Below are positions 1 to 64,000 of a stretch of 64,000 nt of DNA, piece after piece. The notes below the pieces were generated by a model that had not been told where the DNA came from, did no database searches, and saw only the letters and a program-made list of their open reading frames with translations. The position numbers and the translations under genes are program-made. This stretch comes from Sialis fuliginosa (Eukaryota > Arthropoda > Insecta > Megaloptera > Sialidae), in NCBI GenBank assembly GCA_961205875.1, contig OY540821.1:2728001-2792000 (forward strand), in the 5' to 3' direction. Each line of letters begins with the position of its first letter. Within the stretch, counting starts at the first letter, position 1.

Positions 1-260
1 TAAATCAACGAACTCAAATATCTGGAAAAATGTTACACCTAATTTAGCTTAATTACAATTTTTATCCAAAAGGCAATTTTAAGCAGCTGTTGTAGAAGGC
101 CCAAATGTGAGAGGCAAGGGGACATTAAAAAAGCACTCAAAAGGAAAATACAACTACTACGTCCACACCGTTGTTTCTGGGTAATGCTAAATGTAGTTTG
201 ACTTTAATAAGCTATTAGGTGCAACTTTTTTTTTCAGATATTTGAGTTCGTTGATTAATC
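1..260. mobile_element. Foldback/MITE with about 23-bp inverted ends
   Basis: tcaacgaactcaaatatctg near base 3 is the reverse complement of cagatatttgagttcgttga near base 235. It may extend left of the window. No coding capacity. Confidence 0.6.
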
Positions 261-1332
261 TTACAGCGTCCTCTACCGAGAGAAGAAAGCATTTTTAAGA
301 AAATTTTTTTCCTACTAAAGATACTAATTTTTTTACGTAGAATACGAATATGCAATAAAAAATATAGGTTTTTGTTTCAAAATTCAAAATTGACCTTGAT
401 TTAACCTTGAAAAATGGTTTGAAGGTCAACCGCAAGGTCACCATTATTTGGCCCCCTTGAAACCAAGTAACTTTTGTTTGAAACGTTTTTCTCAATTTCG
501 TTTACTTTTCGAAATATTTGACGCGTTGATTAAAATGACTCATCCTGTATATTTTTTATGTATATTCGAGCATAACTCCAACAAATATGCACCGATTTGG
601 ATGTTTTTTGTTTGTTCGAAAGAGTATACTCCCGAGATGGTCCCATATAAATTTTATCAGAATCTGATCATGAACTTATAGAAAAAATAAAAATATAATA
701 TAAAATAATAATAATATAAAATAGAAACAAAATCGACTTAAAAAAAACACTGTAAAGAATTAATAATAATTTTGAACAGTCGGTGTCAAGTCAATAAAAA
801 ACTTCCAAAAACTGTTAAATTTAATTATCATATTATACCTTTCAGTATTTTTTTTAAAGTTTATTTTATATATTTTTATTTTGATGATCTCAAAACCACT
901 GGACCGATTTTGATTAAACTCTTATTCCATGAGATCCCGGAAGTAACATAGACTATGAATGGAACTCGGAACTAGTATTGACTCCTTTTTTAAGACCTGT
1001 GCCTTTTTTATAAGAATTGTTATTTCATATACCTACATATAGCATTTTTTTAACTGTACTATTTTTTTTTCAGAACAATTAAATTGAATTAAAGAAGAAA
1101 TACTGAAAAGATAATAATTTTATGTATAATATGAAATTACCTAATAAAAATAATATTTTAATTTGTCTTCACTTATTATATTATTGTTATTAGGTAGGTA
1201 ATTTTCACTAAAAGATAAAAAAAAACGTTTAAGAAAGAATAACTAAAGGATCATTTATCGGTATTATTTAACAGGAGGAGGGTCCGGAGGTCTGCGAATG
1301 TGGGAGGCATGCATACAATATCTATCTATAGG
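261..1332. other. AT-rich stretch with repeat debris
   Basis: No gene seen. 295-460 resembles part of the foldback at 28135-28780 (the constant text is tagaatacgaatatgcaa and gaaggtcaac). 890-960 holds a 'ggaccgattttgat' segment that also appears, varied, near 14450, 36590 and 42690, likely remnants of one repeat family. The two open frames here are shadows. Confidence 0.5.
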
Positions 1333-1923
1333 GTCGAGCGGGGTAAATATGAAACACCAAAAAAATAGGGTAAAAGTGAAACAAGGTTGCAACTAAAAAA
1401 TTAATTTATTTATAGGAGAATTATAAAAACTGACACCATCATTAAAGGTTTGTTAAAGCGACCTGAAAATATGAATCGCCTAATAAGTGATGTGTCACCC
1501 CTACAGATTTCCCTGTTAGTCGATGTCAAAACGTGTGAATTAAATTTTTATTCTCTGCACATAACTTTCTGTATAGCTCAGATATTAATTAAAGTTTTAA
1601 TTTCACATTGATATGCAACGAAGAAGATAAATCAAAGTTGCCTTTGTAACTTTTCTTTTAATTTTTCGAGAAATATTTTTCATTAGAGGCCTGTTTCACT
1701 TTTTCCCTTACCTGTTTCACTTTTTCCCAAATTAGAGGTTAAAAATGAAACACACTTTTTTTTTAAAGTCCGTGTTGTATTGTACAGTTCAAATGACGTA
1801 AATATTTAAAAAGATTATTCATAAGCGCATCTAGTAGAAAAAATAAAAAAAAGTATGAATTTGTATCGTTAACTGTCAAAAAACATGAAAGATTTGTATT
1901 TTGTTTCACTTTTACCCCAGTAT
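1333..1923 (+). mobile_element. Repeat with inverted gtgaaac / gtttcac ends
   Basis: Begins gtcgagcggggtaaatatg and ends ttgtttcacttttacccc. The same element lies in opposite orientation at 49195-50360, where it is about twice as long. So this copy is internally deleted. Confidence 0.65.
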
Positions 1924-2079
1924 ATAAAAGAGTTTGTCCTTAACCACTCACCCATTCATCACCGTACATCCCAAACTCCTGGTCCTAGAAGCGTGAAATT
2001 TCATGGGTATCTTCCTTTTATGATGTAACGACCCACTAAGAAAGGATTTTTCGAAATTTAATACATAAGGGGGTAAAAG

Positions 2080-2370
2080 CGGGTGTAAAGGTTTGTATGG
2101 GAAAAAATATTTTTTGGTCGAATTTACTTGAAACTTTAAATAAATATTCTACAATACAAACAATTAACATTTCTTCAGAATTTCTCAAATTTCAACCCTT
2201 GAGCGGTTGCAAGACGTTGGAAAATTTTGTATGGGAAACATATTTTTTGGTCGGATTTACTTGAAACTTAAAATAAATTCCCAACAATACAAATAATGAA
2301 ACACGTATTTAAACGCTTCCCAAATTTCAACCCCTAAAAGATTACAAGGGAGTGGAAAAGTTTAGTCTTC
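2080..2370. repeat. Imperfect tandem duplication, unit about 140 bp
   Basis: The block with tttttggtcgaatttacttg near 2112 recurs near 2252 (tttttggtcggatttacttg) with further matching text after each. Confidence 0.6.
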
Positions 2371-2389
2371 AATAAAAATAAAATTTTTG

Positions 2390-2810
2390 ACATTCAACCA
2401 CTAATGGTGGAGGTAGAGAGGGAGTGAGATTTGCATTTTTTAACTAAGATCCGAGATATTTACGATTTTATATAAGTAATGGATAAAAAAAATAAATAAA
2501 AAGAATAATTTTATATTTCATCTCTTCTATGAGGGTTGTAATGAGTTTCATTCGATGTGGCGGGAAAAAAATTCGGGGGAGGGGGGTTTTAGGGAGAATA
2601 ACAACCCCCTATCTCGCATAGGAGTCGAAATATTTACGATTTTGTATAATAGAGAAAAAACAGAAAAAATAATAATTTAATATTGCATCCTCTGTCACGT
2701 ATGGACAGTTGTAATTACTTTCATTTGATCCGGCGGGAAAACTATTACGGTGGAGGGGGTTTTAGAGGGGAAAAAACTCCTAGATATTTACGATTTTGTA
2801 TGTATAATAA
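2390..2810. repeat. Repeated 'gagatatttacgatttt' block, two units
   Basis: Two imperfect units, each with cat(t)cgatgtggcggg or a variant, a G/C-rich run and the text cgaaatatttacgattttgt. Related blocks are at 21586-21810, 32985-33150 and 53860-54540. Confidence 0.55.
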
Positions 2811-3282
2811 ATAAAAAGCAAAAAAATGTCTTGAAATATTATTTGTACTGCCAAAAAAAAATTATACACCGCGAGTTATACTAAAACGAAAAGTGTTTTT
2901 TATTATTATGTTGTATATTACTTTTACATAAAATATTTTTTATCAAAATCTTGATTTCGTAATTAAAAATGAAAATATTGTACCCAAAATAAAATGATTA
3001 CAAATACATTTTATTGAGTTGTTTGTTATGATTAATTGTTTGCAAACAACTAAACAATACATTGTCAAAAAAAACAACACACAATAGATAATTATTATCG
3101 TTCTGTGTTTTTAAATAACATTTGCACATTGGTGCAAATGTTATTTAATGTTTTGTTCTAGTTGCATTGTATTGACAATGCAACTAGAACAATAAATTAC
3201 TATAGTATTAACTCAACTATTAACTTTTTTTGGTAGTTTTTTACCCCAAGAACTCATAAATAAGGTTTTTCAACTTTTAAAT

Positions 3283-5078
3283 ATACAGGATGGTCCGGTT
3301 TGGGATACAGATATTTTAGGAGCTGATTACCTGGCTTAATGTGAATAAAATGTAGGGACTATCTTCAGTGCCGTAGCGAGCATAATTGGCGCCCGGGCCA
3401 AGATACCTTTTTGGCGCCCCTGAAAAACATAAAGTAATATAATATATAGAATATCGTCGTCTTGGGGACCATTTGGTGCCCCTCTGCGAGTAGCGCCCGG
3501 GTATGATAGACCCTCTTGCCCCCCCCCCCCCCCCCGCTGCGCCACTGACTATCTTCAACACCCTCTGAGCTACAGGGTGTTAAAAAAGTTCCTTCAGAAT
3601 AGTACTTACAAACAAAAATAATTTCCAAAGTAACGTAACAAGAGCAACCAAAATAAGTCAGTTTCATAAGTAATTAACTAACATATTTTTCAGTATTACC
3701 GTTATTGCTAGCCGTGTTTCCAGGTCAGAGTTATCAAAGTAAAAAAAAATATTTTTTTGAAATTTTTATATAAAAATGTCATTTTTCTCCAAAAGTTTCT
3801 TTATATGTTGTATTTTTTTATCATTATTTTGGTGTTTCATAATGTTACCTACTTTACTCTACAAAGTTTGGACCAGGGTCTTACAGTTTTCCAGTTATAA
3901 ATTTATCTAAATTAATGCCCAATAGACTTGTGTAGTTCACGAACGAACTAGTTCAAAAGAGCGCTCTCACACGAGAACTAGAGGAACTAGTTCGTATGCG
4001 CTCCGCTCTTTTAGTTCAATAGTTCCCGATACACTTCAATATACTGTTCTAAAAATGAGATTGTACGGTTTTTATGTTTAATAATTTACGTTTTAAATAC
4101 TTTATTACCAAGTTTGAAATTATTTTACTAAAGATATATTATATTGAATTATTTTAGTTCACATGAATGCAATATGTCTGTCAAAAGCACGTGATTTTTA
4201 TATTATTTTATGACAATCAACAAAAAGGAATGTCACAGATTTTAATGAAATTTAAATATATTGCTTAAATTACTATACAATAAATAATGTTTCAAAATTT
4301 TCATATATATCGAGGGTTCGATTTAAGATTATTGCAAATATATACATTTAAAAATATTGATTTTGTCTATTAATTAATAACGAATTCAAAATTGCAGTAG
4401 TTTACATTTCTATAATTTGATGAAAAAAATAGTAATACAAAATTACTAGTTAAACAATTTAATTATACATTAAAAATCCAACAATCCAATATATCTAAAT
4501 CAATAAATTTTGTCATCGTATAGTTCGGAAAAAAATTCTATGAACTAAAAGAACTAGAAGAACGAACTAGTTCATTAAAGACCACTGAACTATAGCGAGC
4601 GCTCTCTGTCATGAACTAAAATGCCCAACTCTAATGCCCAAAGTGACTATTTTGATCTACCCTATTAAATGAAACTCATAGAATTTTTTTGTTTATAATT
4701 TTAGTGTTAATAGTAATTTACATAGTTTTAAAACTAATTATACAGATAATTATAAACAAAAAAATGACTACTGTTTCATTTAATAGGGTAGGTAGCAAAA
4801 TAATCACTTTGTGGATTAATTTAGATAAATTTATAACTGGAAATACGGCTATCAATAACGCTAATACTGAAAAATATGTTAATTAATTACCCATGAAACT
4901 GACTCATTGTGCTTGCTCTAGTTACGTTACTTTGGAAGTTATGAGATAATCTCTGTTTGTAAGTACTATTCTGAAGGAACTTTTTAAATATCCTGTAGCT
5001 CAGAGGGTGTTGAAGATAGACCCCCAGGGAATCAGATCTTAAAATATCTGTATCCCTAACCGGACCATTCTGTATATA
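3283..5078. mobile_element. Foldback element with long inverted arms, nested insertion
   Basis: Left end tatacaggatggtccggttt near 3282, with its inverted form near 5060. Arms of several hundred bases share text on supplementary positions. A 182-bp MITE interrupts the left arm. A left-arm-only copy is at 52138-52665 in gene B intron 3. The open frame at 4689 lies in this repeat. Confidence 0.65.
3366..3547. mobile_element. 182-bp hAT-like MITE with 8-bp TSD
   Basis: Ends cagtgccgtagcg and cgctgcgccactg; flanked by actatctt at 3358-3365 and 3548-3555, a perfect 8-bp duplication. A 15-plus base C run explains several spurious Gly-rich minus-strand frames. Confidence 0.75.
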
Positions 5079-6027
5079 AAATTCAAACAGAAGTTGCTAC
5101 AACATTAATTTGTATAGTGAAATTAAAATATATGCTATCATCGGCCTATTAGCACATTACTTACTTATCTTGTATCTCTGTGCTCAATTGTTAACTCAAT
5201 TTTAACCCCAATTGCATGTTTTCGTTGTAAATTTAATTTAATAAAGAGCTATTGTTATTAAAAAATATATTTTTAAACGTACACATTTTTTTTATTCTAA
5301 AATTAAATATATTTCGAAACAATATTGTTTTTAATTATTTTCTTAGATATTGATAAAATAATATATACAAGAAAAAAATATGTCTTACTATACATAAATT
5401 TTTTAAATTCATGTAAAAGTCATGTAAGATTCCTGTAATATAAAAATAATTAATTTTATTTTTTATATTTTTAACAATAATTTATTTTTATTTCAAGGAT
5501 TTTTATATTGATAAGATTTTCTAAAAACCTTCCTTTGTTTAGAAATTGAAAAAAAACTAGTGAAAAACTATCGGTAATACACCTTCAATATTACGATAAA
5601 AATGAAATTTGATGTAGTTATAAACAGTTTGAGTGAATTGTCATCGACTTATTATTTACAATTAAAATACAAAACACAAAAGGTCTATCAACAAAGAACC
5701 TTACCCAGTTAAAAAAGAATAAGAAGAAGATATATAATAAATTTCGCTCCCAGTTTTTTTATTTTCTCTTATTTCTACTAGGGTGTAAAGTAACAGTTTA
5801 TCATAAGAGTGCAAAAAACGCATTTTACACCCGAGGTGCACGCAATATTTTTCTACAATCCTATGTATTATATAATATTAACAATAATATAATATAATAA
5901 TTAATTTATATACTTTGTACTTGCTATATTAATATTAAAATTCAACTCAAGTAAGCTTTGGACAAAATTTTGGACAGTTTTATTTTCATTAAAATGTGTT
6001 TCTTCATTTGTTACTGTATAATATAAG
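5079..6027. other. AT-rich sequence, nothing supported
   Basis: Long A/T runs; no ORF with coding character, no clear repeat ends. Confidence 0.4.
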
Positions 6028-6129
6028 ATGGATAAAAGTGGTGATAGTGAAAAACAACATAAGTGTGCACCACCAGAGATATCAGAAGCTGCAAATTCTG
6101 TAATTTTAAATTTACTATCTAAATTATAA
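6028..6129 (+). pseudogene. Possible fragment of a broken protein-coding exon
   Basis: A 33-codon frame starting MDKSGDSEKQHKCAPPEISE, balanced in composition unlike its surroundings, ends at TAA in a local duplication of tctaaatt. A neighbouring frame continues as KSKLIYENYS after the stop, so a small insertion may have broken a longer frame. The PEISEAA / SKLIYE pattern reminds me of the N-terminus of insect zinc-finger or tyrosine-recombinase-like domesticated proteins, but this is memory-based and unconfirmed. Confidence 0.3.
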
Positions 6130-7215
6130 ATCTAAATTGATATATGAAAATTACTCGTAATACCATGAATTGTGTCAAGAAAAAAATCTTAAGGTATTGT
6201 TTATAATTTATTTAATTTTATTAATAATTTTTGTCATTACAATTATTAATAGATATAGTGCTTAAAAAAATGTAAAAACGTATGTGTTACTATGAAAACA
6301 GTACCTAAACATTTTTCGCACGCTGGGCGTAAAAGTAGCTTTGTCGCACGGCGAGCGCAAAAGTACTTCTTTACACACTGAAATGTCAATGAAAAAGCTT
6401 ACTTTTTTACACGGTTGTAGAAAAAATATTTTATAAATCATGTATTTATTGTGTAACATTTTAATTAAGGTAAGTTTGTTTTGATTTTTCTTACAAAATT
6501 TCCAGAAAATATATGTATTTTTCACACAGAAATAAAATAAAAAGTAATTATAAGAGTAATAAAATAATTTTTATATTTTAGATAAGAACGTATGAATTTA
6601 AATACAAATTTAAATGATTGATATTAATTTAAATGCATGAATAAATAATATCCGTAGTGTATTTTTGAAAAAAATAATTTTATTCATGTAATATTTAATA
6701 CAGTGATTTTTAATAATTTCATTACAGGTAATTTAAAATTATAAATTTTATTACAATTTTTAATCAAGATTTACTAAAAATAATAATTAATAAAGATAGA
6801 AAAGTAAAAGAATTATTTATAATTTTCAATTACTTGTTTATTACTTGATTAACAGTTAATAATTTTTGCAGTGAAGGGGGAATAAGTATAATTTAAAATA
6901 CTAATTTGTGGTTGAAAAAATATTTTTATACAAATCATAATCATATTTACTCAATACAACTTATAATTAGGAAAATTATTAAGCCCATAAAATCAAATCA
7001 ATTTGTTCTAATTTTAATTTTACTAAGGAATGGATGATTTTTTGATTTGTTTAGATTTTAAATTACGTACGAGGGGGGGGGGGCAGATAAAAATGAACAA
7101 AATATATTATAAGTTATTTGAAGAGTTTGAAGGTATGAATGCATATAAAAAAGGTATAAAAATAAAACATTTTAAGTGACCTCAAAAGAAGAAGAAGGTT
7201 CTCAATTTGGCAATA
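6130..7215. other. AT-rich sequence, nothing supported
   Basis: 6300-6370 carries two similar GC-richer blocks (tcgcacgctgggcgtaaaag and tcgcacggcgagcgcaaaag), a possible small repeat. The minus-strand frame there is not gene-like. Confidence 0.4.
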
Positions 7216-7840
7216 TAAGGTAGTGGTCACAGTCTTGGCAAGAACCCTAGTAATGGCATTTTTTAAATTAAATGTACTGAATTAGAAACATGTGTTGATA
7301 TTTGATTACTACCATTTCTGAATATTAATCTATATACAAATATACATATAACAACTGTCTTACAGCGTGATTTGATGACAATCGGCCAATAGGTGTTAAA
7401 ATGGTGGACATTTAATCTAATTATTAGTATAATTTATTTATTAATTATTATATTATCATAGCAACTGCTTTTCATTGTTACAAATTTGACGATTCTTTCG
7501 TTTTATATCTTTGTCGTAGTACTTATTATTTTGTAATTATTAGTTTTATTACTAATTATTACTAATAATAATAATATTACTATTATTTAGTATCCATCAC
7601 TGCGTGCTCATTATTGGTTTTACCTTTGCTATTATTGGAGAAAATACATGAATAAAATGAAAGGCTATAATTTAGAAAACAAACTATATTTGCGGACTTT
7701 GGTAATTAAATTGATTAAATAAAGAGTTACTTGTTTTATTAGTAACATGAGTTCATGAGAATTACAAAAAACAAGCCCATTAATCCAAAAAAACCGAAAA
7801 CTTGCTCTTATAGCGGCCATAACTGGTGCCTTTACCTTAT
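7216..7840 (+). mobile_element. MITE family A, copy 1
   Basis: About 620 bp, from taaggtagtggtcacagtct to ggtgcctttacctta. Internal tag: cagcgtgatttgatgacaat. Imperfect inverted ends flanked by TA-rich sequence. Further copies at 8586, 13652, 29915, 37146, 43604 and 47620. Confidence 0.7.
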
Positions 7841-8585
7841 ATTTTTTTATGTATGTATGTTCGGGTATAACTCTGTTCTTTTGTTTATTTGAAAGACTAT
7901 ACTCTGACTATGAATTTTGAAGATATGCCACTCATAACGGAAAAATAAAAACCTTTTCAAGAAAGAAATAAAAATAAAAACATAGGTATCTTGCCCCAAA
8001 TTTATTATTCTTATGTACAATCTGTAATTACATATAGAATTTTAATGTGTGTTTCAAGTTGAAACGTTATTAACCCACAATAATAGCCTGAGGTCACAGT
8101 GACCCCACACTGATTTCGAATTCGATTTCTTATTTTTTTACAATTTTTTGAAGCAAATTTGAATAATAAACCATCGTTTTTTCATAAAATATCTTTTATT
8201 TTCCCCTAAAATGCTCCCATCATTCTGCAAAATAAATATACTTTTTGAAAACCATGTAAAAAACAATATACTCACCAGAAAGAGACAACTTTAACGATTT
8301 AAACGCCGTTTGAATTTTTGAAAAATATCTAAAAACAAAGAAAATATAGCAATTTAAAAAAGAAGCCATTTTTCCAATTTTTTTTCGCGGATTTTTTAAA
8401 TATATTCAAAATGAACATTTCATGTTAATTCCTGCACACATTTAAAAAGAAAGGTTTGAAATGCACTCCCAATTTTTTTTGTCATTTGGAGGATTCTGGA
8501 AATTTCTGCACTCCTTCAAAGTCGCTGGGGTGTAATTGACCCCCCCGCTATTATTACGTCATTCTCGGGAGAAGCTATTATGTCG
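7841..8585. other. Non-coding spacer between two opposed family A copies
   Basis: Includes ggtcacagtgacccc near 8090; no gene. With its flanks it forms a roughly 2-kb inverted repeat pair. Confidence 0.4.
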
Positions 8586-9181
8586 TAAAGTAAAGGCACC
8601 AGTTATGGCCGCTATAAGAGCAAGTTTTCATTTTTTTTAAGATTAATAGGCTTGTTTTTTGTAATTCTCATGAACTCATGTTGCTAATAAAACAAGTAAC
8701 TCTTTATTTAATCAATTTATTTACCAAACTTCGCAAATATAGTTTGTTTTTTTAAATTATAGCCTTTTATTTTGTTTATGTTTTTTCTCCAGTAATGGCA
8801 AAGGTAAAACCAATAACGCAGTGATGGAAACTTGCTAATGATAAGTACTACGACACAAAAGATATAAAATGATTACAAAATGAAAAGTATACGACACAAA
8901 AGATATAAAAGAAAGAATCGTCAAATTTGAAACAATGTAAAGCTGTTGCTATGATAATATAATAATTAATAAATAAATTATAGTAATAATTAGTTTAAAT
9001 GTCCACCATTTTAACACCTATTGGCCGATTGTCATCAAATCACGCTGTAAGACAGTTAAATGTATATAGATTAATATTTAGAAATATTAGCAATCAAATA
9101 TCAACACATATTTCTAATTCAGTACATTTAATTAAAAATTTGCCATTACTGGGGTCCTTACCAAGACTGGTGCCACTACCT
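8586..9181 (-). mobile_element. MITE family A, copy 2
   Basis: Reverse complement of copy 1 with the same tag. An 85-codon frame inside it is a by-product of the repeat. Confidence 0.7.
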
Positions 9182-10553
9182 TTCTTTTCTTTCTTGATTT
9201 TTTGTTTAGGTATATTACTCGTACTTGAACAAATAAATATTATTATTATTAATTAAATTTAAGTTTTTTTTATAAGAAAAAAAGAAATATAACACCAAAA
9301 ACTGTTAAATTTAATTATTTAATAATTTTTATTGTTTATAGGGTTTTTTGAACTCGAATTAATTTTTTTCTTAAAAATATTTTTTATTTTTTTTAATTGA
9401 TGTCATTACCTTTTCAATTCTCTTCGACTATAAAATCCTGCACAAATTACCACAGAACAAATACAATTTAAAACGAAAACAGCTTGTTTTCTTAAAAAGG
9501 CCATACAATTGTCACAGCAATCAAATGGTTTTTTATACGACTATAAATAAACAATGAATTTAATTTTCCGTTTCAATTTGTTAAATAATAAAAGTAAACA
9601 TTATAATTATTAAAAAAACGTACACTCAATCGAAGTCTATATTACAAATGAACAATTAAATTAGTATATAGAGTGTCTATAAAAAATACATTAATAGTAA
9701 ATTGACCCACTTATTTTTTTCGAATAATGAACTATACTTAAAAAACCTGGGTAGGAGGAGGAAGGGGGGGGGATTGCGTGCCCCAGTTCTGTACATGTAC
9801 GTACAAAAAAATCTGAAAAAAGTATCCTATTACTTTTTAATGGTTTATTTAAAACATATACAGCGTATTCCAAGTTGATTAAGACATAGGAAATTTAACA
9901 TGGGAGCAATTAGAAATGTTGTAGTCAAATTTAACGAAGTGTGATTGGCGATTTTGAAATGCCGCTTCGAAACTAACTGATAAATTTTAAATTAATCAAC
10001 AGTATTTTGTTTTCAACTTTAATAAAGAATAAAATACATTAATGAAATTAAAGTAAGCATCCTAGATAAAATTATAATAATATTTTTTGGCTAATATAAA
10101 TTTGAAAACAAAATACTAATTACTATTTTATTAATTTTTTTGTGGTGGCATTTCATTTAACACATCGTTAAATTTGACCAAAGGTTACTACAACACTTCT
10201 AATTGCCCCCATGTTAAATTTCCTTTGTCTTAATCAACTAGGAATACAATACATTTTTAATTTCAGTTACCATTATTATACCTGAAGTAATACATAAGGG
10301 GTGAATATCAATAATTTACTGTATGAAAAAAAGTTATTGAAATGTAATCAATTCAATACATTATGTATAAAAAAATAAAAATATATTATTTTTTCTTGAG
10401 TTATTTTCGAACCACTCTGTATATTTAATTATAAATTCTTCTGCATCCTCAGTTGTGTATATTAATAGGTATCACAACAACAGTTTTCCATTGTTTTTTG
10501 ACAAGTCTACCTAGTCGTATTAAAACATACATATGTACACAAAATCGATTAAT
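9182..10553. other. AT-rich upstream region of gene A
   Basis: 9880-10240 contains an inverted pair: cattaagacatagg-type text near 9880 and ccttgtcttaatcaac-type text near 10225 flank matching inner sequence, so a decayed foldback. No coding frame with support. Confidence 0.4.
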
Positions 10554-10559
10554 TATAAA
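10554..10559 (+). promoter_or_regulatory. Possible TATA box of gene A
   Basis: TATAAA about 46 bases before the ATG, which would give a very short 5' UTR. In such AT-rich DNA the match alone is weak. It is supported only by the similar arrangement upstream of gene B. Confidence 0.3.
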
Positions 10560-10604
10560 AACCAAAATTAATTTGTATAGATAGTATTTATATCCAAGTG
10601 AGCC

Positions 10605-10668
10605 ATGGATATTGTTAAATATTTTATTTTGTTGTGTTTTACTCTCATTGGAGCAGGTGCATTTTCTC
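10605..10668 (+). CDS. Gene A exon 1 (signal peptide)
   Basis: 64 nt, from an ATG in context gtgagccATGg to a GTAAGT donor. It encodes MDIVKYF followed by a hydrophobic ILLCFTLIGAGAFS core, a typical secretion signal of about 19-21 residues. It ends in phase 1. The length equals exon 1 of gene B exactly. Confidence 0.82.
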
Positions 10669-13600
10669 GTAAGTTATAAAATATGTATATTGTATTTTTA
10701 ATAACTGACCATTTCTTGTACTGTATTTTATTACCTATATATTTTTTTTAAATTAATTTTTTTTTCAGAGACAAAATTGATTAATTATCAGTACTTTTTT
10801 GATATTTTAGTTTATATTCATTCATAAAATAAATTTAATTCTTAAAAAAATTTACAGTATTCAATAAAAATATAAATTAGTAAGTTTAAAAAAATAATAA
10901 TATTTTTATACTTTTCAAACATTTATACCAAACAGGAGTATCGGGGGAAGGGGGAGGGTACTATAACAAGTATAAAATAATAAAACAGTCTTTGAAAATC
11001 TGTTCTAATATACAAATAAATAAAAAAACAATAAATACAAATTAAGAAAAAGTACTAAACAAAAATAAGTACCTCCTTCACGGAAGCAACGGACCTGTTC
11101 AAAGAGTGAAATTTTAGTAACCTCAAGGGGGTACAATGGGCCCTAGCGGCCTAAGTGCAGGAGCTTCGCTCCACCCCCTCTTTATCTAATCTTATCTAAT
11201 CTAAGTACTTCCAAATTATTGATAATATAATTTAAACAAATGTGAGTAGAAATAATAAAAAAAAATCAATACATGAATATAATATAAATAAAACTATTAA
11301 AAATGAGGGTACAATGTTAAAAAAATGTTTTTTAATTGTTCGACTATAATAAAACTAATTAATTACAATAAACAAAATTCAAAGTTGTTTTAAAATTAAA
11401 CATTGCAAATTGAAGTCATCAAGGTTAATTAATTATTTTTAAAATGTTTATAGAAATGTAAATAAATTGTTAATTTAAAAATATTCTATATATCTTTTTT
11501 AATATAAAGTATACATGTTATGTTATAAATATAATAAACAATTTAATTAAAAATTAACTTAAATTTTCAATTTTCTAATTTTAATTTTGTAGTAAGTACA
11601 TTATATAATTATACAGGATGATTCAGCACTGTCGTGCCAAACTTAAACAGTAAATTAAGAAATACATTTTAAGCAAAAAACATTATATGAACATGTGTCC
11701 GGAAATTTTTCGTGAGGGGGCTACAGCCCTCCAAAGATTTTATTCGAAATTGGTTTTTAATTAATATCTTGAGAACCCATAGTGATAAAATTATAAAATT
11801 TGGTATAGGGTTTAGTATTAATAAGTGTTATCGATTTCCAGTATTAACCAATCATAATTTAGACCAGGGCTGTATGGGGCCAGTAGGCCCATCAATTTTT
11901 ATCTAGTATTTTTGTGTTCTTTAATTTTTTCCTGTGTTAGACATTTGAATAAGACTGTATGACACAAAAAATATATATACATAGCTCATTTATCATAGGA
12001 TAAACCGTTTACGAGAAATATCGATGCAAAAGAAAGCATGCAGAATTTTACTTAATACGGATGCTTCAAATTACAAATTTTTTTTAAATAACTATAACTT
12101 TTTTGTCAAAGTAGATAGGTACTTTTTGTTTATCTACTATAGAATATTTGAACGAGTTTTTTACTCTACTTTTCAATGCTAAAGTTAGAGCTTGTAACTC
12201 GAAAACTAAAAGTAATATAAAAATTCTAAATACACCAATCAATTCTACACAAAAAGTATTTAAAGAAACCGCAAACAAAAAGTACCTATTATGACAAAAA
12301 AGTTATATATAGTTATTTAAATAATTTCCGGAGTTCAGATTTTTGAGTATAGCGCCTAATTCACATAGAATTATTAATATTTTTTGATTTAGTAATACTC
12401 ACCCCCTCCTTACAAATAATTCATCTCATTTAATCTAACCTGTATCTCTTACCGTTTAGGAAATCCCCTTGCATTTTACGCTATCTTGGACGTGAAAACT
12501 CAAATATGTAAATTATTAAATAATTAAATCGTATACAGGATGGGGCATTTAAAGTGTTACAGTTGATTATCTCAGAACCATCGCATATTTGTAAAAAATG
12601 TTTCAACCAAAAAATGTTTGGTTGTAAGGGGGTAATCGAATAGTAATATTTATTTGTTATTTTAACGTGGGATTCAAGGATATTTGAAGGTCAACATCAT
12701 TTTTTTAAATAGAAACCTATAAGTTTTATTTAGAAATCTTATTCTACGTGAAAAAACACGAATCTTTCATTGAAAACTTTTTTTTGAACAACCCAAGCTT
12801 TCCAAGGTATCTAACAAAATAATTCGAGATTTTGAACTTTCAAGAATTTTTTACTCAGAAACCACAAACTTTAAAAAAAAGTACAGAATACACAAAATAT
12901 TTATTTTGGTCTAATAAAGCTTGGATAATTATTTAAAAAAAATTTAAAAACTTTTTCTATTTATTTTATTTTAGCAAAAACAATAAAAGTACGAAGTGTT
13001 AAAAAAATTCTAGAATAATTCTCTAAGTTAAATTAGATCAAAATATACATTTTTTGTATCTTGTACATTTTTCTAAAATTTATGGTTTCTGAGTAAAAAA
13101 TTCTTATTATTTTTTTTTTCACGTAAAGTAAGATTATTAAATAAAAACTATAGGTTCCTATTTAAAAAAATGATGTTGACCTTCAAATATCCTTGAAGGT
13201 CACGTTAAAACAGCAAATAAATATTACTATTCGATTACCCCCTTACAACCAAACATTTTTTGGTTGAAACATTTTTTTCAAATATGCGATGGTTCTGAGA
13301 TAAACAACTGTAACACTTTAAATGCCCCACCCTGTATAATTAAAATAAATGACATAGGTAGTGGCAGTGTACGTGTTAATAAGAAAATTAATTTAATTGT
13401 ATTTAAAATAGAATCGTTTATTAATTATTGCGTTATTTTTATGAAATATAATATTTTAATTATAAAATAAGTTATCAGTAGGTGGTAAGAATGTTTAATG
13501 ATTTATTTTTTCATTGTTTATCTGAAATGGGCAGAATAAACAAATAATGTTATTTATTTATAATTGATTAATTATTGATTAATTACCGAACTACGCATTC

Positions 13601-16600
13601 TTTAAATTTGTATTTTTTCCTATTTTTGTCATATTCGTATAATAGTTTTTATAAGATAGTGGCACCAGTCTTGGCAAGGACCCCAGTAATGGCAAATTTT
13701 AAATTAAATGTACTGAATTAGAAATATGTGTTGTTATTTGATTACTACCATTTCTGAATATTAATCTATATACATTTAACTGTCTTACAGCGTGATTTGA
13801 TAACAATCGGCCGATAGGTGTCAAAATGGTGGACACTTAAACTAATTATTAGTATAATTTATTTATTAATTATTATATTATCATAGCAACTGCTTTACAT
13901 TGTTTCAAATTTGATGATTCTTTCTTTTACATCTTTTGTGTCGTAGTACTTATCATTTTGTAATACATTATCAAGTGTCCATCACTGCGTGCTCATTACT
14001 GGTTTTACCTTTGCCATTACTGGAGAAAAAACATGAACAAAATAAAAGGCTATAATTCAGAAAAAAACAAACTATATTTACGGACTTTGGTAATTAAATT
14101 GATTAAATAAAGAGTTACTTGTTTTATTAGTAACATGACTTCATGAGAATTACAAAAAACAAGCCCATTAATCAAAAAAAACCGAAAACTTGCTCTTATA
14201 GCAGCCATAACTGGTGCCTTTACCTTATATTTTTATTATTTCATAAATTAAACTATTATTTACATTTAACAATAACTTTTTTCTATTACGCCAGAATAAA
14301 ATGAAAAAATATAAAAATAGTTTCAGTTTCTTGACCTTGTCGATGATTTTCATTGTTAATTGTATTTTGATCTATTTATAAAAATAATTCTTGTGGAAAT
14401 AATTTGATTAATTAATTATAAATTATTGATTTAATTCTTTAAGTGCTGGACCGATTCTGACGAAATTTACTCCAACATGTTCCGTGAAATCTCAGGGTAC
14501 ATATAATTACGTTATCACTCAAAAATGCCGAGCAGTATATATCACATCTTTTTAATATAAATTTTAAATACAAATTAAATTTTACGTCAAATACAGAGAT
14601 AAAAAAGTGTAATTTATTAACAAAAGGAAAAGATTTATTATAAATAAAAATAACATACGACAAATAAACAAACATCAAAGTCAAATTTTGTGTACGTTTT
14701 TTTATAATTTCATTGTATTACCTTTTTTATCACAATAATGTTTAAGTGTAGTACAAATTATGATTTACTTTAATTGTTTTGTAGCTAGACATAATAAATA
14801 TATTTTAGTATCTAATATTAAATGAAATATTATAAATTAATTGATAAAAAAAAAACAATACAAGTTTTGAAACTTCCGCGATGATCTTGATATGGCTTCT
14901 GGGTGTAAATCGCATCAGCTTGATCGGCCGGTAACACGACCAAACTGACACCCAGAAGCCAAGATTTATAAAAAAACAATTTAAAAAAATAAGTTTTCGA
15001 TAATTCATATACCTAAATAAAAATAAAATCTAGAGGCGTTTATAAGTAGGTATTTATTTCATGTAATATGTATTCATTTAAAATATAATAAAATCTTGTT
15101 TTTTTTTTTTAATTTGTTGGATTTGATCCTTGTCAAATTCAATAAATTAACAAATAATCAAAAAGCATAGGTAAAAGATTATTGTTTTCCATACCGGGTG
15201 TTCCAGACCACCCGTCCACTATGTTTTACGCCCAAACTATTGAAGATAGAGTTTTATGATAAAAAATTTACTATATATATCGACCCTAAAGAATTTCAGG
15301 AAAATGTTTTCAACCCCCTAAAACTCCTCCTTGGGGGGTATTTTGAGAGGTACATGCCCGTTTCTCAGCAAAATCAAATGAAACTGTATATCCAAAAGTA
15401 GATAATTTTAAAGATCATACAAAAGTAAGAAACTTTTGTAGAAAAAATTTTTTCGAACATTCTTTTGTTTAGAAAATATGGCGACTTGATCCTAAATTTT
15501 AGGGTTTCACTAAAATTGCTCTAGTTTCGTTAAATATTAATGAAATTTTATTTTTAAAATTTGTTTTGAAAGTAGAAATAACGAAAATTTCTAATGATGT
15601 ATGATTATTTGAGATTTGGATAATTTAAAGTGTCATACGCGACATATCAAAAATTCAAAACTTCAATTGGGAATAATTCAAAATTTTTAAATGGAATGGT
15701 ATATCAATTAGTACTTTATCTTAAAAAATATATTTAAATTAACAACTTTTGTTATGAAAATTATAAATTTTAATTAAAAAAAAAAAAAAAAATTATAATT
15801 TTAAATTTTAAATTTTCTTAGCAAAAGTTGTTAATTTAAATATATTTTTTAAGATAAAGTACTAATTGATATACCATTCCATTTAAAAATTTTGAATTAT
15901 CCCTAATTGAAGTTTTGAATTTTTGATATGTCGCGTATGACACTTTAAATTATCCAAATCTCAAATAATCATGCATCATTAGAAAGTTCGTTATTTCTAC
16001 TTTCAAAACAAATTTTAAAAATAAAATTTCATTAATATTAAACAAAACTAGAGCAATTTTAGTAAAAGCCTAAAATTTAGGATCAAGTCGCCATATTTTC
16101 TAAACAAACGAATGTTCGAAAAAAAATTTTCTACAAAAGTTTCTTACTTTTGTATGATCTTTAAAATTATCTACTTTTGGATATACAGTTTCATTTGATT
16201 TTGCTGAGAAACGGGCATGTACCCCTCAAAATACCCCCCAAGGAGGAGTTTTAGGGGGTTGAAAACATTTTCCTGAAATTCTTTAGGGTCGATATATATA
16301 GTAAATTTTTTATCATAAAACTCTATCTTCAATAGTTTGGGCGTAAAACATAGTGGACGGGTGGTCTGGAATACCCGGTATATCCATTCTATTGTTACAT
16401 TTTCTTCATGTTAAAAAAATATGTTTCCTGTAAAAAAGACCTTTATGACACCGGAAAAAATAAACATTTATTATTGTTCTCAAATTTGCTTTTAAATTAA
16501 AATTAATAAAAATAATAACAATGGGTGATTAAGTATCGATTACAACAGATTTCTTATAAGAAATTCATAACGCATAAATGTTTAACATTTTACTAAGCGT

Positions 16601-19600
16601 GCAATTTTATTATATTTTATGAATGAATATACACATAGACGTATTCTCTATGGGGTAACAGCAGTGGTGAGCAATGAAATTAATAAATTAATAAAGGGCT
16701 CGCTTATAGTGAAATAAAAAAAATTAATATTATTTATATATGGTTTATTTATAAAAATAATACATATTAGAGTGTGTCAATAAAATGAAATTACGAACTA
16801 AGTTAGTTTATGCCTAAAATAAATCCTCGCCAAAAGATTAGCGCGTTTTTCCACACATTCTCAGTGCCGGTGCAGTTGAGTTCTAGTTGTGGTGATAGAA
16901 ACATGTCTCTGTAGTGTTCTATAAGCGTTACCTTCTTGTGTTATTATACCTCAGAAGGAAGTATTTAAATCACAAATATAAATAATTCAGGCAAGACATA
17001 CACGAGTGTATGCCATAAGGGTTCCGAAGTACGTACTACGTGAAATGTTTGGAACCACTTACAGGTGCATTTTTAAGTTAGAAAAAAATATATAAAAGTG
17101 TCAAGTTCTACTAATTGAGATCTATATTTTGACACCCCACTTGCCTAGATATCAAAATAAAAAATTCGATGACGCCCCTCCCTATAATTCCAAAATTTAA
17201 AATTATATTGTTGATTTTAGTATTTGTCGTTGGTAGTCTCACCAAAGCCTTGTTACCAAATTTTTTTCAGATTTTTTGAGCCAGTAGTTACAGAGTTAGA
17301 GGGTGGGGGAAAAAAATAAAACATTGCTTTTAGCCCCCTATAAGCGCCGTTTTTGAGTTAAAAAAAAAATATGGTCATATTCTACTAATTGAGATGTACA
17401 TTTTGACATACCACATGCCTAGATATGAAAATAAAAATTTAAAATTCTATGACGCCCCTCCCTATAATTACAAAATTTAAAATTCAATTGTTGACTTCAG
17501 TATTTGTCGTTGGTAGTACCACCAAAGCCTCGTTACCAATTTTTTTTCAGATTTTTTGAACCAGTAGTTACAGAGTTAGAGGGGGGGGGGGCAAAATAAA
17601 ATACTGCTTTTAGCCCCCTACCGGCGCCATTTTTGAGTTAGAAAAAAAATAAAAAATATGGTCAAATTCTACTAATTGAGATGTACATTTTGACACACGT
17701 CTTGGTATACAATTTTTTTGTTTTTTTGGTTTTGCTTTAAAACCCCCTACAGGCACCATTTTTGATTTAGAAAAAAAATAGAAAAAGGGTCAAATTCCGC
17801 TTGTCTGGTTATACATTTTAACGTGTCACATGTCTTGGTATAAAATTTTTTTTTAACTAGCTTTAGCTTCTTATTGCCCCCCCCTGAAAAATTATTTATT
17901 CAATAAATTTGTACATATTTAACTAGAGGGTGTCGTTTTACATGTTTAGTACAAATTTCATGTTTCTAGCTTATATAGTTTACGAGTTATTTAGCTTTGA
18001 GTGAAAAGTACGGACGGACAAAAACAAAGTGAGATTAATAGGGTTTCTTCGGAACCCTAAAAAGGTAGTATTGGGTACATCCTCTGTTGATTGTAAGGTA
18101 CTTATCCGATTGTCGAGTTCAACGCCGGCAAATCAGTCGGGCCGGTCTACGTGGAAAAGCTCTGATTTGATTATATTGCAACCGGTGCCATCAAATGCTG
18201 CCGGCGTTGAACTCGACAATCGGATAAGTACTTTATAGTCAACAGAGGATGTACCCAATACTGTCTTTTTAGGTTTCCGTAGAAAACTACATAGGAAACC
18301 TTATAGTATAGAAGACTGATAACCCAAAAACAGAAATGATAATATTTTTGAAAAAAAAAATTTTCTGGACCCTCTTTCCATAGACTGAAAAGTATTTTCA
18401 ATAAAAAATTTTAACTTAATCCATTAAGTGGGATGTCTTTAGATAGGTCTCCTAAAATGCAATAAAAAATGTAATATGACATTTTGATTTTAACCCTTCA
18501 CTCACGATATATTTGCGTTCAAAGTCGTGATAAAAGCGCCCCCCCCCCCCCACCCTAATTTCTAAACTATCAATTTAAAAAATCTGAAAAAATTCAAGAA
18601 TGTAGCTTTAAATTAGTACTTTCACTAAAAATTATAACGAACACTGTCAAAATTATTTTGGACTCCCCTCCCATATACTGAAAAGTGAACTCACAATTTT
18701 TTTTAACTTAACCCATTGAGTGGGTAGTCATTGGATAGGTCTCCTAAAATGCAACAAAAAATGTTATATGACCTTTTGATTTTAACCCTTCAATCACGAT
18801 ATATTAGCATTTAAATGTCGTTATCAGAGCGTCCGTTGAAATTACTCTTGTTTATAAATCGTAATGACTACGGAAACCTATCATGTGCGTGCCCAACACG
18901 CACTTGACCGTTTTATTTTATATTTACGGCACCGGTTTTGCCGGTGTGTGGAAAAACGGTCTTACCCTGTAGTTTAATTTTAAGAGGTGCCGCAAGAGGG
19001 GGATCCCGTTTCCCATTTAAATAACATGGGGAAATGATTCTTTAGTATTGAAGTTGGTATTACTGATTCATGATAATTTGAAATTTTTTTAAGGATATTA
19101 TTTAGAAAAAGATAAAAGTGTCTATAAAATCATGACCCTCAATTCAACGTATCAAAAGTTACAGATATTCTAAGTGATTTATTTGTTAAAATGAACGTCT
19201 AAAAGGCTCTCAATACTAAACTATTGTTTTTATAAAAATTTGTTAAATGTTAATTTAATGGAAAATTTAATTCTCTATAAAAATACTCTAGAGAGGTATA
19301 AGTATAAAAAAGTTGAAACTTATAAGCGTTTTAAATTTTTTTTTTACAAAAAATAAATTTCAACGTCAATATTCTATAATAGTCCAGTCAATGAAGCAGC
19401 GATAATGGTCAAAATGAGAAATTCTCCGGAACAGCAATTTTATGGTTGATTCTTATAGATTTTGAGTCGCTGAACACGAAAAAAATAACGCGCTCGCGTT
19501 TCACCCTCAAAAATGGGGTAAAAGGGTGAATATCGAGTTTTTTCCCGTTTTTTCGATTTATTTCAAAAACTAAATTGACGATGGGGTTATATTATGTTTG

Positions 19601-22600
19601 ATATTTGTAGCTGATACCCAAATGAATCAATTGTAATTAAATACAATTTAACCAAAAAACACCCCTTCCAGCAGGGTGAATAAGCCATAAAATTGTTAAT
19701 GTTCGGTCCTAATTAGTAAAAATAGAATAACTCTGGGGGACATCATCGCACAGACTCGTATATTAGCTTAAATTCTTCCTAAAGCTCCAAAGAACAGAGA
19801 TCAACCATAATATAGCCAAATATGAATAGATGATATTAGCCAATATTAAGCAGCCTTGACTGTAGGTAAAATAAAATCTATCTCTATATACATATAAAAA
19901 TGAATGTTCGTTTGTATGAGGCTCAGTAACAACTAAACGGATTTTATTCCGGTTTTCACTAATGGATAGAGTATTTCACGAGGAAGATTTTGATTTATAA
20001 TTTGTGAATTTTAACCCGGGTAACACCGGGTCCAATACGCTAGTGTAAAATATTATGCATTGAGACTCCATCATAACTTATTTCAGTATTGGATTAAAAG
20101 GGGCTTATGTAGGGTGTTATTATTTTTTTTCAAATGAATATAGACATATGCGTATTAACTATGGAGTAATAGGGAATAGGAGTGGATAGTTTTTTTGAAA
20201 ATTTAGAATGTATCTAATTGTAAGAATAAGACATGTACATTTTGCAAGGAGATTTCATCATCTCATCATTAAAAAAAAGGGGGGGAGGGATATGGATGTA
20301 AAGGGGTACCTCTCCCATTTGGTATGGGGTAATTGGGAACTATGGGGTACCATAAAAATAACTAATATTTTTGTTTGTTAGTCGTTTGCAAATAATAATT
20401 TATATTGTCATAATATGTTTTTTTTTACTTTTTTATATTTTCTATACAATGTGTTCAGATATTATAATAATTTTTAGTAAAATTATTGATAAGGGGCCAT
20501 CCATAAATTACGTCACACGAATTTCACGATTTTTTTACCCCCCCCCCCGTTCTTGTCAAAGCTAGTCACATTTGTGAGACCCCCTCTCCCTATTGTGACG
20601 TCACATATTTTGTAATTTTACACCTTAAAATTATTTAAATGTTTAAAATGTTTACAAAAAGCTAGTATATTATATTTTGAAATGTGATGTCACGAAATTT
20701 AGGACCCCTTCCCACCCCTTGTCACACAATGTCACACTTCGTCGACTCCCCCCCCCCCCCTTAACGTGTGACGTAATTTATGGATGGCCCCTAATGATCA
20801 AATTATATTTATTATAATACAAATTATTTGTGTTTCAGAAATTGGGAGTCCAAACTGGGGCTATAGTAAGTATAAAATGGTATTTAAAAATGTCTTCTTT
20901 GGTGACATAGAGCTTTGGAACTATAACTTCTTACAATGAAAATCCGATTCAAATCGATTAAATTCATTGGTAAAAAATAATTAAAAAGTAATTAGTTAAA
21001 AATACTAAACTCAGATTTATATGGAAGAGGGGGGGGGGGGGGGGGGAGGAAGTGATTGATAAAAATAATTTGGCGATTTTCGTGGACGTATATGATACAT
21101 TTCTGACGTAAGCAAATTCGTATGATATTTTTTTCATATAAATAAAAACAATTTACTCGTAAAGTTTCACAAAACCACATTGTATTTTTCAATTAGGATT
21201 TTTAATTATTACCACAACAAAAAAATTATTTATGATGTTATTGTTCCAATAATTGGCACACTTGCACACATTTGATACCTAATTAAACATATATTTAATA
21301 AAGCATAAACTTATAACTTTATGTGCATTTTAACTTATCAGATCATTCAGAAGCTATAAAATACTTCCCGGGAAATTTCAGATCTGAAGTGATCTCGGTT
21401 GATCTTAATTTTGGAACAAATCAGATCTTTGTAGATAAATAAACTTTTGTCTACCTTAAATAACAAATACACATATATACTATATAGAAACCTTGTTTAT
21501 AATTTAATCAATTAAAAAAAATTGTACAGAAACGTATTGAATGATATTTGAGGCCCGTGTATTAAATTTATAAATAAATTCACAACTCACCCCCTGTCAC
21601 AGATGAAGGGTCATTCGATCCAGCGGGAAAAATACTTCGGGATACTAGGGATGTGGGGGGCAAAACAACCCTCTATCTAGCACAGGAGTCGAGATATTTA
21701 CGATTTTCTATAATGAATACCATAAGTAGCGAAACAGAGAAAAATTCACCTAGTATCTCGAAGTATTTTTCCCGCTGGATCGAATGAGACCAATTACAAC
21801 CCTTCATCTGTGACAGGGGGTGTGTTGTGAATTTATTTATTAATTTAATACACGGGCCTCAAATATCATTCAATATGTTTCTGTACAATTTTTTTTAATT
21901 GATTAAATTATAAACAAGGTTTCTATATAGTATATGTGTATTAATTTGTTATTTAAGGTAGACAAAAGTTTATGTATCTACAAAGATCTGATTTGTTCCA
22001 AAATGAAGATCAACCGGGATCACTTCAGATCTGAAATTTTTTCCCGGGTTATTACATACATATTTTTCTATTTTATTTTCACAGGTCCATTCCCAATAAC
22101 AGGCCTGTGTCCTAGTAACCAGGTTGTAAGAATGGGTTGTGTTTTGTGTATCTGTACACACGCAGGGTCTTTGAAATGGTGTACACGAGATCTTTGTAAA
22201 ATTGGTGAGTAAAATAAACTAATTTGTCATTTAACCCTTTAAACGCGACCATTTAGCGAAACACTTATTCCTAAAAATGTGTAAAATTTCCCTAGAATAA
22301 TCAAAGTGGTCAAAATTTTTGTTATTTTCATTTTCTTTACATTACAATTTCCACGGTGTTTTCGAGTCGTGCGTGGAAAGGGAAAAAATACAATAGACTT
22401 TTGTCGATTTTCGCGTCCAAAGGGTTAAAATTATGCCTTGACTCGAAATTGAAAAGAGAAAGAATCAAACTGATATGAAACGAAACTAACTTGGTTATTT
22501 AAACACTAAACTGGATAAAAAATTAAAATTACTTGAAATTGTAAAAAAAATATAAGCTACATACTAGTGATGTAACGAATATTCGCACATTTTTTAACAT

Positions 22601-25600
22601 TCGCATTCGCAAAAAAAGTGCGAATATTTTTGCGAATATTGCTCGTTTTTGTAATAATAAAAAAAATATTTTTTTTATCTTTTATATTAAATAATTATTT
22701 TTAAGAACTTAGGAACAGTCAATATTTATTTTTACTTCCATGTTCTGAAAGAAATGAAAGTATTGTAATACCGTCGAAAAATCGTGTACGAGATAAGAGC
22801 AGATTCTGATTGTACTAACTTCAAAAAGTTAAGAAAGGTTGATTTCCTCATGCCTGCTTTGCGTTTGTGTGTCTGGAGGTAGAATTTTCTTTCGTTCACG
22901 ATAACTACTGAAAAAATGCTCCGATTTGAATTATTTTTGGGGGAAATGTTTTTTATAGTAAGTACTCCAGCAAATTAAATAATACAATACGTTTGAAGAG
23001 GGGGGAAGGTATGGATCATGCTCCAACTCCTAAAAAAGTAATAAAATTAAAGCAAATTAAATAATTTTTTTAGGGTAGAAGGGATTATCAGAACCATGCT
23101 CCCCCCCCAAATTTTTTTTTTCAATTTAATACTTATTAATATTAAAATTTACAAAAACAAATTGTTGAGGGGGCTTTTAGGCCTTAATGCTCTTCTAAAA
23201 GTGAAAAAATATGAAAAATAAAATTTATAATAAAAAAAGTCAATATTCGCATTCGCATTCGCATTCGCGAATGTCGGACGCTAATATTCGCACTCGCATT
23301 CGCGAATGTTTAAAATCACACATTCGTTACATCACAATTACATACAGATATACAAGTTTTAAGGCTTCTTCGGTGATCTTAATATGGATCTTGGCTTCTG
23401 AATGTAGACCGCAACGGTTTGGTCATGTTATCGGCTAACGTTTTGTTACATATTGCAGTGGACATCTCCATGGCTCTTCTTTTAGAAGAGCCCTGAAGAT
23501 GTCCGTTAATAACATATGAAAATATATTCAGGTGCGTTTTAAGAAAAATTTCGAACTAATATTTTTAAATAAAATTGTATAAAAATTAAATGGTTAACTA
23601 ATTCCAAGTAATTTATATAAACACTATCGGTTTGTTGAATAATTAACTGCATTTGGTGAATTTAACACGAGGAAGCACTGTGCATTTACTTGGCAGATGT
23701 TTTTTTTTGTTAGTAGGATTTGTATTTGATAATAGTCATAACCATATTTTTCGTTTGTTGTAGATTGGAACCTGCCTTTTTTGCCTTACAGTAAGTACCC
23801 ATTAATAATTTTAATTATTATTTATAAATCAATTATTACTGTTTTCAGATTATCAGCCAATGGTGCATCCATATTTACCTCGTGAGTATTATACCAATTA
23901 TAAAATAATAAATGAACTAAACAAAGAAGTGTTAACAAAAATTAATGTATCAATTTGAGTCCTAGCCGCTGATTTCTCATAAATTTTACTGAAATTGACT
24001 TTTGTATCGCAAACGACGATATCATGAAACAAATACGTGTAGCCCTGATATATGTATATACATATATACATTTATACATACATATTTACATATATGTATA
24101 TCACATGAATATTATTGAGATAACGACATCGTTCTCAAATTTAAATCTTTATTAATAGCCTGACGATGATTCTGTGAATCGAAAGCTTGCGTTTACCTCT
24201 TCTTAAATAATTTTTTTTTGTTTAAGTTTGTTTTTATTTTTCTGTATATACCTATATATCTCTAAATAGTTACAAAGAAGACACTTTTATCGTAAAACAT
24301 GTTTAATATTTAATTTTTTGTGTTAAAATGTTGGCAGGCTGCTTATTAAAAAAAAGTTAAAATTTAATAATCGAGGACCTTTTTTTTTTCTCCTAGCTTA
24401 TAAAATGTTTATACTTTTTTTACTCACATACAAAATTTGTTTATATATCTATTGTAATTATTGTACAATATTATACGAATCTTTTCTTTTATATTTTACA
24501 ATATAATTAAAAAAAAAGAAAAAAATAACGATTCTTTTTTAAAATACTGACTCGAGTCGATTCGTTCACCGAAAAGAATCGTTCTAAAAGAAAACCAATC
24601 GTTCATGAATTACATATTACATATCTCTAATCCAGTGGTTCGTTACGCAGTAAGTAATTCAATCAACTGTTTAGGGCCCCGAGGTAAAAAAACCCATCCG
24701 ATATAAGTAAAAAAATTTTTTTTGTTCTCATAATTACTTGAAGAGGGGGGCCCGCAGGGGTTATTTTAAGAAAATTTTTCAACTACTTTTTTTTTTTTTT
24801 TGCCTTTTTGCTCTATACTTTGTATATTTCTCTTACAAATTATAGTGACCTTTTTTTTGTTCTACACTTACACTTTTTTTTATTTTCTTTCTACTTGCAA
24901 TTTATTCAACTACACAAATTAGCTTTCACAACTGCTGTTTTCATTTTTTGAACTGCAGAAACAAGCTATAACTACACACTAAAATAACCCCTGGGGGTCA
25001 AATATTAATTCAACCTGAGGCTTCACTGACTACATAACTCAGTATACTTCTATCGTAACCACCAAAAATTGTTTTTATTCTATAAAAAAACACCTTCTTC
25101 TGTAAAATGTTGCTTACGATATATTTCGGCGATTAGGGTTCGATATGGAAGATAAAATAAACAATATAAAATAGAAATATGTAACACAATTGTTACATAT
25201 TTATGCTTGCAAAAATTTTATGCATAATAAAAAAACGTATAATTTTTAAGTTAATAGGTTACAACTTTTACAAAGTAAAGTAGTCATAGACATAGAGAAT
25301 GGACCAGGCATCTGACTCGAACACAGAACCGTGTCAAAAGAAAGAGATAGAAACAGATTTGGAATAACTGTGTAACTCTATGTCTATGTTCCAAACTACA
25401 CTGCATCTCTCTCTCCTTTTTTGAACAGATGTTACACCATTGAGTTAATACAGAATACACTGTCCATTCTCTATGTCTATGAAAGTAGTTTATTTTCACA
25501 TTAGCATCGCCATCTATAAGTAATGAAATAAACCTTATCGCATAGACATAGAGAATGGACCAGGCATCTGACTCGAGAGCAGAGTCGTGTCAAAAGAAAG

Positions 25601-28600
25601 AGATGGAAACAGGTTTGGAATATACTTGTCCTTTTTTTAAACAGGAGTGTAACTATTTCATTCTTAGTTCCGAACATTAAAAATATTCATAAATATTATC
25701 ATAATACATATATTAATCTACTGTTGATTAATATATGATATTATTATACTATATGTATATAAAGAGGTTAAAATAATTAACGTTATAAAAAATTTTATTT
25801 AAAAAAAGAAACAATTATTGATTTCTAAATAATATAAGTTTCGAATTTTTTTAACCAATTTTAATATCTTGTTCTAATATCAAAAAAAAAAAAATTTTTT
25901 TATTAAGTAAATCTTATATGTGCTGTTTGTAAGTGCAATCTACCTCATCATTTTGTAGCAACCACATGGGAATATATTTAAAACTATTTTTTATTAATAT
26001 ATATTTAATATTTTTGGCAGCAAAAATGTTATTTTCCCGGAATATCCGTTCATAATTTTGCAAATTTCTATCAGATCAATTGATTATTTTTTTTAATTTC
26101 CTCGATGAAATATGAACCATTATAGTATGTTTTATTGTTTATATTATTTACTTTTCTAATAAAAAACTTATTGCACAAAAATCACAAGATAGATATACAA
26201 AAATATATCGGACAGAAATACTACCTTGAACTATAGTAAACTACTAATCAGATTCTTAGAAAAAGAGATAGATATATTCCAAACTACTCTGCATCTCTCT
26301 CTCACTTTTTGAACAGATGTTACACCATTGTGTTAATACAGAATGCTCTGTCCATTCTCTATAGACATAGAGTAAGTATAGACATACTTACGATATATTT
26401 CGGCGATTAGGGCTCGATATGGAAGATAAAATAAACATTATAAAATAGAAATATGTAACACAATTGTTACATATTTATGCTTGCAAAAATTTTATGCATA
26501 ATAAAAAAACGTATTATTTTTAAGTTATTAAGTTACAACTTTTACAAAGTAAAGTAGTTTATTTTCACATTAGCATATATAAGTTTTTTTAATGAAATAA
26601 ACCTTATCGAATATTTTTATTACCTATAATAATAAGGTAACTGGAACCAGTCTTAGACGCATTAAGAGCAAGGTATACAAGTACCTCTTTATTACATCAA
26701 TTTAAATACCAAAGTCTGTTTTTTTAAATTATTGCCTTTTATTTTGTTTATGTTTTTTCTCGAGTAATGGATAAAGTAAACCCAGTTATGGGCACCCACT
26801 GATGGACACTTGCAAATGATTACAAAAAAATCTAAAATAATGAATCGTAAAATTGTAAACAATATAAAACAGTTGCTTTGATAATATAATAATTAATAAA
26901 TAGATTATTTATAAATAATAAAATAGATTATTAATAAATAGAGTTATTTAAAATGCCGTATTTATTTGAGATAATTAATTATTTATTTTATAGATTACAT
27001 GCCGCCAGTTAGTCCAGTGGTACGTCCAGTTATAGACCCAATTGTACCTCCAATTGTGCAACACCCTTCAGTTGTGCCATTCTCATTCAGTAAGATAATT
27101 ACATTTTTATTAGTCGAATAAAGATTATAAAAATTTGGGGTGTATCGGAATTTTTTTCAAAAAAAAGTGTGTATGGCGGGCATTAATGGGTTAATATAAA
27201 CAAAATAGCTTATTTATTTTAATATTTCAATTTGATGTGATCCTACAGACTCAACCCTTTTTTTTTAAATATAGCTTACATCATTACCTTTAAGAGTTTT
27301 TTTTTTTTTTTTTTAAATTTATTTATTGGCATTTTTGTCAATACAGCCAGTAAGTTCTATTTATTTATTAGATTCTACCCCACACCTGACTAGGATTACT
27401 TGAAGGAAAGGGAGTTGCCTTGGGGCGATCAAGGCTGGAGACATTCACGAGGCCCGGGGATAACGGGGAATTCACTATGAATTAATTTTAGGCTCTGAAA
27501 TAAATAATGTTTAGTTATTTACACTTTAAGAGTTGAAACCTCTTTCTTATTTAAAAACGAATTAAAATTGATAAGTGAACAAATTAGTTGAAAAATTAAG
27601 GTCAGTTTATTAAGATTATAAGTAATTACAACTATACCTATGCCGAACAAAATGTAAAAAAACTACATTTGTTTTTTATTTTTATATAATAATTATTATA
27701 TGCTTATGTTTGATTTTTTAAACAAAAATAACATATATTATTTATGAATTTCTTAGACGAGAGTGATAATAAAATTTCAAAAATCCGGTAAAATCAGATC
27801 AGAATTTACCAGTTCCGGTCGGAACCGGAATAAAATCGTTAATTCCGGTACACCCCTAATAAAAATATGTATTTTTTAAACAAAATAAAAAATTGTTATG
27901 CATCTTTCTTTTCTGAAAATGGTAACAATAGTATCTGATATTTGATTAATTAATTGAGTGAAATTTAATTCAATTTTAAATAATACCTAAATAAAAAATC
28001 GATAAATATTTTATAATTAATATTTCTTTTTTTAGAATCGATACCTACAATGAAACCTGTCCCTGCACTAAGTGAGTAAAATATATACCTATTAACCCTC
28101 GAATGGTAATCATAGGGTTTCTCAGACCATACATTTTTTTATGTTTTAAATATAAATTGAGAGAAAATTAAAGATTTTCAAAGAAAATGTGTGGTACAAA
28201 AGTTGCAGGGTTAGGAGAGGGAAAACTAATGGATGTAAAAAATTTGACCTTGAGTGTATGTTTTAAGGTTATTTTGAGGTCAACTTCATTTTTTTGAATG
28301 GAAATATATTTTTTTTTGCATATTCGTATATAAAGGAAATAACTTTTGTCTAAAATTTTTTTTCCAAAAGGCTTTCAGTTTTCCAGTTTGGTTAGGCTTT
28401 CTAATTATTTTGAAGTATCTAATTATTATCATGTTGAAAAATGTATTGAAGTTGATGGTTATCACTTTGAACATTTATTATTTATATTAATAAAATATTT
28501 TTTTCTATTCTTTTTAGTTGCATTTTTTCTAGAAGATTAATTTCAGATATTTTAAAAACAAATTTTCATTACAAAATTTTTTTTGTTAAAATTGGGATTT

Positions 28601-31600
28601 AAAAAAAACTTTTTAGCCGAAAGTTATTTCCTTTTTGTTGTAGAATACGAATGTGCAAAAAAATTACTATATTTCCATTTAAAAAAATAAAGCTGCAACT
28701 TTTGCACCAAACATTTTCTCTGAAAATCTTCAGTTTTCGAAAATTTACTTGTCTCAATTTAAATAGACCACCCGGTATATACTATATGATTCGGTACTGT
28801 CGTGCCAAATTTGAACAGTACATTGAGAAAAATATTTTAAGCAAAAAACTTTGTATGAACATGTGTCCGGAAATTCTTTGTGAGGAAGCTACAGCCCTTC
28901 AAAAATACTCAAAATTAAAAAAATTTAAAATTATAAATATCTTCAGAACTCATTATGCTAGAGTTATGAAATTTGCTACATTGTTTAGTATTAATTGTAA
29001 TATTATTATTTATAAATAATATTATATTTATTATTATAGAACCCACAACGAGAAGGAAAACAAATGAAGAAATTTTCAAAGAAAGTGAGTATACTACTTG
29101 TCTTATAATATTAATTGTTACCTTGCTTTCTTAACAATTTTTTTTACTTTTTAGAGCATATAATTGTTAAATAAAAGCTTGTTTTGAATAACGATTTTTT
29201 AAAGAATTTATATACATATAAATTTTTAAACCGATATATGACCCCCACTTTGCATATAAAATTAAATTAATTTATATCATAAAATAATAGTGCTTATTCT
29301 TACATTATTAAATTTGATTTTTTTTAATTGAACATATTTTTTTAGTGAACAACCCCCATAGACCACGACCAGGAAACTTTTTATCAGATATAAGTAAGTA
29401 GTAGAACTATTAATTACTATTTTATAATATAATTATAAACAGTATCACCTCGCAATAACGACACTCTTAAATCTCTTTGTATTTATTTTTCAGTTGTAAA
29501 CATTGAACTTTACGTTGGTACTAAATATATATTTAAATGTAAACATTGTGTAAATTTCTTTTTACATAATTGTTTTACAGTTAGTGTTATTGCACACTTA
29601 ATATATATTAGTATAACCCTCCATAACCCTTAAATACAGTAGCATAAAAAGTTAAGCTAATTTTCTTTGATAATATTATTTCATCGAACAAAAAAATGCA
29701 ATTTTATAATTTAATGAGTTCCCTAGTAGCTCCCAACCTACACATCCCCTGTACCCGGCCACCCTGTACCATCAGCACATTCCTCTTCCATCTTGTATCC
29801 CTGTTAATTCACTAAACACGAAAACAATACATAAAACAACACTGAACTGTTGGAAAAGGAAGTATCCAGCCGACAACAATCTGCAAACATCATCATCATC
29901 ATAATTTAATGATATGGTAAAAGTACCAGTTATGGTCGCTATAAGAGCAATTAATTCTCATGAACTCATGTTACTAATAAAACAAGTAACTCTTTATTTA
30001 ATCAATTTAATTACCAAAATCCGCAAATATAGTTTGTTTTTTTCTGAATTGTAGCCTTTTATTTTGTTCATGTTAATTAGTTTAAATGTCCACCATTTTA
30101 ACACATATTGGTCGATTGTCAACAAATCACGCTGTAAGACAGTTAAATGTATATAGATTAATATTCAGAAATGGTAGTAATCAAATATCAACACATATTT
30201 CTAATTCAGTACATTTAATTAAAAATTAACCATTACTAGGGTCCTTGCCAAGACCTTATTTAAAAAAAACTGTAGTATGTAGTTCTGCTTGCAAACACTC
30301 ACGAGGTATAAAAAAAGCTTTAATTCACTTAATGGCGAGGGTCCAGCCCCAATTATATCGTTATTGCGAGGTGCTACAGTACATATTATTTTTTGAAAGA
30401 TTATAACAATAAAGTAATTTTTTTTTGGAAAAACGTTATTACAGCTCTCAGAAAATGCCTAATCGACATATATTAAAACTACATTAATGTTTGTATAATT
30501 TACAGTTATTAACAAAGTTAGGGGTAAATGCGTCCCCAATTCAATTAACAAAGTTGGATGTGCTGTTTGCCATTGTAATGCAGAGGGGACACAAAAATGG
30601 TGTTCGGATCTTTACTGTAGGAGCTTCTTTCGTAAGTATCTTAACACAGTGGTCCTCAAACGGCGTGTTTAAATTAAAAGGGAAACTTAAGGGGTTAGGG
30701 GTAGTCAGAGGTATGAAAAAATGAATATTTTTAATAATCTTTTTCCGACAATAAATGTATTTCTTTTATAAAGCTAATAATACAGAGTTACTTCACCAAT
30801 TTAAAAAAAAAAAAATTTGGACGAAGTTATTGCCATTTTTGTTGGACCCCCTCCCACAAGTAGTGCTTTGCGGTGACCATCATTACTTTGTACTGGTTCA
30901 TCTAAAATCAATAAAACAAAGAAAAGTCTTTAGCTTAATAGTAAATTTTTGTAAAATTTGAAAATTAACAAAATGGCGGCTTCTAAAAGCTTACGCCCGA
31001 ATTTTCAAGGAAAAAAAACAATAGTTTACTGTTAAAAAAAATCGAAGTTTTCAACAAAAACAAAAATCCTTTGATCAAGTATAATACTAGTTTTTTATGC
31101 TTTCAATAAGCTGTATAAATTTCATTCGGATCCATCGAGTGGTTCTTGAATTATAGTGGTCACCGTCTTCGTAAACATACGAGTAGTTTCGAGAAAAACG
31201 AGTTTAAAGTTTTTGTCTTGGCGCAGTATTGCTTTTTCGTATAATTTTGAGGTCGGTAAATCTAGGAAATTATTCATTCAATTAACTTGAAATTTTTAGG
31301 GAATATTTTTGAAACATCATATTAGAAGAAAATGCAAAAAATCGATTTTTTGAAAATTTTGACTTCACCTAACCCCTTAAATTGATGATAAAAAGATTTC
31401 AATTTATATTTGTGGTATTTCTTTTTTAAATTTTATCTGAGAGTTAAAATGTGGGGCATACAAAAGTACGATATTTAGAATTATATTATATAATATATAT
31501 ACCCCAAAATAAATGTTTAAGGTGTTTTTTGTATAGAATTTTAAATACCAAAAAAAATTATAATTATAAGTTTTGAGATTTCTGCGGTGATCTGGATATG

Positions 31601-34600
31601 AATCTTGGCTTCTGGGTGTAAGCTGCGTCAATTTGGTCGTGTTATCGGTTATTTCCTGATTGCGGTCATTCAAGAAAACTGTCCTGATTGCGGTCATATC
31701 ATTTTTCGATTATAAAGAAGGGGAAATTTGTCGCAGTTTGCTTAAAAAGTAAATACCTATACAGCTCTATTGTCCTGATTACGGTCAACTCTTGGAAACC
31801 CTTGTATATATATAGGCAATACCATTGCATAACATATTATTAATTAATTATGACATTAGCTTTAAAACAAAAAATTAAACTTAAACTTTTTAACCTTAAT
31901 ATAAACGACAATTAGCAAAATTCTCTTAAAAAAAAGAGTGTTCTATAGAATAATATTAAATAAATAAAACAAGTGTTATACATAAAATTTATTATTATTA
32001 TATAATAAAATAGTACCTACATAACAATACTACGCGAAAATGTTTAAATTTTTTATAATAAAAAGTAACGCATATTTTTTAAACTATAGTTTATAAGCCC
32101 CTCATTCAAGAAATCCATACAAAAGAATATCAATATTCAAGCATCTGGAAAAATACATATACTTATAAATTACCCGGGAGAAAATTTCAGATCTGAAGTG
32201 ATCTCGGTTGATCTTCATTTTGGAACAAATCAGATCTTTGTAGATAAATAAACTTTTGTCTACCTTAAATAACAAATACACATACACATACAAATAACTT
32301 TTTAACGGCTGGATTTAGGTATAGAACATAGTTTTTAAAATGTATTTAGAATTGAACAGGCAATTCGAAAATGTGAAAATATATAGGGTGTTCCATTTGA
32401 AAATTTTGAAAAAAGTTAAGTTCAGAGTTTTGATACACCCTGTACAAAGAATACAATTTTGTAAATGTTTGATGTAATATCGCAATAATAGAGCATATGC
32501 CAAAATTATTTTTAGCAGAAAACAAAAGTTTTTTTGTTGTAATTAGAAAATTACAAGGTGTTGAAAATAACCCAATTTTCTTACAAAAATGGTCATAATT
32601 TCTAAACCGCTCAGTATAAAAACCTACACATGCTTATATCAAAATATCCAGAAAAATAAATGCTTTTAGATTATCAATCAAAAATATACGCATTGTATTT
32701 AAAAAAACATAACTTTGATTTGTAACGCACTTATGGGACACCCTATATAAATATAACTATTTTTAAAATATGCGGCTTGTCTAACCTAACAACTTTTGTA
32801 TTTAAAGTTTTCTTCCATTTGTTATAATAAATGAAATATTGAACTTTGACACAATCTTGGGATACCCTGTATACTATATAGAAACCTTGTTTATAATTTA
32901 ATCAATTAAAAAAAAATTGTACAGAAACGTATTGAATGATATTTGAGGCCCGTGTATTAAATTAATAAATAAATTCACAACATACCCCCTGTCACAGATG
33001 AAGGGTTGTAATTGGTCTCATTCGATCCAGCGGGAAAAATACTTCGGGATACTAGGGGTGTGGGGGGCAAAACAACCCTCTATCTAGCACAGGAGTCGAG
33101 ATATTTACGATTTTCTATAATGAATACCATAAGTAGCGAAACAGAGAAAAATTCAATATTTACTGTTAATACAGCATAGAAACATAAGATATTATTATTA
33201 AATTTAATAAAATGAAAAAAAAGTCCAGAGACGTATTAAGTGATCTTTAAGGCCCGTATTGTTAAAATAACAAATACACATATTTTTTTTAAATTGATTA
33301 AAATACAAACAATACGTTTCAATCTCACGATCTACGACGATCTGCAAAGATGTACAACGATCTACAAAGATCAACAACGATCTGCAAAGATTTACAACGA
33401 TCTGCAAAGATCTACAAAGATCTGATTTGTTCCAAAATGAAGATCAACCGAGATCACTTCAGATCTGAAATTTTTTTCCGGGTACTTACTTGTTTTCTAT
33501 TAACATATTTTTATGATGCATAGAAAATATAAGGGTTTCTAAGAGTTGATCGCAATCAGGACACTAGCCAGTAGAGATGATTATTTAACTTTTTAGCAAG
33601 CTGCGACAAATTTCCTTTACAACTGAAAAATGATATGACCGCAATCAGGAAGAAACCGTGTTATCGGCTGATAACTGACGCAGCTTACACCCAGAAGATT
33701 CACTAACAAAATTTATTAAATGATTGTTTTGTTTAATTTTAGACGATACGGATGATTTTTTTTCTAGTCCTTTTATGAGGAGCCTAAGTAAGATTTTTTA
33801 TAATAAATATTTGCCTGGTAGATATTTTGAACTATGTAGTTTATTTATTGATATAGGTTTTGTAGAAATTTAGAGGTAAACTTTGGGAAATTGAGTAAAT
33901 TAAATATTTTTATGTAGCTAAATTTGTATTTATTATTTTATAATGTAGTTAGTTCATTGGATTTTATAAAGGGAAGAAACGGGTCAGGGGGGTTACGTTA
34001 GTAAAAATACAATTTCTAAAATAATATGTAGATATTATTATTTTTTGTAGTTATTGTAGTTGTATTATAAAAGTAGTTAGGTATAATTATTTTTTTCTTG
34101 TAGATTTTTTTAGATATTTCATTTTCTTAACTATCTTGTAATAATTAATATAAATAAGTGAATACATTAATCATAAAAAAGTATATTTTACTGTCACTTA
34201 TAAAATAATATTAAATAATAAATAGTAGAAACCTTTTAGAATTTCATTTTAACATAATACAAAATTATAATTTTTTGTAACTTTTCGTAGTTATCTTGAA
34301 GTAATTCTTGGCTTCTGGGCATAAGCCACATTATTTAAGTCGTTGTTATAATAATAATAATAATATTTTAATTCTAATTTATTTTTTAGATCAATATAAT
34401 TTTAAAAACTCCAAATTGATAAGTAAGTATTAATATTAAATTATATATTTAAAATTAATTTATTAACAAAATAGACAAAATGTGAATTTGTGTATCACTT
34501 TATATAAATAAATGTAGATATGTTTTCACGCATTTCATATATTTTGTTGTTATCTTAACCCATTAACGTTCTAAAGAAAACTAAAACATGCAGAAGATTA

Positions 34601-37109
34601 AATGAAATTAAGTACACATATAATATATTTAACTAAATATTACGACAGAAACTTTTTTTAACATTTAGAAAAAAATAACGGCGTGTTTTCGAGCGAGTAA
34701 ATTTTTATTTAGATAAATGTCATTTAAAAATCAAGTTATATGTATTAGGGTGGAGTGAAAAATTTTTTTTTTTGAATCTTCGAAACGCTATATGCGCAAA
34801 ATGTGCATTTGTATATCCTTAAAACACCTACCGAAGGAATTTGTAATTGGATATCATCCTGAGGTTCCTAAATGATTTTCTTTATTAGAAAAAAACATAA
34901 ATTTTTGGGCATTATATCTCGGTAACGGGGTAAGATATTTAAATGCGCAATAGTTTAAATTAAAGAGACATTCAGTACCTTTAAAATGATATATAACAGT
35001 CAAACATTTATTATAGTTAATCGTTTGAAAATTGCTCTCAAAAAAAGATTATTTTTATTAAAAAACCAAAAAATAAACTTTATTTAAAAAAAAAATGATT
35101 AACTATAAAAAAAAATTACAGTTACATATTATTTTAAAGGCACTGGATTGCTCTTTATTTTAAATTATTGCGCATTTAAATATCTTTCCCCGTTACCGAG
35201 ATATAACACCTTAATTTCATTAAATTAACAGAATTTAGAGTATAATATCTCGGTAACGGGGAAAGATATTTGAATGCGCAATAATTTAAATTAAAGAGCA
35301 ATCCAGTGCCTTTAAAATAATATGTAACTGTAATTTTTTTTTATATTTAATCATTTTTTTTTTAAATAAAGTTTATTTTTTGATTTTTTAATAAAAATAA
35401 TCTTTTTTTAAGAGCATTTTTCAAACGATTAACTATAATAAATGTTTGACTGTTATATATCATTTAAAAAAGGTACTGAATGTCTCTTTAATTTAAACTA
35501 TTGCGCATTTAAATATCTTACCCCGTTACCGAGATATAATGCCCAAAAATTTATGTTTTTTTCTAATAAAGAAAATCATTTAGGAACCTCAGGATGATAT
35601 CCAATTACAAATTCCTTCGGTAGGTGTTTTAAGGATATACAAATGCACATTTTGCGCATATAGCGTTTCGAAGATTCCAAAAAAAATTTTTTTCACTCCA
35701 CCCTAATATGTATATTTAATGATTTTTATTTTAACTTCGGGGTTTTAGGTCATTATATGTCAATAAAATTATATATATTATATATCAATATGTGATATAA
35801 CATTATTTATTATTATAGACGTTTCGACATGTTGTCATTTTGTTAATTCAATTAATTAACAAAATGAACTTAATGAGAAATGTTGTAAAAGAGTCCTATA
35901 GTTAAATAGAAATATGTAAAAGTATCATTGTTATCAAAAGTTACCGATGAAGTCTGAAACATGACGAAACGTCTATAATAATAAATTATGTTACATATAA
36001 CGATTTTATTGACATATAATGACCTAAAACCTCGAAGTCAAAATAAAAATCATTAAAAATGGTCATTTTCTTAAATTCTACATGTATATTTAAGTTATTC
36101 CATATGATTTAAACAAAATTCGAAACCACGTGCTTCAGTTGGATAAAATATATCAGCATATACAAATAATTCGCAGCAATTAAAACAAGTTTAAATACTT
36201 ATGAAACTAATAACGTTAACAGATTTTGTTTGTTGCACTACTAGCATCTGATTTTTACGGAAATATTGTGATTTAATATCCATAAAAAAACAACACAAAT
36301 TATAAAATGAGGTGTACACAAGTGTGTACAGCGGGAGTTAATGGGTTAATATTGAATATTAATAATGTAATATTTTAAATATCAGAAGATACAATTGATT
36401 CGATAATTCGAGGACAAAAATTCAAATTATCAGGTAATTTATTGTTGTATCTGGATTTTCTTAAACAATGAGGGGGTGGGGGCTTTACCAATATCTGTCT
36501 ACTTTTTACACTTATTGTTAAACATATATTGTCTTAAAAAAATATTTCTGTATTTTTTTTTATTTCGACATAACACGAAAACTACTAAACCGATTTTGAT
36601 GAAACTTTCACTGATATTTTGCATAAGACCCTATAATTTCCCTAAGCTATATTTATTTGAATTGAAAGAGGTTCATATTGAGGAAAATTTACAATTGGTA
36701 TTTTCCAATAAATTATATAAAAATGATTTCATTTAATTTCAAAAAATGCGCCGGTGAAGCCGCGAGAATTTCTAGTAACTAATATTAATGTTATTATTTT
36801 AGATGGTCAATATGCTCCCAGAAGCTTGCTTTCAGATTATGGTAAGTAATCGAAAAAAAATGATAGTTAGTGATAGACCTTGTTATTGATAGGTATAATT
36901 GAAAAAAAAATTTATATCAAAAATATTTATTATTTAAGATAATCAAAATGGCGGATTATACGACAACATGAGAGACCACTTATTAAGTAATTCAGGTAAT
37001 TAAAATAAAATTTGCGGGTACCGGTGATACGTAGTATAAATATAATAAATAATATTTTAATTGAAAAAATATTTTTTCAGATTCTTTCAAAGGAGTGTTA
37101 TTTAGATAA
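10605..37109 (+). CDS. Gene A: secreted two-module pacifastin-like protein built from 16 mostly tiny phase-1 exons
   Basis: Spliced CDS 10605-10668, 20839-20865, 22085-22204, 23764-23790, 23849-23881, 26994-27089, 28036-28071, 29040-29084, 29346-29393, 30506-30631, 33743-33787, 34390-34422, 36386-36433, 36803-36841, 36939-36995, 37081-37109; about 290 aa. Seen: signal peptide (residues 1-21); six-cysteine modules C39-x9-C-x2-C-x-C-x8-C-x4-C68 and C174 to C203 with identical spacing; a Pro/Val-rich linker (91-122); a basic, then Asp/Asn/Ser-rich remainder without cysteines. All introns are phase 1, all donors GT with mostly GTAAGT or GTGAGT, all internal exons multiples of 3. Known: pacifastin modules inhibit secreted serine proteases. 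Inferred: a secreted inhibitor or effector. Module 2 lacks the usual Thr after Cys5 and has Asp near the presumed reactive site, so inhibition may be lost. Only 873 coding bases lie in 26.5 kb. A missed microexon is possible, above all in the 10.2-kb first intron. Confidence 0.85.
10669..11613. other. First part of gene A intron 1
   Basis: AT-rich; a GC-richer patch at 11085-11180 ends in repeated tctaatct. No exon seen. Confidence 0.4.
11614..11908 (+). repeat. Repeat family D, copy 1
   Basis: Contains ctgtcgtgccaaacttaaac and gaacatgtgtccggaaattt. Copies at 28795-29010 and, partially, 40117-40260. The ORFs in each copy differ and decay, so they are shadows. Confidence 0.55.
12532..13339. 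mobile_element. Foldback MITE, about 800 bp
   Basis: tatacaggatggggcattta at the left end, inverted at the right (taaatgccccaccctgtata). Inverted similarity continues inward through gattaccccc-type text. Internal region is AT-rich. Confidence 0.75.
13652..14228 (+). mobile_element. MITE family A, copy 3
   Basis: From atagtggcaccagtcttggc to tggtgcctttacctta. Closest to the apparent consensus because it carries no nested insert. Confidence 0.72.
14229..15193. other. Intronic sequence with a small family B foldback
   Basis: 14860-14970 carries gatcttgatatggcttctgg and, inverted, ccagaagccaagat: a short copy of family B (others at 23355, 31566/33540, 37212, 61040). The rest is AT-rich. Confidence 0.5.
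15194..16378. mobile_element. 1.18-kb near-perfect palindrome with TA target site
   Basis: Two arms of about 580 bp meet at an A-run near 15780. Ends are ccgggtgttccagacc and its near-perfect inverse, between TA dinucleotides. Arms differ at few positions, so the insertion is recent or gene-converted. A related end appears near 28765 (gaccacccggtata). Confidence 0.85.
16379..16984. other. Intronic sequence, nothing supported
   Basis: AT-rich with a phrase 'gtattctctatggggtaaca' echoed near 20150, a possible decayed repeat. Confidence 0.35.
16985..18054. mobile_element. Element with internal 300-bp tandem repeats
   Basis: Left end aggcaagacatacacgagtg. Units beginning near 17100, 17370 and 17665 share tctactaattgagatctaca-type text, gacgcccctccctataat and gtagttacagagttagaggg. 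A shorter inverted copy with the same end is at 58095-58590 in gene B. Confidence 0.65.
18055..18277. mobile_element. Foldback MITE, arms about 60 bp
   Basis: gtacttatccgattgtcgag and its inverse around a short loop. The open frames here are mirror images across the palindrome. Confidence 0.75.
18410..18840. repeat. Tandem duplication, unit about 295 bp
   Basis: gataggtctcctaaaatgca occurs near 18443 and 18738 with matching text on both sides, including ttttgattttaacccttca. Confidence 0.6.
18841..19876. other. Intronic sequence, nothing supported
   Basis: A GC-richer patch near 18880-19010 may be the margin of the previous repeat. No exon seen. Confidence 0.35.
19877..20043 (+). mobile_element. 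Short Helitron-like element
   Basis: Starts TC after an A, ends CTAG before a T, with a hairpin cccgggtaacaccggg about 11 bases before the end: the hallmarks of a Helitron 3' terminus. The opening tctatctctatatacata continues as aaaaatgaatgttcgtttgt, and a similar start lies at 45689. Non-autonomous. Confidence 0.6.
20493..20791. mobile_element. PIF/Harbinger-like MITE
   Basis: Inverted ends ggggccatccataaattacg and its complement, flanked by TAA on both sides (20490-20492, 20792-20794). C-rich runs inside. Ends 47 bases before gene A exon 2. Confidence 0.72.
20839..20865 (+). CDS. Gene A exon 2 (27-nt microexon)
   Basis: Flanked by tgtttcag and gtaagt. It reads QIGSPNWGY in phase 1-1 and joins the signal peptide to the first cysteine module. 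It begins 47 bases after the end of a PIF/Harbinger-like MITE. Confidence 0.72.
21365..22050. mobile_element. Foldback element just upstream of gene A exon 3
   Basis: cccgggaaatttcagatctg at the left and its inverse at the right; arms about 330 bp with a further inverted block (cagcgggaaaaatacttcgg). Its right arm ends about 35 bases before the exon acceptor. Another copy is at 32171-33485. Confidence 0.75.
22085..22204 (+). CDS. Gene A exon 3: pacifastin-like module 1
   Basis: 120 nt between ttttcacag and gtgagt, phase 1-1. Residues 31-70 hold cysteines at 39, 49, 52, 54, 63 and 68, spaced 9-2-1-8-4 as in the pacifastin light-chain domain. Gly58 and the C-T-x3-C end (CTRDLC) are kept. The usual Asn after Cys2 is replaced by Val (CVLC). 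By family knowledge the presumed P1 residue would be Arg65, which would point to a trypsin-like target. The exon follows a foldback element whose arm ends about 35 bases upstream. Confidence 0.88.
22565..23337. mobile_element. hAT-like MITE with attcgc repeats
   Basis: Ends tagtgatgtaacgaat and attcgttacatcacaa. Flanks ctacatac and ttacatac match at 7 of 8 bases, consistent with an aged 8-bp TSD. Near the right end the hexamer attcgc is repeated several times; the 75-codon frame there is a by-product. Confidence 0.65.
23355..23530. repeat. Repeat family B copy
   Basis: Contains cttcggtgatcttaatatgg, tctggcttctgaatgtag-like text and a gtccactg / cagtggacatct-type block shared with 37212-37395 and 61040-61209. 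Confidence 0.5.
23764..23790 (+). CDS. Gene A exon 4 (27-nt microexon)
   Basis: Flanked by tttgttgtag and gtaagt; reads DWNLPFLPY, phase 1-1. Only 58 bases separate it from exon 5. Its aromatic/Pro-rich character matches exon 2 (27 nt, also ending in a Tyr codon), so the two could be old duplicates. Confidence 0.72.
23849..23881 (+). CDS. Gene A exon 5 (33-nt microexon)
   Basis: Flanked by tgttttcag and gtgagt; reads NYQPMVHPYLP, phase 1-1. It continues the Pro-rich spacer between the two cysteine modules. Confidence 0.75.
23911..25100. other. Gene A intron 5, left part
   Basis: TA-rich palindromic microsatellite (tatatgtatatacatatata) near 24050-24100; a tag tcgttcatgaattacatatt near 24600. 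No exon seen. Confidence 0.4.
25105..25540. repeat. Intronic segmental duplication, copy 1 (interrupted by MITE)
   Basis: Shares cgatatatttcggcgattag through to cacattagcat with 26388-26610. This copy carries the 197-bp MITE. Confidence 0.75.
25285..25481. mobile_element. 197-bp hAT-like MITE with 8-bp TSD and paralogous empty site
   Basis: Perfect 19-bp inverted ends (catagacatagagaatgga), TSD aaagtagt at 25277-25284 and 25482-25489. The duplicate at 26551-26558 has a single aaagtagt and no insert. Confidence 0.85.
25541..26365. mobile_element. Second copy of the same MITE, split
   Basis: Left end catagacatagagaatgga at 25541; right end tccattctctatagacatag near 26345. About 600 bases of AT-rich sequence lie between the two parts. 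Confidence 0.55.
26388..26610. repeat. Intronic segmental duplication, copy 2 (empty site)
   Basis: Near-identical to 25110-25530 with the MITE removed. Confidence 0.75.
26630..26905 (-). mobile_element. MITE family A, partial copy
   Basis: Shares ggcaccagt-type end and gaaccagtcttag plus cctttattttgtttatgttt with the family; right end lost. Directly precedes gene A exon 6. Confidence 0.45.
26994..27089 (+). CDS. Gene A exon 6 (Pro/Val-rich linker)
   Basis: 96 nt between ttttatag and gtaaga, phase 1-1. Residues 91-122 form a degenerate Pro/Val/Ile repeat with motifs such as SPVVRPVIDPIVPPIV. No cysteines. Likely an extended, flexible linker. Confidence 0.78.
27137..27854. mobile_element. 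MITE with ggggtgtaccggaatt-type ends, nested insert
   Basis: ggggtgtatcggaatt at the left, aattccggtacacccc at the right. Interrupted at about 27296-27475 by a poly-T-led block. Confidence 0.6.
27296..27475 (-). mobile_element. Possible 5'-truncated non-LTR 3' end (minus strand)
   Basis: On the minus strand a GC-rich block runs into aatgccaataaataaa and a long A run, as in a retroposed 3' end. Sense sequence contains gcctcgtgaatgtctccagc. No ORF. Confidence 0.45.
28036..28071 (+). CDS. Gene A exon 7 (36-nt microexon)
   Basis: Flanked by ttttttag and gtgagt; reads KSIPTMKPVPAL, phase 1-1. Continues the Pro-rich linker. Confidence 0.72.
28135..28780. mobile_element. Foldback with AAGGTCAAC-type arms
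   Basis: gcatattcgtatataaagga near 28318 and tccttttt...tagaatacgaatgtgc near 28630 face each other. Ends near gaccacccggtata. Two opposed shadow frames lie inside. Confidence 0.5.
28795..29013 (+). repeat. Repeat family D, copy 2
   Basis: Same actgtcgtgccaaatttgaac and gaacatgtgtccggaaattc text as at 11614. A 122-codon frame across this and the preceding foldback is a chance frame and ends just before the exon 8 acceptor. Confidence 0.55.
29040..29084 (+). CDS. Gene A exon 8 (45-nt microexon)
   Basis: Flanked by attatag and gtgagt; reads KPTTRRKTNEEIFKE, phase 1-1. It is basic. The RRK run could be a dibasic processing site, but nothing else supports cleavage. Confidence 0.72.
29346..29393 (+). 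CDS. Gene A exon 9 (48-nt microexon)
   Basis: Flanked by tttttttag and gtaagt; reads MNNPHRPRPGNFLSDI, phase 1-1. The last spacer exon before module 2. Confidence 0.72.
29915..30258 (-). mobile_element. MITE family A, copy 5 (internally deleted)
   Basis: Reverse orientation; both ends present but about 240 bases missing from the middle. Confidence 0.62.
30506..30631 (+). CDS. Gene A exon 10: divergent pacifastin-like module 2
   Basis: 126 nt between atttacag and gtaagt, phase 1-1. Cysteines at 174, 184, 187, 189, 198 and 203 have the same 9-2-1-8-4 spacing as module 1. CHCNAEGT matches the family Cys-x-Cys-x3-Gly core. The C-terminal part reads CSDLYC, so the usual Thr after Cys5 is Ser and the presumed P1 residue would be Asp, which is atypical for an active inhibitor. 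Only one frame of the exon holds the module; a longer open frame overlapping it is a shadow. Confidence 0.87.
32171..33485. mobile_element. Second copy of the 21365-22050 foldback, nested and expanded
   Basis: Same arms; an inserted family E repeat (32380-32870, with gttcagagttttgatacacc) also occurs at 40340-40800 and, inverted, at 60460-60590. Confidence 0.6.
33327..33425. repeat. 20-bp tandem repeat inside foldback arm
   Basis: At least four units of cgatctgcaaagatctacaa with scattered substitutions. The unit is derived from the arm's own atctacaaagatctg text. Confidence 0.75.
33743..33787 (+). CDS. Gene A exon 11 (45-nt microexon)
   Basis: Flanked by taattttag and gtaaga; reads HDTDDFFSSPFMRSL, phase 1-1. 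First of the short C-terminal exons, several of which carry a 'S-L-x/L-S-D' flavour. Confidence 0.72.
34390..34422 (+). CDS. Gene A exon 12 (33-nt microexon)
   Basis: Flanked by attttttag and gtaagt; reads NQYNFKNSKLI, phase 1-1. Lies 325 bases before a long palindrome. Confidence 0.68.
34748..35703. mobile_element. 956-bp near-perfect palindrome with TA target site
   Basis: gggtggagtgaaaaattttt and its inverse at the two ends; arms about 475 bp. Each arm carries tatctcggtaacgggg. Center near 35225. Lies in gene A intron 12. Confidence 0.85.
35735..36062. mobile_element. Foldback with acgtttcg motif
   Basis: ggttttaggtcattatatgt near 35742 and its inverse near 36025; tagacgtttcgacatgtt and acgaaacgtcta inside. 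Related 'gaaacgtc' palindromes occur at 38205, 41790 and 53030. Confidence 0.6.
36386..36433 (+). CDS. Gene A exon 13 (48- or 45-nt microexon with tandem acceptor)
   Basis: The acceptor is a NAGNAG-type cagaag. Using the first AG gives 48 nt (KDTIDSIIRGQKFKLS); using the second gives 45 nt starting N-T-I-D. Both keep phase 1-1. I chose the CAG because it is usually favoured over AAG. Donor is gtaatt. Confidence 0.65.
36803..36841 (+). CDS. Gene A exon 14 (39-nt microexon)
   Basis: Flanked by attattttag and gtaagt; reads DGQYAPRSLLSDY, phase 1-1. Confidence 0.75.
36939..36995 (+). CDS. Gene A exon 15 (57-nt microexon)
   Basis: Flanked by tatttaag and gtaatt; reads DNQNGGLYDNMRDHLLSNS, phase 1-1. 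It shares the pattern D-x-Q/N ... Y ... R-x-x-L-L-S with exon 14, 97 bases upstream, so the pair may be an old exon duplication. Confidence 0.72.
37081..37109 (+). CDS. Gene A exon 16 (terminal coding exon)
   Basis: Follows tttttttcag; reads DSFKGVLFR then TAA. The 3' UTR runs straight into a family A MITE about 37 bases later, so the polyadenylation site may be supplied by or lie beyond that element. Confidence 0.7.
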
Positions 37110-37145
37110 TTTTTAAAAGTGAGTTTTACAAAAAAATATATATAA

Positions 37146-37852
37146 GATACTGGCACCAGTCTTGGATAATACTAATACCCCAGTGTTGGACTCTTGTTTA
37201 ATTAAATGTATTAAATTAGTAATTGATCTTGGCTTCTGGATGTAAGCCGCGTCGGTTTGGTCGTGTTATCGGCCAACTTTTAGAAGATGTCCACTGCAAT
37301 GTGTGACGAAACGTTGACCGATAACACAACCAAACCGATGCGGCTTACACCTAGAAGCCAAGATCCATATCAAGATCACCGCGAAAGCCTCAAGACTTCT
37401 AAATTAGTAATATTTATTGATATTTGATAACTGCCATTACTGAATCATAATCTTTAGAAACTTAACTCTAAAACAGCTTAATCTGATGACAATAGGCCAA
37501 TAGGTGTCAAAATGGTGGACATTTAAACTAATTATTAGTGTAATCTATTTATTAATTATTATATTATCATAGTTTGTTGACAATTTTACGATTCTTTATT
37601 TTATAACTTTTGTGTCTTTGTACTTATCATTTTATAATCATTAGCAAGTGTTCATCACTGGGTGCCCATTATTGAAGAGAAAACTTAAATAAAATAAGAG
37701 GCTATAATTTAAAAAACAATTTATATTTCAGGCTTTAATAATTTAATTGATTTAATAAAAAGGAAGGTACTTGTTTTATTGGTATCATGAGTTCATGAGA
37801 ATTACAAACACCTTGCTCTTAAAGCGTCCAAGACTGGTGCCAGTACCTTATA
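37146..37852 (+). mobile_element. MITE family A, copy 6, with nested family B
   Basis: Ends taagatactggcaccagtct and actggtgccagtacctta. A family B foldback at 37205-37395 interrupts it (gatcttggcttctggatgta and its inverse). Confidence 0.65.
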
Positions 37853-38435
37853 TACGTATTTTGATATATAAATTTTTTTAAATTATTATTTTTTTTGTTT
37901 CAGCTATATTTTTAATATGATTTAATTAATTATATTATTTATTGTTAATTATCTAAGTATTTATTTTGTTTAAAAATTGCATGTTATGTATATTACATAT
38001 TATATTTATTAAATTATATTTATTTTATAATTTTTTTCTACCTCTACTTTCCTAAGGCACTTAAAAAAACCCCAAAATAATTAATTCTAATTTATATTAA
38101 AATAATTAAATGTACATACATATATAGATTAAAAATATTTATTTTTAAGAGGTTTGGTCATTGGTTTATTTAAAAAAAAAACACATTTATTTAAAATATT
38201 ATATTTCAGACGTTTCGACCATTGCTAGTCTTCATCAATGTCTTACTCCAGTAATATTCTACATATTATGCCTTTAATAATATTATATTGTAAGTTTCAA
38301 ACTTACTACATTAGTTAGAAAATGGATACATTGTTAACTTACAATATAATATTATTAAAGGCATAATATGTAGAATATTACATGTCCATGAAGTTAGCAG
38401 AGCAAAGTCAGCAAAACAAAAGTTCACTTGACTTA

Positions 38436-40115
38436 TAATTAAATGCTAATTAAATGCTAATTAAATGCGCAAAAAGAAAATTTAATGCTCTTTTAGAAAA
38501 AAAAATATTGCATGTTTTGCTAGCTTCAGATGAACTCAGCAGAACAAAGTGTCGAATAACAGTTAAAATCGTATGTAACTACACGAAATGCTTCAGAAAA
38601 TTAAATGCTAATTAAATGCGCAAAAAGAAAATTTAATGCTCTTTTAGAAAAAAAAATATTGCATGTTTTGCTGATTTCAGATGAACTCAGCAGAACAAAG
38701 TATCGAAAAACAGTTAAAATCGTATGTAACTACACGAGATGCTTCAGAAAATTAAATGCTAATTAAATGCGCAAAAAGAAAATTTAATGCTCTTTTAGAA
38801 AAAAAATATTGCATGTTTCGCTGGTTTCAGATGAACTCAGCAGAACAAAGTATCGAAAAACAGTTAAAATCGTATGTAACTACACGAGATGCTTCAGAAA
38901 ATTAAATGCTAATTAAATGCGCAAAAAGAAAATTTAATGTTTTTTTAGAAAAAAAAATATTGCATGTTTTGCTAGCTTCAGATAAACTAAGCAGAACAAA
39001 GTGTCGAATAACAGTTAAAGTCGTATGTAACTACACGAAATGCTTCAGAAAATTAAATGCTAATTAAATGCGCAAAAAGAAAATTTAATGCTCTCTTAGA
39101 AAAAAAATATTGTATGTTTTGCTGGTTTCAGATGAACTCAGCAGAACAAAGTATCGAAAAACAGTTAAAATCGTATGTAACTACACGAGATGCTTCAGAA
39201 AATTAATTGCTAATTAAATGCGCAAAAAGAAAATTTAATGCTCTTTTAGAAAAAAAAATAGTGCATGTTTTGCTAGCTTCAAACGAACTAAGCAGAACAA
39301 AGTGTCGAATAACAGTTAAAGTCGTATGTAACTACACGAAATGCTTCAGAAAATTAAATGCTAATTAAATGCGCAAAAAGAAAATTTAATGCTCTTTTAG
39401 AAAAAAAATATTGCATGTTTCGCTGGTTTCAGATGAACTCAGCAGAACAAAGTATCGAAAAACAGTTAAAATCGTATGTAACTACACAAGATGCTTCAGA
39501 AAATTAAATGCTAATTAAATGCGCAAAAAGAAAATTTAATGCTCTCTTAGAAAAAAAAATATTGCATGTTTTGCTAGCTTCAGATGAACTCAACAGAACA
39601 AAGTGTCGAATAACAGTTAAGGTTGTATGTTACTACACGAAATGCTTCAGAAAATTAAATGCTAATTAAATGCGCAAAAATAAAATTTAATGCTCTTTTA
39701 AAAAAAAAATATTGCATGTTTTGCTAGCTTCAGATGAACTCAACAGAACAAAGTGTCGAATAACAGTTAAGATTGTATGTTACTACACGAAATGCTTCAG
39801 AAAATTAAATGCTAATTAAATGCGCAAAAATAAAATTTAATGCTTTTTAAAAAAAAATATTGCATTTTTTGCTGGTTTCAAATGAACTAAGCAGAACAAA
39901 GTGTCGAATAACAGTTAAAGTCCTATGTTACTACACGAAATGCTTCAGAAAATTAAATGCTAATTAAATGCGCAAAAATAAAATTTAATGCTCTTTAAAA
40001 AAAAATATTGCATTTTTTGCTGGTTTCAAATGACCTAAGCAGAACAAAGTGTCGAATAACAGTTAAAGTCGTATGTAACTACACGAAATGCTTAAAAAAA
40101 TTAAATGCTAATTAA
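38436..40115 (+). repeat. Satellite array 1, 150-151 bp x 11
   Basis: The tag aattaaatgcgcaaaaa recurs at 38461, 38612, 38763, 38913, 39064, 39214, 39365, 39515, 39666, 39816 and 39964 (approximate). Units alternate between two types: gctagcttc...gtgtcgaataac and gctggtttc...gtatcgaaaaac. Confidence 0.9.
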
Positions 40116-40870
40116 ATGCTCATAGTGATACAGTTGAAATATATGAAATTTGATAACCGGTTTATTATTAATAAGTATTATCTATTTCCAGTATCAAACA
40201 ATAATAATTTTTACGAGGAGTGTATGGGGCCAGTGGGCTGTCGATTTTTTTCAAATATTTTTGTGTTCTTTAATTATTTCCCGAGTAGGGTTCTTATAGA
40301 AGATTATTTGTCAAAAAATACACAGAAACATACTTTCTTCATTTTGGTGTTTTGAAAAAAATTAAGTTCAGAGTTTTGATACGCCCTGTACAAAGAATAC
40401 AATTTTGTTAATGTTTGATGTAATATCGCAATAATAGAGCATATGCCAAAATTATTTTTAGCAGAAAACAAAATTTTTTTTGTTGTAATTACAAGATGTT
40501 GAAAATAACACAATTTTCTTACAAAAATGGTCATAATTTATAAACCACTCAGTATAATCCCACACATGCTATATCAAAGTATCCAAAAAAATAAATACCT
40601 TTAGATTATAAATTAAAAAAATATACTTTGTATTTAAAAAAATATTACTTTGATCTGTAACACACTCATTGGACACCCTATATAAATGTAACTATTTAAA
40701 AAATGTGCTGCTTGTCTATCCTGACAACTTTTGTATTTAAAGTTTTCTTCCACTTATTATAATAAATGAAATATTGTACTTTGACAACATAAGGCAAATA
40801 GCGTCCTATTAAAACATATATATAAAGACCTTGATAAACAACCATAGATGCATGTTAACTGTCAAATCTG
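40116..40870. repeat. Insertion between arrays: family D and family E pieces
   Basis: 40117-40260 resembles 11770-11905; 40340-40800 resembles 32380-32870. No gene. Confidence 0.5.
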
Positions 40871-40879
40871 AGTTCAACA

Positions 40880-41715
40880 ATTACAGTTTTTTAGAAGAGC
40901 ATTAAATTTTCTTTCTGCGCATTTAATTAGTTTTTAATTTTCTGTAGCATTTCGTGTAGTTACATACGACTTTAACTGTATTCGACACTTTGTTCTGCTT
41001 AGTTCATCTGAAGCTAGCAAAACATGCACTATTTTTTTTTCTAAAAGAGCATTAAATATTCTTTTTGCGCATTTAATTAGCATTTAATTTTCTGAAGCAT
41101 CTCGTGTAGTTACATACGATTTTAACTATTTTTCGATACTTTGTTCTGCTGAGTTCATCTGAAACCAGCAAAACATGCAATATTTTTTTTTCTAAAAGAG
41201 CATTAAATTTTCTTTTTGCGCATTTAATTAGCATTTAATTTTCTGAAGCATTTCGTGTAGTTACATATGACTTTAACTGTTATTCGACACTTTGTTCTGC
41301 TGAGTTCATCTGAAGCTAGCAAAACATGCAATATTTTTTTTTCTAAAAGAGCATTAAATTTTCTTTTTGCGCATTTAATTAGCATTTAATTTTCTGAAGG
41401 ATCTCGTGTAGTTACATACGATTTTAACTGTTTTTCGATACTTTGTTCTGCTTAGTTCATCTGAAGCTAGCAAAACATGCAATATTTTTTTTTCTAAAAG
41501 AGCATTAAATTTTCTTTTTGCGCATTTAATTAGCATTTAATTTTCTGAAGCATTTCGTGTAGTTACATACGATTTCAACTGTTATTCGACACTTTGTTCT
41601 GCTGAGTTCATCTGAAGCTAGCAAAACATGCAATATTTTTTTTTCTAAAAGAGAATTAAATTTTCTTTTTGCTCATTTAATTAGCATTTAATTAGCACTT
41701 AATTATTAGTCATGT
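40880..41715 (-). repeat. Satellite array 2, about 5.5 units, inverted
   Basis: Reverse complement of array 1, tag gcgcatttaattagcattta at about 150-bp steps (40918, 41068, 41218, 41369, 41520). Unit types alternate as in array 1. Confidence 0.88.
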
Positions 41716-41919
41716 GAACTTTTGTTTTGCTGACTTTGCTCTGCTAACTTCATGGACATGAATATTACTGGAGTAAGACATTGATGAAGACTAGCAATGG
41801 TCGGAACGTCTGAAATATAATATTTTAAAGAAATGTGTTTATATTTTTTTAAAATAAACCACCAAACCTCTTAAAAATAAATACTTTTAAATTAAAATAT
41901 GGTCATTTACATAAACTCG

Positions 41920-42035
41920 AAATATATAGATTAATATTCAGAAATGGTAGTAACAAAATATTAACAAATATTTCTAATTCAGTACATTTAATTAAAATTT
42001 ACCATTACTGGGGTCCTTGTCAAGACTACCTTATA
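41920..42035 (-). mobile_element. MITE family A, fragment
   Basis: Shares tattcagaaatggtagtaac and ggggtccttg with the family; ends missing. Confidence 0.45.
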
Positions 42036-42982
42036 TTTGTATAGTTCTTCAATGTTGGAACACCCTGTATTTGGATAGTATCATTTTTGTAGTTAACTGT
42101 ATCAGTCTTAAAAATTATGGAAACATGAAAGAGGATATTGTAAAATTGGGCGAAAGATTGGTTAAAAAATGTGTCAAATGTGATAAATAAGGAAGTACTT
42201 ATTTCAATATTTAATCTTTTAATTAATTATAAAACATTTATAGACCAATTAACGATATTTTTAACAACATATTCAATAATTATTGTTAATTTTATTACTT
42301 GATTTAATAGAACATTAAATAGTTATTCTTAATTAATAATAATAATTAACTATTTTTTGTTTGGTAAGTATAAAATTTTAATATAAATGATGTTAATTTT
42401 ATAAACATACAGTCTAATTTCGTGAAAATGTAGTTAAATAAAAAATATGATTTTAAAATTCATTTTACAATACTGTAGGATTTTAAAGCAAGCATTTTTT
42501 CAAAATCATTTGAAATCTAATAATTGAACCCTTTATCGATTAACGAGACATAAGACTTAAGTAGTATATACTGTCCCTCTTTTAACATTTTTGTCTCCAA
42601 TGCTTCAGTCTCATGGTGTGATAGCGTGAGTATGCATAGCTTATGTTACTTTCGGAATCCTAAAGATTATTCCAGTGAAATATTAATCGAAATCGGTCCA
42701 GTAGTTTTTGAGATCTTCAAAGAGAAAAAAAATCAAAACAAAAAAAAGATCATAAATAAAATTGTACTATAGATATGCCAAATAAAACTATTTTTATAAA
42801 ATATTTTAAAATGTAACAGTTAAATAGAAAATACCAAAATGTTTTGTAGTACCAAAATTCACAAAAATTGAGAAAAATAAGATCATATAAACTACTGAGT
42901 TTTTTATATTATGTATATCTTACAAATGTCTTATTAAGTTTAAAGTTTATTATTTTTAATTTTCGATTAAATGTATGGTAAA

Positions 42983-43272
42983 GTTATAATTAGAGATTGG
43001 AAAAATAGTTGTTATTTTCAATGAAATAGTTATTAGTTGAATTTTTTTCGGAAAATAGTTTTTTTTTACGATTTAATAATAATTAGTGCAAACGAAGCAG
43101 TAAAAAGTGTCGCAAATAGTTTAAAAATAGTTGAAAAGGTAGTTGCAAATAGTTGATTTCAAATTGTGTTCAATCAAACTAGTTTTCTGAAAACGGTGGA
43201 GATATGTAATAAAAATTACAATAAATGCATTTTTACGCTATAGTTGAAAAACTATTTTTCCAATCTCTAGTT
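42983..43272. mobile_element. MITE upstream of gene B
   Basis: aattagagattggaaaaata at the left, inverted at the right. Ends about 68 bases before the TATA box. Confidence 0.65.
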
Positions 43273-43339
43273 ATAATCAATTAATTTTTTCACGAAGTTC
43301 TCCTATATCTAAATAATTTTCTTAATTACCTTATTTTAG

Positions 43340-43345
43340 TATAAA
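43340..43345 (+). promoter_or_regulatory. Probable TATA box of gene B
   Basis: TATAAATATGG context, 59 bases before the start codon. An initiator-like TTCAAACT lies about 20 bases downstream. Better than the gene A candidate, but still read by eye only. Confidence 0.5.
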
Positions 43346-43398
43346 TATGGCAAAATCGAATTCAAACTATTGTGGTGTTGTAGAAAAACTTCACAAAA

Positions 43399-43462
43399 AT
43401 GAAGACCTTTGCATTAGTTTTGGTTTTATTTGCCATCTCAGTAAGAGCTCAACATTTCAGAG
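43399..43462 (+). CDS. Gene B exon 1 (signal peptide)
   Basis: 64 nt from ATG in context cacaaaaATGa to gtatgt. MKTFALVLVLFAISVRAQHFR is a clear cleavable signal, with likely cleavage after RA. Ends in phase 1 like gene A exon 1. Confidence 0.87.
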
Positions 43463-46400
43463 GTATGTATTAAATTATCTAAATAAATAATTACAATGTA
43501 ATGTACTGGCACCAGTATTCGACGTTTTAAGAGCAATGTTTTTTTAGTATTGATGGGCTTTTTTTATAATTCTTATGAATTCATGTTACTAATAAAATAA
43601 GTAAGGTAGTGGCACCAGTCATGGCAAGGACCCCAGTAATGGCAAATTTTTAATTAAATGTACTAAATTTGAAATATGTGTTGATATTTAATTACTACCA
43701 TTTCAAATACAAGTGTATGTATAATGTACCTATATAGGGCAAAATTTGCCACCAAAATTTTTTTTTCCTTACAACATTTTTTTTACGGTTCAGCAGTCAA
43801 AAATGTTCGATACGTATTTTTTTATTTCAATATGATACGCGTAATTTTCGAGAAATGTTTTTTTAATTCCATGTTTGTAAAAAAGTAACTTTTTTCAATC
43901 GCCAATAGGTACTGCAATATCTAATGAAGGTATAAAAAAAATTCCCAAACGTGAAATGTGCGCCTTTTTCTCAGCTTTTTAATGAAGTATACTAAAACTC
44001 AATCTTATTATTTATTTAATGAAAAAAATTGAAATTTTATAAACAAATAGAATTTTTTTGAATTTAGACCTGATTTTTTTTCTTTTTTTTTATTGAAAAA
44101 AGTAACCAAAACGTTTTTCTTAATACTAGCAAGAGTTCTCCACGCCTACGCGCTGAGTAAAACACAATCGTATACTTGCAAAATGGTTTGGTTACAATTG
44201 TATTCATTAAAAATGAAGAAGAGATTTCATATGATTCTGAACTCAAGGTGGTAAATCTGAAATTACGTTGAAACTTGAATTCAATGTTATAAGTTTATTT
44301 ATTATCGTTAATATTGTACAATAAATTTTCATGATGTAAATTCTACAGCTTTTTCAAACATTTGAAAAAGTAACTTAACTATTTATTACATTTGGATGTA
44401 CGTTTGACTTTTGATTTACAAAATCTTAATATTTCAAAAGTGTCACAGGAAGAAAAGACTTTCATTTGAAGTCTTCGTTCGGCTCAACATAGTGAAATGA
44501 TTGTGTTCCTGATATCGTTTTGCATTTTTCAAAACGATTCTGAAGACATTTTTCTGCTCTTGCATAGTCCTCCAAACATTTGTATATCACTGAAATATTA
44601 AGCAGAGAAGAAGCTTTTTTAGCCCACTCGTACAATAGAGTAATCCGGTCAAAAATGAAAATCCCTAAAAATCTGTTTAATGTAATCTAGAGGTTGACAC
44701 TTGTATATTTAAGCATTGACTGACATTTCAGTACTGAAATATGACGTCACGCAACATGGCGCGGAAGCGTTTGAAAAGTACCTTTTTTTAAATTTGATAT
44801 TTTGGAGTCAGGGATAAACTTTTTTTTCATACTCTAAAAGATTATCCCAACCCCAAAATATCACTTTTGTGTGACACTTTTGAAATATTAAGATTTTGTA
44901 AATCAGAAGTCAAACGTACATCCAAATGTAATGAATAGTGAAGTTACTTTTTCAAATGTTTGAAAAAGCTGTAGAATTTACATCATGAAAATTTATTGTA
45001 CAATATTAACGATAATAAATAAACTTATAACATTGAATTCAAGTTTCAACGTCATTTCAGATTTACCACCTTGAGTTCAGAATCATATGAAATCTCTTCT
45101 TCATTTTTAATGTATACAGTTGTAACCAAACCATTTTGCAAGTATACGATTGTGTTTTACTCAGCGCGTAGGCGTGGAGAACTCTTATAGTCAAGCCCGA
45201 GTCCGAGCAAGTACGCTTCGCGCGTGCAAGCCGCGATTAAAAAATTAATTGCTCCGGAAGAATTAACCTCTCCACTCTGAAATATTGCCAGTATTAAGAA
45301 AAACGTTTTGGTTACTTTTTTCAATAAAAAAAAAAGAAAAAAAATCAGGTCTAAATTCGAAAAAATTCTATTTGTTTATGTAACAATCGCGGCAGTACAT
45401 TTTTAGAACCCCTGGTGGTTACTAAGTACTAGACGCTGGGTCAGCGTAAATGTAAACAGTCGCCGCGCTAGAGACAAGTGTAGGTCTGTTTTGCTGACCT
45501 CGCGTCAGTCGGTCTTTGGGTTTCGTGTCGCGAAGGGTTCTTTTTTTCTGTCGGGGGGGTTTTATTTTCTCTTTTAATTTTCTTCTTTTCGGGTTTTAAC
45601 GGGTGTTTTGGTGAGGGTGCAGTGAATGTGTTAGTGTACGTGAGTGCACGAATTTGGATTATGCTAAAATTTTGGGTTTTTATTTTATTTATCTATATAT
45701 ATAAAAATGAATGTTCGTTTGTGTGTGGCTTATAGACTCCGAAATTACTGAACCGATTTCAATGCGGTTTTCACCAATAGTTAGATAATTTTTATCAAAA
45801 ATTATTATCTATAAAATTCATTGTTATAATGTCTGCGGACCAAGTTCAAATCGATACCTGGTGCTGCTGCTGGATCCAACGTGGCTTGGGTGAATCGAAG
45901 ACACGTTTGTCGAGCGAGCGAGTCAACTACGCGCTGAGTACAGTTGTAGTTGAAGCGCGCTCTTGACTCTCACAAGGGAAACCCTTGAACTTATTCTTTT
46001 TGATTTTCTTCTTATTGAAATATGTTGTAGAGGGGGGTTCTCTGATAACACCTATACCCGGTTTTGGGCGTAGACGGGTAATAGTTTAGAAGATATGATC
46101 CAAAAAAAATTTTAATGCTGCATAATATATACTATGCTTATGTCTACAGTTTTAACAAACATTTTGAAAAATAAACATTGAAAATAAATTCATAAGATAT
46201 TTTATAGAAGAACTATTTATTTAAATAATGTCACTGCGTGCAATTAAAAATAAAAATTTGAAAGCACAGACTGGGAATCGAACGCGCGGGTCTATTATCA
46301 TTACCGCTAAGCCAACAGATGCTTATGTCTACAGTTTTAACAAATATGTAGGTATATATGCAGCATTAAAAAATATTTTGAATCATATCTTCTAAACTAT

Positions 46401-49400
46401 TATCCGTCTACGCCCAAAACCGAGTATAGCTGTTATCAGGGAACCCCCTTCTACAACATATTTCAATATGAAGAAAATCAGAAAGAACAAGTTAAAGGGT
46501 TCCCCTTGTCAGTAGTTTAACCTAGGGGGTGAAATAGGCAGCGCGCGACACACGGATGTTCGTGAAGTCCAGGGTCGGTGTGGCCAGTAGTTCTGTAGTG
46601 TTGGGATTATAACAAATAAGTATTTGAGTTTTATTATTTTTATTTCCATTTAAATGTATTATTAGCGACCGCTGTAAAAGTGTAGTTTGGTTGTTTTGGT
46701 TTTTTTAGTCTGTAAATAAATTGTACAGTTAGAGTAGACTCTGGGTAGTTTTCTTTAACAAAACAAAACCACACCTGTCCGGGTTCCCGTTCTCTTCACA
46801 ACATAGGGCATCCGGCTGGGTGGCTATAGCCAAGCCAGCCGAGCGGCTATCAGACCCACACAGTTGAGGGACCTACGAAAACCGGATTCGCCCTGTACCA
46901 ACTTTCCCCATCAACACTACCAAGGTACAAGCGGCCGGGGAGTAACAAATAATAAATAAATTTCAATTTTTTTCATTAAATAAATAATAAGATTGGGTTT
47001 GAGTATACTTCATTAGAAAGCTGAGAAAAAGGTGCACATTTCATGTTTGGGAATTTTTTTTATATCTTCATTAGAGATTGCAGTATTAGCGATTGAAAAA
47101 AGGTACTTTTTTACAAACATGGAATTAAAAAAAAAATTCCTCGAAAATTACGCGTATCATATTGAAATAAAAAAATATTTTTGACTGCTGAACCGTAAAA
47201 AAAATGTTTTACGGAAAAAAAATTTTGGTGGCAAATTTTGCGTGGAATGCCCCATACATTTAACATTTTAACTATCTTACAGCGTGATTTGGTGACAATC
47301 GGCCAGTAGGTGTCAAAATGGTGGACATTTAAATTAATTATTATTAGTATAATTTATTTATTAATTATTTATTATCAGAGCAACTGCTTTATATTGTTTC
47401 AAATTTGATGATTCTTTCATTTATATCTTTTGTGTCGTAGTACTTATTATTTTGTAATCATTAGCAAGTGTCCATCACTGCGTGCTCATTACTGGGTTTA
47501 CTTTATCCATTACTGGAGAAAAAATATGAACAAAATAAAAGGATATAATTTAAAAAACAAACTATATTTGCGGACTTATTATGAGTTAATGAAAATTATA
47601 AAAAACAAACCCATTAACCCCTTAACCTTACCTCTTTATTATATCATTTTAATTACCAAAGTCCGCAAATAAAGTTGTTTTTTAATTATAGCCTTTTATT
47701 TTGTCTTATGTTTTTTCTCAATTAATGGAGTTTATCCATAATGTAATGGACACTTGCTAATGATTACAAAATGATAAGTATTACTACATAAAAATTATAA
47801 AATAAAGAATCGTAAAATTGTAAACAATGTAAAGCAAATGATATGATAATATAATAATAAATAATATATAGATTACACTAATAATAATTGGTTTTAATGT
47901 CCACTATTTTGACACCCGTTGGCCGATTGTCATCAAATTTAACTGTTTTATAGTTAAGTGTCTATAGATTTTATATATTACTAGCTGGGCCCACGCGGCT
48001 TCGCTCGCGTAGACTACGGAATTATTGTTTAGGATTTTTGAAAAATATAGTTTAATTAATTAAGTACAAACACGATTAGTTATTATTGTAATAATAATTT
48101 ATCAATACCTAAATTACCTAACAAAAACGAATCAGAAGAAAAAAGTACAAATAATTTGTGTTCTGTTTAAATTTAAATGTTAATTATTGAAAACAAAATA
48201 AACACAAACGATCAGCCGAGGGACTCCGAATATCTACCGAGCGTACGCGAATCCAGTCTGATGTACTCGCTTCGATGCGGCACGATACCATACATTTAAG
48301 ATATTATCTTTATAAATATATTTTAAGATATTTTCTAAACTATACGACCAAATTGGATGCTGTAAATGGCAAACTATATCTACATTAAGTACTTATGACG
48401 ATGAAATCATTTATTTCGATAAGGATTAATGTTTTGCAGGTCATAAGTCCATGTAAACAAAACCCAAATATTTTATGTTTTCTTTGTAACATAAAAGCAG
48501 TCATTGTGGCTTAAATATAAAAGTTAGACATATCGTGTCGCTGACTTAATTGTAGAACTTTTGATTCTACACAATTCTTTAATACATTATTTTGTTCTAT
48601 ATTGAACGGTTTAGGCAGCGTATTACAAAACAGCGCGCCGACGGCAAAATTTTTTCCGACTTGATTTACTATTATCGTCACTGCTTTGTTGTTATGTTAC
48701 CTAACGTAAAAAAATATAGCCTATAACCTGGCCAGAGAACGTACCTATGAATTAAAAAAAAAAACTCGTAAATCGGATAAGTGGTTCTCGAGTGATAAGG
48801 TAACTAACGGACAGACAGACAGACAGACAGACAGACAGAGAGACGTTGAGCTTTATATATATTAAGGATTAAGGATGATTCAGTAATGGCAGTAATCAAA
48901 TATCAATAAATATTTCTAATTTAGTACATTAGATTAAACAAGTGTCCATTACTGGGGTACGATCCAAGATTGGTGACATTCCCTTATTTAGATAATATCA
49001 CTTACTTATTATTAGTCACATTAGCGGATAGGTGAATAAATTATTGATAATAATATTGTCGTTTCAGGCCAACCCGGTTATTGTACACCAAATCAGCAAT
49101 ATTATGAAACGTGTAACACATGCCACTGTAATGCAGATGGGACAAATGGAGCATGTACATTAATAGCCTGCGCGGGTACGTATTTATCATAGGGTTAACT
49201 GGGGTAAAAGTGAAACAAAATATAAATCTTTCATGTTTTATGACAGTTAACGATACAAATTTATACTTTAATTTTTTCTACTAGATGCGCTTATGAATAA
49301 CCATTTTAAATATTTACGTCATTTGAACTGTACGATACAACAAGTGTTTCATTTTTAACCTCTAATTTGGGAAAAAGTGAAACAGGTAAAGGAAAAAGTG

Positions 49401-52400
49401 AAACAGGCCTCTAATGGAAAATATTTATCGAAAAATTAAAAGAAAAGCTACAAAGGCAACTTTGATTTATCTTCTTTGTGGCGTATCAATGTGAAATTGT
49501 AACTTTAATTAATATCTGAGCTATACAGAAAGTTATGTGTAAAGAATTAAAACTTAATTCACACGTTTTGACATCGAATAACAGGGAAATCTGTAGGGAT
49601 GACACATCACTTATGTCGCGTCAATGAATACATAAAACAGGCAAAATTCATAAGTCCTCAAGAACAGCTCCGATTTTGATGATTTTTTTGTTTAGTTTTG
49701 TTTTTATATTATTTAAAATCAGAAACCTTTAGGAACGGGGACCCCCGGGAAAGACACACAAAAAAATAAAAACAAAAAACTTGACAGCCGCTTATGTTTA
49801 AATCATCGATGCAGCGAAAACGATGTGTGCTAGAGCAAAACTGAACAGGACCCATTTGATAGAGAATGAAATTTCCTATAAAAAATAATAAAGTTCATAT
49901 CTCTAAAGTTAATAATTATTGAGTGATGGTCGTCGAAAATCTCATGACTAAAATGTAATTTTTGAAAATGTCACTTTATGTCCCGATCAGCTGTAAAAAG
50001 GAATATTGCTATTTAACGATTAATAAAACATTTCAAAAAATTCACTGTTTAACTATATAGGAGTTATTTATGGGTTCAAAAATGGTTTCCACTTTGAATT
50101 GTAACTATAGGAGCTACATCAAGAGAAAAACTAAAAAAAAAATCATCAAAATCGGAGCTGTTCTTGAGGACTTCGAGCCAAAAGGCTTCGTTGACGCGAC
50201 TATTATTAGGCGATTCATATTTTCAAGTCGCTTTAACAAACCTTTAATGATGTCAGTTTTTATAATTCTCCTATAACCAAATTGGTTTTTTAGTTGCAAG
50301 CTTGTTTCAACTTTTATCCCATTTTTTTGGTGTTTCATATTTACCACGCTCGACCCTACTTTTAACCCTTTACCTCATATAGTTTAGAAAAGTATTCCTA
50401 TTTTTTCACTACATTATGTTTTTAGTACTATTGATAAGAAATTTATTATTGAAAATATAAATAATATATTTTTATTTTCTTATTTTAATTTTCTTTTCTT
50501 TTTTTTCTTTTCCTCCTATCATAATTAATGTAGTAAAAGGTTTAAAAGAACCCAGACTAGAGACAGGTTATTTATTGCTCGCGTAGAAGAATAAAATTTC
50601 AATTATAAAAATGTACAAATTAGTACGACTGATAAGAGACTTATTATTGATAAAATTATTTTTATTTTCCTCCTATCATAGTTCATGCAGTAAAGGGTTT
50701 AAAGATATACATATGTATGTTAGAGACAGGTTCCTTCTTGCATGCAAGAATGAAATTTCTATTATACTCGTATAAATATACTAGCTGGACCCGCGCGGCT
50801 TCGCTCGCGTGGACTACGGAATTATTATTTAGGATAAAAAAATATAGTTGAATTAAGTACAAACACGATTAGTTATTATTGTAATAAAAACCAAACAACA
50901 CTTAAATTACCTAACAAAAACGAATCAGAACAAAAAGTAAAAATAATTTTTGTTCTGTTTGGATTTAAAAGTAAATAAATAACCAATTGACGTTCAACGC
51001 AAGGAACGCATTGCTCCTTCCTTATCGCACGACGCGACATGGGTCTCCGCGCGAATATTATGTTCCCGTATGTACATTTCAGTTATTTATTTAGACCAAA
51101 TCGGATGCAGAACAGAACCCAAATATTTTTAATTTTCTTTGTAACATAAAAGCAGTCATTGTGGCTTAAATATAAAAGTTAGACATATGGTATCCCGGAC
51201 TTTATTTTAGATCTTTTGATTCTAGACAGTTCTTTACTAGATTATTTTGTTCAATATTTAACGGTTTAGGCAGCATATTGCAAAAGAACGCGCCGGCGGC
51301 AAACTTTTTTCCGACTTGATTTACTATTATTGTCACTGCTTAGTTGTTATGTTACCTAACGTAACAAAATATAGCCTATAACCTGGCGAGAGAACGTACC
51401 TATGAATTAAAAAAAACACGTAAATCGGATAAGTGGTTCTCGAGTGATAAGCGCACTAACGGACAGACAGACAGACACACAGACAGAGACACGTTGAACT
51501 TTATATATATAGATAAACTATCAAAATCATGTAGGGAACAATTAGTTTAGTAGTTTTTAAAAATCTAACACAGTTTAGATAGTTTTTATATTTTATTGTT
51601 AATTATAATATGATAAATAACGCGAGCGAAACCGCGAATAAAGTGTTGATTTATAATAGAAATAATAGCATATTTATATGTATTTAAAAATTTTCTTAAT
51701 TTTCAGTCCAGATTTTGGCTTTAAAAATTTAATTTTTCTCAAAATTACACCATTTCTAATATTTTGTTTAAATATTTTAGAATTTGGAAGCCCGGGTTAT
51801 TGTATTCCACGGACACATTTCTTCGACAATTGTAACAGCTGCACTTGCTCAAACGATGGGACCACAGCTTCGTGTACCAGAATGGTGTGTCCCGATGACA
51901 AATATATAGATAGTTATGGAAAAAATGGTAAGTACCTTGGACATTTATGGGGGGATGGAGGTCAAAATTTAAGAGGGAAAGCCATATATTTATAAAATAT
52001 TTTTTTCCGATAACCCATCCTAAAATTTTGATGGGACAGTAGTGAAAAATATATTTTTTTGGTTGTCACAACGAGGCTCATAACTTTGTAAATTTTTAAT
52101 ATTTTTCAATAAAAATTGGTATTGTATAAATTGAATATACAGGGTAGTCCGGTTTGGGATACAGATATTTTAGGGGCTGACCACCTGGGTCAATATGAGT
52201 AAAAATTGTAATGGAAAGGGTGGTCTATCTTCAAGACCCTCTGAGGTATACAGGATGTTTAAAAACTTCCTTCAAACAAAGATTATCTCATAACTTCCAA
52301 AGTAACGTAACTAGAGCAACCACAATGAGTCAGTCTCATAGGTAATTAACTAACGTATTTTTCAGTATTAACGTTATTGCTACCCGTGTTTCCAGTTCAG

Positions 52401-55400
52401 AGTTATTGCTCATCAAAATAAAAAAATATTTCTATTTTTTTGAAATTTATTATGAAAATGACATTTTCCCCCAAAAGTATCATAATGTTACCTATAAATT
52501 CATTATACAAAGTTTGAACCTGGGTCTTAAAGTTTTCCAGTTATAACTGTATCTAAATAATCCCCAAAGTGACTATTTTGCTACCTATATTAAATGAAAC
52601 AGTCATAATTTTTTTTGTCTACATAGTTTTATTGTTAATGTTAATTTACATAATTTTAAAACTAATGTAAAAAATTCCCAAACATTGACAATTTTTTGAC
52701 CTGTCAAATTGGATTTCCTCTTTAAGGCCACTGTACTGACAAACTGAACTTTAATTTTAGCTAAAAATGTGCAAACGTTGCTCAAAATAGCTGAAGATTT
52801 CATGGAATTTCTTCATACAGATTTAGTTGGACGATGTAAGTATTGGAATATTATAAAAAATATTGAATTTTTTTTAACGAATACAATTAATTTACTTCTG
52901 TAGGCTTTCGTGGCCGTTGTCCATAGTAGCTAACTTTTCGGGCTGTTTTCCACGTTGTCGTATTTTTACACTTAGCAGTCTTCTTCAGAAGTGATTCTTC
53001 ACTTCTGAAGAAGACTCCGACATGAGAGTCGAAACGTCAAGTGTAAAAATACGACAACGTGGAAAACAGCCCGAAAAGTTAGCTAGAACAATTAATTTAA
53101 TTGTGGTATCAAACAGCGGCGTAACTATACCATCTGAGGCCCGTGGCAAATCCATCGGACGGGGCCCCGTCACAAACAACTAATTATTGAACATTAAAAT
53201 TTATTTGCAACAATTGAAAATTTTACTATTGATTGTTGCCAAAAATTGTATAAATTTTAAAATATAGTAGATTTTATTTATGTATAACAATTACGTGTAG
53301 TTGTATACGTCAATAATTGACGTACCTATACAAATCAAAGCTTAATCTTTCTACTTCTTAAATTTTAAGTTATAAAAGTTATAAGATAATCGACGAAAAA
53401 ATATTTAAATACCCCTGTCCGCGCAATCACCGCGGGAAGCGAATTTTATTTGTTAATGAAAAAATAAAAAAATAATTAAATGTGTAAGAAAAGTAGGCGC
53501 TGAATTTCTTCGAAATTTTTTTACTGTCCCATGCAAGTCTTTAAAGTTAAAAAAAAATTGTTTTACTACAATTTTTTTCCATTCTACCAACCGTAATTAT
53601 TTTATATTCAGAAAAATCTTAATTAATAAATAATTCAGTTTTTTTTTATTACAAACTTTTCATAAACATTTTTTTAAATATTTTTCTTGAATGTAGTATT
53701 TTTTTCGGCTTGAATCAAGTATATGCTTATTTCAAGATAATTTTTTACTTGTTTCAAGAACAAAATTAGAGTTAATTTATAGCATATCGCAAAAATCCCG
53801 AAAATATACTAAACTAGCTGCTACCCGCGACTTCGCTCGCGTGGATTTCGAAACCCTTCATATGTGACAGGGGGTAAAATATTAAATTTATCTTATTTTT
53901 AGTTTTCTTTAATTATACAAAATCGTAAATGTGTCGGCTCCTATGCGAGATAGAGGGGTTTTTCCGCCCTAAAACCCCCGCCCCCGTGGTATTTTTCCCG
54001 CTGGATCGAATAAAACCACTTACAACCCTTCATATGTAACGGGTAAAATATTAATTACTAAAAAAAATTAAAAATTTTCCTCTCCCTTGCAATTCCTTAG
54101 GGGTTGAATTTTCGAGATACGAAATAGCCTTAATCCGTCCTCGGGATGTAAGCTATCTCACTGCCAAATTTCATCAAAATCGGTAAAGCAGTTTAGTCGT
54201 GAACAGGTAACAAATAGACAGACTGAGAGATACACTTTCGCATTTATAATATAAGTCGCGACTCCTATGTAAGATAAGGGGTTGTTTTGTCCCCCTAATA
54301 ATCCCTCTTCCGTAGTATTTTTGCCCGCCAGATCGAATGTAATCAATTACAACTCTTCATATGTGACAGGGGGTAAAATATAAAAATTTTCTTATTTTTA
54401 GTTTTCTTTCATTATACAAAATCGTAAATATCTCGGCTCCTATGCGAGATAGAGGGTTGTTTTGCCCCCTAAAACCTACGCCCCCGTGGTATTTTTCCCG
54501 CCGGATCGAATAAAACCACTTACAACCCTTCATGTGTATCGGGGGGTAAAATAATAATTACTAAAAAAAAATAAAAAATTTCCACCCCCTTGCAATTTCT
54601 TAGGGGTTGAATTTTTAAGATACGAAATAGCCTATGTCCGTCCTCGGGATGCAAGCTATCTCACTGCCAAATTTCATCAAAATCGGTAAAGCGGTTTAGC
54701 CGTGAAAAGGTAACAAACAGAAAACAGACAGACAAACACACTTTCGCATTTATAATATTAGTATGGATATCGTAAAATGTCCAAATATTACTTTACTTAA
54801 TATTTTATTAACTAATTAAAATTTGAACAATAAAACTTAAATTTTTCGAAAAATTGTTCATTCGAAGAATTTTGATTAAAAAAATTGTGATTCGAAAAAT
54901 TGTGTTTCGAAAAATTTACACCAAACCTAATAATTAATTTCGATATTTTACCTTTCATAGAAGTGAAATGTTTCTTCATATTTAAATTTTCAATCAATAT
55001 AGGCATTTCAAAATATTTAATTGTTAATATGTGTCAAAAATCATTTAATTGTTCGACAAAATATTTTAAAGAGACATAATCATAGTAACCTAAATTAATA
55101 AAATAAAATATTGAAACCGTAAATTATAAAATTCCGTATTCCATGGCTAGGTACTATGTTTTTATATACCTAAATTATAACATACCTGGTTAAATTATTT
55201 CTATATCGTCCCCTCCAAGGCAAAGTATCGTAAGATACACTTTTTGCGAAATTGAGTTATCGATTCTAAAAATCTCATATATAAGCGACAAAATTCTCTT
55301 TTCCGCTAAAAAATCTGTTAAAACTTTTATCGTATTCCTCCAGACAATGTATTCTAAGCACCGATATCTGTTTTAAGAAATATCGTAACCAACAATAATA

Positions 55401-58400
55401 TAGTATCGTAACCAGTGACGTAGCTAGCCCTGAGTGGATCCTGACTGGCCTATATGGTAGGTACTTTCCCGCGACGGAATAATATAGTGCTGTGACGGAG
55501 TGCTTTCTTATTTATTCATTAGAGCTGGGCTTTTATCAATTTTAATTTTATTAATTTTAAGATATTTTAGAAAAATCGTACCTGTTAAAACTTTATTGCA
55601 CAAACTAAATATGGTTTATCTATGAGGTTTTTTCAATATATTTTTTACCCTCAATAACTCAATTTGGTTGATATTGAAGTATGATGTAGAACAGTGCTTC
55701 CTAAACTTTTCCTACGACAGAACACTTCACAAATCCTGAAATTTTAATGGAACGTCTTGGTTATTTTGTAAGTAATATATAAAATAAGGAAAAAAGTAAA
55801 TTTAAATCAGTCAAGCATGTTTGAACTTCTCGCAGCATTTAAAAACATTGAATATTAACTTTGATATTTTTTACGCTTAAACTGATAAGACATACGTTAT
55901 ATATCGTAGTACAGGTATTCCTCGACTTACAACCGAGATAGGTTTCTAAACATCGATCGTAAATAGAATAAGTTGTAAGTTAACACGTACAATATGTACA
56001 TATTTTTGCTTTGGACGTTTTCCTTGATGTGAAGCGAATCGCATTTTCTATACATAACAAACAGTTGCGGGTTCCCAAAAATATCTACATAAATAATAAT
56101 AAATTACATTTTTGGGAAATTCCCGGAACTGTTTGTTTCATTTATGTAATATGTGCATGTAAGAAAGAGACAAAGACAATTATAAGTCGAGGATTACCTG
56201 TATATTTGTTTACGATGCGTTTTCAACTCTTGTCGTATGAAAATATATTGCATACTAAATACATATTATGACATTTGTTTCTGATATGACAACGACAAAA
56301 AATTATTTTATGACTTCTGGTACATGTATTGTATTACATCATGTACTTACATGATTTGAACATTTTATGAATATTAAAAATAATTTCATTTTTGGTTTTT
56401 CTGCTCGTGTCTTTCAAAAATTCATCAATGTGTCTATATAAATACATTATTAGCTCTTGTAGATACTCGTACACCCTTTGTACAATTAATTAATTAATTA
56501 CAATCAAATATAGGTCTTGTCAATTGAATGAAGCTTTCGTAACAATTTGCAATAAATCAACATCTTGTTTTAATTTTGTAAATGTACATTTTAGGTTAGT
56601 ACATTGGGTAAAGATGACAGATATACAGTTTCAAACAACAATTAAAATAATATCATTTAAAATTACAATGTTAATTTGAAATTATATAAATTCTTCTGAT
56701 ATTTATGATTACAAATAAATATAATAAAATACCTATACCTATGAAAGTAAAAATATTGATAATTCAATGACTTAAGATTTAAAAAATGTCATTATATACC
56801 TACTTAATTTTTATTTGTACCGGGAACACATATCTATCGCCGAATGTTGGTCGAATTGTGTCCGAATGCTGTAATTATTTGTCTTCAATTTTTTTGTCAA
56901 ATTTATTTATGAAAATTAAATTATTTATTACATTAGAGTTGTGCATATTTTTTCGTTCGTTATGCTCTTTATATTTCTTTTTTGTTATATTTTATTGTTC
57001 ACTTCAAAATTTTAAATGGCCACTGACATTTAAAATTTTTAAAAATAATCAATAAAATATAATGTATCCATAGTTACGACATTTGCAATTAATTTAGTAA
57101 ATGCTTAAAGCGCATTATATGTAAACGTATTTTGTTTATTTTCTCCTCTTTAACATATCTTTTTCAAAAATCAGACACGGGTTCATGGTTGCCAATTAAC
57201 CAAAGTATTTGAAAAAAATTAAAAAAATCTAATATCGGTTTTCGTTTTGATACTTTTTTACATCAAAACTTTTTTTTTCCTTTTTTTTTCATTTTTTTTA
57301 AATCTGAAATTTGAACCTTACATTATATCACCCAAGGAATATAAAAAAAATAATAAAAAAATTCTAACTTTTTTTTTGAAAAATTGGGGGCCCCTTGTCA
57401 CCCCATTTATGAACTTTTTCAAAAAAGGCCCACTAGTTGTTATTTTTTACCCCCAAGGAATATATATACCAAATTTCAAGGTTCTCCGATGAGTGGAAAT
57501 GGTCAAAAAAATGATTATCAGTGAGTCAGGGCACTTCATTATATATAGTAGATTCAAGAATACTTTTCTGACAGTGTACCTAAGTTAAATTTATTAAATT
57601 CATAATTAATAAATTTTACAAAATTTCGTAATAAATGTTAGGTTCCTCCTTTTCTCATGGCCTCTCGGGCCAGGGGCCCCCTCAGGCCGGGGGCCCGTGG
57701 CATTTTGCCCGCTCTGCCACCCTATTGTTACGCCACTGGTATCAAACTTATTGACGATTGACAGTTTAACGCATGCTTGTTAAATAAAAATCAAAGGTAT
57801 TAAAACAGTTAGATAATTTTAATTTAATTATTGACAATATAAATTTTCTTAAAAAAAACAAGATTGGATATCACAAAGGAGCTGTAAGAAGAGGAAGAAA
57901 TGCAGCTGACAAGAAATCTATTTATAAAAAAAAAATTCTTTAATATAAAAATTTTTATATAAATTATTAAATACGTTTTTTTTTTATAGTTGAAGAACAT
58001 TCAAATGAATTAGCAGGTAAATAATTTTCACAGCCTGTTTTTAAATTGTAAGTCAAAACTTTAATTATAATATTCCAACAATATAATTTTAAATTTTGGA
58101 ATAATAGGGAGGGGTGTAATAGAATTTTTAATTTTAATTTTCATATCTAGGCATGTGGTATGTCAAAATGTACATCTTAATTAGTAGAACATGACCATAT
58201 TTTTTATTTTTATTCTAACTCAAAAATGGCGCCTGTAGGGGGCTAAAAGCAGTATTTTATTTTGTCCCCCCCCTCTAACTCTATAACTACTGGCTCAATA
58301 AATCTGAAAAAAATTTGGTAACGAGGTTTTGGTGGGACTACCAACGACAAATACTAAAGTCAACAATATAATATTAAATTTTGGAATTATAGGGAGGGGC

Positions 58401-61400
58401 GTCATAATTTTTTTTATTTTGATATCTAGGCAAGTGGGGTGTCAAAATATAGATCTCAATTAGTAGAACTTGACACTTTTTTATATTTTAACTTTAATTT
58501 AAAAATGCACCTGTAAGTGGTTCCAAACATTTCACGTAGTACGTACTTCGGAACCCTTATGACATACACTCGTGTATGTCTTGCCCGAATTATTTAAAAA
58601 CAAAAAAAATGATAATTTTTCATTCAGATTTTACTGAGTTATTTCTGGTATTTTTTATCTTTTATTTCTCTCGCCTTTGTTGCTCTCTTTTGTGATAAAA
58701 TATTAACAATATAATTCTTAGATGAAAGAGAAAATTTATCTGAAGAAGTCCATGAAGAGGAATTGGAAACTGAAGAAGAAAATAATGAACATTTGGAACC
58801 AGAATTATCTGAAGAACAAGGTAAAACTTATATCTGATTATATGTTAGATCAACCTGTTAATATTTGCGATCTAATTTTCAATCACAATTCTCATCGCAC
58901 CCCCCCCCCCTTCACCCCCTCACAATAATTTTATTAAACCTTATTTCGAAAAACTTTGCTCTCCAAGACAGGCTCAAGGGAGTCACTAAGAATTATTATT
59001 AATCTCGTTTTTAATTTAATATTGATAAGTTAATTATCAATTACATTGTGCAGTACTGATATCTTTATATCATTGTAAATGTAAAAGTGTATATTGCTTC
59101 CTCGCAATATTGAAGATACGAGAAGCTATGTGATCGTTTTATTTTTTATTATGTCAGAATGTATTTTATTGGTTCCCTTCAGTAAATAATTTTTTTAATA
59201 ATAATAAGTATTTGTTCTCATTTTTTCTCGATATGCTCGCGTCCCCCATTAAGTTTTAATACAAACATTTATTTAACAATATTTTTTTAGCGGAAGTAGA
59301 GGAAGAAGAACCGGAAAACGAATCGGAAGACGAAGTTGATTCGGATCCAGGTAAATATCAATAACTCTTATTTATTCTTGTCTTCTTTGTTTAAATCGCG
59401 TTATTCCAGTAGTTTTTTACAGCAATCATTTTTTGATGAACTCGAAACTTTAATCAAGATAATGCTTAAACCAAGTTGACAAGAATGGTTCTTTTTATCG
59501 ATAATTTATTGACTTGTGTTGATTTATTTGCAGAACTACAGTCAGCTAGACAATTAAGTAACTTACGTAAGTTTTTTTTAAATTACTTAATTACTTAAAG
59601 GGGAATTTAGGGGATCTCCCGGGGGCTGGAATAATTTTAAAATGCAATAACAATGATTATTTTAAAGTTATTTTTACTAATATATTAGTTTTTTTTTAAT
59701 TACTTCTAAAAATGGTTCTCCCGGGGTCTGGAATAATTTAAAAAATGTATTAAAAAATTTATTCAATAAAATTGATTTTTCTATACATTATTTATTGTGA
59801 CTAATTAAACTTATTTTTTTATAGTGCTCTAAACAAAGTACCCTTACGTATTATATATGTATATATGTATTATATATTTTCTAATCAGAGCCGGACTAAG
59901 CATTTTCTGAAATAAAACAATCATAAAATTATAAAAAATTGATAATCCCTTAAAAACCCACCTTATTCTGGCTCTACGTTTATATTTTTTAATGCATAAA
60001 AAAACATTTTATTTATTTTTATTTTACAGAATCGATTCAACCAAAATGTAAGTACTTTTAAATACAGTTATTCTTCCATTTACACCATTAATTAGTTCCA
60101 TGAAAACAGTGCGTAAATGGAAAATTAGAAAATGTTCCATTACATTATGTTTTTTAAGTTTTTTCAAACTTTTTAGAATCCGCGTAAATGAAGTGATTAT
60201 AATTATAATTATAATTTTTAAAATAAAATATGTATCCTGGCGCTGTCTTTTTCGTTAAAAGGACCCCGCTGTTTTTGATAAGGAAATGGCTTTTAGTCAA
60301 TCTCTTTGAAACCAACTGGAAAATATTCTCTAAATCATCCCGATTAAAAGTCTCAATGGTCGCAACCGCCTAAGTTCCCGAGGTCTCGCGCAAAAATCTG
60401 TTTTGTACCTAATACTGCAATAAAAAAATCAATATAGTACAGGATTTCCCAAGTTCAATATTTAATTTATTATAACAAATGGAAGAAAACTTTAAATACA
60501 AAAGTCGTCAGGCTAGACAAGCAGCATATTTTTAAAATAGTTACATTTATATAAGGTGTCCCATAAGTGTGTTACAAATCAAAGTTATATTTTTATGACA
60601 ACTGATTTTCTATTGTTTTTATTTTATAATTTAATATTTTTAATACTATCGCTAGTAGCTGGCGCTGACGGCACTACACATACCTTAACATGTTTTATAA
60701 AAACTTTATTATAATCCATAAAACAATTTGCTAGAACTTGCAAACTTTAACAACATAAAAATCTAGAAATTAAATAAACAAAACGATACATAAAAATTAA
60801 TTTCTTTGTTCAAAATGTCCTGTACTATATCGATTTTTTTTATTGAATTTTTAGGTACAAAACAGCTCTTTGCGCGAGACCTCGGGAACTTAGGCGGTTA
60901 CGACCATTGAGACTTTTAATCGGGATGATTTAGAGAATATTTTCCAGTTGGTTTCAAAGAGATTGACTGAAAGCCATTACCCTATCAAAAACTGCGGAGT
61001 CCTTTGTACAATGATAATTAATATTTATTTCCTACTAATGGATCTTAGATTCTGGGTGTAAGCCGCACCAATTTAGCCATGTTATCGGCCAACGTTTCGT
61101 CACACATTACAGTGGACATCTTCAGGGCTGATAACACAACCAAATCGACTCGACTTACACTCAGAAGCCAAGATGCATATTAAAATCACCGCGAAAGCCC
61201 CAAGACTTGTCTGACCTACTGACATTTTTTTAATATGTCGTTTAGAAGGTATAATATAACTATTTTATTATATTTTAGTGAAGGGAGTTTTGCAAAATGC
61301 TGGCCCTATTTTACGTAAGTAAATTTTTTGTTCTTATTCTTTTTTTATATAATTTCTTAAATCTTAACCAGACTAATATTGTGTCATAAAAATATTCAAA

Positions 61401-62522
61401 ATTGAAAGTAAAAAAGTTCAATTTTCAAGGTATGGGGGGGGGGGGAGGTTAGGTGTTTCGATTTATAACTTGTCGATTTTAAGAGGTTTCACTGTAACAT
61501 TTAAAATGTAAATAACAAACAGAAAATTTTGATTTGTACATAAAAAATGCTTCAACAGCCCAATGAAAATTTTCCTTAGTCTGGTTTTTCATATACAGGG
61601 TGACTGTAAACATACCGACAAACTTTCAGAAATTGTAGAGGACATCAATAAAATTGCTTTTAATACATGATTTTATGTTTATATTTATTTTTATTTTTTA
61701 TCTCTTAAACGGTCCACTTTTAGAAAAATTAGCAAAGAATAAATAGTGTTTTGAATTAGTGAATTAATACAAAATACATTTTTTGGTTGAATACTTTTTT
61801 ATAAAATTAATAAATGTTATAAAAATTCTAAAAAAAATATTTCTTTACATTATCTGAATAATTCTAAGAACTTTTCAACTTTTGCAAAGTTTCTAAAAAT
61901 TTATCCTTCAGATGATAAACATAAATATAGAATGTGGGTGCCCTCTGGAGCAGAAATTATGAATTTTTGTAGGTTTCACCCATTACAACATTTGATCAGA
62001 ATAATTTGAACTATAATTTCCCCAAGTTATAAAAAATTTAAACCAAAAAGTAAAAATCCATTGCTTTTGTGCGGATACATTTCTTTTGCTCTACTGCTAA
62101 AACGGCTCGTTTGCGGACATGGGTTTATTAACAAAAACCGATTGTTTTAATGTCCGTGATAACTCCTGAAAGTTTATCGGTATGTTTATGGGACACTCTG
62201 TATATTATATAATGTATTTTAAATATTTTAATACAAACTAAAAATTTTGTCTTATTCTATTTTACAGAAGCAATAAAACCTAAATGTAAGTATTATATTT
62301 AACGTTATATACATAAAATAAATAAAAATAAAAGATCTTTCTACACTTAACTTTATAAAAAATATGTAAACTGCTTTTTTTAGAGGTAGGGTACAAAAAT
62401 ATGAAAATTCTTATTTGTTTCATATTTCTAAGTTAAGCCATTTTAGAAGACATAAAAACTGACTCTATATTATTATTATATTTTAGTGAAGGGAGTTTTG
62501 CAAAATGCTGGCCCTATTTTAC
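43399..62522 (+). CDS. Gene B: secreted two-module pacifastin protein with acidic microexon tail (3' end outside window)
   Basis: Exons 43399-43462, 49068-49175, 51781-51927, 52761-52835, 57990-58016, 58722-58820, 59291-59350, 59534-59566, 60030-60047, 61279-61314, 62268-62285, 62487-62522 and probably more downstream; at least 240 aa. Seen: signal peptide (1-21); two pacifastin modules (C27-C56 and C65-C94), both with Cys2-Asn-x-Cys3, a Gly and C-T-x3-C; then a short amphipathic segment, a Glu/Asp-rich region (about 141-196), and a repeated 18+36-nt exon pair. All introns are phase 1 and every internal exon is a multiple of 3. By family knowledge the presumed P1 residues are Leu53 and Arg91, suggesting chymotrypsin-like and trypsin-like targets. 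Same layout and 64-nt first exon as gene A, so a tandem paralog. No stop is seen; one alternative stop exists at 59830. Confidence 0.86.
45379..46947. mobile_element. LTR-like insertion (possible solo LTR)
   Basis: Starts TGTAAC, ends GTAACA, interrupts a foldback arm, much more GC-rich than its surroundings, with aataaa near 46715. No clear target duplication. It contains a Helitron-like start (45689) and a nested foldback (45972-46515). Confidence 0.45.
46272..46317 (-). repeat. tRNA-like fragment (SINE head or tRNA relic)
   Basis: On the minus strand tggcttagcggtaatg resembles an A box and gcgttcgattccca a B box, about 40 bases apart. Too short and unpaired for a working tRNA gene. Confidence 0.4.
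47620..48985 (-). mobile_element. MITE family A copy 8, with nested repeat
   Basis: Reverse orientation, joined head-to-head with copy 7. Interrupted by 47982-48868. Confidence 0.6.
47982..48868 (+). mobile_element. Retroposon-like repeat ending in gacagacagaca
   Basis: Begins actagctgggcccacgcggc, ends in a (gaca)n run and ctttatatatatta. Same family as 50781-51515. No ORF; class unresolved (SINE- or RTE-tail-like). Confidence 0.6.
49068..49175 (+). CDS. Gene B exon 2: pacifastin module 1
   Basis: 108 nt between gtttcag and gtacgt, phase 1-1. Canonical core CNTCHCNADGT, cysteines 27, 37, 40, 42, 51, 56, ending CTLIAC. A repeat homologous to 1333-1920 starts about 20 bases after the donor. 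Confidence 0.92.
49195..50360 (-). mobile_element. Full-length copy of the 1333-1923 element
   Basis: Opposite orientation to 1333-1923; about 1.17 kb with the ends ggggtaaaagtgaaac and tttcatatttaccacgctcg. Opposed shadow frames at 50070-50347. Confidence 0.7.
50781..51515 (+). mobile_element. Second copy of the gacagaca-tailed repeat
   Basis: Shares tactagctgg, cgcgcggcttcgctcgcgt, ttatgttacctaacgtaa and the gacagacagaca tail with 47982-48868; internally shorter. Confidence 0.6.
51781..51927 (+). CDS. Gene B exon 3: pacifastin module 2
   Basis: 147 nt between atattttag and gtaagt, phase 1-1. Core CNSCTCSNDGT, cysteines 65, 75, 78, 80, 89, 94, ending CTRMVC. A 12-residue tail, PDDKYIDSYGKN, follows. 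An in-frame upstream extension of this exon is open, but the splice acceptor and the conserved phase favour this start. Both modules are preceded by G-Y and share PGYC, so one module-exon duplicated. Confidence 0.92.
52138..52665. mobile_element. Partial copy of the 3283-5078 foldback
   Basis: tatacagggtagtccggttt and following text match the left arm. The right arm is absent; gene B exon 4 lies about 95 bases downstream. Confidence 0.6.
52761..52835 (+). CDS. Gene B exon 4 (75 nt)
   Basis: Flanked by taattttag and gtaagt; phase 1-1. AKNVQTLLKIAEDFMEFLH and what follows (residues 107-131) looks like one amphipathic helix without cysteines. It sits between two repeats. Confidence 0.7.
52927..53085. 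mobile_element. Small palindromic MITE
   Basis: Arms of about 50 bp, tagctaacttttcgggctgt and inverse, around a loop containing gaagaagactccgacatgag and gtcgaaacgtc. Confidence 0.75.
53811..54768 (+). repeat. Retroposon-like tail with two 480-bp units
   Basis: catatgtgacagggggtaaa and following text recur near 53870 and 54360; both units share aaatttcatcaaaatcggta and an acagacag-type end, typical of insect non-LTR 3' regions. Confidence 0.6.
54769..55911. other. Interior of the hAT-like element, nothing supported
   Basis: Near 55411 agtgacgtagctagccc resembles another hAT-type left end. No ORF with coding character. Confidence 0.4.
55912..56204. mobile_element. Mariner-like MITE
   Basis: acaggtattcctcgacttac at the left, gtcgaggattacctgta inverted at the right, flanked by TA-type sequence. 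The 86-codon frame here is a shadow. Confidence 0.6.
56205..57690. other. Interior of the hAT-like element, nothing supported
   Basis: AT-rich. 57240-57550 has a repeat tail (gtgagtcagggcacttcatt) common to insect repeats. Frames at 56786 and 57247 are low-complexity shadows. Confidence 0.4.
57990..58016 (+). CDS. Gene B exon 5 (27-nt microexon)
   Basis: Flanked by tttttatag and gtaaat; reads FEEHSNELA, phase 1-1. The preceding 5.2-kb intron is mostly one hAT-like element. Confidence 0.65.
58095..58590 (-). mobile_element. Inverted, shorter copy of the 16985-18054 element
   Basis: acactcgtgtatgtcttgcc at the right end and gggaggggcgtcata internally match. Lies in gene B intron 5. Confidence 0.65.
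58722..58820 (+). CDS. Gene B exon 6 (acidic)
   Basis: 99 nt between attcttag and gtaaaa, phase 1-1. Residues 141-173 are dominated by Glu in a repeating E-E-x-L-E pattern. Low complexity, probably a helical or disordered acidic segment. Confidence 0.78.
59291..59350 (+). CDS. Gene B exon 7 (acidic)
   Basis: 60 nt between tttttttag and gtaaat, phase 1-1. Residues 174-193 read AEVEEEEPENESEDEVDSDP; with exon 6 they form a strongly acidic block of more than 50 residues. Confidence 0.8.
59534..59566 (+). CDS. Gene B exon 8 (33-nt microexon)
   Basis: Flanked by tatttgcag and gtaagt; reads ELQSARQLSNL, phase 1-1. Confidence 0.75.
60030..60047 (+). CDS. Gene B exon 9 (18-nt microexon, copy 1 of repeat pair)
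   Basis: Flanked by attttacag and gtaagt; reads QSIQPK, phase 1-1. Too short to call alone, but the near-copy at 62268 with identical splice context makes it credible. Confidence 0.65.
60260..61003. mobile_element. Foldback with nested family E repeat
   Basis: cccgaggtctcgcgcaaa near 60375 and its inverse near 60878; arms about 190 bp. The family E block (60440-60590) and a further AT-rich stretch lie between. Confidence 0.7.
61040..61209. repeat. Repeat family B copy
   Basis: Contains ttctgggtgtaagccgca, gttatcggccaacgtttcgt and an inverted cacccagaagcc-type end. Confidence 0.6.
61279..61314 (+). CDS. Gene B exon 10 (36-nt microexon, copy 1)
   Basis: Flanked by tatattttag and gtaagt; reads LKGVLQNAGPIL, phase 1-1. 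Identical in sequence to exon 12, 1208 bases downstream, and the flanking intron sequence is also nearly identical. Confidence 0.8.
61593..62207. mobile_element. MITE with accgacaaactttcag ends, copy 1
   Basis: cataccgacaaactttcag at the left and ctgaaagtttatcggtatg at the right. A second copy starts near 63244 and runs out of the window (opens gtgaacataccgacaaac). Confidence 0.7.
62268..62285 (+). CDS. Gene B exon 11 (18-nt microexon, copy 2)
   Basis: Flanked by attttacag and gtaagt; reads QAIKPK, differing from exon 9 at two residues. Phase 1-1. Confidence 0.65.
62487..62522 (+). CDS. Gene B exon 12 (36-nt microexon, copy 2; last seen in window)
   Basis: Identical to exon 10 in nucleotide sequence, with the same tattttag acceptor and gtaagt donor. 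The protein continues past the window. Confidence 0.8.
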
Positions 62523-62887
62523 GTAAGTAAATTTTTTGCTCTTATTCTTTTTTTTATATAATTTCTTAAATCTTAACCAGACTAATATTGTGTCATAAAA
62601 ATATTCAAAATTGAAAGAGTTCAATTTTCAATAATAGTTCATCAGGGAAGGGGTGGGGGAGGAAGTTTTTGATTTTATTAAACTTCACAAATGACCCCTT
62701 TTTTAAACGCCTATTTTTTATGGAACCTTTTCAGATTTTTTTTAAATATACTTTTTTTCGATTTAGAACCAAGTTGTCAATTTGAAGAGGTTTCACTGTA
62801 TCATTTTTAAATGTAAACAACAAACAGAAAATTGTCTTTGATTTATACATAAAAAATGCTTTAACAACCCAATAAAAAATTTCCTTA

Positions 62888-63225
62888 TGTCCGGTATTAT
62901 AAAGGACCTAACAAAATTTGCTAGCTAGCAATTACATTCAAATGGGGTATTAATTCTGTACTAGTATCTATGGATTAGTTATGGAATTTAGAGCAGTGAC
63001 ACTTCAACTAATTGTAACACAGTTGGCATCTTTGACCGTACAAAATAATTTTCATAACATCACCACTGTTTTAATACCGTTTGTATTTACCAACAACGCG
63101 TGCGCGAAACTTGTCAAAGTCATCAACAAACTCCAAAAGAACTGTCATATAAGTTTGATATCTTACAATTAGTTGAAAGTGCTTGCTAGCTAACAAATTT
63201 GTTAGGTCCTTTATGATACCGGACA
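62888..63225. mobile_element. 338-bp MITE with TTA target duplication
   Basis: Ends tgtccggtattataaaggac and inverse; TTA at 62885-62887 and 63226-63228. The duplicate intron near 61575 (ccttagtctgg) is the empty site. A 63-codon frame inside is a shadow. Confidence 0.75.
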
Positions 63226-63243
63226 TTAGTCTGGTTCTGTATA

Positions 63244-64000
63244 TACAGGGTGTCCTGTGAACATACCGACAAACTTTCAGAAATTGTAGAGGATATCAAA
63301 ACAATTGCTTTTTGTTGTAAACCCATGTCCGCAAATGAACCGTTTTAGCAATATAGCAAAAGGAAATACCTCACACAAAAATAATGAATTTTGCGTTTTG
63401 GTTGAAATTTTTTGTGTAAATCATAATTCAAAGTATGCTGATAAAAAGTTATAAAGGGCACAACCTACGAAAATCTATAAGATTTTATGTTTAATACATG
63501 ATTTTATGTTTATATTTATTTCTATCTCCTGAAGGGTCAACTTTTAGAAAAATTCGCAAAGAATAAATAGTGCTTTGAATTTGTGAATGAATACGAAGAA
63601 TTTTTTTAAAACTTTTGGTAACATTTTTTTGGTTGAGCACTTTTTTAAAATTAATAAATGTTATAAAAATTCAAAAAAATATTTTTCTATATTATCTGAC
63701 TAGTTCTAAAAACTTTTCAGCTTTTTCAAAGTTTCTAAAAATGTATCCTTCAGATGATAAACATAAACATAAAATGTGGGTGGCCTCTGGATCATAAATT
63801 ATGGATTTTTGTAGGTTTCACCCGTTACAACATTTGATCAGCATACTTTGAACTATAATTTCCCCAAGTTATAAAAAATGTAAACTAAAAAGTAAAACCC
63901 ATTACTTTTGTACGGATTCCTTGCTAAAACGGCTCGTTTGCGGACATGGTTTTATTAACAAAAACCGATTGTTTTAATGTCCGTGATAATTCCTGAAAGT
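63244..64000. mobile_element. MITE with accgacaaactttcag ends, copy 2 (runs off window)
   Basis: Matches 61600-62170 in order, including cagatgataaacataaa and aaaacggctcgtttgcgg; right end not reached except for a final gaaagt. Confidence 0.65.

Follow-up and report, generated by a model that had tools for sequence, protein, structure and literature searches.

Two neighbouring genes predicted to encode secreted pacifastin-like proteins, with phase-1, mostly microexon, linkers

Two genes, here called A and B, were found in the window, which is the whole stretch of 64,000 nucleotides of Sialis fuliginosa DNA that was analysed. We consider them to be adjacent and divergent paralogues, apparently intact, from a pacifastin family that has expanded, coding for predicted secreted serine-protease inhibitors in which pacifastin-like domains (PLDs) are combined with phase-1, mostly microexon, linkers (probability about 0.7). 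The pacifastin domain family is already known, and the proposal of an undescribed family, made from the sequence, is therefore not supported; what appears to be new is the microexon architecture, as none of the literature matches listed joins pacifastin with microexons.

Gene plans with many small exons have been reported for aphid saliva effectors and for secreted flatworm proteins (available parts of PMC9168663, PMC7495047 and PMC5825161). How microexon effector genes arose is difficult to establish, since bicycle proteins are described, in the available part of PMC13041983, as resembling no known domain in sequence apart from their signal sequence. In genes A and B the same kind of microexon structure is joined to an inhibitor domain that can be recognised, which allows ancestry and cassette growth to be followed.

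Gene models and tests of the reading frame

Gene A (10605-37109) is predicted to consist of 16 coding exons that code for 290 aa, with a single stop at the end. Gene B starts at 43399, leaves the window after exon 12 and closes in the downstream genome DNA at 81062 (window numbering); the closed model is predicted to have 25 exons and 434 aa, with a single stop that is followed by AATAAA. The region 10605-62522 runs from the ATG of the gene A signal-peptide exon to the end of gene B exon 12, and on the chromosome the two genes together take up C13:2738605-2809062. Every one of the 39 predicted introns is phase 1. The lengths of the 37 internal exons (18-147 nt) are all divisible by 3, and each of these exons starts at codon position 2; 25 of them have at most 51 nt and 16 at most 36 nt. 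The 25 internal exons within the window (14 from gene A, 11 from gene B) are likewise all multiples of 3 and cover the same range of 18 to 147 nt.

Exons of gene A:
10605..10668, + strand: exon 1, start codon plus predicted signal peptide MDIVKYFILLCFTLIGAGAFS (hydrophobic stretch); donor gtaagt, phase 1
20839..20865, + strand: exon 2, 27 nt (IGSPNWGY)
22085..22204, + strand: exon 3, 120 nt, pacifastin domain 1 with six Cys, presumed P1 position R
23764..23790, + strand: exon 4, 27 nt
23849..23881, + strand: exon 5, 33 nt
26994..27089, + strand: exon 6, 96 nt, Pro/Val-rich linker
28036..28071, + strand: exon 7, 36 nt
29040..29084, + strand: exon 8, 45 nt, with the sole dibasic run of gene A (RRK)
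29346..29393, + strand: exon 9, 48 nt
30506..30631, + strand: exon 10, 126 nt, pacifastin domain 2 with six Cys, presumed P1 position D
33743..33787, + strand: exon 11, 45 nt
34390..34422, + strand: exon 12, 33 nt
36386..36433, + strand: exon 13, 48 nt
36803..36841, + strand: exon 14, 39 nt
36939..36995, + strand: exon 15, 57 nt; its acceptor score of 0.15 is the weakest of the models
37081..37109, + strand: terminal exon (SFKGVLFR, TAA stop)

Exons of gene B:
43399..43462, + strand: exon 1, start codon plus predicted signal peptide MKTFALVLVLFAISVRAQHFR
49068..49175, + strand: exon 2, 108 nt, pacifastin domain 1, presumed P1 position L; strict signature, Pfam
51781..51927, + strand: exon 3, 147 nt, pacifastin domain 2 and tail, presumed P1 position R; strict signature, Pfam, PDB
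52761..52835, + strand: exon 4, 75 nt
57990..58016, + strand: exon 5, 27 nt
58722..58820, + strand: exon 6, 99 nt, acidic; weak donor (score 1.0)
59291..59350, + strand: exon 7, 60 nt, acidic
59534..59566, + strand: exon 8, 33 nt
60030..60047, + strand: exon 9, 18 nt (SIQPK), cassette copy 1, first half; class aa...t
61279..61314, + strand: exon 10, 36 nt (KGVLQNAGPIL), cassette copy 1, second half; class tg...c
62268..62285, + strand: exon 11, 18 nt (AIKPK), cassette copy 2
62487..62522, + strand: exon 12, 36 nt, identical to exon 10; last in the window
Beyond the window (window numbering), first five: 64095-64112, 64314-64352, 64648-64665, 64773-64811, 64898-64969
Next four: 66001-66036, 66123-66182, 69668-69703, 69812-69868
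Last exons: 71889-71930, 74590-74640, 80146-80166, terminal exon 80968-81062
Duplicated block with exon 10 or exon 12: 61261..61428 (+ strand) and 62468-62631, 94.7% identical

A signal peptide, called by hydrophobicity only, is predicted for both proteins, and pacifastin domains follow in both (two in A, three in B), which supports the earlier expectation of secreted pacifastin-like products. There are five candidates for signal-peptide-like first exons in the window, two of which (10605 and 43399) are used in the models. The candidate at 38238 sits inside a repeat and was left unused, and no exon chain was seen behind the one at 61159-61225 (- strand). An ORF starting at ATG 20784, which is also hydrophobic, reads in frame into exon 2 of gene A. 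This candidate, which overlaps that exon, is a possible alternative start, and thus the exon at 10605 may not be the sole or true first exon of gene A. As the first introns are long (10.2 kb in gene A, 5.6 kb in gene B), an extra 5′ exon might be overlooked. Scans of the window for tRNAs and with Rfam (gathering threshold) gave no match.

For both closed models, all 37 internal exons are open in phase 1, whereas phase 0 is open in only 13 and phase 2 in 15. Within the window, phase 1 is open in 25 of 25 exons and each of the other two phases in 8, while random intron segments of matched lengths (2000 draws) had on average 9.1 open segments out of 25 and never more than 17. In what we regard as the best of these tests, an 18-nt exon had been predicted near 64095 before the downstream DNA was examined, and it is present at 64095-64112.

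Splice sites were scanned with an intron-side score only, the weights being set by hand. On the + strand, this resulted in 45 strong acceptor-donor pairs, of which 30 are multiples of 3 and 15 are open as symmetric phase-1 exons (5 are open in phase 0, 10 in phase 2). Fourteen of these 15 are model exons, and the remaining one (27275-27349) was dropped as poly-Phe low complexity. The strict thresholds are passed by only 14 of the 25 model exons in the window. The same scan of the - strand found 21 pairs, with 6 multiples of 3 and a single open symmetric phase-1 pair; in 20 first-order resamples, the corresponding means were 17.9, 5.9 and 0.7. The frame tests and the prediction of the exon at 64095 sustain what the sequence-only reading had described, namely two genes with all introns in phase 1 and internal exons of 18-147 nt that are multiples of 3. 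It had also anticipated that ORF finders would miss such genes: the only stop-to-stop ORF of at least 110 aa in the window (28603-29019) lies inside a gene A intron, and a six-frame family search detected two of the five PLDs. Plain ORF or six-frame searches thus see little of genes of this type.

Pacifastin-like domains, here and elsewhere in the genome

With Pfam PF05375 (cut-off 27.9 bits), B-PLD1 (40.6 bits) and B-PLD2 (42.1 bits) score above the cut-off, and A-PLD1 (17.2), A-PLD2 (20.4) and B-PLD3 (18.6) score below. When the profile is run on the assembled proteins, a check that had been proposed beforehand, the pacifastin assignment is upheld for protein B (69.4 bits) while protein A falls short (20.5 bits). 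The strict six-Cys signature C-x9-12-C-N-x-C-x-C-x2-3-G-x3-6-C-T-x3-C occurs in two of the five domains, B-PLD1 and B-PLD2, and thus in protein B and not in protein A; the other three depart from it but keep six Cys. In the PDB, protein B matches SGPI, LCMI and PMP-C chains, with a best E-value of 7e-7 for gene B exon 3 against 1kio. AF2 models of both gene A PLDs are of moderate confidence, with a mean pLDDT of 73, obtained with an alignment that contained the gene B PLDs, and the single PLD exons of gene A, when modelled, form beta-strands. Foldseek searches with the gene A PLD models put solved pacifastins or engineered variants at ranks 1-22 and 1-15, at E-values of 0.16 or weaker, and gave no match with an E-value at or below 0.001. 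Protein searches with the whole of A, with the in-window part of B (240 aa) and with a PLD alignment returned no homologues. PLD scans of bacterial/archaeal and of viral contigs gave 91 and 63 pattern matches, none of which was confirmed.

Each PLD is contained in one exon, which is phase 1-1 or, for B-PLD3, the phase-1 terminal exon. All Cys of both proteins are inside PLDs, except for residue 11 of gene A, which is in the signal peptide. There is one dibasic run (RRK) in A and there are five dibasic pairs in B: the cassettes hold three of the pairs, a later linker a fourth and PLD3 the fifth. We take the P1 position to be R in A-PLD1 and B-PLD2, L in B-PLD1 and D in the last PLD of each protein. 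Judged by these residues, trypsin-like targets are suggested for A-PLD1 and B-PLD2 and a chymotrypsin-like target for B-PLD1. The predicted products would be secreted, and each PLD would block a serine protease via the exposed loop that its last two cysteines enclose.

On the same chromosome, 133 further pacifastin motifs occur within about 53 kb. In six other genome regions, PLD exons are phase 1-1 in 129 of the 143 cases with scorable sites (21 more were unscored). As these PLD exons are mostly phase 1-1, PLD exons are ordinary modules of class 1-1, and the idea that an inhibitor family had newly adopted phase-1 exon logic is not supported. The unusual part of genes A and B is the microexon linkers, not the PLD exon. 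In the genome DNA examined, B-PLD1 and B-PLD2 find their best matches at C13:8.35 Mb, with 47-57% identity. In two other PLD regions, collagen-like phase-1 exons adjoin signal-peptide exons.

Cassette growth, exon skipping and alternative explanations

In the models, the stretches between and after the PLDs are encoded by phase-1 exons, mostly microexons, and duplication of intron-bounded blocks adds sequence without a frame shift because every intron is phase 1. The cassette of gene B, a pair of an 18-nt and a 36/39-nt exon that is present in four tandem copies, is an example of such growth. Its copies are related to each other through duplicated blocks of DNA, which contain intron sequence as well; exons 10 and 12 do not differ, much of the adjoining intron is likewise identical, and copies 1-2 differ from copies 3-4 by 3 nt in exon length. 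The 18-nt exons begin with aa and end with t. As two of them joined directly would make a TAA, the unit of the cassette is the pair.

A wider proposal, which we put forward tentatively, is that this insect lineage developed an exon-building system out of the ordinary class 1-1 inhibitor module, with a very large PLD-exon array and, apart from it, microexon genes in which PLDs are fused to new phase-1 cassettes and which grow by duplication of two-exon units that, owing to their junction codons, can be used only in pairs. If so, the architecture of the aphid and schistosome genes would represent a path to fast-changing secreted proteins that is general and has evolved repeatedly, and one that is reachable from a recognisable ancestor.

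It had been thought that any exon could be skipped, added or duplicated without frameshift. The frame is indeed kept, but in gene B skips and joins can create stops and the 18-nt exons cannot adjoin each other. In gene A, none of 14 single skips and none of 120 forward joins leads to a stop; in gene B, this happens in 3 of 23 single skips (those of exons 10, 12 and 14, all TAA) and in 17 of 300 forward joins. With shuffled junction ends and the real joins held open, a mean of 1.7 stop-making skips was obtained for gene B as compared to the 3 observed, so that junction stops are neither clearly selected for nor against. Symmetric exons might serve mainly to produce many protein variants by alternative splicing, as in schistosome micro-exon genes. 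Nearly all single skips are frame-neutral and open (14 of 14 in A, 20 of 23 in B), variants have been demonstrated for the schistosome genes (PMC5825161, available part) and alternative splicing is known for insect pacifastin genes (PMC2689174, available part). We nevertheless regard this explanation as unlikely, given the three stop-making skips in gene B and the donor scores: 20 of the 27 donors in the window reach at least 3.3 on the hand-set scale, which suggests constitutive exon use.

The proteins might also be effectors of a plant- or animal-feeding insect, released in saliva or injected from a gland, convergent with the bicycle and KQY/KHI proteins, the PLD being a scaffold and the fast-evolving linkers the active part. 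The signal peptide, the many microexons, the size of each gene relative to its small protein and the bicycle-like exon phase would fit, and so would the detection of KQY proteins in saliva and the existence of KQY isoforms (PMC7495047, available part); lacewing venom (PMC12758981) and a triatomine saliva transcriptome (cited in PMC5921304, available part) have both been described as including pacifastins. In the published gene-structure classifier for bicycle genes (cut-off 0.72; coefficients from the available part of PMC9168663), gene B scores 0.891, but gene A is below the cut-off with 0.44. The lack of CYC motifs in both proteins and of homologues in the protein and PLD-alignment searches also makes this origin improbable. 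A structure-only classifier can thus label a pacifastin gene as a bicycle gene, as happens with gene B (0.89).

We give still less weight to the possibility that the products are extracellular matrix, silk or egg-coat proteins, which the PLDs would protect and in which the acidic stretch and the cassette of gene B would be structural. It is in line with acidic exons 6-7 and the four-copy cassette, with the collagen-like exons beside signal-peptide exons in two other PLD regions and with a pacifastin-domain protein among caddisfly silk proteins (PMC11092239), but the non-PLD parts of protein B match no Pfam family above its cut-off. That the exons are chance or decaying gene fragments, as the low Pfam scores of three PLDs and some weak splice sites might indicate, is highly improbable in view of the frame and splice-site tests, the prediction of the 64095 exon and the complete closing of both genes.

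Comparison with known gene systems

The published systems are compared here by the available parts of their descriptions. In aphid bicycle genes, almost all internal exons start at codon position 2 (PMC9168663). Genes A and B share this start, and also a signal peptide and many small internal exons, and gene B, but not gene A, passes the classifier; unlike bicycle genes, they have no CYC motif, and their PLDs take the place of saposin-like folds. The same exon phase combined with a different cysteine motif is what the sequence-only reading had stated, and the shared phase is supported.

The aphid KQY/KHI cassette effectors also have a large gene with many miniature exons for a small secreted protein, KQY1a having 37 exons over 45.7 kb, 33 of them of 15 bp or less. 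In contrast, the smallest exon of A and B has 18 nt, and no inhibitor domain is mentioned for KQY/KHI in the available part of PMC7495047. Schistosome micro-exon genes code for secreted proteins (which A and B are predicted to do) and share the short symmetric exons. However, about 80% of their coding sequence is in symmetric exons of 6-36 bp (PMC5825161), whereas in A and B only 16 of 37 internal exons have at most 36 nt and that share is not reached.

Insect pacifastin-related precursor genes resemble A and B in having the signal peptide in exon 1, single-exon PLDs, six Cys, clustered paralogues and exon duplication (PMC2689174, in the main text of which the word 'phase' does not occur). They have far fewer exons, the exceptional nvpp-1 having eight, with one or more PLDs per exon, while A and B have 16 and 25 exons, mostly without a PLD. 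Dibasic pairs, reported by that paper for most insect precursors, are few in A and B. The Trichoplax gene tapp-1 is also a many-exon pacifastin gene with a signal-peptide exon, but according to the same source its PLDs are split over two exons, whereas those of A and B are each whole in one.

Gene models and their tests against chance

The window (G000:C13:2728001-2792000, from a genome of 392 Mb in 20 contigs) contains gene A and the first part of gene B, two neighbouring pacifastin-like genes. Coordinates without a contig name are in window numbering.

10605-37109, plus strand: gene A, 16 predicted coding exons, with the signal-peptide exon at 10605
43399 to 81062 (window numbering), plus strand: gene B, opening with a signal-peptide exon, 12 exons in the window and 13 downstream

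All predicted introns (15 in gene A, 24 in gene B) are phase 1, and each of the 37 internal exons (14 and 23) is a multiple of 3 in length, in the range of 18-147 nt; 25 of them have at most 51 nt and 16 at most 36 nt. The last in-window exon of gene B stops at 62522, where the sequence-only reading had ended. The terminal exon (95 nt) codes for a third pacifastin domain, with TAG after the last Cys and AATAAA downstream.

As the model exons had originally been chosen by eye for phase 1, they were retested without phase preference, pairing acceptors and donors by intron-side score only, with hand-set weights, in the range 10605-62540. On the plus strand this gave 45 pairs, 30 with a length divisible by 3, of which 15 are open as symmetric phase-1 exons (5 are open in phase 0 and 10 in phase 2). 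The minus strand gave 21 pairs, 6 divisible by 3 and a single open phase-1 exon, and first-order resamples averaged 17.9, 5.9 and 0.7, respectively. Existing model exons account for 14 of the 15 phase-1 pairs; at the same time, 11 of the 25 in-window internal model exons carry a splice site below the retest thresholds. Every one of the 25 is open in phase 1, compared with eight in phase 0 and eight in phase 2; length-matched random intron segments reached at most 17 of 25 in 2000 draws. The strongest test of the gene models is a prediction: because the gene B repeat implied another copy, a further 18-nt exon was expected near 64095, and the downstream DNA then showed it at 64095-64112. The observation of symmetric phase-1 exons in the two predicted genes is real, and firmer than the sequence-only reading could show.

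The fifteenth phase-1 pair, a candidate symmetric exon at 27275-27349, was dropped for low complexity. A hydrophobic ORF (20784-20865, from the ATG at 20784) is continuous in frame with gene A exon 2, whose donor it uses; it could serve as an alternative first exon, or the pyrimidine-rich sequence at the acceptor may read as such an ORF by chance. TATA-like boxes at 10554 and 43340, 51 and 59 nt upstream of the start codons of A and B, are weak evidence, TATAWA being present 263 times on that strand.

Cassette duplication and surrounding repeats

From exon 9 onward, an 18-nt exon alternates with a 36- or 39-nt exon in gene B, forming four tandem copies of a cassette. The 18-nt exons code for SIQPK, AIKPK, SVKPK and KVQPK, the longer ones for KGVLQNAGPIL (copies 1 and 2), KRVLKKAAPVLK and VGVLKKTAPLLQ, with a 3-nt difference in exon length between copies 1-2 and 3-4. 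The block around exon 10 and the one around exon 12 share 94.7% identity, intron included, and exon 11 with its flank matches the next 18-nt copy at 94%. Therefore, the array most likely grew by duplication of DNA blocks bearing exons together with intron sequence. The introns downstream of exons 10 and 12 share one repeat with inverted ends (61576-62205 and 63226-64000; pieces 84-90% identical), which was thus probably present before the cassette duplicated.

In all four copies the 18-nt exons have the ends aa...t and the longer exons tg...c. Joined in order they create the codons TTG and CAA, but a direct join of two 18-nt exons creates TAA. It had been proposed that any exon can be skipped, added or duplicated without a frameshift. 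Skipping indeed always keeps the frame, but free skipping fails at particular joins of gene B: 3 of 23 single skips (exons 10, 12 and 14) and 17 of 300 forward joins make a stop in gene B, whereas gene A has none (0 of 14 and 0 of 120). The three stop-making skips compare with a shuffled mean of 1.7, and we claim no selection on them.

Other repeats occur around the two genes. A 151-bp tandem repeat lies between them in opposite orientation at 38448-40119 (11.1 copies) and 40887-41693 (5.4 copies), both arrays lying within apparent long inverted ends at about 38170 and about 41850. The first intron of gene A contains a large palindrome (15190-16385) which, by eye, starts with a CCGGGTGTTCCAGACCACCC-like end; a related end is found in the last intron of gene B (near 8250 of L010, a stretch of downstream DNA). 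In addition, 16979-17493 (gene A, first intron) and 58076-58596 (gene B, fifth intron) are inverted copies with 91% identity over 523 bp.

Pacifastin domains in the two proteins and across the genome

The predicted spliced models yield a protein A of 290 aa with two six-Cys pacifastin-like domains (PLDs; PF05375) and a protein B of 434 aa with three. The proposed pacifastin label is right, firmly so for B and more weakly for A: B-PLD1 and B-PLD2 score 40.6 and 42.1 bits as single domains (Pfam cut-off 27.9) and are matched by solved locust inhibitors (best E 7e-7), whereas A-PLD1, A-PLD2 and B-PLD3 stay below the cut-off at 17 to 20 bits. AF2 models of A-PLD1 and A-PLD2, for which the four in-window PLDs were aligned as input, have a mean pLDDT of 73, and a Foldseek search against PDB places pacifastins at ranks 1-22 and 1-15, with no strong E-value. 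From locust inhibitors, we take P1 to be the second residue after the fifth Cys. This residue is R in A-PLD1 and B-PLD2, L in B-PLD1 and D in the last PLD of each protein (30506-30631; L010 8968-9062). PMC2689174 places the reactive site between the last two cysteines and says no more than that. Outside the PLDs, protein A has a Pro/Val-rich exon, and protein B has two acidic exons, one further exon and then the repeated segment.

The DNA directly displays intact frames, signal-peptide-like first exons, PLD homology, cassette duplication and the junction rule. Most likely, genes A and B would be transcribed and their proteins secreted, and every PLD would inhibit a serine protease via its loop. 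An effector-like role, as suggested in the sequence-only reading, is possible. The microexon linkers probably serve as spacers or secondary binding stretches, able to change fast because their exons are frame-neutral.

A PF05375 search of the genome (E up to 1e-3) gave 30 matches, 27 of them on C13; B-PLD1 and B-PLD2 are included, A-PLD1, A-PLD2 and B-PLD3 are absent. A six-Cys pattern was run on the extended window and on six other PLD regions; all 169 PLD motifs that it found lie on the coding strand, with no match on the opposite one. Exon phases were assigned from splice sites picked by score alone, PLDs below threshold being unscored.

PLDs with phase 1-1 exons among scorable PLDs
C13:5.649-5.702 Mb (5648982-5701693; L018-L023), minus strand: array with 133 of the 169 motifs, none on the other strand; 113 of 124, 11 other combinations, 9 without a site above threshold
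C13 8.35 Mb: 10 of 12; 5 unscored
C13 16.28 Mb: 3 of 4; 4 unscored
C13 15.39 Mb: 2 of 2; 1 unscored
C10: 1 of 1; 1 unscored
C6: one PLD, unscored

In the array count, four rows have an exon end in common with a neighbour; with a greedier pattern, the count was 110 of 123. From these counts across six regions, PLDs of the expanded clusters are as a rule class 1-1 modules in this genome, and it is the non-PLD microexons that distinguish genes A and B from the PLD exons examined there.

The array has mostly one motif per exon (about 102-138 nt), with visible multi-exon block duplications, and 108 of its motifs sit on the 3′ side of an ORF at 5688366 that resembles a signal peptide and has a weak donor. 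It may represent one giant inhibitor gene or two; of the genes named in PMC2689174 (2009), the largest has 42 domains. Collagen-like Gly-Pro-Pro symmetric phase-1 exons (C13:8364464-8364321, minus strand; C13:15393529-15393705, plus strand) adjoin signal-peptide exons within pacifastin regions. By eye, the signal peptide at 15393247 is similar to two others close to pacifastin exons, at 15395871 and 15398998.

Comparison with known systems

Our literature searches, covering mainly openly accessible papers and, for the longer lists, the top-ranked matches, gave no report of pacifastin domains together with microexons. According to PMC2689174, insect pacifastin genes have a first exon with the signal peptide, PLDs in single exons and few exons overall, and Trichoplax tapp-1 (88 exons, 42 PLDs) is the most complex gene described in 2009. 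The likeness to aphid bicycle genes in the sequence-only reading holds for exon starts: PMC9168663 describes the exons of these genes as small and numerous, and nearly all of them begin at codon position 2, like those of A and B. The published bicycle classifier scored gene B at 0.891 and gene A at 0.44 (cut-off 0.72). However, bicycle genes have CYC motifs, and because proteins A and B have none, the two are not classed as bicycle genes; only gene structure is in common. The same plan with smaller exons is described for aphid KQY/KHI genes (PMC7495047) and schistosome MEGs (PMC5825161).
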